A stretch of 64,000 bases of DNA from Lentinula raphanica (taxonomy: Eukaryota > Basidiomycota > Agaricomycetes > Agaricales > Omphalotaceae), in contig JANVFP010000003.1 of the NCBI GenBank assembly GCA_027919835.1, forward strand, positions 558,001 to 622,000, in the 5' to 3' direction. Shown here piece by piece: positions 1 to 64,000 of the stretch. A program made the position numbers and the translations under genes. The notes beneath the pieces are model-generated. The model saw only the letters and a program-made list of their open reading frames with translations. It was not told the origin of the DNA and searched no databases. The first letter of the stretch is position 1, and every line of letters starts with the position of its first letter.

Positions 1-86
1 AGAAGCGGTACACCCATGCTCTTAGGAACACTGGCGAGGAGGAGTAACACCACAGAGATTCTGCGCACGACTTTCGGTATAGCCAT
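1..86 (-). CDS. Small secreted protein gene, copy S1 (5' part, cut by window edge)
   Basis: The ATG lies at base 86 on the minus strand and the frame runs off the left edge. The visible part begins MAIPKVVRR and continues into a Leu/Val-rich stretch, so it looks like a signal peptide. It is clearly homologous to the complete gene at 27229-27563 (MGIPKLARR, then a similar hydrophobic run and a shared MGVPL motif). The similarity continues far upstream of the start codon, so promoter and leader were duplicated too. Function is unknown. Only about 28 codons are visible, so integrity cannot be judged. Confidence 0.55.
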   Translation of the reverse strand, partial: MAIPKVVRRISVVLLLLASVPKSMGVPL

Positions 87-1190
87 AAGCGATGATAATA
101 GTGATGAGTATGATATAATGGGAGTGAACAGCGAGGAAATTGCTGTCTAGCTATGGGGGAGCCAAAATAACGTTGAGCATGATAATCTCGACGACCGGCA
201 GGGATATAATCTGGACTGACCGATGGATGCACTGAACGTTAACGTGCGATTTTGCGATTCAGATTTTCTTCCTCAAAACTTGAATTGATGTAACTAGTAA
301 CAACTGGGTTGAGCAAGAGAACAAGGTAAACAGAGAAGCTCAGGACGTACCGAACCAGCGCTACAATGGTGAAAGTTCAAAGAAGGTCGAAGCGATTCAG
401 TAGGACTTGTATGATGTTCGCAGAACGGGGCGTCGAAAGTACTGGATGATGATTCACGGCTAACCCCTTGGACTCCTTATATATTAGCTCTTTCGTCTTT
501 TGCTTACATGACAGAAAAACGAAAGCAGAGATAAGAAAAAACCTGAAGCGAAGGGTCAGTCAATTGTTTCGGGGGAGTCCAGAGGGGGGTTTGAATTACC
601 TGAGAGGTAATTTCTCATCGGACACGCATGGTCCATAGGATCTTCCGGGGAGTTTGTATTATTCTGTTCCGTCGTCTCTCTTGTGCTGTGCATAGTACGC
701 ATGGAGCTGGAGCGTAGTAGGGCGATGGTCTGAGCTGAGATTCGCATCAAGCATGAGTTGGGCAAAGGGGATCAAACCAGGAACCTTTGAACGGCTGAAC
801 CCAGCTCTCGCGAGTTGCCAAGGTTGAGAATGTTTCAACAAGTTTCTCCTTATTAGCCGTTCCATTCTGTTCCTCCGCCTTACTTTTGCAGTGCAGAGCA
901 CGCATGGCACTAGGAGAGGGCCTACAACTCTCCCGCCTTCAGCTTCCGCTCGTTTGGATAGGTTTAGATTGGCATCACTGAGAGCAAACTGGGCAAAGGG
1001 GATCAAGTCAATTGCCTCTATTTTCCTACTATCGATGCATACCGGTACATGGATACCAGCTGATACCAGTGCATGCACGCACATGCGGCCACCCCGCATG
1101 AGCATAATTTTAGCCCATTTACTATCTAGCCAGACAACCCACAAGCGAGCCTTGCGGGATATCGGCTGAAGCCTGAATTGCCATATCACT
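87..1190 (-). repeat. Duplicated upstream region of S1
   Basis: Read on the minus strand, this stretch aligns with 26170-27228 on the plus strand, upstream of the second secreted-protein gene. Shared landmarks are a TATA-like box (TATATAAG on the minus strand near 480), the block around 540-620 and the block around 330-430. Inside each copy a segment containing GATCCCCTTTGC occurs twice, so the unit has an internal direct repeat. No convincing reading frame is present. It is probably a long promoter and leader region, or part of a dispersed repeat that carries the gene. Confidence 0.55.
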
Positions 1191-1399
1191 GTGAGAGCTC
1201 AATGAGGCCCGAGACACTGCTTGTCCATAGAAGATAGAATCAATCTCACTCACCAACCAGCTTGAATTAATTCGAAACGATCCATTTCTGACATGTCGGC
1301 GTTGTTACGAATTCTCGAAGGTGAGGAGGAAAGGAGTGCGGGTCGGAGTCAGATGGGGCCTTGTGGACTGCTGATCGTAGAAGTGGCACAATTGGCTTG

Positions 1400-3230
1400 T
1401 TGTAAGTCGGAAAGAGGTCTGGATAACGGACTCATTCGACGCCGAAGTGCAGAAAACAGCACGTACGTGTCAGCACTGCACTATGAGATCGATGTCAGAG
1501 GCTATGGTAGGAAATATAAGTACTGAAACATACCACTCATTGAGAAGCGAATTGATATTACGGACAATAAGTTGGGATGATTACTTCTGCTTCCTCGTCG
1601 TGCACCATTTGTCACTGTCTGACGACGGACGCTGTGTATCTTCGTATCTTCTTTGCGCTGCGACTCTGATTCGACGCGCGCCCAGTCTATCCCTAGTTAA
1701 TGGCATAGAAGCGTAGCCTCCCGACAGATCGTCCGTTACTTTTACTATCCTATGTGAGGACACAATAGACAGTAATGGCATTCCCAAATAGAGAAATCTG
1801 GTGGCTCTCGGCGAAAAAAACATAATTGAGGAACAATAGGCCTGGATAATGGAAGCGCGTGAGCACCTGAGCACGAATCAGTGAACGAGGAAGCCACCTT
1901 TGTTCATAAACCTGAACCACTCGTGCATTCCTCTTCAACGACTCTACTCGTTCCTTCGACATCGACAACTTGATAATCAGCCTCGATCCACTCAACGCTG
2001 CAGACGACAGCCACAGACTATCGCCATGGAATTTACTCCGAGTCGCGCAATTGCAGATCCCAAAGGGAGGAGTGCGATGCCTGAGCTAGAAAAAGACACC
2101 TTTGAGGTCAGTCCTCCGGTCTCGCCTCGTATCGCGTTCAATGTTCATGAAACTCTTTCCAGCATTTGTCTAAAGATGGCTACGAGCTTCCAGAGAGCAA
2201 AATTCTGTTCCCAGCTCTCTGGCGATACTCGAAGTTGTCGAAGACCATACCGCGGAAACGAGTTGCAAAAGCCAACTGCGTGAACAATTCTGAGGATCCT
2301 GATGCTCGTAAGTCTTTGGACCAACCTCAGCTTTGTTAGAAGTGTTGACATACTCTTCGAATGCGGCAGATGTCTTCGATTGTACCACCAACTGCTACCT
2401 GTGTCATTTCCAGAACGGGGAGGCCATCTATGAAATTCGTACGTTGAATAATGACGACGACGATGGAGAGGAGGAAGATGAGATATACCCTGAAGTCGAG
2501 GTTATAGTCGTTGAGGATAACGATGACACGTTCGATAGTACTTCCCATTCGGAGGCGCCTCCAGTCCATCACTGCTCAGATCATGCGGAACATTGGGAAG
2601 AGTGTATGCGATGCGCACGAGACCGACTTCGTGCGGAAGGATGGCATCCACGACGCTTCTCTGAAGAAGAGACAGATGTCAGCAAAGAGGAGGTGAAGAT
2701 GATGGAAGTTGACGAACCGATTGTGAAACAGGATACAAGCACCGATGAAAGCTCAGAGGACCGTAGAGAAAGAACGCAATCGAACGTCTTTGGCACCGTT
2801 TTCGTCCCTCAACCGTTGAAAGACGAAAGGAGCATAAAGCCGGAATCCACTGCGATGCATCCGCCGTTACCGAAGACTTTCTTCTGTGCAGCAAATACTT
2901 CTGACACCAAGAACAATCCTGCCGTTTCGCAGATTGCAGCACAACCTCGAATCATCGCTCCTTTGCCGACTCGATCTCCCGGTAAAAACATCACAAACAA
3001 GGCATTATCACTCGAGCAGAGAGTGTTCTTTCGACCCTCCGAACTACCTACATCTGTTGCACCGAAGGCAGCCATTCCAGCTGCTATCATAGAATCACGA
3101 GGGATGCAGTATCGAGTCGTTGCTCTTCCGGGTACTTGGTGAAATTGTGATGAAAATAATTATGTTTAACTTTGCTGTATATTAGAAGTCGTATCATGTC
3201 GCACGAATGGAGAGTTCTGAGCTGGTTCTG
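1400..3230 (+). repeat. Left arm of a ~1.8-kb inverted duplication
   Basis: This segment matches the reverse complement of about 9720-11540 throughout. The match covers non-coding DNA (1400-2025), a complete unknown gene (2026-3142) and its 3' flank. Divergence is substantial, with many substitutions and small indels, so the duplication is old. The outer part also resembles further degenerate copies around 11590-11880. Bases 1191-1400 hold nothing I recognise. Confidence 0.7.
2026..3142 (+). CDS. Unknown acidic protein E (intact copy)
   Basis: I do not recognise the family. The start is placed at 2026 because the first exon (MEFTPSR...DPKGRSAMPELE) is conserved in the decayed copy on the other strand. 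An intron beginning GTAAGTC near 2310 and ending TTAG near 2339 joins it to a long last exon ending at 3142. Visible features are Cys/His clusters that could bind metal (DCTTNCYLC, HHCSDHAEHWEECMRC), an Asp/Glu run (NNDDDDGEEEDE) and an acidic Ser-rich middle. There is no signal peptide or membrane segment. The exact structure between about 2180 and 2310 is uncertain because one frame meets a stop there. Confidence 0.5.
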
Positions 3231-3244
3231 AGCTGGTTCTAAGT
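3213..3244. repeat. Short tandem repeat (about 13-bp unit)
   Basis: The string GAGCTGGTTCT recurs head to tail between the unknown gene and the E1-beta gene. Confidence 0.6.
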
Positions 3245-3396
3245 AGAGCGTTGGCTGCGTTGCGAACAGATTCGAGAATTCCGATTTTTGAATTATGTAA
3301 GCTTCACGCCCTTCATCACGTGATCGCACATTGAGAGTTGCGCCACATTTCGGATCATCCTTCCTATCCTCTTTCCCCACATACGACGATAATCCA

Positions 3397-5542
3397 ATGC
3401 GTAACTGTCCTTCATTTTCACGGATAACAACACATAGAAGAGTGCACTCACCACGCACACAGCCATGGCTTCGTCGTCGTCCTATCTCATCTTCACCATC
3501 CACTCACGCAACAGCCGCCGCACCAAACACGGAATCAACAGCGTCTGCACTCGAACCCCCACCAGCAGGTGGTCATTTACCCTCTATCGCATCGTCAGCG
3601 TTGCTCAAACATACAAGGGAGCAGGCTTTGAAGACACCAGGCATTCTATGGGCGGACGCCGAGCTGGATGAAGGTACGTTCTTGGAATTGCTATTGCTTG
3701 TTAGACAGGTATCCGATCTCAGTATGCTTCCGTGGCATAGCTCGAGGTACTTCTTCTTTATCATCTACCACTGCCGGGCGAGAAACGCGGAAGATGAACA
3801 CGTACCAAGCCATTCGCGACGCGCTATCCATCGCATTGTCTACCGACGATTCTGCTATAGTGTTTGGTGAAGATGTCGCTTTCGGTGGTGTTTTTCGGTT
3901 AGCTATAGATAGATCTGTTTCGTTGGCTGTGAATGCTTAACATCGTGCTTTTTCAGATGCACCCTTGGTCTTGCAGAAGAATACGGCAGGGAGAGGGTAT
4001 TTAATACACCCTTGACTGAACAGGGTGTGGTAGGATTTGGCATTGGGTATGCCTCTATGGGCTCCAAACTAGGTGATTCGACACTAGGAGGAAGGGGAAT
4101 GGGTGGCACGGCGATTGCAGAGGTCCAGTTTGCCGATTATATCTGGCCAGCGTTCGATCAGGTTTGTACTATACCCTCAACTGTCGAGTATAGGATGCAC
4201 ATCTTTCATACTCTTAGCTACTCAATGAAGCATCAAAGTTCCGATATCGTTCTGGTGGTCAGTTCAACGTAGGAGGGCTCACAGTAAGATGCCCGACAAT
4301 GGCTGTCGGCCATGGAGGCCTTTATCACAGTCAGAGTCCCGAGGGCTTCTTCATGGGTGCAGGTGGCTTAAAGGTGCGTGTCTGTACCTTATTCCCTGCC
4401 AAAGTGCTTCGCGGTCATCCTGTCGATATTTCTCTCAATGTCATTGATTCCTCATCCTTCGTTGAAACGTACTTATACTTCCACATCCTTCTTTTCTGTT
4501 CATCTTTCCCTTCATACATGCAAGTTTAGGTCGTCATCCCTCGCTCGCCTCTTCAAGCTAAAGGCCTTCTGCTCTCCTCCATCCGAGACCCGAACCCGGT
4601 TGTGTTCATGGAGCCCAAGATCTTGTATCGAAGTGCTGGTGAGAATACCTTTTTGGTTCGAACAGTGACCCGAATACATGATCCGGAATCATCTCTACCG
4701 TGACATTCACTGCAATTGATTCCAGTTCCCTATCCCATCCTTGTCCGTTTGATCTTGATCATGTAGAAGACTGACCGCCATCCCTCTACCTCTAGTCGAG
4801 CAAGTCCCGATATCAGACTACACTCTTCCTCTTGGCCACGGAGAGATACTCACTACAGGTTCCGACCTAACGGTTGTGACATACGGAACCTCCGTCTATC
4901 GTTGTGAACAGGCTATCCACCTGTTAACACATCCACCTGAGGGTTCCGGTATAGAGAAAACAGTGAAAGCCGCTTTGGGCGACTGGAGACGGAACACAGG
5001 AAAATCAGCGACAAGGTGAAGGATTTTGATCTCTCTGTGTGGTAATAGTAAATCTCGAACTATGTTACACCCACCTAGCTCACCATCCATCGAACTAATC
5101 GACCTTCGTACCATCCTCCCTTATGACCTCCCACTCATCCTTCGATCCCTTTCCAAAACCCACCGACTCCTAATCGTACACGAAGGTCCAACAACAGGCG
5201 GGGTCGGGATGCAGATCGCCGGTGAAGTAGTCTCAGGTCTCTCGCTCACTTCCTCGTCGTCTACCACTCGAGAGGTGCGTAATGCCTAGATCATTGATAT
5301 AAAAAGTATGATCAGCGTGCTGAAGTTAAAATTATTGTATTTCGTATGGCTACCAGGGACGTCCATCCGGGGAAAAGGAGAATCTCGCGCAGATGCGCAA
5401 AGAGGCGTTCTTGGGTCTAGAGGCACCAGTGAAAGTGATCGGTGGCTGGGACACACCGGGGGTGGCGTTGCAGTATGAGAAGTTTTATATACCTGATGAG
5501 GTCCGGATTTTGGATGGGTTGGTGGAGTTGTTGGCGTATTGA
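3397..5542 (+). CDS. Branched-chain 2-oxoacid dehydrogenase E1 subunit beta, mitochondrial
   Basis: This is the beta subunit of the thiamine-diphosphate E1 decarboxylase of the branched-chain keto acid dehydrogenase complex (Val, Leu and Ile breakdown, mitochondrial matrix). Eight exons join to a protein matching the family end to end. Landmarks are [15 protein letters not shown] ([14 protein letters not shown]), [74 protein letters not shown] and the end [13 protein letters not shown]. The N-terminus (MRNCPSFSR..., Arg/Ser-rich, no acids) suits a transit peptide, which favours ATG 3397. Exons: 3397-3673, 3723-3897, 3957-4161, 4218-4373, 4530-4638, 4796-5015, 5049-5274, 5357-5542. Oddities are a Gly-rich insert of about 15 residues between GYASMG and GTAIAE, and a 33-nt intron (5016-5048). 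Confidence 0.93.
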
Positions 5543-5883
5543 GCATGCGTTCAGGATGAAGGATTAAAAAACGTTTGACCAAACTCATTTTGTGTGTAGA
5601 TAGTATGTGATTACAGCGCAAGACGAATATGTAGAATAGTTGAATGATATGGAAGGTATTTCTCTCATTGTGGCGATATCCCCTTTCCAACGAACACATT
5701 TACCTACTATGTAGGCCCTAGTATAGAGCTTAGGCTAGAAATTCGATACCATGGACGTTAGTATATCCATCCAACTCTCTCGTATTCATGATCAATAAAT
5801 ACATATAGGTATGCTCTCTCTCTCTCTCTTATAGCAACAGTTTTTGAATCACGTCTACTAACCCCCAAAAAAGCCAAAAACGA
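5543..5883. other. Intergenic region between convergent genes
   Basis: This holds the 3' flanks of E1-beta and glutaminyl cyclase. A short CT microsatellite (TCTCTCTC) lies near 5815-5830. I see no gene. Confidence 0.6.
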
Positions 5884-7774
<1,891 letters not shown>

Positions 7775-7940
7775 GGTTTTTTTCCCAAGAGGGCTTGCCG
7801 TTGCTCCCCTGTCGACGTCGTGTCGAGTTCCCTTGGTCGACGTGTAAGGCAACAAATTTTTGAGGGATATATCTCAGACGCTTGGTATGTAATGCGGGTG
7901 GTAGCAGGTTATGGTTAACTTTTTGGCTAGGTGTTATATC

Positions 7941-8022
7941 GGCGCTATAGCCAAGTGGTTACGGCGACAGATTAGAAATCTGTTCCTCTTTGAGGGCGCA
8001 GGTTCGAATCCTGCTGGCGTCG
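7941..8022 (+). tRNA. tRNA-Ser (anticodon AGA)
   Basis: The sequence folds as an 82-nt class II tRNA. The 7-bp acceptor stem pairs 7941-7947 with 8015-8021 (two G-T pairs) and is followed by discriminator G. The D arm contains GCCAAGTGGTTACGGC. The anticodon stem ACAGA/TCTGT closes loop TTAGAAA, with AGA at 7974-7976 reading UCU. A long variable arm typical of serine follows, then T arm GCAGG-TTCGAAT-CCTGC. No intron is seen. Confidence 0.96.
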
Positions 8023-8036
8023 TTAGAACTTTCCCG

Positions 8037-8046
8037 TTTTTTTTTT
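8037..8046 (+). terminator. RNA polymerase III terminator of tRNA-Ser
   Basis: A run of ten T residues begins 15 bases after the tRNA 3' end. Confidence 0.85.
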
Positions 8047-8131
8047 CGAAGTTCTATCACCTTTCTCTTTGCAAGTTTACAGGTGTCTGCGTCAAAATTC
8101 GTAACTAAACATTTACGACTATCCAATCGTC

Positions 8132-9519
8132 CTACTTCTTCTTATACTCCGCCGCAGCCCCTCTCTGCTCAACACTCCTCGCATCATCGCGCATTTCCTC
8201 CTCTTCGACCGCCACCATATCCTGCAACTCCTCTTCCTCTTCCTCCTGTCCTTCATCCTCAACATCACTCTGTTCACCTCCGTCGCCATCTCCATCTCCC
8301 TCATCCTGACCTTCCTGACCTTCCTCCATCTCTGCTTCATCTCCCACATCTCCCACATCATCCATCTCAGCATTCTCAGCATTCTCTTGATCATGAACAC
8401 CCGCACCATCATCATCCACATCCATCCTGTTATCCTCCGCCTCTTCAAAATTCGAATCAACATTCTGAGCACCGATGCGATGCTGCTGCTGCTGCTGTGG
8501 TCCTTCACGGTGAATGAGCGGTACAGACGTAAACGGTGGAGGGAGCGTCTCTACACCGCCGACAGATGCAGAGGGTGGGACACCACCACCACCACCGCCT
8601 GGGTTGGCACCGGGCCCAGGAGCGGAGATCGAGCTTGGACCTGTGGCTGCTGTTGCTTTTTCCTTTTCCTTTTCCTTTTCTTTGCCTTTGGATTTAGATG
8701 TGGTAGAAGCAGAGGAAGCAGTGACGCCGTTCACACTCGCACCGGCGGTGGAAGCTCTCCGTGCGGAGCTTCCGCCGTTTTTGTCAGGTTTGACTTGGTC
8801 CCGATATACTGAGATACGTAACCGTCAGAGGTTCGCAGTGTTCAGATTAGAGAAAGTAGAGTTGAGTAGACTGTATCAACAGAAAGCTTGTAACCCGACA
8901 TACCTTGCAGCTCCGCACTCAACGGATCCACCAAATCCCCCAACTCGATCATTTCGAGTGCTTTCAGGACGTCTGAGGCTGAGATTGACTTGTGTTGTTT
9001 GGATTGGGCGACATCGTGTGCGCTGTGAGATCGGAAATCGTGAGATGAGGAGAGTAGAGTGTGAGTAGGAGTAGGAGGATGATAGAAGGTATCAGGGCAC
9101 TTGCGTTGCAGCTAAAGAAGTCGAGGAGGGATGAAGTAAGGTGAGAACGGCGTATCAACCGATAGATGCTTGCGACAAAGGGTGACTCGCCTAGATAGTT
9201 GATAAACACAGTCGACCCTTTGACCAACGACAGAATCGCCTCTTTCTGTATCTTCGTGTTATCTGGGACCTGTACCATTTTCACGGAAGGACAAGAAGAG
9301 GTCGTGATGAGATATAAGGAGTGCGAACAAAAAGAGACAATCAGTTGGGCGAACGATATAAAACGCGTCAACGCGTCGATAACCAACGAACAAACTCACA
9401 GCACTCTTCGCTATCTTCGTCACCAAGCTCTTCGGCAGCTCAAAGTTGTCGATACCCTCGGAGACGAGATCTTGTTGTTGTTGAGCAGATAGCGGGCCTG
9501 GGTTTTCTTTGCGGGGCAT
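8132..9519 (-). CDS. DNA polymerase epsilon / chromatin-remodelling histone-fold subunit (Dpb4/POLE3-like)
   Basis: This is a CBF/NF-Y-type histone-fold protein. Members pair with a Dpb3-like partner in DNA polymerase epsilon and in the ISW2/CHRAC remodeller. Exons carry the fold in order: ELPKSLVTKIAKSA, PDNTKIQKEAILSLVKGSTVFINYLG, then AHDVAQSKQHKSISASDVLKALEMIE, which contains the diagnostic SASDVLKALEM helix. The last exon (about 8132-8800) is a long low-complexity tail: a Lys/Glu repeat, a Gly/Pro stretch, a Gln run and a strongly acidic C-terminus. Acidic tails are usual in the family, though this one is long. Exon borders around 8800-9190 are approximate. The start at 9519 gives MPRKENPGPLS. 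Confidence 0.85.
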
Positions 9520-9719
9520 AGTACTCTAGTATGTACTATGTACGTGCCTTTCTTCGAACTGGGAATAGGGAGGAACGGGAGTTAAGGGTGGATTTCGGTG
9601 AGTTTTCTGGGGTAGATTGGTGGGTGGATTGGAAGAAGAACTTATCGCGAAGAGAAGGGAGAGATCAAAGTAGAGGAAAGAGTTTGATGAGTATTTCCAG
9701 GCGCTTGTTTGTGCCCGAG

Positions 9720-11540
9720 ACTCCGATACAACCAACTCTCCATCGAGCGACTAATATACTGCAAAAGTTCACCCTATTGTCATTGATCTCGATCCTCCAT
9801 CACGATCTCACCAAGTACCTGGAAGAGCAACGACTGAATACTGCATCCCTCGCGGTTCTATAATAACATCTGATATGGCGGCTACTACCTTTGGTGCAAC
9901 TGTCAACAGATGTAGGAAATTCGGAGGGACGAAAGAACACTGCTGCCCGAATGATAATGCTTTACTTGTGCAATGTCTTCCAGGAGTTCGAGTCGGTAAA
10001 GGAGCGATGATTCGAGGAGGGCTGCGATCTACGAATTACCAGAGTCGTTCTTGGTGTCAGGAGCGTTCGCTGGACGGAAAAAAATCCTCAGGAACGATGC
10101 CAAGTGCACCGTACTACTAGTTGACTCTTGCTTTGTTCTCGAATCCTTTGGAGGTGGAGGAACGAACACGGTACTACAGAAATCCATCTCCGTTTGTCCT
10201 ATGCCATCAGAGCTTTCACCGGTGCTTGTATCCTGTTCCACAATCAGTTCGTCAACTTCTCTTCCTCTTTGCCGACATCTGTTTCCTCTTCATAGAAACG
10301 ACATGGATACCATCCCTCCGCACGAAGTCGGTCTCACGCTCACCGCATACACTCAAGTTTCCAATGTTCAGCCTGATCTGAGCAGTGATGGAGCGGAGGC
10401 GCCATCGAATGGGAGGCACTATCGAACGTGTTACCGGTATCTCGACTCCCTGAGGATGTATCTCATCTTCCTCCTCTCCATTATCATCGTCGTCGTTCAA
10501 CGTGCGGGTTTTATAGTAGATCGCCTCTCGACACAGGTAACAGCTGGTTGCACAATCGAAGACATCTGCCGTATTCGAATTTCGAAGGGTATAGCAACAC
10601 TCAACTGATCAAAGCCGGGGTTGATCCAAAGACCTTACGACTTACACGCATCAGAATCCTCAGAATGCAACTCGTCCCCCCGGTATGATCTTCGACAACT
10701 TTGAGAACCTCCAGAGAGCTGGGTACAGGATCTTGCGCTCTGGAAGCGCCTAGCCGTCTTTGGGTCTAGATTGAGAGCAACGACTATCTTGTATTTCTCA
10801 AGCTACCAGTCTGACTTGGGAGACTAGTCTTTGGGAGATTGCCGGAAACCTAAGTATCATGAGCATAGAACGATACGAGACGAGACCGGAGAACCGACCT
10901 CCAACTTGGTGTCTGTTTCCAGCTCAGGCATCGCACTCCTTCCTTTGGGATCTACATTTGCACGAGGAAATTCCATGATATAATCTGTGATCGTCGTCCG
11001 CAGCGTTGACTGGATCGAAGCTGATTTCTTGGAGTTCCTCGAGTTGATGTTAAGGGAACGAACAGAGTCAATGGACGGCAATGCACTTCTAGACCAGTGC
11101 CAATTTGGATCTATGAACAAAGGTGGATGGTCTTAACTGATGCGTATTCACTGCTCATGCGCTTCCATTATCCAGGCCTATTATTCCTTAGTTCGCCGAT
11201 AGGCCCTAGGTTCCTGTCGGGAGGCTACTCTCCTACTACGCAATCACATAGGGCTGGATCGCGTGCGCGTTGAATACAAGACACAGCGCAAGAAAGATAC
11301 GAGGACACTAAGCGTCTGTTGTAAGATGGTGACAAATGGTGTATGACAAGGAATCAGAGGTATTATCCCGTACTATCGGTTCGCATCACAATGAGAGGTA
11401 TGATTCTTACCATATCCTCTACTAACAACACTCATAGAATCATAGTGCCAATGCAATGCAGATAGGTGCAGATTCTCTGATTTCCGTCGTCGAATGAGTC
11501 CATTTCCCAGACTCCACAATCTCCCGTCGAATCAGAAACC
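9720..11540 (-). repeat. Right arm of the inverted duplication
   Basis: The reverse complement aligns with 1400-3230: 3' flank (9720-9807), decayed gene (9808-10976) and upstream non-coding DNA (10977-11540). The best-preserved parts are 9808-9870, 10240-10300, 10900-10980 and 11240-11340. Confidence 0.7.
9808..10976 (-). pseudogene. Decayed copy of unknown acidic protein E
   Basis: The first exon (MEFPRANVDPKGRSAMPELE, start 10976), the acidic run (NDDDDNGEEEDEIHP), the segment with QDTSTGESSD and TVFVPPPPKD, and the final codons can all be aligned with the gene at 2026-3142. They fall in different frames and are interrupted by stops. The Cys/His cluster region is shifted (for example after GVEIPVT). 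No continuous coding sequence can be built without correcting several indels, so it is best read as a pseudogene of the left-arm gene. Confidence 0.65.
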
Positions 11541-11900
11541 TACTCTCAAAAGCTCTCAGAAGATACGAAGATTCACGGCCAAGTCCGTCCCGAGATGGTG
11601 TCAGATGGTGTACTATGGCGAAGGAACAGAAGGTAACAGTCTAACAGAGGTATTATTCGTATCGGTTCGTATCAGTGCGCATCTCAATGGGAGAAATGAT
11701 CCCTGCCATAGCCTCTAAAATCAATCTCATAGTGCAGTGCAGACTCTACTAGGCTGGTTTACGGCGTCGAATTACCGTCAAATCTAAGCGCAAAGAACTC
11801 AGAAGATACGAAGACATACCTAGACATACGAGGATACACGGCGTAGCACGGCAGTAACTTTCAGCATGAGTCCATTATCCAGACTCCACAAATCCCGACT
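11345..11900. repeat. Two degenerate tandem units, period about 375 bp
   Basis: A unit containing ATGAGTCCATT and CCAGACTCCACAA occurs near 11490 and again near 11865. Both are preceded by similar blocks with AGAAGATACGAAGA and by TCATAGTGC-type motifs. They resemble the outer part of the inverted-duplication arm. No reading frame is supported. Confidence 0.5.
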
Positions 11901-11994
11901 GGCAACGAGCCAACCGTGCACTTCTACGATTGGCACTGGCAGTCTACAAGGCCCTCAATCTGACTCTGTCTTCCTGTCCTCACAGTTGAAGATA

Positions 11995-12573
11995 CTAATG
12001 CCTGCCGGGAACTGGGCCACCTTAAGGGTTTTCAGTCAATTTCTTGAGCACCATTGACGTGTTTTACACCAAAATGGTCAAGATGCGTGGGCACGCATCT
12101 TGCGGATAGGCTGATATTTTTTTTGAGAATTTAGAGTAGAAGATGACTGCACTATTAATCAATTACCAGTGAGGGGTCCGAATTGAGAAAATGCCGGGAT
12201 CTGGGTCATGGATGGATTGCCCAGTCATTCAGCAGCAAATACTTGGATTTTTTGCTATGCAGTATATTGGTATGACACTAGCAGACACCCTGTACAATTT
12301 AACCCCGACATTTTGAAGTGGTGAACCAGCAATGGATATCGGGAGTATCATGCTTGCCGAAATAACAAAATCATGTGACTTACGGAATTGCACTGGAAAA
12401 AAAATTCATAGCTCTCTGAGTTCACATCGTCTTGAGCTCAGATTGGGTCCAGATAATGCTAAGATACTGGGCTACATGCTCCATGTTTTATTTTGTATGA
12501 TATGTGCATACTCGAGCTTGTATATCCAAAATGGCCCACTTGCCAGGTTGGCCCATTTCCCGGCAGGCATTAG
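11995..12573. mobile_element. 579-bp TA-flanked inverted-repeat element (MITE-like)
   Basis: The left end begins CTAATGCCTGCCGGGAA at 11995. The right end is its reverse complement, finishing at 12573. The terminal repeats are about 28 bp with one substitution and one indel. Both ends are flanked by TA (11993-11994 and 12574-12575), as expected for Tc1/mariner-type insertion. There is no transposase frame. An internal perfect hairpin (CAAGATGCGTG arms) lies at 12079-12102. The superfamily is inferred from TA alone. Confidence 0.65.
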
Positions 12574-13008
12574 TAGGTTCACAGCGACGCCGACGTGTCA
12601 GGATTGGATCGGCTCCTGAGTCCAAACCTATTTGTGCAAGTTGGTGAGTAAGATTGATTCTACCTTCTAGACAAGTCCGCGAAAGCTCACACGAGCTTGA
12701 GATGTATGAAACCAATTTTGGGACTATATTAGACTCCGACCCTGTTTCCACACTTCTGGAATTGACTTGGACCGAAATTCGGTTGTTCGCCCGATGACAT
12801 GCCACTCAAATCATTGAAACAGACTCGGACTATTGACTCGCTCAGATTGACATTCAGAATTGACTTGCTACTCAGTTTTCACTAATACATAGTCAGCACG
12901 AATGGCATGAGACTGTCTAGAGATCAGCAAAATACATTCACATTCATATATTTTCTGAACTGAGTTTGAGTTCCACTACGCAGACAAATTACTCAAACAC
13001 TTGGAAAA
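12574..13008. other. Non-coding stretch
   Basis: I see no gene. GACTC and ACTCGG motifs appear here as scattered relatives of the minisatellite that follows. Confidence 0.5.
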
Positions 13009-13162
13009 GAGACTCATTGAATTGGACTCGAGACTCGTTGAATTGGACTCGAGACTCATTGAACTGGACTCGAGACTCATTGAACTGGACTCAAGACTCA
13101 CTGACTTGGACTAGAGACTCTTCAACTTGGACTAGAGACTCTTCAACTCGGACTCAAGACTG
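13009..13162. repeat. 21-bp minisatellite
   Basis: About seven head-to-tail units of the type GACTCGAGACTCATTGAACTG. The last units differ more (TAGAGACTCTTCAACTTG). Because the period is a multiple of three it reads as a repeated peptide, which is not evidence of a gene. Confidence 0.9.
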
Positions 13163-13260
13163 GCAGAGAGCCTTTCGCATGTGGAATTGAGGTCGGAGAC
13201 ATGATATACAAACGTTAGCAGAAAACTTGATACAACAAATGATATGAATATTTGAATATT

Positions 13261-13457
13261 TATCTTGTTTTTACGCTTTATTTCATCACAACAGTCTGAA
13301 CTGTTCAGAATCCCATAGTAAGTAGAACACGGAGAAGTTCAATGCGAGACCGAGACGGATACGAATCAAATTTATCATGTTTTTACGCTTTATTTCATCA
13401 CAGAATTCCATAGTAGAACATGGAGAAGTTCAATGTGAGGCCGAGACGGATACGATG
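13261..13457. repeat. Tandem duplication of about 100 bp
   Basis: The string from TTTTTACGCTTTATTTCATCACA through GAGACGGATACGA occurs at about 13265-13362 and again at 13377-13453. The first copy has an extra segment (ACAGTCTGAACTGTTC). Confidence 0.75.
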
Positions 13458-13780
13458 CGTGAGAGGGAGCTCGGTAATGGCAACGTCAGAGGCAGCCTCA
13501 AGAGATATGATCAAGCAAAGCCACATACATCTTGTGGTAGAAGACCTTTGACTCTCTTGATGCGGCAAAGGAGCTAAAGTGTTTGTCGAGAACATCGAGA
13601 ATGTCCTCGCAAATCTTTGCGAGTACCGCCTCGCACCTTTGTTGAGAATAGAAATCTGAGAATTGCTGCAGCAGATTCAGACATTTGGAAAGGCAAAATC
13701 ATGCATTGAAGGTAGGAGGACTTGGTTGCAAAAAGATATCATACAAGAAACTAAGCATGGAGCAATACATCTCCTGATGT
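13458..13780. other. 3' flank of the left module
   Basis: I see no gene. I looked here for a terminal inverted repeat of the left four-gene module, matching DNA upstream of its HECT gene (25.6-26.2 kb) or the right module's ends, and did not find one. Confidence 0.4.
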
Positions 13781-15737
13781 TCAAAAATCGTGAGGATGGA
13801 TAATTCGGGCATATACTAGAGCCGTGCGCCAGAGATTCACTACGTTCCTCTCCTCAGAGCGCTCCAGGGGAACTGAACGAAGAGCGGCTTCCATCAGCTG
13901 CATCTCGTCTGCAGTCATTGCACCTGAAGGCGGCTCGACTTCGACTTCGTTCAGTGTTTCAGGAGGTCCATGTTGTCCAAGCCACGTACTCGACCCTTGC
14001 TCGTATGCGTAATTCCGACGAAGAGACCGCAAAAGTACCTCATCCTGAAGTCCTTCCCAATCAACGCCAAAAACTTCGAGTTCTTCATCGCTCATTGCAA
14101 ACTGTTCCAAGGAATCGCCTCGTACGCCTTGTGCGAGCATATCGAAACCCCACATGTCCTCCGGACTACGAGCCGGACCATCACCGCGGCGCTGGGAGAT
14201 GCGATGACAGTTCCATCCTGCGGCCCAAAAGTTCAGGGATTGGTTGATAGCGTGGAGGAAAAGGTGTTGTAGAAGCCATATATGATTGCGATTGTCCACG
14301 TCAAGCTGATGCTCCAGTTCTAGAAGGGTGAAGTAGTCATTCCAGGATTGTGTGATGTAGTTTGACACGTCCACCCATAACCGTTCGATACGAACATTGT
14401 GGACTGACCTAGGGAAACAATCAGCAATGTATGAGGATTATAGACTTTGGAGAACTTTACCGTCCCCAAATATATGAACCTCGGCCTGATCCTCAAGCGT
14501 GCTCCATAAACGCTGCGACCCAAATGTTTTCCACTCCATGGTCACCACGCACCCGAGATGGAAGACCATATTGTGAAGCGGCAGACAAGAAAAGAGAAAG
14601 GACTGTTGATGAACGATTGTTGTTGGCAGCTCGAAGAGCTGTAATCATGCGAGAGTAGCCGTCGATGAAGCCATGAATGACGATGCCCCACCAGATCAAA
14701 CCTATGAAAGCTGATTAGACAAGAATATGAGCAGAATGATATAGCTATCCGTACGATGATGTCCATCGTGATGCCAGAGAGAATTCGGGCCAGGCACGGT
14801 GTAACGACGCCGACGAATTCTGATACGCTCAAAGACGCGGTGTACGGGATCGACCCGTGTGAGTGATTGGCCTATGGCTTCATATGGTATGATCTGTCCA
14901 AGCCTTCTAAGCATTCCATGAAGGATTTGGATGCCTGCTCGAGGATAATGTAAGCGTAGTAGACATATCAACGAATCGAGAGTGTCGTTCGATATATTGG
15001 AGCGGCGATTCGATGACGATGAGCTTTGAATTGAGCTGGCGGCGTTCTCAATATCTGGATGAAAGACTTCTGGAATGGAGTCGGAAGAATTTTCTTCAGC
15101 GTAGACCTGGTCTTCGAAAGGGACACCTCCCGCGCTAGCAATACCGTGTTCTAGGAGTGCTCTCCGTACTGTTCTACGACTCAAGCCAAGGAAGTCGGCG
15201 ATTCCAGCCGTCGAACGATGATTGTGTGCCCATTGCAAAAAGTTTGGGTCGATGATGGCCCGGGGACGACCTACCAAGCCAGTACGTTCCCAGTTTAAGA
15301 CGGTAGGATGACCATGGTGAGATTGTTCGACACGGTGGTTGCAGATTGTTTGGACATCGAATATCATGCATTGGATATTGCTGCGCAGGGTTTGCCATTC
15401 ATTTTGGTCTGAGAATATGTTTGAATTCTAGATTATCGTTAATTGATGTTCTTAAGACAGCGAAAATTGTGAGAAATACCTGAGAAACTATGTTAGAGTA
15501 TTCATTCATGTCCTCTAACAGCAACTGCAAGTGAAAAACATCGGTCTGGTCGTTGGCTACTTGATGGACAGCGGCATCGAATTGATGGTAGTGGCGTCTA
15601 AATTCTTGCAACAGTTCGATTTCGCTGTCAAATGGAGCACTCCTAACGATATTGTCATTGGCGTTGCAGAAGTCGATCCCGAAAACGATTATACAGGCTA
15701 AGAAGGCAAAGATTAAGAATGACCCATGCCGCGCCAT
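13781..15737 (-). pseudogene. DDE/rve integrase, left module copy (nonsense mutation)
   Basis: Same architecture as the copy at 37951-39921. It has a hydrophobic N-terminus (MARHGSFLIFAFLACIIVFG), a helix-turn-helix region (IADFLGLSRRTVRRALLEHG), first catalytic Asp in LWHHDGHH, second Asp in RGDHGVEN, and Glu in VRIERLW in the last exon. Four exons align with the right copy and the splice sites are conserved. The exon carrying RGDHGVEN has a TGA at 14493-14495 where the right copy has CGA (Arg). It falls after FMEHA and before GSGRGSYIWG, so it separates the last catalytic residue from the rest. The change is a C-to-T transition. Otherwise the frame is open to the end. Confidence 0.82.
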
Positions 15738-16004
15738 GATGGTTCAGAACAGAGTTTTTGAGGTGTTCCTGACATACCATATTTAGTGATCATCGGTTCC
15801 GGCTTCCGTTATCCGGTAGTACATAACATATCACAGAGTTTAACTTATGTCAAAATATACAAGAAGTGTAAAAAAATGGATTGTGTTCGAGCTATTGGCA
15901 AAGACAGTGTACAAGCATGCAATAGACGATGAGCAGAGCAGGAAAGGCGTGGGAAACTGATAACCACGCTGCATCGTTTCTTCACAACTCTCATCACCCT
16001 CAAC

Positions 16005-18271
16005 ATGAATCACCAGCAGTGGCTGCAATACGGGACCTTTTCTCCTCAAAACGACGACCAACATCCTCCTCCTTTAGACCTTTCTTTAGGTGCTGTCTGG
16101 CCAACCGAAAACCTTCAAGATCTTGACCCAAATCGCCCTGTCTCCACTGCTTATGGCTATGATGACTCCTGGTCGGCACAGGCCCTGGGGTGGATGACTA
16201 CCAACCAAAACTTCGACATGCCGGTCTCTAGCAATGAGGTGATCGAGGATCCAAATGTAGAACGGGTCATAGGTGCGCTGTGGTTTTTTGTCAGATTGAA
16301 TATTGATAGTGATGTAGTCATGTTCATTATAGCTATTCAACTGTACTTGGCGTTGGTGACGAACACGATCAACACTCCTGGGCTCATATCCGAGGTCGAG
16401 CTCGAGGTGGAAACCCACTCCATTACCGAAAGAAGTGGGATTTTCGAAATCAGCGTTAGATCAATTGTGTCGCTCACCGGTGGTGCATATCTTCCTCTCG
16501 AATTCGCGAACGCACTCCAGAACAGCGAGACGGGACTCACCACCGCTCAAAACCTACCTTCGTTGTTGCGTCCTATTCAAACGTTGGCCGATTTTCGTCT
16601 GCTTGCGCCCACAATGGAGATCTTGATCAATCCTCGATCGGATTTTCTTCTTCGATCAGTTCCTAACATCAATCTCCCATATGTCGTAGAGTCAGAGAGA
16701 CCAAAGTTTGTACTCATTCTATTGCAAGGCCTGATGGATCGGGCGTTCATCGCAAATTCCGCGTTCACTGCGTTCCAATCGGAACCTGCGAATCCGGATG
16801 TCTTCCATGCGGATTGTTCATCGGATGTAACGAATCCTTTGCCTTCGTCGTTTCGAAGTTTATTGCCACCCGTAACATCTCAGCATGCTGAACTTCCATT
16901 CGAATTAGCAAATCCGAACCACGAAGAGGCAAACGGGTCTGCTTCTGAAACGTCACCTGTTGCTTTTACGCAGATCGCTTCGCCGGTTGTGCCCCACTCG
17001 TCTGCTTTAGAGGTGGATGGGGTCGGCCCACGACCTACCCTGCAGAATATCTTGTCCGTTGAGTTCCACATTCCAATTCGCGCACGGGATATCGCGCATG
17101 CTTGTGAAATTATAGGTATTCTGGAACCGCGAGGTACACCAAAATCTACTGTAAACAATAAGCGATCATTTTCGGAAATTGTTCAAGACTGGTATAGAGC
17201 CTGGAAGCTTACCTTATGTCTCGGATATGACGAAACTAAAGGGGACCTGGATGCCCAAATGTACATGTGGGAGAATGGTCACAGTGAAACCTTTGAGCAG
17301 ATACTGAACCACGTGAACTGGAAGCGCAGTGACTATGAGCAGAAAACCTCCCTCTATACCTGCACCATATTCAGCCAGACTTTTGCAAAAGATTCCGATA
17401 ACTATCCAAACATGTTTTGCAAAATATCTGGATAGTTATCAGCACTGCCACAAATGAATATTTAAATCATTTAAAAAAGAATTAAAAAATAATAAAAATA
17501 CTAAAAAACTGGGATTAAGCAACAAATCAGGCACCGACCGTGGGGGTTAGCACTTGTGCTAACCCCCACATAGGGAGGGGTCTGATTTGTTGCCCAACAT
17601 AAGGAAACTAGGGTTAGGGGTTAGGGGGTTGGGGCCTGTTAGGGGTTAGGGGTTGAGGATATTTTTCATGGGTTAGGGGTTAGGGTTAGGGGTTGGGGTT
17701 GGGGGTTGGGAGGTAGCCCTAGACCTATATTACATAAGGGGGGTCTCAGTTTTCTCTAAAAATGGCTGGTTCAAGAGATATAAGCAATTCATTATTAAAA
17801 ATAATATTTTAATTCTTTTTTAAATCATTTAAATATTAGTTTTTTAGTAGGGCCGATGAGTTATCCAGATTTTTTGCAAAACATGTTTGGATAGTTATCG
17901 GAATCTTTTGCAAAAGCCTGGCAGAATCAGCTGATACCTGGGCCATCAATGCGACTTCTACGAAAGTGTGGAACACTGCGAAGACTATTACTGCAGGCCA
18001 AGGTGAGTCCACTGAAGTTGTGTTCTGAATTCTTCTGATTGTATGTCTTCGTCTCTTGATATCAGAGGATACCATATCTGATGCAAAACAAACTTGGAAT
18101 CGGTTATCCTTCTTTTTCCAATCGACTTCATATCTATCCTCCGGTAATCCACGATCTGTGCGGCCCGACTCGAGGGAGTACGATCTCACCTACCTCCATC
18201 AGAGCGAGGTTAGGAGAGATAAACCACACATCAAGAAATTTCTCATTGATCGCCCAGAATTTTCTGCTTGA
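16005..18271 (+). pseudogene. Protein X, left module copy, split by a MITE
   Basis: Divergently transcribed from the integrase and homologous to the gene at 35658-37653. It starts MNHQQWLQYG. Shared blocks include ADFRLLAPTMEIL (right copy PDYRILAPVLEVL), the FVLIL segment, and a C-terminal block with LVQDW-like (IVQDWYRAWK), LGYDETKGD and TFEQILNHVNW. A 571-bp MITE (17363-17933) interrupts the codons after KTSLYT. Downstream the frame resumes as TWAINATSTKVWN, matching LWARTATATKVWD of the right copy, then after an intron continues to LIDRPEFSA and a stop at 18271. Unspliced, translation would stop inside the MITE at 17435. I recognise no known domain. Confidence 0.78.
17363..17933. mobile_element. 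571-bp MITE, copy A (in protein X)
   Basis: Flanked by the 7-bp duplication ATACCTG (17356-17362 and 17934-17940). Terminal inverted repeats of roughly 70 bp begin CACCATATTCAGCCAGAC on the left and end GCCTGGCAGAATCAGCTG on the right, with the palindrome CTTTTGCAAAAG inside each. The interior has nested inverted repeats: GTGGGGGTTAGCAC/GTGCTAACCCCCAC and, outside them, GCAACAAATCAG/CTGATTTGTTGC. A tract rich in TTAGGGG also lies inside. No coding capacity is seen. A near-identical copy of the same length lies at 23536-24106. The 7-bp duplication does not settle the superfamily. Confidence 0.92.
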
Positions 18272-18591
18272 TTTTGCTGTTCAACGATTAGATACGAATA
18301 TTGCTCGACATGCTATAGTTTGCTTACCTGACACTGCAATGTACTAGATCACATCCAATGTACTAGTTCACATCCAATGTACCATACTGAATCAAATGCA
18401 GCGTTTTCCCTGTACATCTATGCTTCTTTACGCTGAATAGTGGACACGATTTCAATTCAAGAATAATTCAAGATTCTACAACATTCGACACCAACATACA
18501 GTACCTTACATGTAGATAATAGATTAAAAATAACAGATGAGTAACGATAGTGGAGATCTAAAGTCAGCAGGATGACGAAAGTGAAACCTCA
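18272..18591. other. Intergenic region between convergent X and Y (left module)
   Basis: Contains a small direct repeat of CACATCCAATGTACTAG near 18350-18385. I see no gene. Confidence 0.5.
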
Positions 18592-20781
18592 TTAGAATTT
18601 GGCAAGAAAGTGCGGAATTGAAGCAGCGCGAGCAAAAGTAGTCAAGAACGATGTAGTATAAAAGTTCGCCAAAGAGCGTTCAACTCGTTCAACAAGGGGA
18701 ATGAAATTATGTGCTTCCGATTGAACAGGAAATGGATTATACAACTCCTCTGGTTTGTCACCCTTCCAGCTCCTCATTACCTGGTGTATAGCACGGATAT
18801 AAGGCAGACGTTTCTGTATATCAGAAGCTGCAAGTCCTTCTTCAGCTTTGGCAACATCTACCTCATACCTAGACCCTATCCAGCACGCATCCAGTAGAGC
18901 ATTCCTTTGAGGTAGAGGGAGGCCGCTGTTGTCCAGAAGTCGATCCAATGCTACGAACTCCTGGCGAAAGCTGATTTCAGAAATTTCCCAGAGAATCTGA
19001 GATGCAACTTCTGAGGGCGGTGGTTCAGTGGTGCAGTCTATGAGTCGACCAGCAAATTCTTCGGCTCGGGGTTCCAAGTCATCGAGACTGAATGAACGAG
19101 TGTTCGTTTTTGCAATCTGGGTCTCAAGAAGGATTCGCATTTCGTTACGATAAATGGCATTTTTTGATTTTTCGGGCTTTTCTGAAGGATGTCCGCCAAC
19201 GATGTCAAGCAGGGAGCGCCATCGTTTGGCAGTCAAGTTGACCGGGTCTGTCAAACCATTGAGTGACTGGAGGATTAGAGGACGAATTCTGAGCCAACTG
19301 CGATAATAGAAGGCCCGAAGAGATGTGGTGGCTGGTCCATCTAATAATCTCGGAGGGGGAGGAAATAACCACAGTTGACAGTTTCAGGACGCCTCAGGGA
19401 CTGATTATAGGTGGAAAGAACCGCAAGAGCTCGCGACCAAACTGGGACCGTAGGTGGCATTGCTGGACTATTCAGGTCCAGGAACGTGTTGTTACCTTGT
19501 TTGTGAATTTGAGGCTTCTTGCGATGATTTTGAGAATCTATAGAGAGCGTCAGATAGATATTTGAGTCAAGAACAGATTCTTACATGGCATGGCCCTAGC
19601 AACAGAGCGTGAATTACCGCGATTACTCGAGTTACTCATACTGGCTTTGCTGGGAAGATGGTAGAAGCGCGCTTTAGATGCCAAGGCTTTTTGATATGAA
19701 TTCGGGCTCTGTGGCGTACTCAGTCCGAAGGTCGACGAAGGGAATACCAGCGAATGTAGATATGCATTCATTGCTATTAGACGTTCTGGTTTGATCGAGA
19801 GACCTTCCCAAATAACTGGGTGATTGGGTTCGGCATCAGTCCCATCCACGCGGAAACCAGAAGGTAATCGAATCATTTGCGAGCTATCCTCAGCTACCAG
19901 AGGGGCAGATCGGTCAATCCGAGCATCGGGGGTGTCCGTGACTGGGCGAACGAACCAGACTGGGATTCCCAGATGATACAATGTGTCAAGGGTAGCAAGG
20001 TTGTCCGTGAAGGCTCCAATTACATCCAATAGAGGTGGTATCTGAGCCAGCCGTATATTTTCGTCAACGGTAGCTGTCCACGATTGAGAACGATACCTGA
20101 TACGGGCATCTAATTCGAGAATGCTTCGTTGCAAGAATGCAACACGCATGTGCACGGTGTCACGAGGAGCTGCCATAAGTAGTGATTGGAGCATACGATT
20201 GACCTGTAGAGCACCCTGAGTGAGGTATGTATCTGGGTCATCGCTATTGGGAGGTAAGGTTTTGAGGACATCGTCTGCAAGAGATTTAATCCGTAGATAG
20301 AATTCATTGTCCAGAACACCCGCATCATACAACATGCCCCCAGTGTCGTCGTCAAAGTCGACATTCAAAGGGTTTATCCAAGCAGCAGCGAATGGGTGCT
20401 GGGGATTTGGGGAAGGTGTTCGTATCAGGGAAAGGTGTGGCAGGAGATGGTTGAAAGGTTGTGGGTAGAACAGGGGATCATCGTGGAAGTAATGTAAGTT
20501 GCGGCGTAGACGAACATATCGGTTTGACAATGGTGGCTCAAATAATATATCACAGTTAGGGGATGATATTATGTGGTCGTTTGGTAGTATGGCCCCTACC
20601 CGACCATCGAATGATTGTAGACCTAGATACCATATGAATGACATTCTGGAGAAAGAACAATAAACGTACTGGAGGTTGGATTGGAAAACCGGGTTAGGAT
20701 TTCTGGATGAATGCGGTACGTTTCAAAACTAAGCGGAACGGTGCCCAGAGCCTCAGGCATGTCGTCGTGACTGCCCTCCAT
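18592..20781 (-). pseudogene. Protein Y, left module copy (frameshift)
   Basis: Homologous along its whole length to the gene at 33106-35349. It starts MEGSHDDMPEALG at 20781. Exon 1 ends HPEILTRFSNPTSS before a GTACGT donor. The main exon contains SFDGRVGAILPNDHI, DPLFYPQPFNHLLPHL, RIKSLADDVLKTLP and YHLGIPVWFVRPV. The last part contains AKRWRSLLDIVGG and LANFYTTSFL. Around 19351-19362 the frame breaks: the right copy reads FFLPPPRLIDGP, while this copy reads YFLP and then runs into a stop because one base of a C-run is missing. The product is therefore truncated unless this is a sequencing error. No named domain is recognised. Confidence 0.75.
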
Positions 20782-21501
20782 TATTTTGACGATGGAAAAC
20801 CTCGCAGCGTAGAATCTGAGTTGAAATACGATGACAGGAGAAGGAATAACTGATCTTTGTACGTAGAAAGGGAATCCCGATCTACGTGCAGACGGCGGCA
20901 CCGATCTACGTGCAGGCAGTGGTGTTACGGCTTTGCACAATTGGTGGGGATGAGGATGAGTAGTGAGAGATGCCAGGAGGGGCATCAGCAAAATCACCTT
21001 GTCTCTGGAGACTCCAGGGACACCCCCCAAATCCTGAGCAACCTCAGAGTAATAAAAGTGCTTTAGAGTCTCTGGGCATCTCTGGGCATCTTTGAAAATC
21101 TCTGAGGGTGCCAAAATTTCTCTGAGAGAGCTGAAAGAGATAAAATCTCTCTAGGATTTGGGGGTGTCCCTGGAGTCTCCAGAGACAGGTGTGATTTTCC
21201 TGATGGGGAGATGGGAGAGAAGAAACAACGACCCTAAATCGGGCCAAGTTTGATGCGGTTATCATCAGCATGTGACTCACCCTAATATACCCATTCATCC
21301 CCTAGCGTCCACTGCCATGCGGACCATTTTTCTGACCCTAAGCTCACAGAACTCCATGCGATATGATGAGTGAAAACACATCGATTAAAATAATCTAGTA
21401 AGTAGTACAGTCGGTTACGAAGATGATAAGCTGCAGGACATTAGAAGCTGTGAGCAAGATATAGTATGATCGAGTGCAATGTAAAGAGCTACTCCGTTCT
21501 C
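20782..21501. other. Spacer between left HECT and Y genes
   Basis: Presumed promoter and leader of Y plus the 3' flank of the HECT gene, interrupted by the foldback element. I see no other gene. Confidence 0.5.
20983..21205. mobile_element. 223-bp foldback element
   Basis: Arms of about 53 bp, nearly perfect: the left begins CATCAGCAAAATCAC and runs to CCCCCCAAATCCT, and the right is its reverse complement. Each arm contains the near-palindrome CTGGAGACTCCAG. The HECT-to-Y spacing is 720 bp here and 512 bp in the right module, so this segment accounts for the excess and looks like an insertion. No target duplication is clear; the flanks are G-rich (GGGG left, GGG right). Confidence 0.7.
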
Positions 21502-24500
21502 CTATACAGTATTATAAGTACCAATAGCGGTAAGTATCTGGACGAAAAACCAATGGAAGATGCTGTCTTTAACATTGCGAGACGGCTCCGAGCCACTTTC
21601 ATGAGCATTACCCAACAGCTTCAAGAGATACGAGGCAGGGACTTGCATAAAGCGGGTACAGGTCTTGAATGAGATTGTTCCGTGCTCCAGGAGTCTTGCT
21701 CTCTCATTTGCTCGATGATCCTGGAGGCTAAAATACGTGGCATCAGTGTCATCTACAAGTACGACCTGAATGAATTCATTTCGTGAGTTCAATTTGTAGT
21801 CATTGAAGGGTGGCAACTTACCTCAATTGATCCTCCATCACTTGGGATATGAGGTGCACCTGTGGCTGCCCAGAAAAACATACGCATGCGAAAACCTTTC
21901 TCCGACGCGCCTTCTAATGTCACAACATTATCGAAGCGACCTTGCAGTTCTGCCATGAGCGAAGGACAAGGTACCGCGGAGCCCTCAAGAAACTCTCGGA
22001 ATATTTTCGAGAATTCGAATTCGGCCCAGTCAGGAATTGCTTCGCAGGCATCACGAAGGGCGGAGCGAGTAGCCACGCAAGTTCTATCGGTGTATTGCAG
22101 TGGAAGAGCGTCGTAGTCGCCATTGATGCGAGTGTCTAAGAGCGACAACACAAACTCGCTTGTTCCTCCGAAACAAGAAGCTGCAATCTGTTATATGTGA
22201 GATAGTGCACTTCGAGACACGAACTGAAAGCTGACATACCTGAGACAAATTGATATCCATGGGTTTACAGGGAAGTAAAAAGCCTTCTACGAATGCCTTG
22301 AAGTAAGGGTGATCAGTTGTTGCAGGACCGATGATTGCATTATGTAGCATTGTCCAGGCGAGTGAGCGGTGATGGCGTTCTGAACGGCCTTGCAAAGCTG
22401 ATACCTAATCAAGGGTTAGACTAGGTCGAACGAATGTGTTGACGAACTTACGAGAAGATTATGATAAGTTGCAAAGTGTAGCTGAAAATAGGAAAGATTG
22501 TCGTCGTCATAGTCAAGGGAGTTCCATTGGCTGAGGGTACGATAGAGATCTGGGAAAGTTTCCATCACGAGGTACTTCGACAATGACTTGAGGTTGGATG
22601 AGCTCAGAAGATAGACAAGAAGAAGAGGGTTGATGTTTGCTGGATAGTGCCCGTGAACAAGAGCTAATCCCACAGCGGCACCAAAGAGTTGAAGTTCCTT
22701 CTTTTTGGCCAGGGAGAGGTCTGCAGCGGAGGAGATCGGCACAGTGGAAAGAGTCGTGTAGTTGTCGATGACTTGAACCAAGAAATCGTGGAGATGACCA
22801 TCAAGTTTCTCTTTGAAGAAAAGGTCCATGACCTCCTGCTCGAGGCCAGGCCCCGAAGTGATATAGGTCCCGTTGGCAACCCTTGATGAAAAGGCGATGA
22901 ACATTCCCAAAAATACAGACTAACGATGAAGAAGGACTCACAGCTGGAAATGTCGATTTCCTGAAAGAAGCGTCGAGAAATCTTCTTCATTTATTGCACG
23001 TTGTACGAGGACAGTGTACGCAGCGAGCAATTCTTGTGGATTTTCGCCCTTGATCGAGAACCCCAGTGGTTCTGTGTCGATAACGTTTCGTAGATGTTCG
23101 TCAACGATCTTGAAGACTTTCGATCTGTTCTGGAAGAAGAATGTATAGTCTTCGTGGAGTTGTCGAGCAGGTCTCCAGTCTGTCTCCCAAAGGATATCAA
23201 CCTCCTAGAAAAAATCAGCATCCTGGAGAGTGAGATCATAGCAGATATCTTACTTCTATTGGATCTTCAGTAAGGACGGCTGTGCTGGACAGTGGACTGT
23301 TGCTTGAACTTGGATCGGATTGAGCATTGTTGCGAGAGTATGATGCACCGATCTGATTGTCTGCAAGATATGATGTTATAAGTGAGAAACAGGTCGAGAA
23401 TAAGTGTGAACCCACCTTCAGACGGATCACGAAGCATTCGAGCTACAACTCTAACTTCCTATGAGAATGTAGTCAGTATATAGAACCGGTTCGCGATAGT
23501 GTACGACACACCTCATCTTCAGTATGATCGTCTCTCACCATATTCTGCCAGACTTTTGCAAAAGATTCCGATAACTGTCCAGAAGCGTTTTGCAAAATAT
23601 CTGGATAGTTATCAGCAGTGCCACAAATGAATATTTAAATCATTTAAAAAAGAATTAAAAATAATAAAAAATACTAAAAAACTGGGATTAAGCAACAAAT
23701 CAGGCCCCGACCGTGGGGGTTAGCACTTGTGCTAACCCCCACATAGGGAGGGGTCTGATTTGTTGCCCAACATCAGGTAACTAGGGTTAGGGGTTAGGGG
23801 GTTGGGGCCTGTTAGGGGTTAGGGGTTGAGGATATTTTTCATGGGTTAGGGGTTAGGGTTAGGGGTTGGGGTTGGGGGTTGGGAGGTAGCCCTAGACCTA
23901 TATTACATAAGGGGGGTCTCAGTTTTCTCTAAAAATGCCTGGTTCAAGAGATATAAGCAATTCATTTTAAAAAATAATATTTAAATCCTTTTTTAAATGA
24001 TTTAAATATTATTTTTTTAGTAGGGGCAATAAGTTGTCCAGATTTTTTGCAAAACGTCTCTGGACAGTTATCGGGATCTTTTGCAAAAGCCTGGCAGAAT
24101 CAGCTGCGTCTCTACGGCAACCTAACTCGATTTCGTCCTCGTCGAGTGCGGTATATCCTTCGTCTACGTAGGCATTGGTGTCCGAGCGGAAAATCCCATA
24201 GATCCGTTTTGAGAGACAGAAATGTCTAGAAGTTGTGCTATCGGACCCAAGACTTTTCTCTGCTAGGTTGAGAACGAGGGAAACGTTGGGAGAGCGAATG
24301 ACTGCCCGGGAAAGTATATTAAGATAGAGAAACTGAGAACGTCAAAAAAAGAACTTACTCGTTTGAAGAATGAACTTCTTTGTATTGGTTATAACGTATT
24401 TCGCAATGCCGTAGTCGTTCGTGTTGAAGACAACGTCACGTAGAGTCATATCTGCAGATTCTACCTTGCCTGGGATCAACCGAGCAGTTTTCGCATTGTT

Positions 24501-25584
24501 GTTTGTATTCCCTTTCCCTGAGAAGCGTAATAGTTGGATCGCAAGACGCTCATGCCGGTTGAAGAAAGTTGAAGCTTCGTGATTCTCGGGAAAACTCCAG
24601 CCACATTGAACGAGGGAAGAATGCAACGATTTGAGTAGATCAACAACCTTTGTGTCGAGCGGGAGGTTATCGTAACGATATACAAGATTGAGTGATTCAA
24701 GAACGCTTTGAAAAGCATCGCGATTCTGCAAGTAGTGATGGAGTTCAACAGAAAGATTCAACATCTGTGGCAATGCCCATAATCAATATCAAGGATTTAT
24801 CTTTGAAAAAAACACGTACGTTGCATTCGTCGGGTGTCAGTCGTGGTGGGTAGACTAGCACCACCAGACTGATAACATGAGTTCCGTCATTTGCAACGGC
24901 AACGGCATCCTCGACCTTTGATGGCTCGACCACTGCATGGAGACGAGGCGCCTTCTTCCCAGGGCCCCTCTTCCTCCTCGTAGCGGTGGTATTCTGGCCC
25001 AGAGCTACAGTTGCATGTCCTAACCGATCGCGATTGGCCTGTTGTATAGCGGTGAGGCTTGGTGGGAGAGATGACGATGAAGACGCCGACGAGGAAGAAG
25101 CTAAAAAGGAACGTGATGGTCCGCTATCCTGGTTTCTAGCGGTTACCGATGAAAGCATTGATAAAGGCGATATGTAAGTTGGAACGGGCTGAATGGTCTG
25201 CGACTGCGGGAAGTTGAAATCCATGTTCGAAGGTAACAGATTGGCCAAAGCCGGTGGAAAACTAGGATTGGGAGGTGCAGGAGCGGTAGCACTCGACTGA
25301 GGAACTGGAGCGGGAGCACCCGACAAAGGTGCAGGAGCAGGACCGACCGACAAAGGTACGGGAGCAGGAGCAGTCAAGTTCGAAGGCATGGGACCAACGA
25401 GTGAAGCTGGCAAGGGCGCAGGATTAGACGAGACTGCTGAGAATTGGGGAAATTGTGGAGTGGATGCTGGCGCGTTGGATGGTGCAGCTTGTGTTTGATT
25501 CTGCTGCAATAACTGAAGGAAAAACTGAGGATTATTGGCGATGACAGTCTGCAACGATTGTTGCAACCATTGCGAATGGTCCAT
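21502..25584 (-). pseudogene. HECT-like E3 ligase, left module copy, split by a MITE
   Basis: Full-length homologue of the right-module gene at 28941-32593. It starts MDHSQWLQQSLQ, followed by a Gln/Pro/Ala-rich region, a KRGPGKKAPRLH basic patch and the LVVLVYPPRLTPDECN block. A middle region follows (HHYLQNRDAFQSVLESLNL, RHFCLSKRIYGIFRSDTN), then a C-terminal HECT-like lobe. The Cys motif FKTCTRFMQVP has its Cys codon at 21658-21660. A 571-bp MITE (23536-24106) with a 7-bp duplication lies within the exon encoding GCRRD...HTEDE. The right copy has no insertion there. All other exons appear open, so insertion is the main lesion. Confidence 0.78.
23536..24106. mobile_element. 571-bp MITE, copy B (in HECT gene)
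   Basis: Flanked by the 7-bp duplication CGTCTCT (23529-23535 and 24107-24113). It has the same length, terminal repeats, nested hairpin and TTAGGGG-rich tract as copy A, with only scattered substitutions. Both copies have the same orientation in the window. The right-module HECT gene supplies the uninterrupted site. Confidence 0.93.
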
Positions 25585-26169
25585 ATTTCTATGCAACAAC
25601 TACGTATCAGTAGATATGAGGCAGGGATAAACCACAACTTACGATTGGCAAACGAGCGACGAAAGAGCGACGAAAGACGGAAAAAGAAAGGGGAAAAGAA
25701 ATGAAGATGGAGGAAGCAGAGAATGAAGGGTTTTATACATCGAAAGAGATGATATTGGCATTTTACTGGCATGAAGATCCGGGGAGTTGCAAATGCTGGT
25801 ACAAGCTGGGTACAAGCTGGTAAAGGTCAAAAGCGCTCGATAATAGACGCCGTGCTCACATGTTGTTGTCTGTTAAATTCATCCACCTCTCTTCGTGCTG
25901 TTTCAGACAGTGATGAAGCAATTTGTGGAGCAGACCAAATCCTGAGTATATAGTGGTCAAGATCGCGATGAATATCTACTAATGCAGAGTCTATGTCAAT
26001 AAGGGATAGTAAAGCCAATGTCTCATCCACAACAGTCGCTCCCGCAAGTCGGATCCAACCCGAGAAAATCCGAAGCCGTAGATATCGAGTCGCATGATAC
26101 GGAACGATCCGAGTCACTCCAAGTAAACATTTTGTCCCAAAATTGATGTCATAGAGATGACCTGATATG
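25585..26169. promoter_or_regulatory. Promoter and leader of left HECT gene, plus flank
   Basis: On the minus strand a TATAAAA box lies at 25731-25737, about 150 bp upstream of the start codon. It is followed by a pyrimidine-rich leader and a probable 5'-UTR intron (GTAAGT to CATAG). The right module has the same arrangement. Further upstream, an open stretch on the minus strand (25827-26117, starting MTRIVPYHATRYLR) is not conserved in the right module and I do not support it as a gene. Confidence 0.55.
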
Positions 26170-27228
26170 ACTGTAATCAGCAGATATCTCGCAAGACTCG
26201 CGGGATGTCTGTGATGGATGAATGGGCTTGAACCATGTTCATGTGTGTCCGCATGTGCGTGTATGCACTGGTATCTATGTATCGATATGCATCGATAGGG
26301 ATATACCTGATGCTATCAGGCGACTCACAAGGGTTGCGGTCCTTAGCTTGATCCCCTTTGCCCAGTTTGCGCTTGATGCGAATCTCAACGAGCGGGAGAG
26401 TTCCTGAGAGATTAGGCATGCGTGCTCTGTATAGCAAAACGGGGGGGAAGGGGGGCGAACAAAAATGGAAGGGTCAATCAGTTGAACCACTCTCAGCTCT
26501 GGCAACCCGCGAGGGTTGAGATCTAGTGAGAGGGTTTGGAGTTCTTGGCTTGATCCCCTTTGCGCTTGATGTGAATCTAGACGAGCGGGAATTTCCAGGC
26601 TACTCCACAACACCATACGTACTCCGCAATGCTAAGCACAGCAAAAGTAGGACAACATGGTGAAAACTCCAGTAAACTCCCCGGAAGATCCTAGGCTATG
26701 CCTGGTCATGTGTGTCTGATAAGAAATAACCTCTCAGGTAATTCAAACTTCCCCCAAGACCTGCCCGAAATAATTCACTGACCCGTCGCTTCAGGTTTTT
26801 CTTATTTATGCTTTCGTTTTTCTTCCACAGTCGAAGAGCTACTATTTAAGCCTGAGCGGTTGGCGGTGGATCATCATCCAGTACTATTTCGACGCCCTAT
26901 TCTACGAATAACATACTACTCCTTACTGAATTACTCCGACCTCTTTGAACTACCACTGTAGCGCTGGTTCGGTGTGTTTTGAGCTTCACTAATTGCCCTG
27001 TTCTCTTGCTCAATCCAGTTGTCCTTAGTTACTCACGTCAACTTGAAGTTTTGAAGAAAGAACTCGGTTCAAAAGATTGCACGCTGACTTCGTTCATTGC
27101 ATCCACCAGTCAGTCATTATATCCCTGTCGGTCGTCCATACTATCGTGCTCACCAACATTTCGGCTGTCTCGTAGTTATTCTCTTGCTGTTCATTCCTGC
27201 TCTACCATATTTATCACTATCGTCGATT
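26170..27228 (+). repeat. Duplicated upstream region of secreted protein gene S2
   Basis: Aligns with the reverse complement of about 87-1190. It has the same internal direct repeat with GATCCCCTTTGC and the block CTCAGGTAATTCAAAC near 26735. A TATTTAAG box lies near 26842, about 380 bp before the start codon, so the leader is long or contains an intron. Several short open frames here are not supported. Confidence 0.55.
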
Positions 27229-27563
27229 ATGGGGATACCAAAACTCGCGCGCAGAATCACTCTGGCATTACTCCTTGCAAGTGTTCGTGATTGCATGGGT
27301 GTACCGCTTGTACTGGTTCCTGGTCAGACGCGAACTGATCAACACATTGAATCGCGTGGCAACGTCGGTAAGTCGTAAAGGCTCTTATGCTACAAGCAAC
27401 TCTGTCACTTAAGCATCACTGTCCAGCATCCACTATTGCGGTGTTCATGAGACGCAACCCGGTATATCCACACTACAAGATCCACGACACTGAGATTGGA
27501 GAATACGAGTATACCGACTTCATCTTTGGCATACGCCCTGTGGATTTCGATCCTATTTCTTAG
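27229..27563 (+). CDS. Small secreted protein S2 (complete)
   Basis: Two exons (27229-27367 and 27427-27563) encode 91 residues. The intron runs from GTAAGT to CCAG (59 nt) and the joined frame ends at TAG 27561-27563. The N-terminus MGIPKLARR followed by a hydrophobic stretch and small residues is a plausible signal peptide. The mature part is Asp/Tyr-rich at its end (EYEYTDFIFGIRPVDFDP) and has no disulphide pattern. I know no family. A homologous start at 1-86, with a shared promoter, supports a real expressed family. The product could be a small secreted effector-like or cell-surface protein, but that is inference. Confidence 0.6.
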
Positions 27564-27629
27564 CCTCGCTAGCCAATCTGATAGTTCAACGAAGAGTAAA
27601 CGCGTTCGTTGAATAACAGCCTGGTGGTA

Positions 27630-28116
27630 AGGAACTGTGGGACCCTCATGCTCGGAATTTTCAAAGTCCGCTTTCAGATAAGATTAGATATATAAATCTC
27701 TGACCTTTGTACAAGCTGTAGCTTCTCTCCGAGCAATGAGCACATCTTCTGATCCTCATAAAAGAGCCGGGAGCATGGTGCAGCTCTTAAGCGGTTATTT
27801 CTCATTAGTGTTCATTCCTGAGAAGATGTAAAAGCTCGTGCAAGTCAACTTTGCACAGTGCAGAAGGCCTCCAAGAGAAAAACACATTATGAGTCAATAA
27901 TTTCTCTTGTAGATGGAAGGCCATGCAAAACTGAAGCTATCTGAATCACAAAAATGCTCTAATTGACACTCGATGGACCAAGGAGTTGATTCTCAGCAGA
28001 CGAAAAATGCCTGCTTTGACATTTCACGTGGGTATATCGATGACTCATGGGCTCGGAATCCGTCTGGCAGCCCTTCGGACTTTGAAAATTCCGAGCATGG
28101 GGGTCCCTGTGTTCCT
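27630..28116. mobile_element. 487-bp TA-flanked inverted-repeat element
   Basis: Terminal repeats of about 42 bp begin AGGAACTGTGGGACCCTCAT on the left, and the right end is its reverse complement with about four mismatches. TA lies on both sides (27628-27629 and 28117-28118). There is no coding capacity. It lies 66 bp downstream of the secreted-protein gene. It does not share terminal sequence with the element at 11995-12573. Confidence 0.7.
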
Positions 28117-28940
28117 TACTAGCAGTCTACCTATTTCTGCCGGAAATGATGACGTCACGTGGAATGTCATCGCGGGTACTCACCCCGCACGATCGAATGG
28201 CCCAAGAGTCCGGAAACTAGGTGAAATCCACTTTCCAGGTCCGGAAGTGAGATCATTTCTATGACAGCAATTCTGGGACAAAATTATTACTTGAACTGAC
28301 CGAGATTGATCGATATGATGTCACTTCGTTGGTTACCACTTCGACTTTTGTCAGTTCGATTTGACTTGGGTACACGACCGCTGTTTACCGCACATGGCAC
28401 AATATTTCTACCTACTGACATCTACTCTACCTTCTTTACATCCTGAAATTCTTCAACTACCCTCATATGGAGCTAATTGAGGTAGGAACAGGTTGACCGC
28501 ACATCTGAAACAACCAGCAGAACCTACGAATGAATGCCAGGAAAATGCAAATGGAGACCCAATAAGGAAGGTACCTTGGGGTCATGGGGTTACATTCCTA
28601 ATTGGGCGCCGAGTAGCATTTTAGCTAATCATGATAATACAACATGAGAAATGCGCCATCGAACTTGTTATGTAATAACAGTCAGATCTACGGTTCTACC
28701 AGCTGCTGGCAATGTGAATAGCCTCAGCTGGGTTTTGATGTCAACGCCAACACCAACTCTGTCTATCCCTTGGACGTATAAAGCATTTCGCCTCTGCATT
28801 TCTGCACACTCTCTCTCCCGTTATTCATCGTCTCTACCTTTCTTAATTCCTCTATAATCGCCCTCCTTTGCCAACCGTAAGTACTGGACATGTCTCGCTC
28901 TTTGCTTCAGCTGTACTGATTCGTACCCTTGCAAAGAATC
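28117..28940. promoter_or_regulatory. Upstream region and promoter of right HECT gene
   Basis: A TATAAAG box at 28777-28783, a pyrimidine-rich leader and a probable 5'-UTR intron (GTAAGTACTGG to GCAAAG) precede the start at 28941, as in the left module. The part from 28117 to about 28700 shows no gene and no clear module end. Confidence 0.55.
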
Positions 28941-31900
28941 ATGGACCATTCACAATGGTTGCAACAATCGTTACAGGCAATGATAGCCCATAATCCTCAA
29001 TTATTTCTTCAGATGATGCAACAGAACCAAACGCCGTCTGCTTCATCGTCTAATTCTACGGTTTCCACCCCACCACTCCTTACATTCCCATCAGCTTCCG
29101 TACCTACACCTTCACCCTTGTCCGCTGCGTCTGCTCCCACTCCTGTGCCTTTGCATTCACCTGCTCCTGCGCCTTTGCACGCACCCGATCCTGCGCCTTT
29201 GCACGCACCCGATCCTGCGTCTTTGCATGTACCTGCTGCTGCACCTTTGTTGGCTGCCTCTGCTCCTGCGCCTTTGTCAGCTGCCTCTGCTCCTGCGCCT
29301 TTGTCGGCTGCCTCTGCTCCTGCACCTTTGTCAGCGACTTCTGCTTCTGCTTCTTTCAATCCTGGTTTTCCGCCTGCTCTGGCTGCTCTAGCGCCCTCTC
29401 CCATAGCTCTGAATACTGTATCGCAGTCGCAGGCAAATCAGCCCATCTCGACTTACGTATCACCAGTCTCGATGCTTTCATCAGTAACTGCAAGAGCTGG
29501 ACCATCACAACCCTCGTCGAGTTCTTCGTTGCCACCACCATCGTTCCCATCAAGTATCACTGCTATACAATCCGCGAATCGTGATCGTTTAGGCCATGCA
29601 GCTTTGACGCTGAACCACAGTACCTCTGCTACAAAGAGGAAGAGGGGCTCTGGGAAGAAGGCACCTCGCCTACATGGGACATTCGAGGCTTCTAAGGTCG
29701 AAGATGCGATTGCAGTTGCGAACGATGGAACTCAGGTTGTTAGTTTGGTTGTATTGGTATACCCGCCGCGGCTTACACCTGACGAATGCAACGTATGTGT
29801 TTATCTTTCTCGAGGACTGTTTTGTGATATTGACTATGTGAACTTCCACAGACGTTTAATATTCCGGTCGGACTTCATCATTACTTGCAGAATCGCGATG
29901 CGTTCCAAGCTGTCCTTGAATCACTCAATCTCCTCCATCGATACGATAATCTACCGCTCGATACAAAAGTCGTCGATTTGCTCGAAGCGTTGCACTCTTC
30001 CCTCGTCCAATATGGCTGGGTTTTCCCGGAGAACCAAGATGTGTCACCCTTCTTCTCGCGACACGAGCGTCTCGCGATCCAGCTACTGCGCTTTTCAGGA
30101 AAAGGGAATACTAACAACAATGCCAAAACTCCTCGATTGAGCCCTGGAAAGGTCGAGTCAGAAGAAATGACTTTACGTCAAGTCGTCTTCAACACCGATG
30201 ACTATGGAATTGCAAAATACGCGATCAACAACTCAAAGAAATTCGTTCTTCATACAAGTGAGTACCGTCTGACATACTCAACACCTCATTCTGAATAAGC
30301 TTTACTGTGTAGTTATTCGATCTCAAAAGGTTTCACTGAATGTCAATCTAGCCGAGAAAGGGCTTGGGTCTGACAACAACAGTGGTAGACATTTCTGTCT
30401 CTCGAAGCGTATCTATGGTATCTTCCGCGCGGACACGAATGCTTATGTAGATGAAGGGTACAGCGCCCTTGATGAGAGTGAGATCGAGTTAGGATGCAGC
30501 AGAGAAGATTCGAGTCACGAAGATGAGGTGCGTGCAGATGCTACCGTGAAGAACATCAATTTACTGATCGTTCTTGTTCATAGGAGGTGAGAGTCGTAGC
30601 TCGAATGCTTCACGATACCTCGGAAGAATTACCTGGTGAGTCCATAAACATACTGCAATTTGTATACTCTAATATGATTGTTATGCAGCGACTCAACTTA
30701 CCGTCTCGAACTCCAGCAATCCAAACGGTCAACGGGCTGCGGCCCACAGCTCGAGTTCGCGTAACAGCCCGCTGTCCCAAACGAATACCCTAGTTCAAGA
30801 TATAGGACTCGACGTAGGCTATTCTCCACAAATCTGTCTCTTCGAAGCTCATGACTCAAAATCTAGGAGGTTGAGACCCTTTGGGAGACCGATTGGGTTC
30901 CCCCTCACGAAATAAATGAAAACCAGCTGTTCTATGTCCATGAGAGATCGAAGCTCTTCAAAATTGTCAACGATCGTATTCAAGAAGTCACCGGGACGGA
31001 ACCTATCGGATTCTCAGTCAAGGGAGAGAATCCACAGAAGATACTTCCCGTATATATGGCCCTCGTACAGCGTGCTGTTGACGAGGAAGATTTCTCTGCC
31101 CTTCTTTCTCAAAACAGACATTTTCAACTGTGAGTGTCCATGAACTATTCATTGCACATTTACAAATACTCATTGCTCATCATTCAGGATCGCTATCGAC
31201 AGCGATGGAGATGAAAGTTATGTAACATCTGGGCCTGGTCTTGAAAAGGAAGTCATGAATCTCTTTTTTCGAGAAAAATTCGACAGTCATATTCACGACT
31301 TTCTGGTCGAAGTTCTTGAGGAGTATACTACTCTTTCAACAGTGCCCCTTTCCTCTGCTGCAGATCTCTCTTCGGCCAAGAAGAATGAGCTCATGCTTTT
31401 CGGCGCTGCTGCCGGATTATCGCTCGTTCATGGGTGCTATCCGAAGACTATGAACCCTCTCCTTCTTATCTATCTTCTCAATTCAAGTAATTTGAAGTCT
31501 TTAACCAAGCAACTTGTGATCAACGTGTTCCCAGATCTATATCGTACTCTTGCACGATGGATTGCACTGGACCATACTAGCAATGAACTATCGTTCTTCC
31601 AGCCGCACTTCGCAACTCACCATAATACCCCGGTAAGTCATGCCTTGGACCCATCGACATATTTGCGCTATGCTGACTCTTAACTAGGTATCAGCTTTGC
31701 GCGACCGTTCAGAAAGGCATCACCGCTCACTCGCCTGGGCCATGCTACACAATGCAGTCGTTGGACCTGTCAAAACTGATCATCCGTACTTCGAGGCTTT
31801 CGTGAAAGGTTTTTTACTTCCTTGTAAACCTATCGGACTCGATTTATCTCAGGTATATCTGGTCTTGATTCTTGATATGAATCATGATCTCACCCGAAGT

Positions 31901-32593
31901 TCTATGACAGATTGCAGCTCATTGTCATGGAGGGATTAGGGAGTTTGTTTTGTCCCTCCAGGCTTCCCATATCACTGGTGATTATGACGCTCTCCGGATG
32001 GAACACTCCGATCGGATTTGTGCAGCTACTCGCACTGCCCTTCGGGATGCTTGCGAGATAGTTCCTGACTGGTCCGGGTTTGAGTTTCCAGAGATATTCC
32101 GAGAATTTCTTGAAGGGTCGGGTCTGCCTTGTCCTTCACTCATGGCAGAATTGCAGGGTCGTTTCAACGATGTTGTGACGCTTGAAGGAGCTTCGGAAAA
32201 AGGCTTTCGCATGCGAATGTTTTGCTGGGCAGCCACGGGTTCGCCTCACATCTTGATTGATGGAATGCCAATCGAGGTAAGTAACGTGAAGCTCAGAATT
32301 CAACCTCTCCCTGACCCGAGTCACTGCAGGTTACTCTTGTAGATGATACGGATCCTATGTACTTCAGCCTCCAGAGCCACAGAGGGGACGAGAGGGCACG
32401 GCTCCTCAACCATGGAACGATCTCCTTCAAAACCTGTACCCGAATGATGCATGTCCCCGCTTCGTATCTCCTGAAGCTGTTGGGTACTTCTTATGACAGC
32501 GAGTTCAACGAGCCTCATGATGTTAAGGATAGTATCTTCCACTGGCTTCTTGTCCAAATCCTTAGTAGTATTGGGTCTTACAATGTCGTGTAG
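28941..32593 (+). CDS. HECT-like E3 ubiquitin ligase of the four-gene module (right, intact)
   Basis: Roughly 1,000 residues in about nine exons. Start MDHSQWLQQSLQ, then a Gln-rich and Pro/Ala-rich repeat region (period about 30 bp in DNA, 29160-29330), a basic patch (KRKRGSGKKAPRLH), and LVVLVYPPRLTPDECN. A conserved middle follows (HYLQNRDAFQAVLESLNLL, HFCLSKRIYGIFRADTN, ETDWVPPHEINENQ). The C-terminal third resembles a HECT domain: GPGLEKEVMNLFF, FGAAAGLSLVHG, PLLLIYLL, FRMRMFCWAATGSP, then FKTCTRMMHVP, where the Cys (codon 32435-32437) occupies the place of the ubiquitin-accepting cysteine. All exons are open. E3 activity is inferred; the domain is divergent. Confidence 0.72.
29100..29345. 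repeat. Pro/Ala-rich coding repeat in HECT gene
   Basis: Tandem units such as GCTCCTGCGCCTTTGTCAGC encode PAPLSAASA and related peptides. The left copy has a shorter, diverged version. Confidence 0.85.
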
Positions 32594-33105
32594 GTCCTAG
32601 GAGATTGTTTGGTGACTCAGCTGCCATCGTACCACTTGATTTGTCTACCATACATCTACTCTACATTCGCGTTCGAGCAAAATCTTTTAATCATTGCCAT
32701 AATATCATGTTCTGTTTTGTGGTCGTTGACCTGAAATTTCAGTTGATCGTTTCCAAGAACTGTCATGTGAATCTGATGACGTGTCATCGGAAAAACGGAT
32801 AATCGGAGATTGTCATCCCGGACAATAGATTAGTATCACATGATCATCAACGGCTCAATCCGAATCCGAATTGGGGCCTCACTCATCTCTTGCTCTCTCT
32901 CTCACCCCCATCGCCACCATCGCCTACCCACTATCAGACTGGCTTTCACTGTCTCATTGTCTGGCTTGGCGGTCACCACTCTGCCTGCTTGTGGAACGGA
33001 TAAATCCGTCTGCTCGTACACCGGTTAAGACCGTCTCTGTCAGTTTGCTTTCTCCAATTCCCCAATATTGTTTCGCGTTTACAGGTCTTCATTATCCTAG
33101 ATCCT
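32594..33105. other. Spacer between right HECT and Y genes
   Basis: The same-strand arrangement implies the promoter of Y lies here. I see no gene and no foldback element, unlike the left module. Confidence 0.5.
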
Positions 33106-35349
33106 ATGCTGGTAAACAGTGCCACGTCCAGTGCCACGCGTGATCTCTTGGATACCCTTCCGCTCAATTATGCGACATACCGCCTTCACCCTGAAATATT
33201 AACCCGGTTCTCTGACCCAACGTCAAGTACGACTATCAGTTCCTTTCGCAGTTCATTCTATTCACCTCCATCTGTTCTCTAGCTCCAAAATCGTTTGATG
33301 GTCGGGTAGGGACCATACTAGAAAACGACTATCTCGTATCATCCCCCAATACGAATGTGCTCTTTGACCCTCCCTTGTCATCTCGTCGTGTTCGTCTGCG
33401 GCGAGATTTACATTTCTCACATGACGATCCTCTCTTTTACCCGCAACCCTTTGATGAACATCGACCGCATTTACCTTTAATCCGAGCTCCTTCCACTGAT
33501 CCCAATCACCCGTTCGCGATTGCCTGGACAATCCCTTTAGATGAACACTTCGACAACCGAGCGGGGAATATTCTATATGATGCAGCCATTTTGGACACCA
33601 CTTTCTATTTACGTATTAAGTCTCTTGCAGACTCTGTTCTTAAAACCATACCTGCCAATAATAACGACTCGGATGGGTTTTTAACACAGGGTGCTATACA
33701 GGTGGACCGTATGCTGAGCTTACTGCAGACGGCAGCTTCCCGTGAAGATATTCGTCTTCGTGTCGCCTTCTTGCAAAGAACCATCCTTGAACTAGACGCG
33801 CGTATTCAATATCATGCTCAACAGTGGGCAACTGTATCGCGGAGAAATAGACAGAACAACAACATACCGGATTCTTTGGATGTGATTGGTGCCTTCGCAG
33901 ACGATTTTTCTGTCCTCGACACACTATATCATCTCGGAATACCAGTTTGGTTCGTGCGCCCGGTCAAGAAGACTCCCGATGCCCGCATTGACTGCTCTGC
34001 CCCTCTGATTGCTGAGAACAGCTTACGAGTCATCGAACTACCTTCTGGGTTTCAGCTGGATGGAACTGATGCTGAACCCCATCATAAAGTTATTTGGGAA
34101 GGTCTTCACAACAAACCCGAGCGCTATGCGGCAATGAATGCTTATCTGCATTCGTTGCTATATCCTCCCTCCTCCTTTGGATCAAAACAGCCTCGGAGTT
34201 TGCCCTCTTATCAAAGAGCTACCTCGATAAGGGCATCCCCTTATCGTCCCTCTCATCATGCCAGCTCGAGTAGTTCGTACTCTCGCCAGTCTGGCTCCTC
34301 AGATTTACATCCCACTACAAGGCCCAAGCCATGTGAGTATCCACTGTTTCGATGCAATAATCAGTAGACAGTAGTTCATCGACGATTCTTCTTGCATAGA
34401 CTCTCGAAATGAAGTCAAGAAGCCACAAATTCACAAGCAAGGAGTTAATACATTTCTCCGTGTGAATGCTCCAGCAATGCCACCTGCAAATCCAGCCTGG
34501 ACACATGCCCTTGCATTGCACTCCAGCTATAATCAGTCACTCCAACGTCCCGAGATCGTGGAGTCTGGCTTCTTCCTTCCTCCTCCTAGACTGATCGACG
34601 GACCAAAACAGATATATTCGAGGATGTTTTATTATGGTACCTGGCTTAAAGTTCGCCCACTGATATTACAAACTCTCGATGGTTTGACGACAAAGCCCTT
34701 GAATTTGTCTGCCAAACGATGGCGATGTCTTCTCGATATTGTCGGGGGTCGTGTACCAGGGAAATCCGAAGATACAAAGACATCCATCTATCGTGTCGAA
34801 ATGCGCAACCTCCTTGACACCTTATTATCAAAATACAACACTCCCTCATTCGACCTCAATGATTCAACACCCCGAGTTGAACAATTCCACGAACATCTAG
34901 TAGATTGCAGGAGCGAACCACCGCCAACCCAAATAGCATCAAAAATCCTATGGGAAATAACAGAACTCAGTTTTCGCCACGAACTAGTCGTGCTAGACCG
35001 ACGGTTGGACCAAAGCAGTGTTTCATTGCCTGAGCGTGATACACTGTTGGATGCATGTTGGGTTGGGTCTCGGTATCAGCCAGAGATTGCCAGAGCCAAT
35101 GAAGGACTTGCAGCGCCTGATATACAACAATGTATACCGTATATCCGCGCTTTGCACCAACTCACGATGAGTTGGGCAGGTGACAAGCCGGAAGAGCTCT
35201 ACTCTGCATTTCCTGGTAACCCTGATGCACATAATTATATCAGCCTTGTCGAAAGAGTCGAACAGTCCTTGGCGAATTTTTATACGACCTCGTTCCTCAT
35301 TGTTTTTGGTCGCGCGGCCTCGATTCCACACTTTATCTCCACCAGCTGA
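33106..35349 (+). CDS. Protein Y of the four-gene module (right, intact)
   Basis: About 690 residues in at least three exons, starting MLVNSATSSATRD. Exon 1 ends before GTACGA near 33226. The long second exon encodes SFDGRVGTILENDYL, RRVRLRRDLHFSHDDP, DVIGAFADDFSVLDTLYHLG and IPVWFVRPVKKTPDAR, ending in a Ser/Tyr-rich segment. The last exon holds KKPQIHKQGVNTFL, an LPPPRLIDGP motif, AKRWRCLLDIVGG and a helical C-terminus ending RAASIPHFISTS. I remember similar GIPVW-type proteins as repeated in Agaricomycetes but know no assigned function. The Tyr/Trp-rich, RPL-containing middle and lack of signal peptide suggest a nuclear or cytosolic protein. It follows HECT on the same strand and converges with X. 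Confidence 0.68.
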
Positions 35350-35657
35350 TCAAAATTGTAACCTCTATGATTTCAATTGTTGTATTTATTCTTATTGCAC
35401 TGTATTCTTGCGGCGAAAATCCTACTTATACTCGCGTTGTTTCAAGTTCTGTTTTGACAATGGACAATGATTAAGTTAACATGCAAAAATTCAACGATTG
35501 TCTCTGTAGATGGAAAAATTTGCTCCAGATTTGTTCTATATACAACAAGTTCAGTGCTCAGTAACAGGTAAGCAATCCTATATCATCTAAACAGATTTCA
35601 TGGCTTATATCTAGGACAGGAAACAGCATAGCGAGGTCAGAAGAAGTGTTCGTACTA
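35350..35657. other. Intergenic region between convergent Y and X (right module)
   Basis: I see no gene. It is the counterpart of 18272-18591 and of similar length. Confidence 0.5.
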
Positions 35658-37653
35658 TCTATGGGCGATCGATGAGCCTAAGTTTGATGTTCTCCTTGTG
35701 ATTTTTTATGTCAAGTTGGTGCAAGTTCACGAGATCATATTCCAGCGAGTCCGGCTCTGAGAGGAGTATATCCCCGTCGTATTGGAAGGAGGTGGATGTG
35801 AAGAAGTAATGTAACCTCTTCCAGATTTCATACAAAGTCGCTTCTAATTTTTGATCTGCTGATATCTGGTCAGAAATACCCCAAGATGAACCTACTAGAC
35901 TTACCTTGGGACACTACACGGCTAAAATCCCAAACTTTAGTTGCTGTAGCTGTCCTCGCCCATAGGTATATGCCGTTCTTCATACTGAAGTCATCCTTGG
36001 TCCAGTTCAATTCACTGAGGATCTGCTCGAAGGTTTGCACCCTGCCGTCCCTCCAAGTGCAAGTTTGAACGGACACGCTCCCGCGGTTCTCTTTGTAGCC
36101 TAGCCTGAAGATGAGATCTCGTAGGTGATTCCAATCTTGGACCAACACCGATATCAACCGATTACGCCCTTGTGGACCTTTCGTACCGTGGGGTTTGGGC
36201 AACTCGAAGGTTGTGCATGCTTCATCTATGTCATTAGGCCACAGCACGCCGTGATCGGATGAAGATCCTGCGAATCTCTTAGAATGAGATGGAGGCAATG
36301 CGTCCTGCTTCCTCTTTGGAGGCCGAGATTGTTTGCTTGCAACGTAAGGTTCTGCGAAACGAATACCCTTCTTCGCACGAAGACTTCGCGAAATAGTAGG
36401 TAAAGTTTCATTTGGCACGAACATGAAATTCTGCTGGCAAGCAACTGAATTCCTCGGCACCAAGACAGACCTGGAATCTGCAGAGTGGGGATCGATTCCC
36501 GTCGTTAACGCTACAGATTGACTAGAAGGATTAGGTAAATCGAATTCATGGGCTGTGCCCAACGCAGGAATGGTATCCAATGATTGATCTGAGAGATTTG
36601 TACCCAACGACAGATTCGTACTCGACGATAGATTCGTACCCGACGATAGATTCGTACTCGACGAGAACGAGAGATGTGTACCTGATGAGAGATTTGGGCT
36701 AGCTGAGTGATTCGCGCTCGAGGGAGCAATTGACAGGCCCGACCAATAGTTTGTGTTCGACGAAGAAATCAGAGAGGGATTCAGGTTAGACAAAGGTTGT
36801 CGAGAAGTCTTGGCATTCAAAGCTTGAGGTTTCGGTTTGCAAGATGTCTACTCAAGACACATGGTCAGCTAGTTACAGCGATTTCGTTTGCAGACTCACG
36901 ATCTGCACAAGTATCAAAACGAAGTTGCATTCTCGTGCTAGATAGCCGACTGTAGAGTGCAAGTGGTCGCCATTGGGAACGGAGTCGAGTTGGAAAAGAT
37001 ATCCTGGACTGGTCAGAACTTCCAACACGGGTGCGAGTATCCGATAGTCCGGTAAGGAAAAGACTGAACGCGACATCATAGGTAAGTGACGCGCAGTTGC
37101 TAGGATAGTCCCCGCATCCCGAAACGCCAGTCTAATGTTGTCAGGAAGATCCTCGTTGACGGCAAGCGAAATGGCAGATGTGGCACTGATCGAAAAGATA
37201 TCGTCGTTGGAGGTCACAGAACCGGCGTTGGGATGGAGCTCAATGGCACACGATAACCTTGGAGCCATACGAGAGTCGGTTATCAGAGTCAAGAACAACA
37301 TAATCGCTGTGCAGAGCGATGATGAATCAGTATAAGAGTCAAAACATCAAAAGACATTGAAACACACGATCAGGAGCAAACGTGCGTGCCGCAAACGAAT
37401 TGTTGGCCTCATCAGCCTCATCTACGGCCACGTTCAAGTTTCCGTCCATTCCCATCCAGCCCAAAGGCCGTTCCATCGGCATATTGTTCTGATATACATC
37501 TGGGGCCAGGTTATTGAACATATGGGTGGAAAGGTCAGTTGTAAGGCTATTGGCAGGCCCATTAGAACCCAAAACTGTATCTTGTGGGTATAGAAAGGAG
37601 CTAGTCCCGTCATTTGAAGTTTGACCGCCGTACCAAGACTGTCTGCTGTCCAT
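35658..37653 (-). CDS. Protein X of the four-gene module (right, intact)
   Basis: About 580 residues in about five exons. Start MDSRQSWYGG at 37653. Exon 2 contains the ILATARHLP, PDYRILAPVLEVLTSPG and FVLILVQI blocks shared with the left copy. The middle is a Ser/Thr/Asn-rich linker with short repeats (SSGTNLSSSTNLS). The C-terminal part is the best conserved: VLVQDWNHLRDLIFRLGY, TFEQILSELNWTKDDF and LWARTATATKVWDF. After an intron (GTAAGT to CCAG near 35879) a last exon contains LYEIWKRLHYFF and ends LIDRP. The module context suggests a DNA-binding or accessory role, but no domain is recognisable. It is divergently transcribed from the integrase, from a 297-bp shared upstream region. Confidence 0.65.
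36590..36700. repeat. Short coding repeat in protein X
   Basis: Units of ACGATAGATTCGTACTCG type (18 bp) repeat four to five times and encode the SSTNLSSGTNL region. The left copy lacks it. Confidence 0.75.
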
Positions 37654-37950
37654 TGAGGGCGGTGATGCGCGTTGTGGATCAAGAAAGCAATTTCGGTATT
37701 ATTTTCTCACGCTTATCTTATACCGCTCACAATCCGGAGCAATGAGCAATCCTCACGCTCTACTATCCACCGACGTTTTGCAACCTCTATACCAGCTATA
37801 CCTCAACTCACTATAATTATCACCCCTGTTTGCTTCATACGTAGTCTAAAAGCTTCCTTATGATCAGTGGCCTGATTTAGATAATGGAAGATCTATCAAA
37901 AACTGAAACTGGAAATTCCGAAAATATCGGATGCTTTCTTTCATTCAACC
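37654..37950. promoter_or_regulatory. Divergent promoter region between X and integrase (right)
   Basis: These 297 bp separate the divergent starts of protein X and the integrase. The left module has 267 bp in the same position. No shared motif was certain by eye. Confidence 0.45.
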
Positions 37951-39921
37951 ATGACGCTCTTTACTGTCTTTGCCCTATTCCTATCACTATGCTTGTCTAT
38001 TGGACCAGATTTTTGCAGAGCTAGTGATTCTGCTACAATTCCTTCATTCTCCGGCTCATCAGAACTACTCCAAGGATTCAGACAGCATTACCACGCATTC
38101 GATTCAGCTGTACACCAAGTTGCAAACGATCTGACGGATGTCTTCCACTTACAAATGCTATTAGAAGACATGGCGGAATTCTCTAATCTTGTTGCTCAAG
38201 TGTGTTCTTGTAACCATATCTGTCTTCTCGAACTCAACAACTAATGTTCTCTCCACAGCATTCAAACGTATTCTCCGACCAATCTGAATGGGAAACACTC
38301 CGCAGCAATCTTCAACACATGTTACTCGATGTTCAAACAATACACAGCCGTCGCGTTGAACAGTCACACCATGGTCGCCCTGAAGTTATACGCTGGCAGT
38401 ACACTGGTTCAGCAGGTCGCCCCCGAGCAGTCATCGACCCGGATTTCTTGCGGTGGGCACGTACTCACCGCACTAATACTGGAATTGCGGACTTTCTTGG
38501 GGTGAGCCGTAGAACGGTACGGAGAGCGCTTCTGGAGAATGGAATCGTCAGTCCAGGAGATGTTCCCTTCGAAGACCAGGTTTCTATCCCCAACGAGAGT
38601 ATTGACGATATCCTCAATCCAAATCTTGAACTTCCCAGTAACTTTCATCCTGAAATTGAAACTGCATCAAATTCTATCCAATCTTCTTCTTCATCCACTC
38701 GCCGTTCCAATATGTCTAACGATGCTCTTGATTCATTGACACGCTTATTGCGGTCGCACTATCCACGAGCAGGGATTCAGATGCTTCATGGGATGCTTCG
38801 AAGGCTTGGGCATGTTGTACCATATGAACGCATACGCCAATCGCTCATACGAGTGGACCCTGTGCATCGTGTCTTCGATCGTATAAGGATTCGTCGTCGT
38901 TGTTACACGGTACCTGGTCCGAATTCTCTTTGGCACCATGATGGCCACCACCGTACGTACAATCATCCAAGTCGAATTCATATACTGTCTGACTTTCTAT
39001 AGGCTTAATCAGGTGGGGGATTGTCATTCACGGCTTCATTGATGGTTACTCCCACATGATCACAGCTCTTCGAGCTGCTAACAACAATCGTTCATCAACT
39101 GTTCTCTCTCTTTTTTTGTCTGCTGCTTCACGGTACGGCCTTCCGTCTCGCGTACGTGGTGACCACGGGGTCGAAAACATATGGGTCGCGGCGTTTATGG
39201 AGCAGGCTCGAGGATCAGGTCGGGGCTCATATATTTGGGGACGGTAATTTGCTTCATTCTCTTTCAACCAAATGTGATGTTCATGGATCATTATAGGTCA
39301 GTCCACAACGTTCGTATCGAACGATTGTGGGTGGACGTGTCGAACTACATCACCCAGCATTGGAGCAACCATTTTCAACAATTGGAACTCGACCATCAGC
39401 TTGATGTGGACAACGCGAATCACATATGGCTTCTCCAATATCTATTTCTTGACATCATCAACCAATCTTTGAATTTCTGGGTAGAAAGTTGGAATTGCCA
39501 TCGCATTGCCCATCGACATGGTGATGGACCGACTCGCAGCCCAGAGGATATGTGGGGATTTGATATGCTTGCGAAAGGTCTGCGCGGTGATTCGTTGGAT
39601 CAATTCGCGATGAGCGATGAAGAATTAGAACTGTTCGGAGTTGACTGGGAAGGGCTTCGGGACGAAACGATACTGCAATCTCTTCGTCAGAATTATGCGC
39701 ACGAGCAAGACTCTAATACGTGGCTTGGACAACATGGACCTCCAGAACAACTCAACTCAGTGGAGGTCGAGCCTCCTCCAGGTTCTCTGACAGCTGATGA
39801 AGTAAAACTGATGGATGAAGTACTGCGACCATTCGCCCGAAGTTGTGACGAAGGTGATGTAGTGAATCTATGGCGTGCCGCACTCGTATATACTCGAGCT
39901 CTCTATCCTCATGCATTCTAG
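37951..39921 (+). CDS. DDE/rve-type integrase of the four-gene module (right, intact)
   Basis: About 600 residues in four exons. The N-terminus MTLFTVFALFLSLCLSIG is signal-like. A helical block follows (FRQHYHAFDSAVHQVAND), then a helix-turn-helix (IADFLGVSRRTVRRALLENG) and a Ser-rich linker. The catalytic core has Asp in LWHHDGHH (codon 38940-38942), Asp in RGDHGVEN (39161-39163) and Glu in VRIERLW (39319-39321), with 34 residues between the second Asp and Glu, close to the D,D-35-E of retroviral-type integrases. The C-terminal exon contains NHIWLLQYLFL and SPEDMWGFDML. Introns with GTACGT/ATAG and GTAATT/ATAG borders flank the core exon. No stop or frameshift is seen. The likely role is strand transfer for the module. 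Confidence 0.85.
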
Positions 39922-41092
39922 TGACCAAAGCTTGTACATAATTGTCACTGCTCCTAATAATATTTTGTCACTTGTTTCGTCTAGCAACTATGCGATTGAC
40001 GAGAAACTCAAAGTCGATTCAAGAGGTCGAAAGTCGTGCTATCATTGACTGACTACATTACCATACAGGCTGTGTTGAATCTGTACACTCAAGGTGTGTG
40101 ATGAACGCTTCGTTCGTGGAGTACCCACTGCAAATTTTACTATATAGGTCCTACAGCTGGTGCCGTCGGTGTTCGCTGTGAGCTATACAAGTGCACGTTT
40201 GTCCATCCGTCGGGATCTTGGTCTCAAACTAAGGCCGTCGTTGTCTCGCACCACAATCTCCACTGTACTCTAGTCACAACTCTCTTACTAGCAATTAGCT
40301 TTTTCGCCTCTCTTCTATATACCTATCTGCTGGTGAAGATATCTGAAATTAGGAGGAACCTCATTATCATTGGGATGGTACATGTGGAAAGACATATTTG
40401 TTGATCATTTCAAATCCTTTCTTCTTCGATCTTACCAAAATCAGCCCATTCTATGTTCTACTTGATAACATACATCTGTGCTTCTTTTCTCTATATCATA
40501 TTTACTTCACGCTGAAACAGAAAAGAGACTCAACACATTGGAGGCCCCCGACAAATTCTACAAATGCGAGGCAAATAATTCGAGAATGGTGTACAATCCC
40601 TTGATAAGCTTTCCCGAGCAGAAAACTGGATGCTACAAGATCAGGAAAAGGGCCTATGTATGCTTTTCATTGCTCTCAAAGAGATAATTGTCGGACGGTC
40701 TAAAGTAACATACAACGAAATGGAATACCCTCCCAACAACAAATCACATACTCATTGGAAACCCGGAAGTACCTTGTGTTATCAACGGAACCGCCAGTCT
40801 CAACGTCCAATCCATAAGTCAATTTGCATGAGTCCGGTGTTTAATGACCACCGTGGATAGTCTGCCAAGCGGAAGTCAAAGTAAAACACATGTCCAGAGG
40901 AGTGGATATATTCAAGTCATTTCTGGGCAGTCTACTGCCGTTCATGTGAGGTGAATGCTAGTTAAGTCTCAGTCAAAAGTCAAACTTCGTTGTCTATCTG
41001 ACTCAAAGTCTAGAGTCATACGTCTATGTTGGTGATTTGAGTGGAAAGTCATCAGTCGAAGTAGTGAAATTCAGTCCATATCAATACCAAAA
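39922..41092. other. Non-coding flank of the right module
   Basis: I searched here for the outer end of the module and saw no terminal repeat matching its HECT side. Open frames around 40400-40860 lack coding character. I see no gene. Confidence 0.45.
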
Positions 41093-41485
41093 GTGCGGGA
41101 ACCGGGTCGAAGTCGAATAAAGTCCCAAAATAGCTTTCATACATTTCTACTGGGTTCTGGAGAACCCTCCGAAGTTGACAAAGGCGTCCTCCTCCGTGGA
41201 TCCTTGCTCGTGAAGGGGGGCAAAACCTTCGACCCTGAAAAGCAGGACCCGAGTGATATGGACTATCATCGCGTAGCCGAAGCGATGGTGGATACTCGGT
41301 TACGGAACCTGCCTGATTTCTGTCGAGACGCGCTGAAACAGGTTGAAGACATCGAACTGAGGGAGAGGTTGGAGAAAGAGGTTCCTGGCCTTAGATTCGA
41401 AGAGCTCGAGGTCTCTGGGGTTAAAGTCTGGGATGAATTTAGATCCCGGGCTACAGCATTTCACGAGAAGAACAAGACACAATGA
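41093..41485 (+). CDS. Unassigned reading frame, possibly a gene fragment
   Basis: The first 30 or so codons look non-coding. From about 41170 the product looks protein-like and helical: LLRGSLLVKGGKTFDPE, DYHRVAEAMVDTRL, LPDFCRDALKQVEDIELRERLEKEVPG and VWDEFRSRATAFHEKNKTQ. I recognise no family. It could be the 3' exon of a gene whose 5' part was lost or lies upstream behind an intron, because no good start is visible near the coding-like part. Confidence 0.35.
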   Translation: MREPGRSRIKSQNSFHTFLLGSGEPSEVDKGVLLRGSLLVKGGKTFDPEKQDPSDMDYHRVAEAMVDTRLRNLPDFCRDALKQVEDIELRERLEKEVPGLRFEELEVSGVKVWDEFRSRATAFHEKNKTQ

Positions 41486-42145
41486 ATGGAAGGAAACAGG
41501 TGTGGTCTAAGGATGTCGATGAGGAGCAAGGAGGTGGCCCGAGAGTAGATCCAAAAACATGTATCATTGTATCCGATTCGCGAACCCGAGAGGCTATTTT
41601 ATCGTCGTGTTTCGCAATGGGGGTTGATTTATAAGTACATAATCCGAGATAATCTGCCATTAGCCTGGTTAGCGGCAATAGTTCAAGAAAAAAGTCGGTC
41701 TGGAGTACTTGAGTAACGTAAAGAATCTGTCATTGTCAACGTTGACGTTGATCCCTGTTGGTCCTCCGAGTCAAAAGTTAGCTCAAGCCTTAGAGCTCTC
41801 TTAGCCTGGTTCTAAGGGTTCGGGGGACCCTCATGGGTCATAAGGCCTCAAATTTCGAAATCTCTGAGATCTAGAGGCCTTTGAAGGTGTCCGCGAACAT
41901 GATAGGGAGTTCGGTACTCAAGGAATGGCTGTGACTAACAAAGGCTGTGGTCAGAAGCCTCGAACCGTACTTTAGACGAATTAGTGCGTTGTTTGATTGC
42001 GAAAGCTTTGTGATCCATACAAACAGGCTCATTGTGCTCGCAACACAATGTATGTACTCTGAATTCTACTAGGATAGATATCCCAAGCTCAAAGCACACG
42101 CATTAGCTCAGATATATGCATTCAAAAATCCATCCAGACCGATCA
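41486..42145. other. Intergenic stretch
   Basis: I see no gene. A 12-bp palindrome (GTCAACGTTGAC) lies at 41735-41746. Confidence 0.5.
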
Positions 42146-45100
42146 TTATCCTAGCTTGCGTCCATCCTTCCTCCCATAAATCTGCGCCAAAAGTCCCAAC
42201 ACACCTCCATCCTCCAGACCCTCCTCGTCTTCCTCCTCCTCATACACAGGCCTCGAAGGTCTCCGCGCCCCATCAACATACGATCCACCCAGCCCACTAC
42301 CAACTTCTCCATTCAAGCTTATTTCTTCGTCTGGTATAGCTCCAATCCTCGACTCTTCCATCGACGCCTCCGTGGATAACTCTGCCAACGGTGGTGCAGC
42401 AGGCATAACGCTCCCTTGCGAGTCACCAAGCACGGCAGTCCGAGCACCTGCCATCGCGCTTGGACCAAAGATCGAGGACGCAGAAGGACCGGCGGGAGGA
42501 TGCAATGTGGACAGTCCCATTATACTTCCTCCTCCTCCTCCTCCTACCCCTCGTCGTCGTGCAGCGTACTGGCTCTGGCGAAGAGCGCGATCGTACTCTT
42601 GTGCTTTGTCTGCTAATGTGACTTCTGGCTGTCGGGTAGAATGCGGCGAGAGCGAGGCAGGAGGTTGGCCAGTGAACGGCGAGAACCCGGAGCTTTCGCC
42701 GTGTCTGCGGCGAAGCATGGAGTTGATTGTAGGATGTGTGGCGGTGTAGTCTTGTATCCGGCTGAGATAGAGGGAACCCATAGGATCTGGTGTCCATTCA
42801 GGATTCGCAGCCTGTCAATGGATTAAAGGGTTAGCAAGAAATTAATTTTTGGATATAGGAACTGGCCTTGAAATTGAGGAAACTCTTCTCCATCTTCCCT
42901 TCATTCGATAACATTCGCTGGTCCTTGATTGGGTTCGGGGCGCCAAACTGAAAGAAATCTCAGCCTCAGACGAATCCTCCTAATTGAACAAGGCGTCTTA
43001 CCTTAACATTGCCGTGACGTTCAAAGTTGAACTCGGCAAAACTACACACATATCCACGCCCGTCCACATGCACAGAGAACTCGCGGAAGAAATCAATTAT
43101 GGCGGGTGCACAATCTGGTAAAGAGAACCAAAGGACGAAAGGCGTGAGAACGACGGATAGAACTTCTTCAACGAATATCATGATCTTCATTGCGAATAGC
43201 TCTCCAAAATCTTGATGGACCTATATGTATGACATGCTTTAGTCTCGAAGTAGCAAAGCCGAGTCAAGATGATGCGGTCACCTTCTTACTATGCAGCTGA
43301 TCCTTCCACTCATCTGGCATGTAATGTGTGTAGGTGATCACCTCCGTTATCAGCATTTCTGGGTCGAAGACCCTGTTGTCAGCCGGTATCATACCTCTGG
43401 CAACGGCGAGCACAGATCCAAAGACAGCAAGATAGAATACTACAGTACGATGAGTTGTTATCTCGAGATGCACAAAAACGTCGGGGTCCCAAACTGTGGC
43501 AAGGAAGAGGACCGCAGCAAAAGAGCCTGCAACGAAGGCGACGAATCTTGTGAGGATGCATCGATCAGTTAAGACCTAGATAGATTAAGAGGGATACACA
43601 CCGCATAATAATCGTCATCTTTTCGTTCGGGAACTGTCCGATGTAGACATTCGCTAGAGGGTAACTCTCGTCCAACCGGCGGATGAAAAGATGTGGAAGT
43701 TCATTGAACTCCCTGAACTTCCATTGGGCATATGAAGTATATCGACGACCACCGATCGTGGAAGGATCTTTGTGATATTCCTGGTAAATCAGATTAACAT
43801 AAGGGCTCAGTCAGAGGACCAATTGAACCAACCTCGAAGTACCGAAAAAACGAGTACATGAGAAGATACAGGACGATGAACGGGGCAAACATTGCATTCA
43901 GGATACCCATGAAGACAAAACGCCGTCTTAACCTAGTGAAGGTAAGCATTTCATGTCGATGTCAACTACTATACGATAACTCACCCTTCGATAAGAACTG
44001 TTCGATTCTTCGACTTCAGAAATATCTTCCGTACCCTTCCATGCTTGTCAAAGAGATACTCCATGAGACAAAATCTCAGGTTCCACTCCAATGCCTGGGT
44101 GAGCATTTTCCCTTTGCTCTTGCTTTGATCCTGCGAAACGAACCTCTTGAGCATCGATGGAAGAGGTACACGCAGATCGAGAAGATCCTTGTTGAACAAT
44201 GCGATGAGATAATTCTCCTGCCGCATTATCCTATTTGCGATGTCGTGTGCGTCGAGCTTAGCGGTCGTAGTATCGTTGGTGTTGGCGCGTGTTGATGAGA
44301 TGGCAGTAAGCGGGTTCTCTTCACGAATCATGCTTATGCGACGAACCACTTCGGGCCAGGATATTGTTTGTATGTCTGCCTGTAGGAAGAATGAGGATGG
44401 GATCGTCTCTGATTCACATAAGAGCTCACATCTGGTATCTTCAGGAGATGCGTATAAAAGTTGTACATATCGACGAGACGCATGACGCCGAGAACAAATG
44501 TGGCAATTTGCCAGATATAGAAGGCGGCAAAGAGAATGAAGAATAACAGGGTGAACCCAGAAAACCTGGAAGATATTGTTAACCTTGTGAGGAGGAAGAG
44601 AGGCCAACATACTTGGAAACACAACGGTCCACTATTGCCTCTGACAATCTCATCTGCTTGTCAGGATGAATCTTCGAATAATCTATGCAACCAATAAGGA
44701 AGGTCGAGAAACCAATGACGAAGCCAACTGTCCTGCAAAGGATTAGCACCACAGTACACAAAACAGTAGATTTAACACTCACAGAAGATTAAGTCCTCTA
44801 GATAAAGCTATACTATATATTCCTTTCCCTTCGTAATAGAGATACACTTCTTGTAGAAAAGCGTCTAAATTGTACACATTCACCCAATTCCATAGTGCAC
44901 GTTCATAAGGATCCAGCCCGTGCATCTGCTTCGGTCGCTCGCGTTCGGACGCCTCATCAATGAAGTTCTCTGCAGGGGTAAGTCCTTCATCAACCTCTGA
45001 AGGTCTCGGAGGGGTCTGAATATTATGTGTAGGCAATAAAGGCGGTATCTTTCGACCGCTCGGGGCTGAATGTAAGGGTTGTTGTCGTCGTCGAGCGGGC

Positions 45101-45501
45101 GCTTTGCCCTTTGTCGTTGTCTTGGTAGGTTTCTTCGACGTTGCTTCGATCATAAAGCTCTGCGGTACCTCTCCATCTGATGAGTCGTCATCGTTCGAGT
45201 TCTCTCTTCTATGATTCGGATGTGCGTCCCATGAGATTCGTCGTTTGCCTTGAGACTTGGATAGATTATTCAGCGGTGTGTCAGCCATTCCGGCTTCGAA
45301 AGTGCCTTCATTCTCGTCACCTATATGCTCCCCGTCCTCTTCTTCTTCGAGTAACGACTGATTTGCTTGGGTGTAGCCTTGGTACGCCCCTCTACTCATA
45401 GGATTCAACATGTTCAGAAACGGTTTCGAGGTGGAACCAGATGGGAAGTAGGATTGAGAGGCTTGGAAAGATCGTGAGTTAGAGGGACGTGATGAAGACA
45501 T
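42146..45501 (-). CDS. ATG9: Autophagy-related protein 9 (lipid scramblase of autophagosome formation)
   Basis: Atg9 is the multispanning membrane protein that cycles on Golgi-derived vesicles and supplies and scrambles lipid at the phagophore. The start at 45501 ([11 protein letters not shown]) leads into a long disordered acidic N-terminus ([14 protein letters not shown]). Core motifs follow: [21 protein letters not shown], membrane spans such as [14 protein letters not shown] and [92 protein letters not shown] and [13 protein letters not shown]. The C-terminal exon is low-complexity (Gly run, acidic EEEEDEEG) and ends at 42146. About nine introns of 45-65 nt interrupt it. Length suits the fungal family, with a rather long N-terminal tail. 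Confidence 0.95.
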
Positions 45502-45767
45502 TGGGTAGAAGTGGACAAGAGGCTGAATGAATGAGCTTCAGCTCTGTAGCTGAGCCTCGAACTTGAAGGGAAAGATGCAAGAGATGACGTTAGCCAAGGT
45601 CGCGTGACATATCGTGGTAACAAACTGCCTGTTTGGGCACGCGTTGTGCATGCGCACTCCCAATCAGACTGCACACCGCAGGTTTTCTTACGTCGATCCT
45701 ACTGCGTTGAGCAACGTTATGAGTTATGATTAATGAAGATATACACTAGATCGACTAATCAAGCTTA
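45502..45767. other. Gap between STT4 3' end and ATG9 start
   Basis: A 266-bp tandem spacing that must hold the ATG9 promoter. Confidence 0.6.
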
Positions 45768-48700
45768 TTACTTGTATGGAATGCCTGCAGAACATCAATA
45801 ATCAGCCAGGACGTAAAGATAACGAATCGCTCACCATTTTGCATCTACAAAGGATTGTAACATGAGTCGCATCTTCGTTGAATCATGATAGCGATGGCTT
45901 ACCCTTTGGAACTCGTCGTATACGGTACTCCTTACATTCTCATGTGCGTTTTTAATCACACCCATCATATACTCCGCTGCCTGTCGTTCGTTCAATCCTA
46001 GTGCGTAACGGTCTCTCAAACGCTTGATCGTCCCTTCGCCTTTGAAAGAGGGTAAGCCAGTATCTAACATCAGTTGCACAGTATCAATCAGTTGGTCGGC
46101 ATATGGACGTATAGCGAGGAATGCTTTGACGGTAAGATGTTGGAAAAGCTGATATCCTTGTGAGTATCGGCCACCCATCAGAACGATCATTTCGTGGTTA
46201 AGCTTGAAAGAGGATGGTTCAAATTTGACACCCTGGTCCAAGCACGGAAAATAATCAGTATCTGAGTTCAAGATATCCAGGATTACGACTCACCCCTGGG
46301 CCTATATCGAATAGGAAACCAAAATCTGACAAAATACATCGTTAATGATTACGTCCATACATCGCACGAACAGACACACCGATATGGACAATGTGGCCTT
46401 CTCCATCAATCATGATATTCCCATTATGACGGTCTTTGATCTGCAAGATGTAACAAGCCACAGAGTAGGCAGCCATAGACTGAATGAAGTTCAATCTCGC
46501 TCGCTGGAAAGGTATCGTATCCTGGCCACCATACTTTGCCACAAAGAAGTCTAGTAAATCATTGACTTTGGCACGTCCCATCTCATCACGGGAAGTGGCG
46601 TTGGGAACGACGTCGATGACACCACACTGTACATATCGTTTCAGGAGACCAAATATTCGGAGGATATTGTACTTACCCCAGGAGCTGTCGCCGTCACTCG
46701 ATATGGGTAAAGATAGAGCGTTAGCCCGACCGAAGTGAAGATGTTCTTGAACATTGCTATAATCTGCAATGCCAAGACGTCTTGACGACAGTCATCTCCG
46801 ACCTTGAAGATTGCCTGTTGCCATACATCAAACTCTAGACGACGCTCAATTCCATCGTCGCCCAGAGATTCAGGATCTTTCTCGATCGATATGCGCTCTT
46901 TGCGAACCTTGAACGTCGCCATGAAAGGAGCCTGAATGCCTTGTTAGTCATTCTCACCATCGCACCAACTTTAGCCTTTTCACTAACTTTCGCGTGACTC
47001 TGGAGAGGCCTGCCGGATTTCTTGTCGATATCCACGACCACTCCGTCAGGATTACTAGGAAGGTATACCCCAACGTCGACTACTATCTTTGCCATTTCTT
47101 CGTCGATTTTGGCCTAGAGGTGTTCCATTAACGAAGATATGAGATCACCACAAGAACATGCTTTACCTTCTTTTCAGGCTTCGTCTTCTTGATGAACGGC
47201 TTTAGCTTTCCAGAGATCGAAGTCACTTCATTGAAGAACCCAAATTCACGATCGTAAAATGCTCGAGCCTCGCCTGAAAGCGATTCAACCACCCGGTTTG
47301 TCATAGAATCTAGCATAGGCTTCATGGGATCTTCCTAAAAATCACACTCAGAACGTTCTCCGTGAGGATACAGAGAGCGGACCACTCACAATCTCAGCCA
47401 GGTCGTCCTTGTAACAATTGGCTTTCATGTTCCAAATGATTTGATGACAAAAAAGTTGTGAAATCTTAGCTGTTTCGAATATGAACCGAGAGACATAGCC
47501 TATAGGATTTGGATGTCAGAGCGTGGGGTCACGCCGCGACGTGAAGGATCACTGACCAAGTCGGTCATATCGAAGAGCCTGTACCACTTGTGGTACAAAG
47601 AAGAAAGTGAGCTCGACAGGATGCTGTTCCAACACTCGATGAGCATATTGCAGGATAAGTGAGTCGTTTTGATAGCGCGGTTCGAAGAACGTATTGGCGG
47701 TTATTGGCGGTACAGGTGCCCATAAGGGAAGCAACTGCAAAGACAATCAGTCGGCATCTACGCAGAGGCGGGACGATCGAATTACTTTCAGATCACGACG
47801 AACTGCAGCTAATTCCATCCCTTCACCAAGAAGGAAATTCAATGCTTCGGGAACATCTAGCACATCAACGGTGGAGGACCGCACAAGCTTAGTGACTTCG
47901 CTTCGGATGACGTTCAACTTGAAGCGTTCCGTGAGGTGGATGGCAATCGCTGGATCGATTTGCCATAAAGTACGTATCAAAGCTGGCCATGAACCCTGTG
48001 GTGTCATTCTGTCATTTTGGTGAACGATCAAAATTGATATGCGGAGCTCTTACCTCGGTCAAAGTCGTCCCTATATGGTCCGTGCCACGTTTGGGATCAT
48101 TCATTGGGTTAGCCCATACGTTGAGACGGAATATCTCATTCTCTAGTAATAAACGAAGGGGATGATTGACATCCCGTAGATGCGATGCATAATCTAAAAC
48201 GTTCATGAGAACACAATGGACAGAGATGCCTTTGAAGCGACCTACAAGAAGCACGAAGGGTAAACTGCGATGGTGCAAGACTTGAAACCGTGAGAGCGTC
48301 ACGGATTGTGTCGGCTTGTAGATAGGACAGGAATTCAGAGAGCACTTTGATATCTGCATCGATTTGAACACGATTCGCACCGTATGACCATCTAAGATGA
48401 TGATGATTAGCGCAGCGAAACCCGGTGTGACAAGTGAGGTCATACTGCGGTCTTACAGCGAACCAGGCGTGAGCGATAGCATATAGACTTTCTCTCAAGT
48501 TATGCTCTGTGAATGAATCAAGGTGTGAGCTCCTCAACGTCTCAAAACCAAACATCAGGAATGAGAAGCGGGCTTCGCGAGCCAGAGCATGCGTACTAGA
48601 AGATACGTAAACACCAATCTCGTGGATAGAAGTTAGGACTCACCTAAACGATCGACGCGCTCTGGCTGAACGTAGAACAAGATGTTGGAGCAAGAACATC

Positions 48701-51700
48701 ACCCCTGGCCTACGATATCTAGCAGCTTGGAGGCGACTGAGAAGCATTTGCAACACCAACGCGTGAGGGGTCAGAAGTCTGCGAGCATTGGAAGCACTGA
48801 GGTCGATAGTATCTTTGTCTGTGGGGCTATAGCTGACAGGGTGATAGAATGGATCATCATAGCTGCGAAAAATGTAAGCATGAGCATGTAAGATCGAAGA
48901 ACGATGATTACTTGATACTGGTGGAAAAGATCCCCTTTTCGTTCTTGATGGTGTCGGTCCAGGCAGCGAGAAGTTCACTCATAAGAGCAACCTCGATACT
49001 TGGCTTTTCTGCGATGACCCACGTCCAGACTTCAATGGCAGCTGAAATTGACGAGGGAGTGGCTACCTCAAAGGGGATGGACACCAAATAGTGGAGTAGC
49101 TCATGGTCGCTCTGAATGCATCGTTAGAATTTAACGATCATGTGAATAGTCATGTAAAAAATTGTTACCTTGTTCAATGATATAAGGGTGGCTGCACAGC
49201 GAAATAAAAGACGCTTCAAATCCTGAACGGTGAGTGCGCTTGTTCGACTGCGTATCTCTTTCATCGAGTTGGCCAACTTTTTCTTCAATGCCATGAGTTC
49301 TCCCGAAGGTGCATCCTGTGGAGGTAGTTGCTCGAGCTTATCGGATGCTTCAACGGAATGTGAACATATGTATACAGATATATCAATGAGTGCGGACAGA
49401 CCTGTACGGCTTGCTAGCCTAAGACCAGCCGCCTCTCCAGAAAAGTATCCCTTGCTTGCGATCTGGCTGGTAAGCACCTTTGCCTTGTCTGAACTCCAGT
49501 TCGATAATTTAGCCAAAGAAACTACGAAAGCACTCTGTCAAAAACGAATACCTGATGATATTGACGACCTACTGAGTTGACGTTGCACAGGACCTATGGC
49601 TTTGCCAAACTTCTCGGCAATAGAAGCACCAAGCTCTGAAGCATCCGAAGTGATTTGACCAACAGCAAGATATTTCTGGCAGCGGGTAAGGAGATGACTC
49701 TGCTTGGATCAACGAAAGAACATACTTGTAATGTAGACTGGAGTTCGACTGGAGCACGACCAAGGGCGAGGTCAAACCAAGTATTGGCATTCCGCTGAAG
49801 CTGAACGAGAATGTCATTCCTGACTTGATAGCTGTCCGTCAAATGAAGCTTGATATCGGTGCGTCTAGACTCGAACTCGTATACAGGATTGAACTAAAGC
49901 GGAAGACGATCTCGATGAAAGCACGAAGAAAGAGACGAGAGATCTGACCTCGTCAGTGAATTCATTGTCGCAAGCTCGCCGGAGGAGCGTTAGAACCTCC
50001 AGAATAGCAAACACCAGCGGCGGATCACACATGAGCGATGGGAAAGATGAGATTAACCTATTTAGGAATTTAGACGCCACATCTCTTGCTTTTGCCATGC
50101 GGTGAGTGCTACAAATCAGCAACGCCCGCAACTCGGATGACAATCTTTCGGGTAATGCTTGTTGCGCCGCCTCAGTGTTCAGGTCACTGATACAACCTCG
50201 GATGACCTAGACAATGTTTTCTCAGTTTTGGGAGAGTGAAATAAGTTAAAAACTATTGACCTTTTCAGCTATGGATTCCATGCAAGCACTTAATGCGGGA
50301 TGCCTATTCAGACTTTCATTGATGAAATAGGAAACAAGTGAAGATGTGAGTCCGGCAGCTGATCGCATGCTCTCCATATCGTGCATTGCCAACAGGAAGA
50401 TGATTTGCCCGGAAGATAAGCCACGAATATCACTACTGCGAAGTGATATGTGTTTCGTCAAGAATGAACGATGCTTGGAGATGACCTGAACGCACAAAGT
50501 CAGCACGAAGCCATTGTCAGGGAAAGAACATAGAACAAACGGTGTGGGCGTAGTCTTGACGAATGACAGAGTTGTATTCCACGTCACTGGCTACAGAATC
50601 ATGAGACTCCTCCATGACCATAGCGGGTGTCTTCGTAGCGATACGCGATAAAGCAGGTTTCTGCCAATCCATAGCTGTGCCTTGCTTGTCATCTATGGTG
50701 AAGTGGAAAAGTATACAGAGGAACCACATGTTACGGAACAACGCAATCAACGTCTGCGAGTCGCTGAACTGGGGAGTAAAATCCTGGTGGGATAGCAGAG
50801 CATCGATGGGAAGCAGAAGGGACGCTAGCTGTTCTATCATGTCGTCTATCTGGAAGGAGTTAATGAGGTACAGGGAAAACACCAAATATGAGAGCTAACC
50901 TTGACATGATGGTTGTTCGTTTTCACGTTCTGTATAGCGACACCCTTATCAGCAAATAGCGTCAGAAGTTCGACCAGATAGATCTCATAGAGTTCAGGGC
51001 GACGGCGCAGATCTTTTGCGAGGCGAGTTTGAGCAGCAAGAACCTGTTTAAATATCAGTCAGTTACTCGAGGTTGTGGACAGATCAGATACCATATTGTT
51101 GGAAAATCTTGGATCGTCAGGATTGGCGGACCGATTGATCATGGAGAAGGCTCTGATGATATCAATGAAGGAACTTTCGGGTGCGGACAAAGCAAGGTCA
51201 ACAAGATTATACGCGATTGCTGCTTCAACCGTAGGTTCTGCGGAACGCAAACGTTGGAGCAACATAGAAACAGTCAACCGTGTCACCTGGGATGAGTTAG
51301 CGCCATGCATCGAAAAGAAAGAAAACACCACCTCTTCCATGCCAAACTCTAAGGCCAATCTTGTCACTACCGAGATGGTGCTGATACCAACCAATCTCTT
51401 CTGATCGTCTGAGAGCCCTCGCAAACCAGTCTCGACATTCGCGACAGAATGGCGGTCAAGGCCTTGATACAAAGGATTATTCATCAGTTGCGAGTTACTG
51501 GAGCTTTCGTATATCTCCTTGCTAGTCGCGGCGATGTAATTCAGGAGCGAATACATGTTCGACATAATCAGATCGTCACCCGGGGCGAGCTAAGGGTGTT
51601 CGAAATCAGCGAGTGAACGGAGAATCACTGTGGTCATTTACTCTGATGCACAACGCAAGACATTTAGCAGCAGCGGCTAGAGGCGGAGCTGCCCGAGCTT

Positions 51701-53310
51701 CTGAGGCGAAATTGAATTCGAAGATGGGTATCGGGGAGGTGACGAAGCTTCGAAGATGCGCCGCAAGTTGTGCGGCTTTGTTTGGAAAACTGCAGAACAG
51801 TTATTATTGTCAAGAATACACAGTATTCCAGACTTACTTCTGGACAATGATCGTGGTGGCTTTGAGAGCAGCTTCTTGAACAAGATTATCGGATATCGGA
51901 GCTTCAACACTGAGCAGGAGTAGCAGCCGTGCGTATAACTTGTCGTCGAGTTGGCGAAGAACGACTGAACATACTGAAGCCAGTTTCTGAAAATAGAATC
52001 AATGTGGAATTTTGAATGTTACTACAGAACACGTCACTCACGATACTTTCTGACATCGTCTCCCAAGCATATGTATCTACCGAAGGCTCCTGCTCCATGT
52101 CCTCAATTTGAACGAGGAGATCAGTAAAGCATTGCATGGCGTAGTCTGTAACTCTATTCAGCGCTGTGATCGTCTTCGTGTCGGTTATATCGAGCTCCAG
52201 ACCAGCCTGTCGCATCAACGAGTTCCAAGCTCGATTAGCAGCAGCAGCTTCGGAAACCCGTGCATGAGAGGAAGCCGGAGATGGTGCTAGAACTTGTGCT
52301 AGCACCGTCCACAAGGTCTCAATGACACAACAAACGATGAAATATCCGCTCAAAGGACGTTCGTTAGCAACATATCGGGCAAGGAAGGTTTGAACGAATT
52401 GAAGGGTACTCTCATCTGAGTCGTCAGAACCAACGAGGTCGCTCATAAGATGGTTTAGATGATCGACCATATCAGGAGAGCATATGTACTTGAGTTGATC
52501 TGCAAGCTCTTGCCACTGAGGAAGGGTCCAAGTAAAGGACATGGAGCTTATGGCCCGGTACATCCCATGTAGCGCGGGCATTAGTTGGGTCAGGACATCC
52601 AGCGCTGGGATCCGATGTGAGTTGATGATGGGTTCTTCAGAAGATTCGTAACTCACAATCTCCGGCCTTGATGTTATCCACCACATCAGAAATGAACATA
52701 CAGATCGTTTCCGTGGCTGATGCCGCATAGCTGGGATGCGAGCGTGCGATGCGCAGGAGTGCAGTGATAGAGGAATAGACAAGCTGGTCGGGAAGGGCCC
52801 ATTCTATCAAGGAGTTAGTGCAGAACGAGTCGTGTGTTGGAGTTGTTCACCTTCCCATGATAGACATTTGTCGAACTCGATATGAGGTACGTCCCGCAAT
52901 ACGTCGTTGAGGACTGGCATGAGGGTATCTATGTTCTCGGATATATGATTGTCTGGAAAGTTGACGACAAGTTCCCCAAAGGCAATGTTGCAGAGCACCC
53001 GAGAAGCAGGCTGTATTCATACTTGAGTGTACGAACACAGGTTCAAAGACATGAGACGGACCATGAAGACTTTTGTGGATACTACTATGCTCTCCTCGCC
53101 TTGTGTTTCTTCCAACTTTTCTCCTACATCGGCTCTCGTTCGAACATTAGAAGCAATGAGTGTATTTGCATGGTGAAGGTCATCCGCTGTTTCGCCGACG
53201 TTTGAAGCAATGTCCGCAAGTATTCTCTGGTGGATATTGAGTTCGAGACTAGTACATCAGGACGTTAATGAAGAGAGCACGGCAGATAATAGAAAACCTC
53301 ACAAGTCCAT
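45768..53310 (-). CDS. STT4: Phosphatidylinositol 4-kinase type III alpha
   Basis: Stt4 makes PI4P at the plasma membrane. The catalytic end is clear: SGKLKPFIKK (accessory helical region), QAIFKVGDDCRQDVLALQ, FQRARLNFIQSMAAYSVACYILQ, IKDRHNGNIMID with the catalytic Asp, and VHI joined by splicing to DFGFLFDIGPG. Then come FKLNHEMIVLMGG, YFCLAIRPY-like and QAAEYMMGVI. The last exons give QRMQNGIPYK and stop at 45768, as in the family. At the 5' end an 8-nt first exon (ATGGACTT at 53310-53303) splices over a 54-nt intron to give MDFLELNIHQRILADI. Dozens of short introns fill the gene. The N-terminal two thirds is helical-repeat sequence with few named motifs. A repeat-rich transposable element begins 115 bp upstream of the start. 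Confidence 0.93.
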
Positions 53311-53340
53311 TGCTGGGCTCGTAGAGAACCACTCAGAACG

Positions 53341-53351
53341 CAATAAGCGCC
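53341..53351. promoter_or_regulatory. CAATAAGCGCC motif, copy 1
   Basis: Lies 31 bp upstream of the STT4 start, in what was the shared upstream region of STT4 and T1 before the 1.9-kb insertion. The same 11 bases lie upstream of T2, T3 and T4. Confidence 0.5.
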
Positions 53352-53523
53352 GTGAACTGCCGTGAAATTTGAATAACAGAACCAACAAGCGCCCGACCTC
53401 ATTCTCTTCCAAGTTCTGTTCAAACCAGGGGGGCCCACGTAAGCAAAAAAATGGGTATCGCAAAACCTGTTGGGGTCTGTTTGGTCAACGGAGGCGATGC
53501 ACTTGCCAGACTTGCCGTGAACT

Positions 53524-53580
53524 AGCCGTGAGCGAGCCGTGAGCGAGCCGTGAGTGAGCCGCAGGTGAGCCGTAAGTGAG
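53524..53580. repeat. Subterminal 11-bp repeats
   Basis: Five units of AGCCGTGAGCG type in tandem about 100 bp inside the left end of the element. Subterminal arrays are common transposase-binding sites. Confidence 0.8.
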
Positions 53581-53670
53581 ATGGTGCAGCAAGAAATCGG
53601 ACGAAACGTAGCAAAGGAAGGGCAATCTCTAGAATTTTGATAGTAATAAAAGACTATGATAACATGGCCA

Positions 53671-55133
53671 TCATTGCGACTGACTTTCTTCAACACCGTT
53701 GTCCAAAAAATAAGCATTGAGTGTGTCTCGAAACTTTGCTGGTCCATCGAGACGTTTACTCGCGTGAGTGATGTCGGAGAAGATATTTCCTGTGCGCTGT
53801 ATAATATCCAGCAGAATTCGGTTCTGAGCACGTAGATCAATGATCTGAGCTGAGAGCAATCTGTTCTCAGCCAGTACTTGATCCAGAGCTGCTTGATTAT
53901 TGTCGGATAACTTCTTGGGTTCAGATTTGATCTGAGAAGATCCTGTCAATTGGCGAGAGTCGTCTACTTGAATTTCTTTCATTTAGTGAGTGTAGATAGC
54001 CACTGAATTGTACTAACCGTCTGACACCTCAGAATCTAAATTATCCGACTGCAAATCATAACCGTATCCATTTCGCCCTCTTTGTGATTCAACAATCTCC
54101 AACTCATCACTGCAATCATCATCAACATTATTAAAAGCCTTCATATTCTGATAATACGGGTAGGATTCAAGTTGTGAATCATCCAGGCCAAGATCATAGA
54201 GTCTGATAAGAGAACTGAATGAACGTAACATGACAGATTGAGAATAATCATACTGGTGCAATTTTTTCGAGCCAGTTTGTGAGCTGCTCCGAAGCATAAG
54301 GTCACCATCTTCATCTTTATCTTCTACTGGTTCCCCATCAATCTTTTGCCGTTTGATTGAGACAGAAGATTGAGTAGATTTACGCCGTATATAGCGTGTA
54401 TTTGAGTTTGGAGTACCAGCATCAGATGAAGGATGATAAGGAGAAGAAGAACCGTCGTCGTCCATAGCATTGGGCATGGATGGAGGTGTCAACATAGTGA
54501 AACATGAGGCCAACACACATTGTTCGATTATTATAAATCCACACTCCGCTGTCTACCTGCGCTTATGTACATGTTCACTATCAGTACTGTAAGATAAAGC
54601 CCTTTTGCGAGCAAGATAATCGAAGTTCTCCAAATCATCAGACATAGGAAGGCCATATGTATCTCGATAGTCCTTGGTTGCATCTTCCTGGACTCCTAAC
54701 GCAGTCTCCTCCTTTCGTGATGTGAACGTATCGAGAATGAATTCCAGCGGCACTTTCGGAAGTGAAATTTCTTCGCCCAGGTCCCCTGACGAGTGCTCTG
54801 ATAGCAAGTGATGCATGGCGTTATACTTCCAGAATGTGCGTTTTTCACCAGAAAGGGATTCATCACAGAGTGGACAATGTAGCGGCACATTAGTGCAGGG
54901 ACTTGATGCACTGAATGTTGCTGCTGCACTATATCTCATGCTCCCATAGTGATACTTGCAGTTTGATTCGGTACGTGGCTGTTTCTTGCCTTTGGGATCG
55001 ATCCTCCGCATAGATCACAGTGCACAACGAGCTTCCCATCCTCACTAAAAGTTGGGAACCGAAGGACATTGTTTCCAGTGTGGTGATACACAAATTCCGG
55101 AGGCGGGTCAGGCGTTGAGGCTGTTGATGGCAT
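53671..55133 (-). pseudogene. Zinc-finger / coiled-coil protein carried by the hAT-like element (frameshifted)
   Basis: A possible start at 55133 gives MPSTASTPDPPPEF and a first Cys pair (HCDLCG). The frame then shifts by one base near 55005-55010. The next frame continues KYHYGSMRYSAA and a second finger, CPLCDESL...FWKYNAMHHLLSEH, of a C2H2/BED-like type I recall from many Agaricomycete repeat proteins. After an intron come an acidic Ser-rich segment (54013-54516, containing SIKRQKIDGE) and a final exon with a coiled coil (ALDQVLAENRLLSAQIIDL). No DDE core is present. It may bind the element's ends. Either it is decayed, or an unusual splice near 55005 restores the frame. Confidence 0.6.
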
Positions 55134-55459
55134 GAGGAAAGACCGTAGATGGCATATTGTCAAGAAGTAATCTATCATTATAGCACTAGATCGAGTATGG
55201 ATGGACAAAATCGATGATAATTGCAGAGAAATCGATACAACGAAGATTAGGGCGCTTGGGTCGGCATATTCGGCTCATTTTCGGCTTGATGGATTACCAA
55301 AGAAATACCAAACAGACCCCAACAGGTTTTGCGATACCCATTTTTTTGCTTACGTGGGCCCCCCTGGTTCAAACACGAGCGCGCTCTACTCAGAGTCTGC
55401 ACGCAGTCCTACTACTGGTATACCCTAATTCGTATGGTAGAGTCATCCTTACAACTTCA

Positions 55460-57062
55460 ATGTCGTTCTACAATCCTCAGACTGGCCGTGTTGATATCCC
55501 ACCCCCTATCAAAACTCGACCCAAAAACCCATTGCGCAACCTCTTGTTCGATGACCAACGCACCGAAAGTCTTTCCACCGACGATCACCTGTCGAACTCT
55601 GATAGTAATGTCAATGCGTTTTCAGAGGTGGAGAAAATCATATCGAGGGATGACAAGGTGTCTTTGCACAAGCTCTTGCGCACCGACCAGCGTGAATTCA
55701 TCACTGGGACTACCAACACCACCATGCAGGCCGCCCACGTAGTGAATGCTATCCGTATCAATGGTCGTAAAAAAGAGACAAAGAGGAAGATGAAAACCAT
55801 GGTTGTAGGTGCCACTGCCGTTCATATCACCCTCAAGAGTTGAATATCTCGATTTACAAAGGAAGAGCTTCTGACACATTTCTGGTTCAATAATGGTAAT
55901 CCTTTTGAGTTGGATAGTCGACCAAACATGATCCTACGTGAGCTTCTTCTTTCATTTGTACTGCTTCTCCATCCTAATTTCATCAGTTTCAAACAATAAT
56001 CATGCTGCTCTCGATCTCTACGGCCTCATTGCATTGTTCCCTGGCTTGGATCGGCTTGGAGACATCTCCAGGCAACTTTCTCAGGATAATGCGGACTGGT
56101 CTATCCGTGTCGTAAACAAGCAGGACCCTAAACGAAACCTCAACGTGTGTATAACCTTGTCATGATGATTTTCATGTACTAAATCTCAAGTTTTATTAGA
56201 TGGATGTGTATCCCTATGATACGAACACTATCAAGTGGGAAGTTCTGGTATTACACCGGGATGATTTCATCCCACCTGGGGAGGGTTTATTCATTGTGGA
56301 CCCTGATACTCGCCCCCTACGTGGCGAACAACTCGATCAAAGGTCTACTTTGTGCCACATCCCAGATGGTGCATATTACTCTGGGCTGCCCCTCCTTCTC
56401 GATTCCAATAATGCTACTTTGAGTTTCAACATGAAGACGAAACGGGAACCCTCCGAAAAATTGTCCCTATTTGCCATGCTGGTCAATTTGCATTCCAAGG
56501 TACAAGCTTACACGGCATTAGCATTGCCTCACACTCCCCGCTCTATTTTTGCTCTCCTTGCAGATCTTGAACTCATCATCAATCTCATCTTCTATGAACC
56601 TCCTGGCCTCCGAATGCGAGAACAACTCTACAATGAATTGTTAAAGCAACAAAGCCCAAGCACGATGGACACAGACTCATCCTTCCCATACATGCCATCT
56701 GTTCCGAACACCCAGCATACACCGTCTGCGGAACACTCTTTCCCAGACTCGGAGATGGCTACTGGTCACTATGACCGTGATGACGATGAAATCCTTGATG
56801 AGCGCGGGCTCACTGAAAAGGAGGCGAATATACTGATGGATAACATTTCATCGGGCAGATCAACAGGTGCGAGGAAAGTTCAAGACATACAGATGCTTCT
56901 CTTCGGAGCCAGAGGAATGTCTGCATCTCCCTGTATCATTCCAATCTGTGCTGATGTTGATTTATAGGGTATCCCCAGTTCAGGCAACCTGTGCGTGCAG
57001 CAACGTTGGGTCAAGAGTCGGACGAGGATTCAAACGAAGATTCAGATTCAGGATCAGAATGA
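55460..57062 (+). CDS. Tandem unknown family, member T1
   Basis: Start MSFYNPQTGRVDIPPP. Exons: 55460-55804, 55862-55937, 55987-56144 and 56200 onward. Joined, they encode a soluble protein of about 470 residues with no known domain. Blocks in order are TRPKNPLRNL, AFSEVEKIISRDDK, KLLRTDQREFITG, THFWFNNGNPFELD, ALDLYGLIALFPGLD, EVLVLHRDDFIPPGE, EKLSLFAMLVNLHSK, a Ser/Thr-rich linker (QQSPSTMDTDSSFP), DRDDDEILDERGLTEKEAN, and an acidic tail. The unspliced frame of the last exon ends at 56967. A very short intron (donor GTATCA, about 35 nt) would join it to YPQFRQPVRAAT and a stop at 57062, as the reading of T3 suggests. Its promoter is separated from STT4 by the element at 53426-55366. Confidence 0.62.
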
Positions 57063-57534
57063 TGCTCTGGCTGATGTGTACAACCCATAATATCTATGAC
57101 TTCACACCACAAACCTTCCTGTATAACTTTAAGAGTTGTTACAATCATAAGCTGTGCACCGTAGTCTGCTTAGTATTTGAAGTTTTATGTGAGCTACATC
57201 CCACAAGAGCCACGGCATTCGGCTTGGAATGGAGTCGTTGGATGGGACAGAACAGACAAGCGCATCATGCATACCTCCTTTGTATCCTGATCCACTCTCC
57301 ACATTCCAGGTGGTGATTTCAGCAAACCTCCCGTTCATTGCTAAGTTTGCAGTACCCAAGTGCAATAAGCGCCAAGTTTTGATCCGTGCGCGTGAGCGCT
57401 CAAACAAATTTCAACTTTTTGAACAATGAAATCTCACTCGTTCGAACATTCACAAACAAGATATCCTCAAGGTGAGTATGTACGCATTCCTAGCATATCT
57501 CAAATTATAGGGAACATCTAGCCTCGCAATATCG
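57063..57534. other. T1-T2 spacer with T2 promoter
   Basis: Contains CAATAAGCGCC at 57363-57373 and a probable 5'-UTR intron (GTGAGTATG near 57473 to ATTATAG near 57510). I see no gene. Confidence 0.5.
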
Positions 57535-59170
57535 ATGACATTCTACAATCCTCAAACTGGTTGGGTTGATATCCCACCCCCTATCAAAACTCGACCCAAA
57601 AACCCATTGCGCAACCTCTTGTTCGATGACCAACGCACCGAAAGCCTTTCCACCGACGATCGCCTGTCGAACTCTGATAGTAACGTCACTGCGTTTTCAG
57701 AGGTGGAGAAAATCATATCGAGGGATGACAAGGTGTTGTTGCGCAAACTCCTTCGCACTGACCAGCATGAATTCATCACTGGGACTTCCAATGCTACGAT
57801 GCAGGCCGCCCACGTAGTGAATGCTATCCGTATTAATGGTCGTAAAAAAGAGACAAAGAACAAGATGAAATCTCTGATTGTAGGTGCCCCTGCCGTTCAT
57901 ACCGCTCTTATGAATTGAATATCTTGATTTACATAGGAAGAGCTTCTGACGCATTTCTGGTTCAATAATGGTAATCCTTTCGAGTTGGATAGTCGACCAA
58001 ACATGATCCTTCGTGAGCTCGTTTTTTCATTTGTACTGCTTCTTCATCCTAATCTCGTCAGTTTCGAACAATAATCATTCTGCTCTCGATCTCTACGGCC
58101 TCATTGGATTGTCCCCTGGGCTGGATCGACTCAGAGAAATAAACAGCCGTCTTGTGCTAGATAATGCGGACTGGTACGCTCGTGTCATAAACAACAAGGA
58201 CCGAAACCGCAACCTCAATGTGTGTATAAGTTTGTCATGATGGTTTTCATGTACTAAATCTCCAGTTTCATTAGATGAATGCGGATCCCTACAATACGGA
58301 TAGTATCGAGTGGGAAGTTCTGGTGTTACACCGGGACGATTTCATCCCACCTGGGGAGCGTTTATTCGTCGTGGATCCTGATGCTCGCACCCTGAATGGT
58401 GACCCAGATGATGGCGACCAAGTTGATGGTCTGCCGTCTACTCAGTGGTGCCACATTCCTGATGGTTCATATCACTCTGATCTGCCTCTCCTGCTCAAAT
58501 CCAATAACGCTCCTCTGACATTCAGGATGCGGACGGCCCGGGAACCGGAGGAAAAATTATCGCTATTTGCTATGCTGCTGAACCTGCATTCCAAATTACA
58601 AGCTTACAAGGCATTAGCATTGCGTAACACTCCTTCCTCTATACTCAGATTCTATTTCGAAGTCAACACTGCTATTAATCACATCTTCTATGAACCTCCT
58701 TTCCTCGGATTGCGAGAACAACTCTACGATGAATTGTTAAAACAACAAAGCCCAAGCACAATGGACACAGACTCATCCTTCCCATCCATGCCATCTGTTC
58801 CGAACACCCAGCATACACCGTCTGCGGAACACTCCTTCCCAGACTCGGAGATGGCTACTGGTCACTATGACCGTGATGACGATGAAATCCTTGATGAGCG
58901 CGGGCTCACTGAAAAGGAGGCAAATATACTGATGGATAACATTTCATCGGGCAGATCAACAGGTGCGAGAAAAGTTCAAGACATACAGATGCTTCTCTTC
59001 GGAGCCAGAGGAATGTCTGCATCTCCCTGTATCATTCCAATCTGTGCTGATGTTGATTTATAGGGTATCCCCAGTTCAGGCAACCTGTGCGTGCAGCAAC
59101 GGTGGGTCAAGAGTCAGATGAGGATTCAAACAAAGATTCAGATGAAGATTCAGAATCATGTTCTGACTGA
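57535..59170 (+). CDS. Tandem unknown family, member T2
   Basis: Start MTFYNPQTGWVDIPPP. It has the same exon plan as T1: first intron 57-nt type beginning GTAGGTGCC, second beginning GTGAGCTCG, third GTGTGTATA. The middle is diverged from T1 (for example DPDARTLNGDPDDGDQVDG, with an insertion). The last exon from QQSPSTMDTD to the end is nearly identical in DNA to T1, including the segment after GARGM. The same 35-nt intron would extend it to YPQFRQPVRAAT and a stop at 59170; the unspliced frame ends at 59063. The role is unknown. Confidence 0.6.
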
Positions 59171-59510
59171 TGGACAACCCATAAGATAAATAACACTGTA
59201 CAGTGTAGAAGCAAGTTTCCGAGCTACATCGGCATGAGGCTTGGAATCTCATTGGATTGAACAGAACAAATAAGCGCGTCGTGCATACCTCCTTCATATC
59301 TTTATACACAATCCAGATGGTGATTTCAGCACTGAGCAAACCCCTAATGTAGTGGCATTTACAAGTACAATAAGCGCCCTGTCACAATGCGGGGCCGGGG
59401 CGCTCGAACAGACAAAACTTCACATTCAAACATCCACCAGCAACGATATACTCAAGGTGAGTGCGTACGCATTCTTAGCATAACTTGATCTATAGGCAAC
59501 ATCTGGCCTT
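59171..59510. other. T2-T3 spacer with T3 promoter
   Basis: Contains CAATAAGCGCC at 59368-59378 and a probable leader intron (GTGAGTGCG near 59457 to TATAG near 59495). I see no gene. Confidence 0.5.
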
Positions 59511-61119
59511 ATGATATCGATGACATTCTACAATCCTCAAACTGGCCGGATTGATATCCCACCTCCTAATAGTAGACCCAAAAACCCATTGTGCAACCAC
59601 TCGTTCAATTCCCAACGCACCGAGAGCCTCGCTGACGAGGACCACTTGTCAAATTTCGATAGTAGCCTCACTGCGTTCTCTGAAGTGCAGAAAATCAGAA
59701 CGAGGGATGACAAGGTGTCTTTGCACAAACTCCTTCGCACTGACCAGCGTGAATTCATCACTGGGACTTTCAATGCTAACATGCAAGCATCGCACATACT
59801 GAATGCTATCTGTATTAATGGTTGTCAAAGAGAGACAAAGAGAAAGATGAAACTTCTGATTGTAGGTGCCACTGCCGCAGCCGTTCATATCACCCTCAAG
59901 AGTTGAATATCTCGATTTACAAAGGAAGGGCTTCTGACGCGTTTCTGGTTCAATAATGGCGATGCCTTTGAGTTGGATAGTCGAGCAAACATGATCCTAC
60001 GTGAGAGCTTCTTCCATTTGTACTGCTTCTTCTTCCTAACTTCATCAGTTTCGAACAATAACCATTCTGCTCTCGATCTCTACGGCCTCATTGGATTGTC
60101 CCCTGGACTGGATCGCCTTAAAAAGATTAATGATCAACTTTTGTTTGATAACGCACACTGGGCCTTTCGTGTTGCAAACGGTTTGAACCGTAATCGAAAC
60201 CTGAACGTGCGTACTATGAGCTTGTCATGATCATTTCCATGTACTAAATCTCAAGTTTCATTAGATGAATGTGTATCCCTACGATACGGACAGTATCGAG
60301 TGGGAAGTTCTGGTGCTACACCGGGACGATTTCATCCCTTCTGGAGAGCGTTTATTCGTTGTGCATCCTGATGATCGCACCCTGCATGGCGAGCAGGCAG
60401 TCAATCAAAGGTCTACTTTGTGCCACATCCCCAATGGTCAATATGACTCTGATCTGCCACTACTGGTTGATGCTTCCAACAACGCTACTCTGAAATTCAG
60501 GATGCGGACGAAACGAGAACCCTTCGAAAAACTATCGTTATTTGCTATGCTGGTCAATCTGCATTCCAAAGTTAAAGCTTGCACGACATTGTCTGGCACT
60601 CCTTTCTCTATTTTTACTCTCCATGCACTTCTTGAGGCTACCATCAATCACATTTTTTACGAACCTGATGGCGTCAATCTACGAGTCGAACTCCACCAGG
60701 AATTGTTAAAGCAACAAAGCCCAAGCACAATGGACACAGACTCATCCTTCCCATCCATGCCATCTGTTCCGAACACCCAGCATACACCGTCTGCGGAACT
60801 CTCTTTCCCGGACTCGGAGATGGCTACTGGTCACTATGACCGTGATGACGATGAAATCCTCGATGAGCGCGGGCTCACTGAAAAGGAGGCGAATATACTG
60901 ATGGATAACATCACATCGGGCAGATCGGCAGGCGCAAAGAAAGCTCAAGATATACAGATGCTTCTCTTCGGAGCCAGAGGAATGTTTTCGTCTTCATGGC
61001 TTTTCGAGTCAATTGCGCTAATCCATCAATATACAGGTTATCCTCAATTCAGGCAACCTATGCGTGCAGCAACGCTCAATTCAGATTCAGATTCGGATTC
61101 AGCTGAAGGATCGGAATAA
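59511..61119 (+). CDS. Tandem unknown family, member T3
   Basis: Start MISMTFYNPQTGR, or the internal ATG at 59520 which matches T1 and T2. First exon to about 59856, then GTAGGTGCC donor. Later blocks match T1/T2 (THFWFNNGDAFELD after a first mismatch, LYGLIGLSPGLD, EVLVLHRDDFIPSGE). In this copy the last exon reads without interruption through GARGMFSSSW to TGYPQFRQPMRAAT and an acidic tail ending AEGSE at 61119, which supports the tail proposed for T1 and T2. The first and middle exons are the most diverged of the family. No domain is recognised. Confidence 0.6.
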
Positions 61120-61258
61120 TGTTTTGAATGTTGAACAACTGATAAGGTCCACACCACTCTATAAGAGTCGGAAGAATCATAAATTGCTACATCGTAGTAC
61201 TGTACAAGCTGTATGTACTTTAGATCCTCGCTTCCACTCTTCCACTTCCAAAGTCCAG

Positions 61259-62357
61259 ATGGTCAAATCTTCGCACAAGCCGCACAGTGAGTTATCTGTA
61301 CTTGAGTAGAGCATACAGAAATAACATACAAAAAAGCTTCAACCATCACGACCAGGCCCGCTAGAACCCGTGCATCTGTTTCTTTCGCCAAAGGGAGCAG
61401 TTTGGAACACCAAGACGATGACGACAAGGGCGCTCAGAAAGATAGCGACAATGAGTACCTCAGCTCAGAGATACCCTTGTCAGATTGCCTGACTTCAAAA
61501 CAAGTCTAGACTTGGACAAATTCTTGAAAGAAATGCAGAGTACGTGCAAAGCATTCATTCGATTCTATGCCACTTCAATCATTTCAATCCCATCGCAGAG
61601 CGTCAAGCGAAGAAAGGTCCGATCTTGTCCGGTGCGTTCGACAATGAGAGAAAAAGCCCTCTTGAAACGACCAGGTAACTTATTCATATCCGAAAGAGAC
61701 AACAGCCTGACAGCATCTCTCCTCGATCTAAAGAAAGAGGAGCCCAACTGTAATCCATGACACTATAGGCATCCCTCGCGTCCTTATACGAATTGTATCC
61801 TTCAGCCATAGACGATACCAGTGGAATGCGTGAGTGAGAAGAGCTTTCATCCCTCATTTTACTGCTTCACACAGTCTCAGTGAGAACCAAATGAGAAAAA
61901 GCGCTCCGTTCGTTTTTGAGGTTGGGGAGCGAAAGCGATTTCGTCGTTTTCGAACGGAGGATGGTTCAATACGGGAACGGAGTTTATCGGTTCATCTGGT
62001 GCAGGTGAATGATCATTCATGATACTCGCTGTGTCCTGCGTTGTGATCTGTGCCTCCACCTTGGTAGACTTCGAATCCTCAATAGTTCGGCAGTGCAATA
62101 GCGATTGTCATCCTCTTTGGTCTCTTTGTCGCGTTTTAGTTCTGGCAAGATGGAGGGCGATCAAGAGAAGATTGACGTGTGAGAGTTTGACGGGGAGTGC
62201 TGGGATGCATATGACTTCGACGGTTGATTCGACTACGCGTATGGGCGGAGGAAGGAGGGCAGGGAGACCGGGTGCGAGTGCTGGAGATGCACCGAGGGGA
62301 GGTCGAATGAGGGAGCTGTATGATGCGTTTGGGGAGGTGTCAGATTCTGATGAGTAA
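61259..62357 (+). CDS. Unknown multi-exon gene between T3 and the STT4 fragment
   Basis: Pieces of coding-like sequence lie in order on the plus strand: MVKSSHKPH (61259-61286, then a GTGAGT donor), TRPARTRASVSFAKGSSLEHQ with an acidic run, LPDFKTSLDLDKFLKEMQ, KRQAKKGPILSGAFDNE after an intron (GTACGT to CGCAG), ASLASLYELYPSAIDD, MRKSAPFVFEVGERKRFRRF, and a last Gly/Arg-rich piece ending MRELYDAFGEVSDSDE at 62357. The join near 61480 needs either a very short intron or a one-base shift, and other joins are uncertain. The basic and acidic composition suggests a nuclear protein. It may be decaying. Confidence 0.4.
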
Positions 62358-62517
62358 GATGCGGATGAGAAGACCAGGTTGCATCTAGATGGTGAGGATG
62401 GTCATGCTAGTGCCAGACGAGCGGTGAGAACGAGGTTGGGATCCATTCGGGTTTCCTAGATGACGAGGATGCATATGGGAGTTCGGCTCATTTGCCATCT
62501 GATGGGAGACGAGAGCA

Positions 62518-62780
62518 TCAGGGAATGTCCGCGTCCTGTGTTGTGGTCTGAGCCTCCGCCCTGGCTTTGCCTTTGATAGATTTCGAACCCTTCTTACCAA
62601 CCTTCCTCCAAGCATCCTTCGCATACTCAGCGTTCGACGTGCCGCCAGTGGGTCTCGACAACGTCCCGGATCCCTTTCGGCAAACGCTGCGAAACCAGAA
62701 CAACTCCTGGCTCTTCTTACCAAACAAGAATCCGACCAACCTCCCGAGTCTATTCTCTCTCCGTCTTCCTCATCGTCATA
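62518..62780 (-). pseudogene. Gene fragment next to the STT4 duplicate
   Basis: On the minus strand the frame reads VGFLFGKKSQELFWF, RPTGGTSNAEYAKDAW and KGKARAEAQTTTQDADIP before a stop. Its 3' part resembles a minus-strand stretch at 62015-62075 (KSTKVEAQITTQDTAS), so this end was itself duplicated. The 5' part is lost where the STT4 fragment begins at about 62781. The family is unknown. Confidence 0.35.
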
Positions 62781-63405
62781 TCAGAAATGAACATACAGAT
62801 CGTTTCCGTGGCTGATACTGCATAGCTGGGATGTGAGTGTGCTATATGCAGAGGTGCAGTGATGGAAGAATAGACAAGCTGGTCGGGAAGAGCCCATTCT
62901 ATCAAGGAGTTAGTGCAGAACGAGTCGTGTGGTGAAGTTGTTCACCTTCCCATGATAGACATTTGTCGAACTCGATATGGGGTACGTCCCGCAATACATC
63001 TTTGAGGACTGGCATGAGGGTATCTATGTTCTCGGATATATGATTGTCTGGAAAGTTGACGACAAGTTCCCCAAAGGCAATGTTGCAGAGCACCCGAGAA
63101 GCAGGCTGTATTCATACTTGAGTGTACGAACACAGGTTCAAAGACATGAGACGGACCATGAAGACTTTTGTGGATACTACTATGCTCTCCTCGCCTTGTG
63201 TTTCTTCCAACTTTTATCCTACATCGGCTCTCGTTCGAACATTAGAAGCAATGAGTGTATTTGCATGGTGAAGGTCATCCGCTGTTTCGCCGACGTTTGA
63301 AGCAATGTCCGCAAGTATTCTCTGGTGGATATTGAGCTCGAGACTAGTACATCAGGACGTTAATGAAGAGAGCACGGCAGATAACAGAAAACCTCACAAG
63401 TCCAT
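62781..63405 (-). pseudogene. Duplicated 5' fragment of STT4
   Basis: Nearly identical to 52683-53310. It includes the start codon (63403-63405), the 8-nt first exon, and the exons with LCNIAFGELVVNFP and DTLMPVLKDVLRDVPHIEFD. Similarity ends abruptly at about 62781, after the exon encoding TETICMFIS, so only the N-terminal ~5-10% of the kinase is present. It shares the upstream region and CAATAAGCGCC motif with T4. It could not encode a kinase. Confidence 0.88.
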
Positions 63406-63444
63406 TGCTGGGCTCGTACTACTACTAGAGAACCACTCAGAATG

Positions 63445-63455
63445 CAATAAGCGCC
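63445..63455. promoter_or_regulatory. CAATAAGCGCC motif, T4 copy
   Basis: Lies 148 bp upstream of the T4 start codon, between it and the STT4 fragment. Confidence 0.5.
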
Positions 63456-63602
63456 GTGCATAACAGAATTGAACCAACAAGCGCCCGACCTCATTCTCTT
63501 CCAAGTTCTGTTCAAACACGAGCGCGCTCTACTCAGAGTCTGCACGCAGTCCTACTACTGGTATAGCCTAATTCGTATGGTAGAGTCATTCTTACAACTT
63601 CA

Positions 63603-64000
63603 ATGTCGTTCTACAATCCTCAGACTGGCCGTGTTGATATCCCACCCCCTATCAAAACTCGACCCAAAAACCCATTGCGCAACCCCTCGTTCGATGGCCA
63701 ACGTACCGAAAGCCTTTCCACCGACGATGACCTGTCAAACTCTGATAGTAACGTCACTGCGTTTTCAGAGGTGGAGAAGATCATATCGAGGGATGACAAG
63801 ATGTCGTTGCGCAAACTCCTTCGCACTGACCGGCGTGAATTCATCACTGGGACTTCCAATACTATGATGCAGGCCGTCCACGTAGTGAATGCTATCCGTA
63901 TCAGTGGTCGTAAGAAGGAAACAAAGAAAAAGATGAAATCTCTGATTGTAGGTGCCACTGCCATTCATACTGCTCTTATGAATTGAACTTTATCTTGATA
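63603..64000 (+). CDS. Tandem unknown family, member T4 (cut by window edge)
   Basis: Start MSFYNPQTGRVDIPPP. The first exon (to about 63947) is very close to T1, and the GTAGGTGCC donor follows. The rest lies beyond the window. The upstream 200 bp match the STT4-T1 intergenic region without the 1.9-kb insertion. Confidence 0.65.

What the first reader, a model, noticed from the sequence alone, without database searches (positions are those of the whole stretch)
13781..39921. A four-gene module (HECT-like ligase, Y, X, integrase) present twice in inverted orientation
Two copies carry the same four genes in the same order and relative strands, with conserved intron positions, over about 11 kb each. 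The proteins are diverged (often only 60-80% alike by eye), so the copies are not a recent local inversion-duplication but two independent lineages of one unit. An rve integrase travelling with a HECT-type E3 ligase and two orphan proteins is an unusual combination. I infer a large eukaryotic mobile element whose ligase might target host repair or silencing factors. I know of no named superfamily with this content, but I cannot search.
Basis: partly seen in the sequence, partly recalled or inferred. Interest (0 to 1): 0.92.

Follow-up and report, generated by a model that had tools for sequence, protein, structure and literature searches.

The report
Mushroom transposon carrying a ubiquitin ligase
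The window holds two separate copies of a large cut-and-paste jumping gene of a shiitake-type mushroom that carries, beside its transposase, a divergent ubiquitin ligase and two unknown proteins, which suggests that a DNA transposon may use the cell's protein-tagging machinery for its own ends.

The parts
12705..26153 (-). Element copy 1, complete from terminus to terminus, decayed (stop in I, frameshift in Y, inserts in H and X)
28260..41141 (+). Element copy 2, complete; H, Y, X and I gene models all open
12699..12704 (.). target duplication of copy 1, GAGATG
   Evidence: one search printed 0 because I gave a start one base too high
26154..26159 (.). target duplication of copy 1, GAGATG
28254..28259 (.). 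target duplication of copy 2, CATTTC
41142..41147 (.). target duplication of copy 2, CATTTC
28260..28285 (+). H-side terminal inverted repeat of copy 2; 20 of 26 positions identical to the I-side repeat
41116..41141 (-). I-side terminal inverted repeat of copy 2
26128..26153 (-). H-side terminal inverted repeat of copy 1; 21 of 26 positions identical to the I-side repeat
12705..12730 (+). I-side terminal inverted repeat of copy 1
28941..32596 (+). H of copy 2: HECT-fold protein, 10 exons, 1050 aa, cysteine motif at residue 999, basic patch at residue 232
33106..35349 (+). Y of copy 2: orphan protein, 3 exons, 706 aa, no Pfam or PDB match
35658..37653 (-). X of copy 2: orphan protein, 4 exons, 615 aa
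37951..39921 (+). I of copy 2: DD34E transposase (D311, D368, E403), 4 exons, 602 aa, rva_4/rve core, signal-peptide-like start
   Evidence: (relatives)
21505..25584 (-). H of copy 1, interrupted by insert B
18601..21150 (-). Y of copy 1 (model covers 18601-20754; its first exon lies in the ORF up to 21150), one frameshift
16005..18271 (+). X of copy 1, interrupted by insert A
13784..15719 (-). I of copy 1, one in-frame stop

Best explanation
Two independently inserted copies of a 12-13 kb DNA transposon of the IS3EU/GingerRoot superfamily in a Lentinula raphanica genome. Shown by sequence: complete elements with TA..TA termini and 6-bp target duplications; a DD34E transposase related to IS481/IS3; four genes that have stayed together at many loci; a HECT fold with a conserved cysteine motif in H; purifying constraint on H, Y and I. 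Inferred: I binds the two ends, cuts the element out and joins it to target strands 6 bp apart. H loads ubiquitin on its cysteine and passes it to a nuclear protein, most likely a host factor that silences or restricts the element (about 0.4), otherwise the element's own transposase or strand-transfer complex (about 0.3). Y and X would be partners: substrate adaptors, end-binding or regulatory proteins.
Against: Pfam HECT matched 0 of 14 relatives at E up to 1, and PDB sequence search found no HECT. The H model is only half confident (mean pLDDT 66.4, pTM 0.51) and TM-scores are low (0.15-0.25 by query, 0.14-0.53 by target among the rows shown). dS is near saturation (1.25-1.48), so omegas are rough. 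Superfamily placement rests on termini, duplications and profile hits, not on a tree with Repbase sequences. 12 of 39 integrase clusters show no H, Y or X, and 5 more show H and I only. No expression, activity or substrate data.
Confidence: 0.74

Rival explanations
1. H acts on the element itself: it ubiquitinates the transposase or the strand-transfer complex, so that the complex is taken apart or copy number is held down.
For: H, Y and I travel together and all are constrained; a ligase encoded beside its substrate would be kept. Precedent in kind: Helitrons carry deubiquitinases proposed to protect proteins needed for transposition (passages of PMC9741609).
Against: Nothing tested here links H to I. 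Five H+I-only clusters would still fit.
Confidence: 0.3
2. H is a HECT-shaped protein without ligase activity, used as a scaffold or DNA-binding partner.
For: Very divergent: no Pfam HECT match in 14 of 14, 9-14% identity in structural alignments.
Against: The cysteine motif is kept in 12 of 15 relatives, the other three being truncated or gapped there, including relatives at 32-35% identity to P0121.
Confidence: 0.15
3. H, Y and X are host genes picked up by chance and carried along without a role.
For: IS3EU elements elsewhere carry different extra genes (TET/JBP, alpha-kinase; passages of PMC12730594); some loci here show I without them; a C30 element seems to have taken up host-like fragments.
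Against: Omegas of 0.15 and 0.22 over dS above 1, conserved order at 12 loci, and linkage of H to I in other genera.
Confidence: 0.07
4. A local inverted duplication or assembly artefact in the window.
For: The copies face each other 2.1 kb apart.
Against: Divergence of about 30% in protein, different target duplications and different closest partners.
Confidence: 0.01
5. The element belongs to another superfamily: IS481EU, Ginger1/2 or Polinton.
For: The transposase matches NCBIfam IS481 better than IS3 in the 3 of 4 relatives that match; Polintons also make 6-bp duplications (passages of PMC10045372).
Against: IS481EU makes duplications of about 4, 15 or 25 bp against 6 bp in 11 of 11 here. 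The paper reports that IS481EU and IS3EU are not separated in its tree, so an IS481 match does not decide. No C-x2-C in I, no polymerase-type match among the ORFs scanned.
Confidence: 0.08

Closest known systems
IS3EU/GingerRoot DNA transposons (Repbase; Kojima and Bao 2023, PMC10045372, passages read)
   Same: TA..TA termini, 6-bp target duplications, DDD/E transposase related to IS3/IS481 without a C-x2-C zinc motif
   Different: H (HECT fold), Y and X; an H-Y-X block found in both orientations; signal-peptide-like transposase start. None of these appears in the passages I read ('hect' and 'ubiquitin' 0 occurrences in the main text)
TET-positive IS3EU of rust fungi and Tuber (Kojima 2025, PMC12730594, passages read)
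   Same: fungal IS3EU, 6-bp duplications, extra genes beside the transposase; rust termini TAYGG..CCRTA against TATGA..TCATA here
   Different: their extra genes are TET/JBP dioxygenase and alpha-kinase; here HECT-fold H, Y and X, and no TET/JBP seen among the ORFs scanned. 'hect' and 'ubiquitin' 0 occurrences in the main text
HECT E3 ubiquitin ligases (NEDD4, SMURF2, UBR5, HUWE1, E6AP)
   Same: predicted fold over about 350 residues and a T-C-x5-[ILV]-P motif in the last 60 residues (the motif's equivalence to the HECT catalytic cysteine is recalled, not from a call)
   Different: no Pfam HECT match; N-terminal half without a match; carried by a transposon
Helitrons with deubiquitinase domains (VTD, OTU; PMC9741609, passages read)
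   Same: a transposon that encodes a ubiquitin-pathway enzyme
   Different: removes ubiquitin rather than adding it; rolling-circle element; domain lies inside the RepHel reading frame

Membership tests
IS3EU/GingerRoot | TA..TA termini | tested here: met
   TATGA..TCATA in 11 of 11 two-ended elements
IS3EU/GingerRoot | target duplications usually 6 bp | tested here: met
   exactly 6 bp in 11 of 11; 9 single-ended hits were not tested
IS3EU/GingerRoot | DDD/E transposase of the IS3/IS481 kind without an HHCC motif | tested here: met
   D311-D368-34-E403, no C-x2-C; rve and rva_4; IS481 and IS3 profiles in 3 of 4 relatives
IS3EU/GingerRoot | transposase clusters with Repbase IS3EU/GingerRoot in a tree | not testable with these tools
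   Repbase sequences are not held
IS481EU | target duplications of about 4, 15 or 25 bp | tested here: not met
   6 bp in 11 of 11; definition from passages
Polinton/Maverick | family B DNA polymerase beside the integrase (recalled definition) | tested here: not met
   no such match in the 10 ORFs scanned; H, Y, X and I account for the long exons of copy 2
HECT E3 ligase | HECT fold | tested here: met
HECT E3 ligase | catalytic cysteine motif near the C-terminus | tested here: met
   12 of 15 relatives; the other 3 are truncated or gapped there
HECT E3 ligase | match to the Pfam HECT profile (a convenience, not a definition) | tested here: not met
   0 of 14 at E up to 1; the window's loci are not among the 14 matches of the genome scan. 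UniRef names 2 of the 16 relatives HECT domain-containing
HECT E3 ligase | ubiquitin thioester and transfer | not testable with these tools
   needs biochemistry

The most novel reading that the evidence does not exclude
A DNA transposon lineage that carries its own working HECT-type ubiquitin ligase, with two dedicated partner proteins, to destroy or redirect host proteins that silence or restrict it: a ubiquitin-based counterpart of the TET/JBP counter-silencing genes of other fungal transposons, used by an element whose transposase enters, or is held at, a membrane through a signal-peptide-like start.
Probability: 0.25. Interest if true: 0.88.

Novelty: new variant of a known kind. Interest (0 to 1): 0.66.

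Why it matters
Fungal DNA transposons are known to carry demethylase-type genes that probably counter silencing. A conserved, constrained HECT-fold protein in an IS3EU lineage points to a second route, through ubiquitin. It gives a defined test system, a cultivable mushroom genus with near-identical copies and exact ends, for asking what transposons degrade. The block that is found in both orientations, and the secretory-type start of a DNA transposase, are each testable oddities.

Tried and rejected

Relatives of H in other fungi: 16 hits, all Lentinula, Marasmius or Paramarasmius; Y: 20 hits, Lentinula and Marasmius. Both searches scored only about 8000 candidates that share exact words, so wider absence is not shown. 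Integrase: 627 hits, 120 listed.

Paper searches: ten. No listed paper reports a HECT ligase in an IS3EU or other DNA transposon, but several listings were capped (25: 30 of 35; 50: 17 of 18; 67: 12 of 60; 77: 10 of 6,261), most subscription papers are not held, and Repbase, where such entries could sit unnamed, could not be searched. Read as passages: PMC10045372, PMC12730594, PMC9741609. All others: listing only.

One search printed a duplication of 0 for copy 1 because I gave a start one base too high; one search repeats it correctly. An earlier count said 25 of 26 rows; the right count is 26 of 27 (21 distinct places), and four integrase loci (L017, L023, L024, L036) gave no row.

Full report
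What was checked. The window is C3:558001-622000 of an unnamed 49.06-Mb, 75-contig genome. Contig lengths of four of its contigs equal those of Lentinula raphanica C8R42 proteins found by homology (1,063,900; 1,616,403; 180,886; 550,488), so the host is very probably that strain (inference). Open frames and inverted repeats show two facing copies of a four-gene unit. A spliced aligner gave H (10 exons, 1050 aa), Y (3 exons, 706 aa) and I (4 exons, 602 aa) in copy 2, and the same genes in copy 1 at 703/1000, 440/680 and 445/588 identical residues. X (4 exons, 615 aa) is less conserved, 147/418.

Ends. Copy 2 and a near-identical copy on contig C11 stop matching at the same points. The junctions read TATGA..TCATA. 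A terminal-repeat pattern has 15 forward and 15 reverse matches in the genome against 0 and 1 for the reversed-pattern control. Twenty of the 30 matches pair into ten elements, and the C52 match was paired afterwards. All 11 elements with both ends have an exact 6-bp direct duplication, each of a different sequence. The other nine matches are single ends and were not tested. Copy 1 is 12705-26153 with GAGATG, copy 2 is 28260-41141 with CATTTC. The two terminal repeats of an element agree at 20 to 21 of the 26 positions compared.

Copies. Copy 1 has a partner on C8 (pieces 98.1-99.6% identical) that lacks three inserts of copy 1. In the C8 partner H, Y and I align without stops or frameshifts. 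Copy 1 is therefore a recent insertion that has since decayed: a stop in I, a frameshift in Y, and inserts in H and X. Copy 2's C11 partner carries an insert in exon 1 of I.

Co-occurrence. Searches with I, H, Y and X give 58 clusters: 14 clusters hold all four genes, and these resolve into 17 loci with all four. Twelve have the window's order H> Y> <X I>. Five have <I H> Y> <X, that is, the H-Y-X block inverted relative to I. One of these five, C52:162676-175806, is complete with its own duplication, CTCATC, and keeps the window's terminal-repeat polarity: the '..GGGACTTTATT' end lies on the I side. So the block, not the whole element, is inverted. Of 39 clusters with I, 27 have at least one of H, Y or X, and 12 have I alone at this sensitivity. 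Y alone occurs in 12 clusters, mostly at about 27-42% identity, perhaps in other transposon families.

Other genomes. Equal contig lengths and locus-tag prefixes link H and I in Paramarasmius palmivorus (VNI00_008789 and 008798), in Marasmius sp. AFHP31 (PQX77_018223 and 018216) and in another L. raphanica assembly (EV361DRAFT, 22,764-base contig); H and Y (EV360DRAFT_75949 and 75948), and Y and I (EV360DRAFT, 33,648-base contig) in another. This is inference from listed lengths; the contigs themselves were not read.

Transposase. I has a helix-turn-helix-like stretch (weak Pfam matches), an rva_4/rve core and D311, D368, E403 with 34 residues between the last two, and no C-x2-C. NCBIfam's IS481 model matches 3 of 4 relatives at 2.3e-10 to 1.5e-12, its IS3 model the same three at 0.01 to 9e-7; the fourth matches neither. 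Kojima and Bao (PMC10045372, passages) state that complete IS3EU families always have TA..TA termini and usually 6-bp duplications, that GingerRoot joins IS3EU with strong support, and that IS481EU is not separated from them. The element meets these features. A tree with their sequences could not be made.

Constraint. Between copies 1 and 2 omega is 0.150 for H (926 codons), 0.217 for Y (606) and 0.102 for I (556), with dS 1.25-1.48. The dS values are near saturation and copy 1 is partly decayed, so the numbers are rough, but H and Y behave like working genes of the element.

How it most likely works. Shown: a mobile element, four genes, HECT fold, constraint. Inferred from the transposase family: excision and insertion by a DDE enzyme with a 6-bp stagger. 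Inferred for H: ubiquitin transfer to a nuclear target. Fungal IS3EU elements elsewhere carry TET/JBP and alpha-kinase genes (PMC12730594, passages), and the TET genes are proposed there to help escape methylation-based silencing; a ligase against a silencing factor would be the same strategy by other means. The main rival is action on the element's own proteins; Helitron deubiquitinases have been proposed to protect proteins needed for transposition (PMC9741609, passages).

An oddity. At 12 of 12 representative loci the transposase starts with a hydrophobic stretch that ends in an invariant C-x-A, and AACC precedes the ATG in 9 of 12. The wider scan gives 26 of 27 rows, 21 distinct places, with maximal hydropathy 1.54-3.11; four integrase loci gave no row. 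pN/pS there is 0.65 against 0.25 in the rest of exon 1. Among 37 relatives longer than 520 residues, two (Collybiopsis, Tetrapyrgos) start in this way and 35 do not. No downstream methionine precedes the conserved LLxxFR stretch in copy 2, so the start seems real. A signal peptide on a DNA transposase is unexplained.

Verdict. Real, mobile, and a member of a named superfamily by its tested features; new in its gene content as far as my searches reach.

Noticed in passing
window 37951-38060 and the starts of I at other loci: The transposase begins with a signal-peptide-like segment ending in an invariant C-x-A at 12 of 12 representative loci; 2 of 37 long relatives in other genera share a hydrophobic start. 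Unexplained.
   Followed up: partly
C52:162676-175806; C49, C55, and two loci on C1 near 1.87-1.90 Mb: Five loci have the H-Y-X block inverted relative to I; the complete C52 element keeps the terminal-repeat polarity of the window's type.
   Followed up: yes
window 17363-17933 and 23536-24106: Two related 571-bp inserts in copy 1 with 7-bp duplications (ATACCTG, CGTCTCT), each with 7 TTAGGG units inside (telomere-like), in X and in H.
   Followed up: partly
window 20983-21205; C11 integrase exon 1: Small inserts with CATCA..TGATG ends, like the PlavakaB termini given in PMC12730594 (passage); the C11 one breaks exon 1 of I.
   Followed up: partly
L056-L057, C30:554001-572000: An H+I element without detectable Y or X; between H and I and downstream lie other ORFs, including one that looks like a biotin-carboxylase fragment (named by eye, no call).
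   Followed up: partly
C1:1020018-1054829; C8:1163910-1181254: Other facing pairs of elements like the window's pair; whether insertion near another copy is favoured was not tested.
   Followed up: no
C24:239305-272298 and C7:279946-299442: Elements swollen to 33.0 and 19.5 kb but still with matching 6-bp duplications, so probably nested insertions.
   Followed up: no
genome-wide, for example C38, C53, C23:735 kb: Y relatives at about 30-35% identity without detectable H, X or I nearby.
   Followed up: no
window 27618-27670 and 28076-28128: A 53-bp inverted repeat, 87% complementary, in the spacer between the two elements.
   Followed up: no
window 12970-13179: Array of 21-bp units between I and the end of copy 1.
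   Followed up: no
window 44779-45537: ORF with an ATG9 (autophagy) Pfam match at E 1.1e-9 beside copy 2.
   Followed up: no
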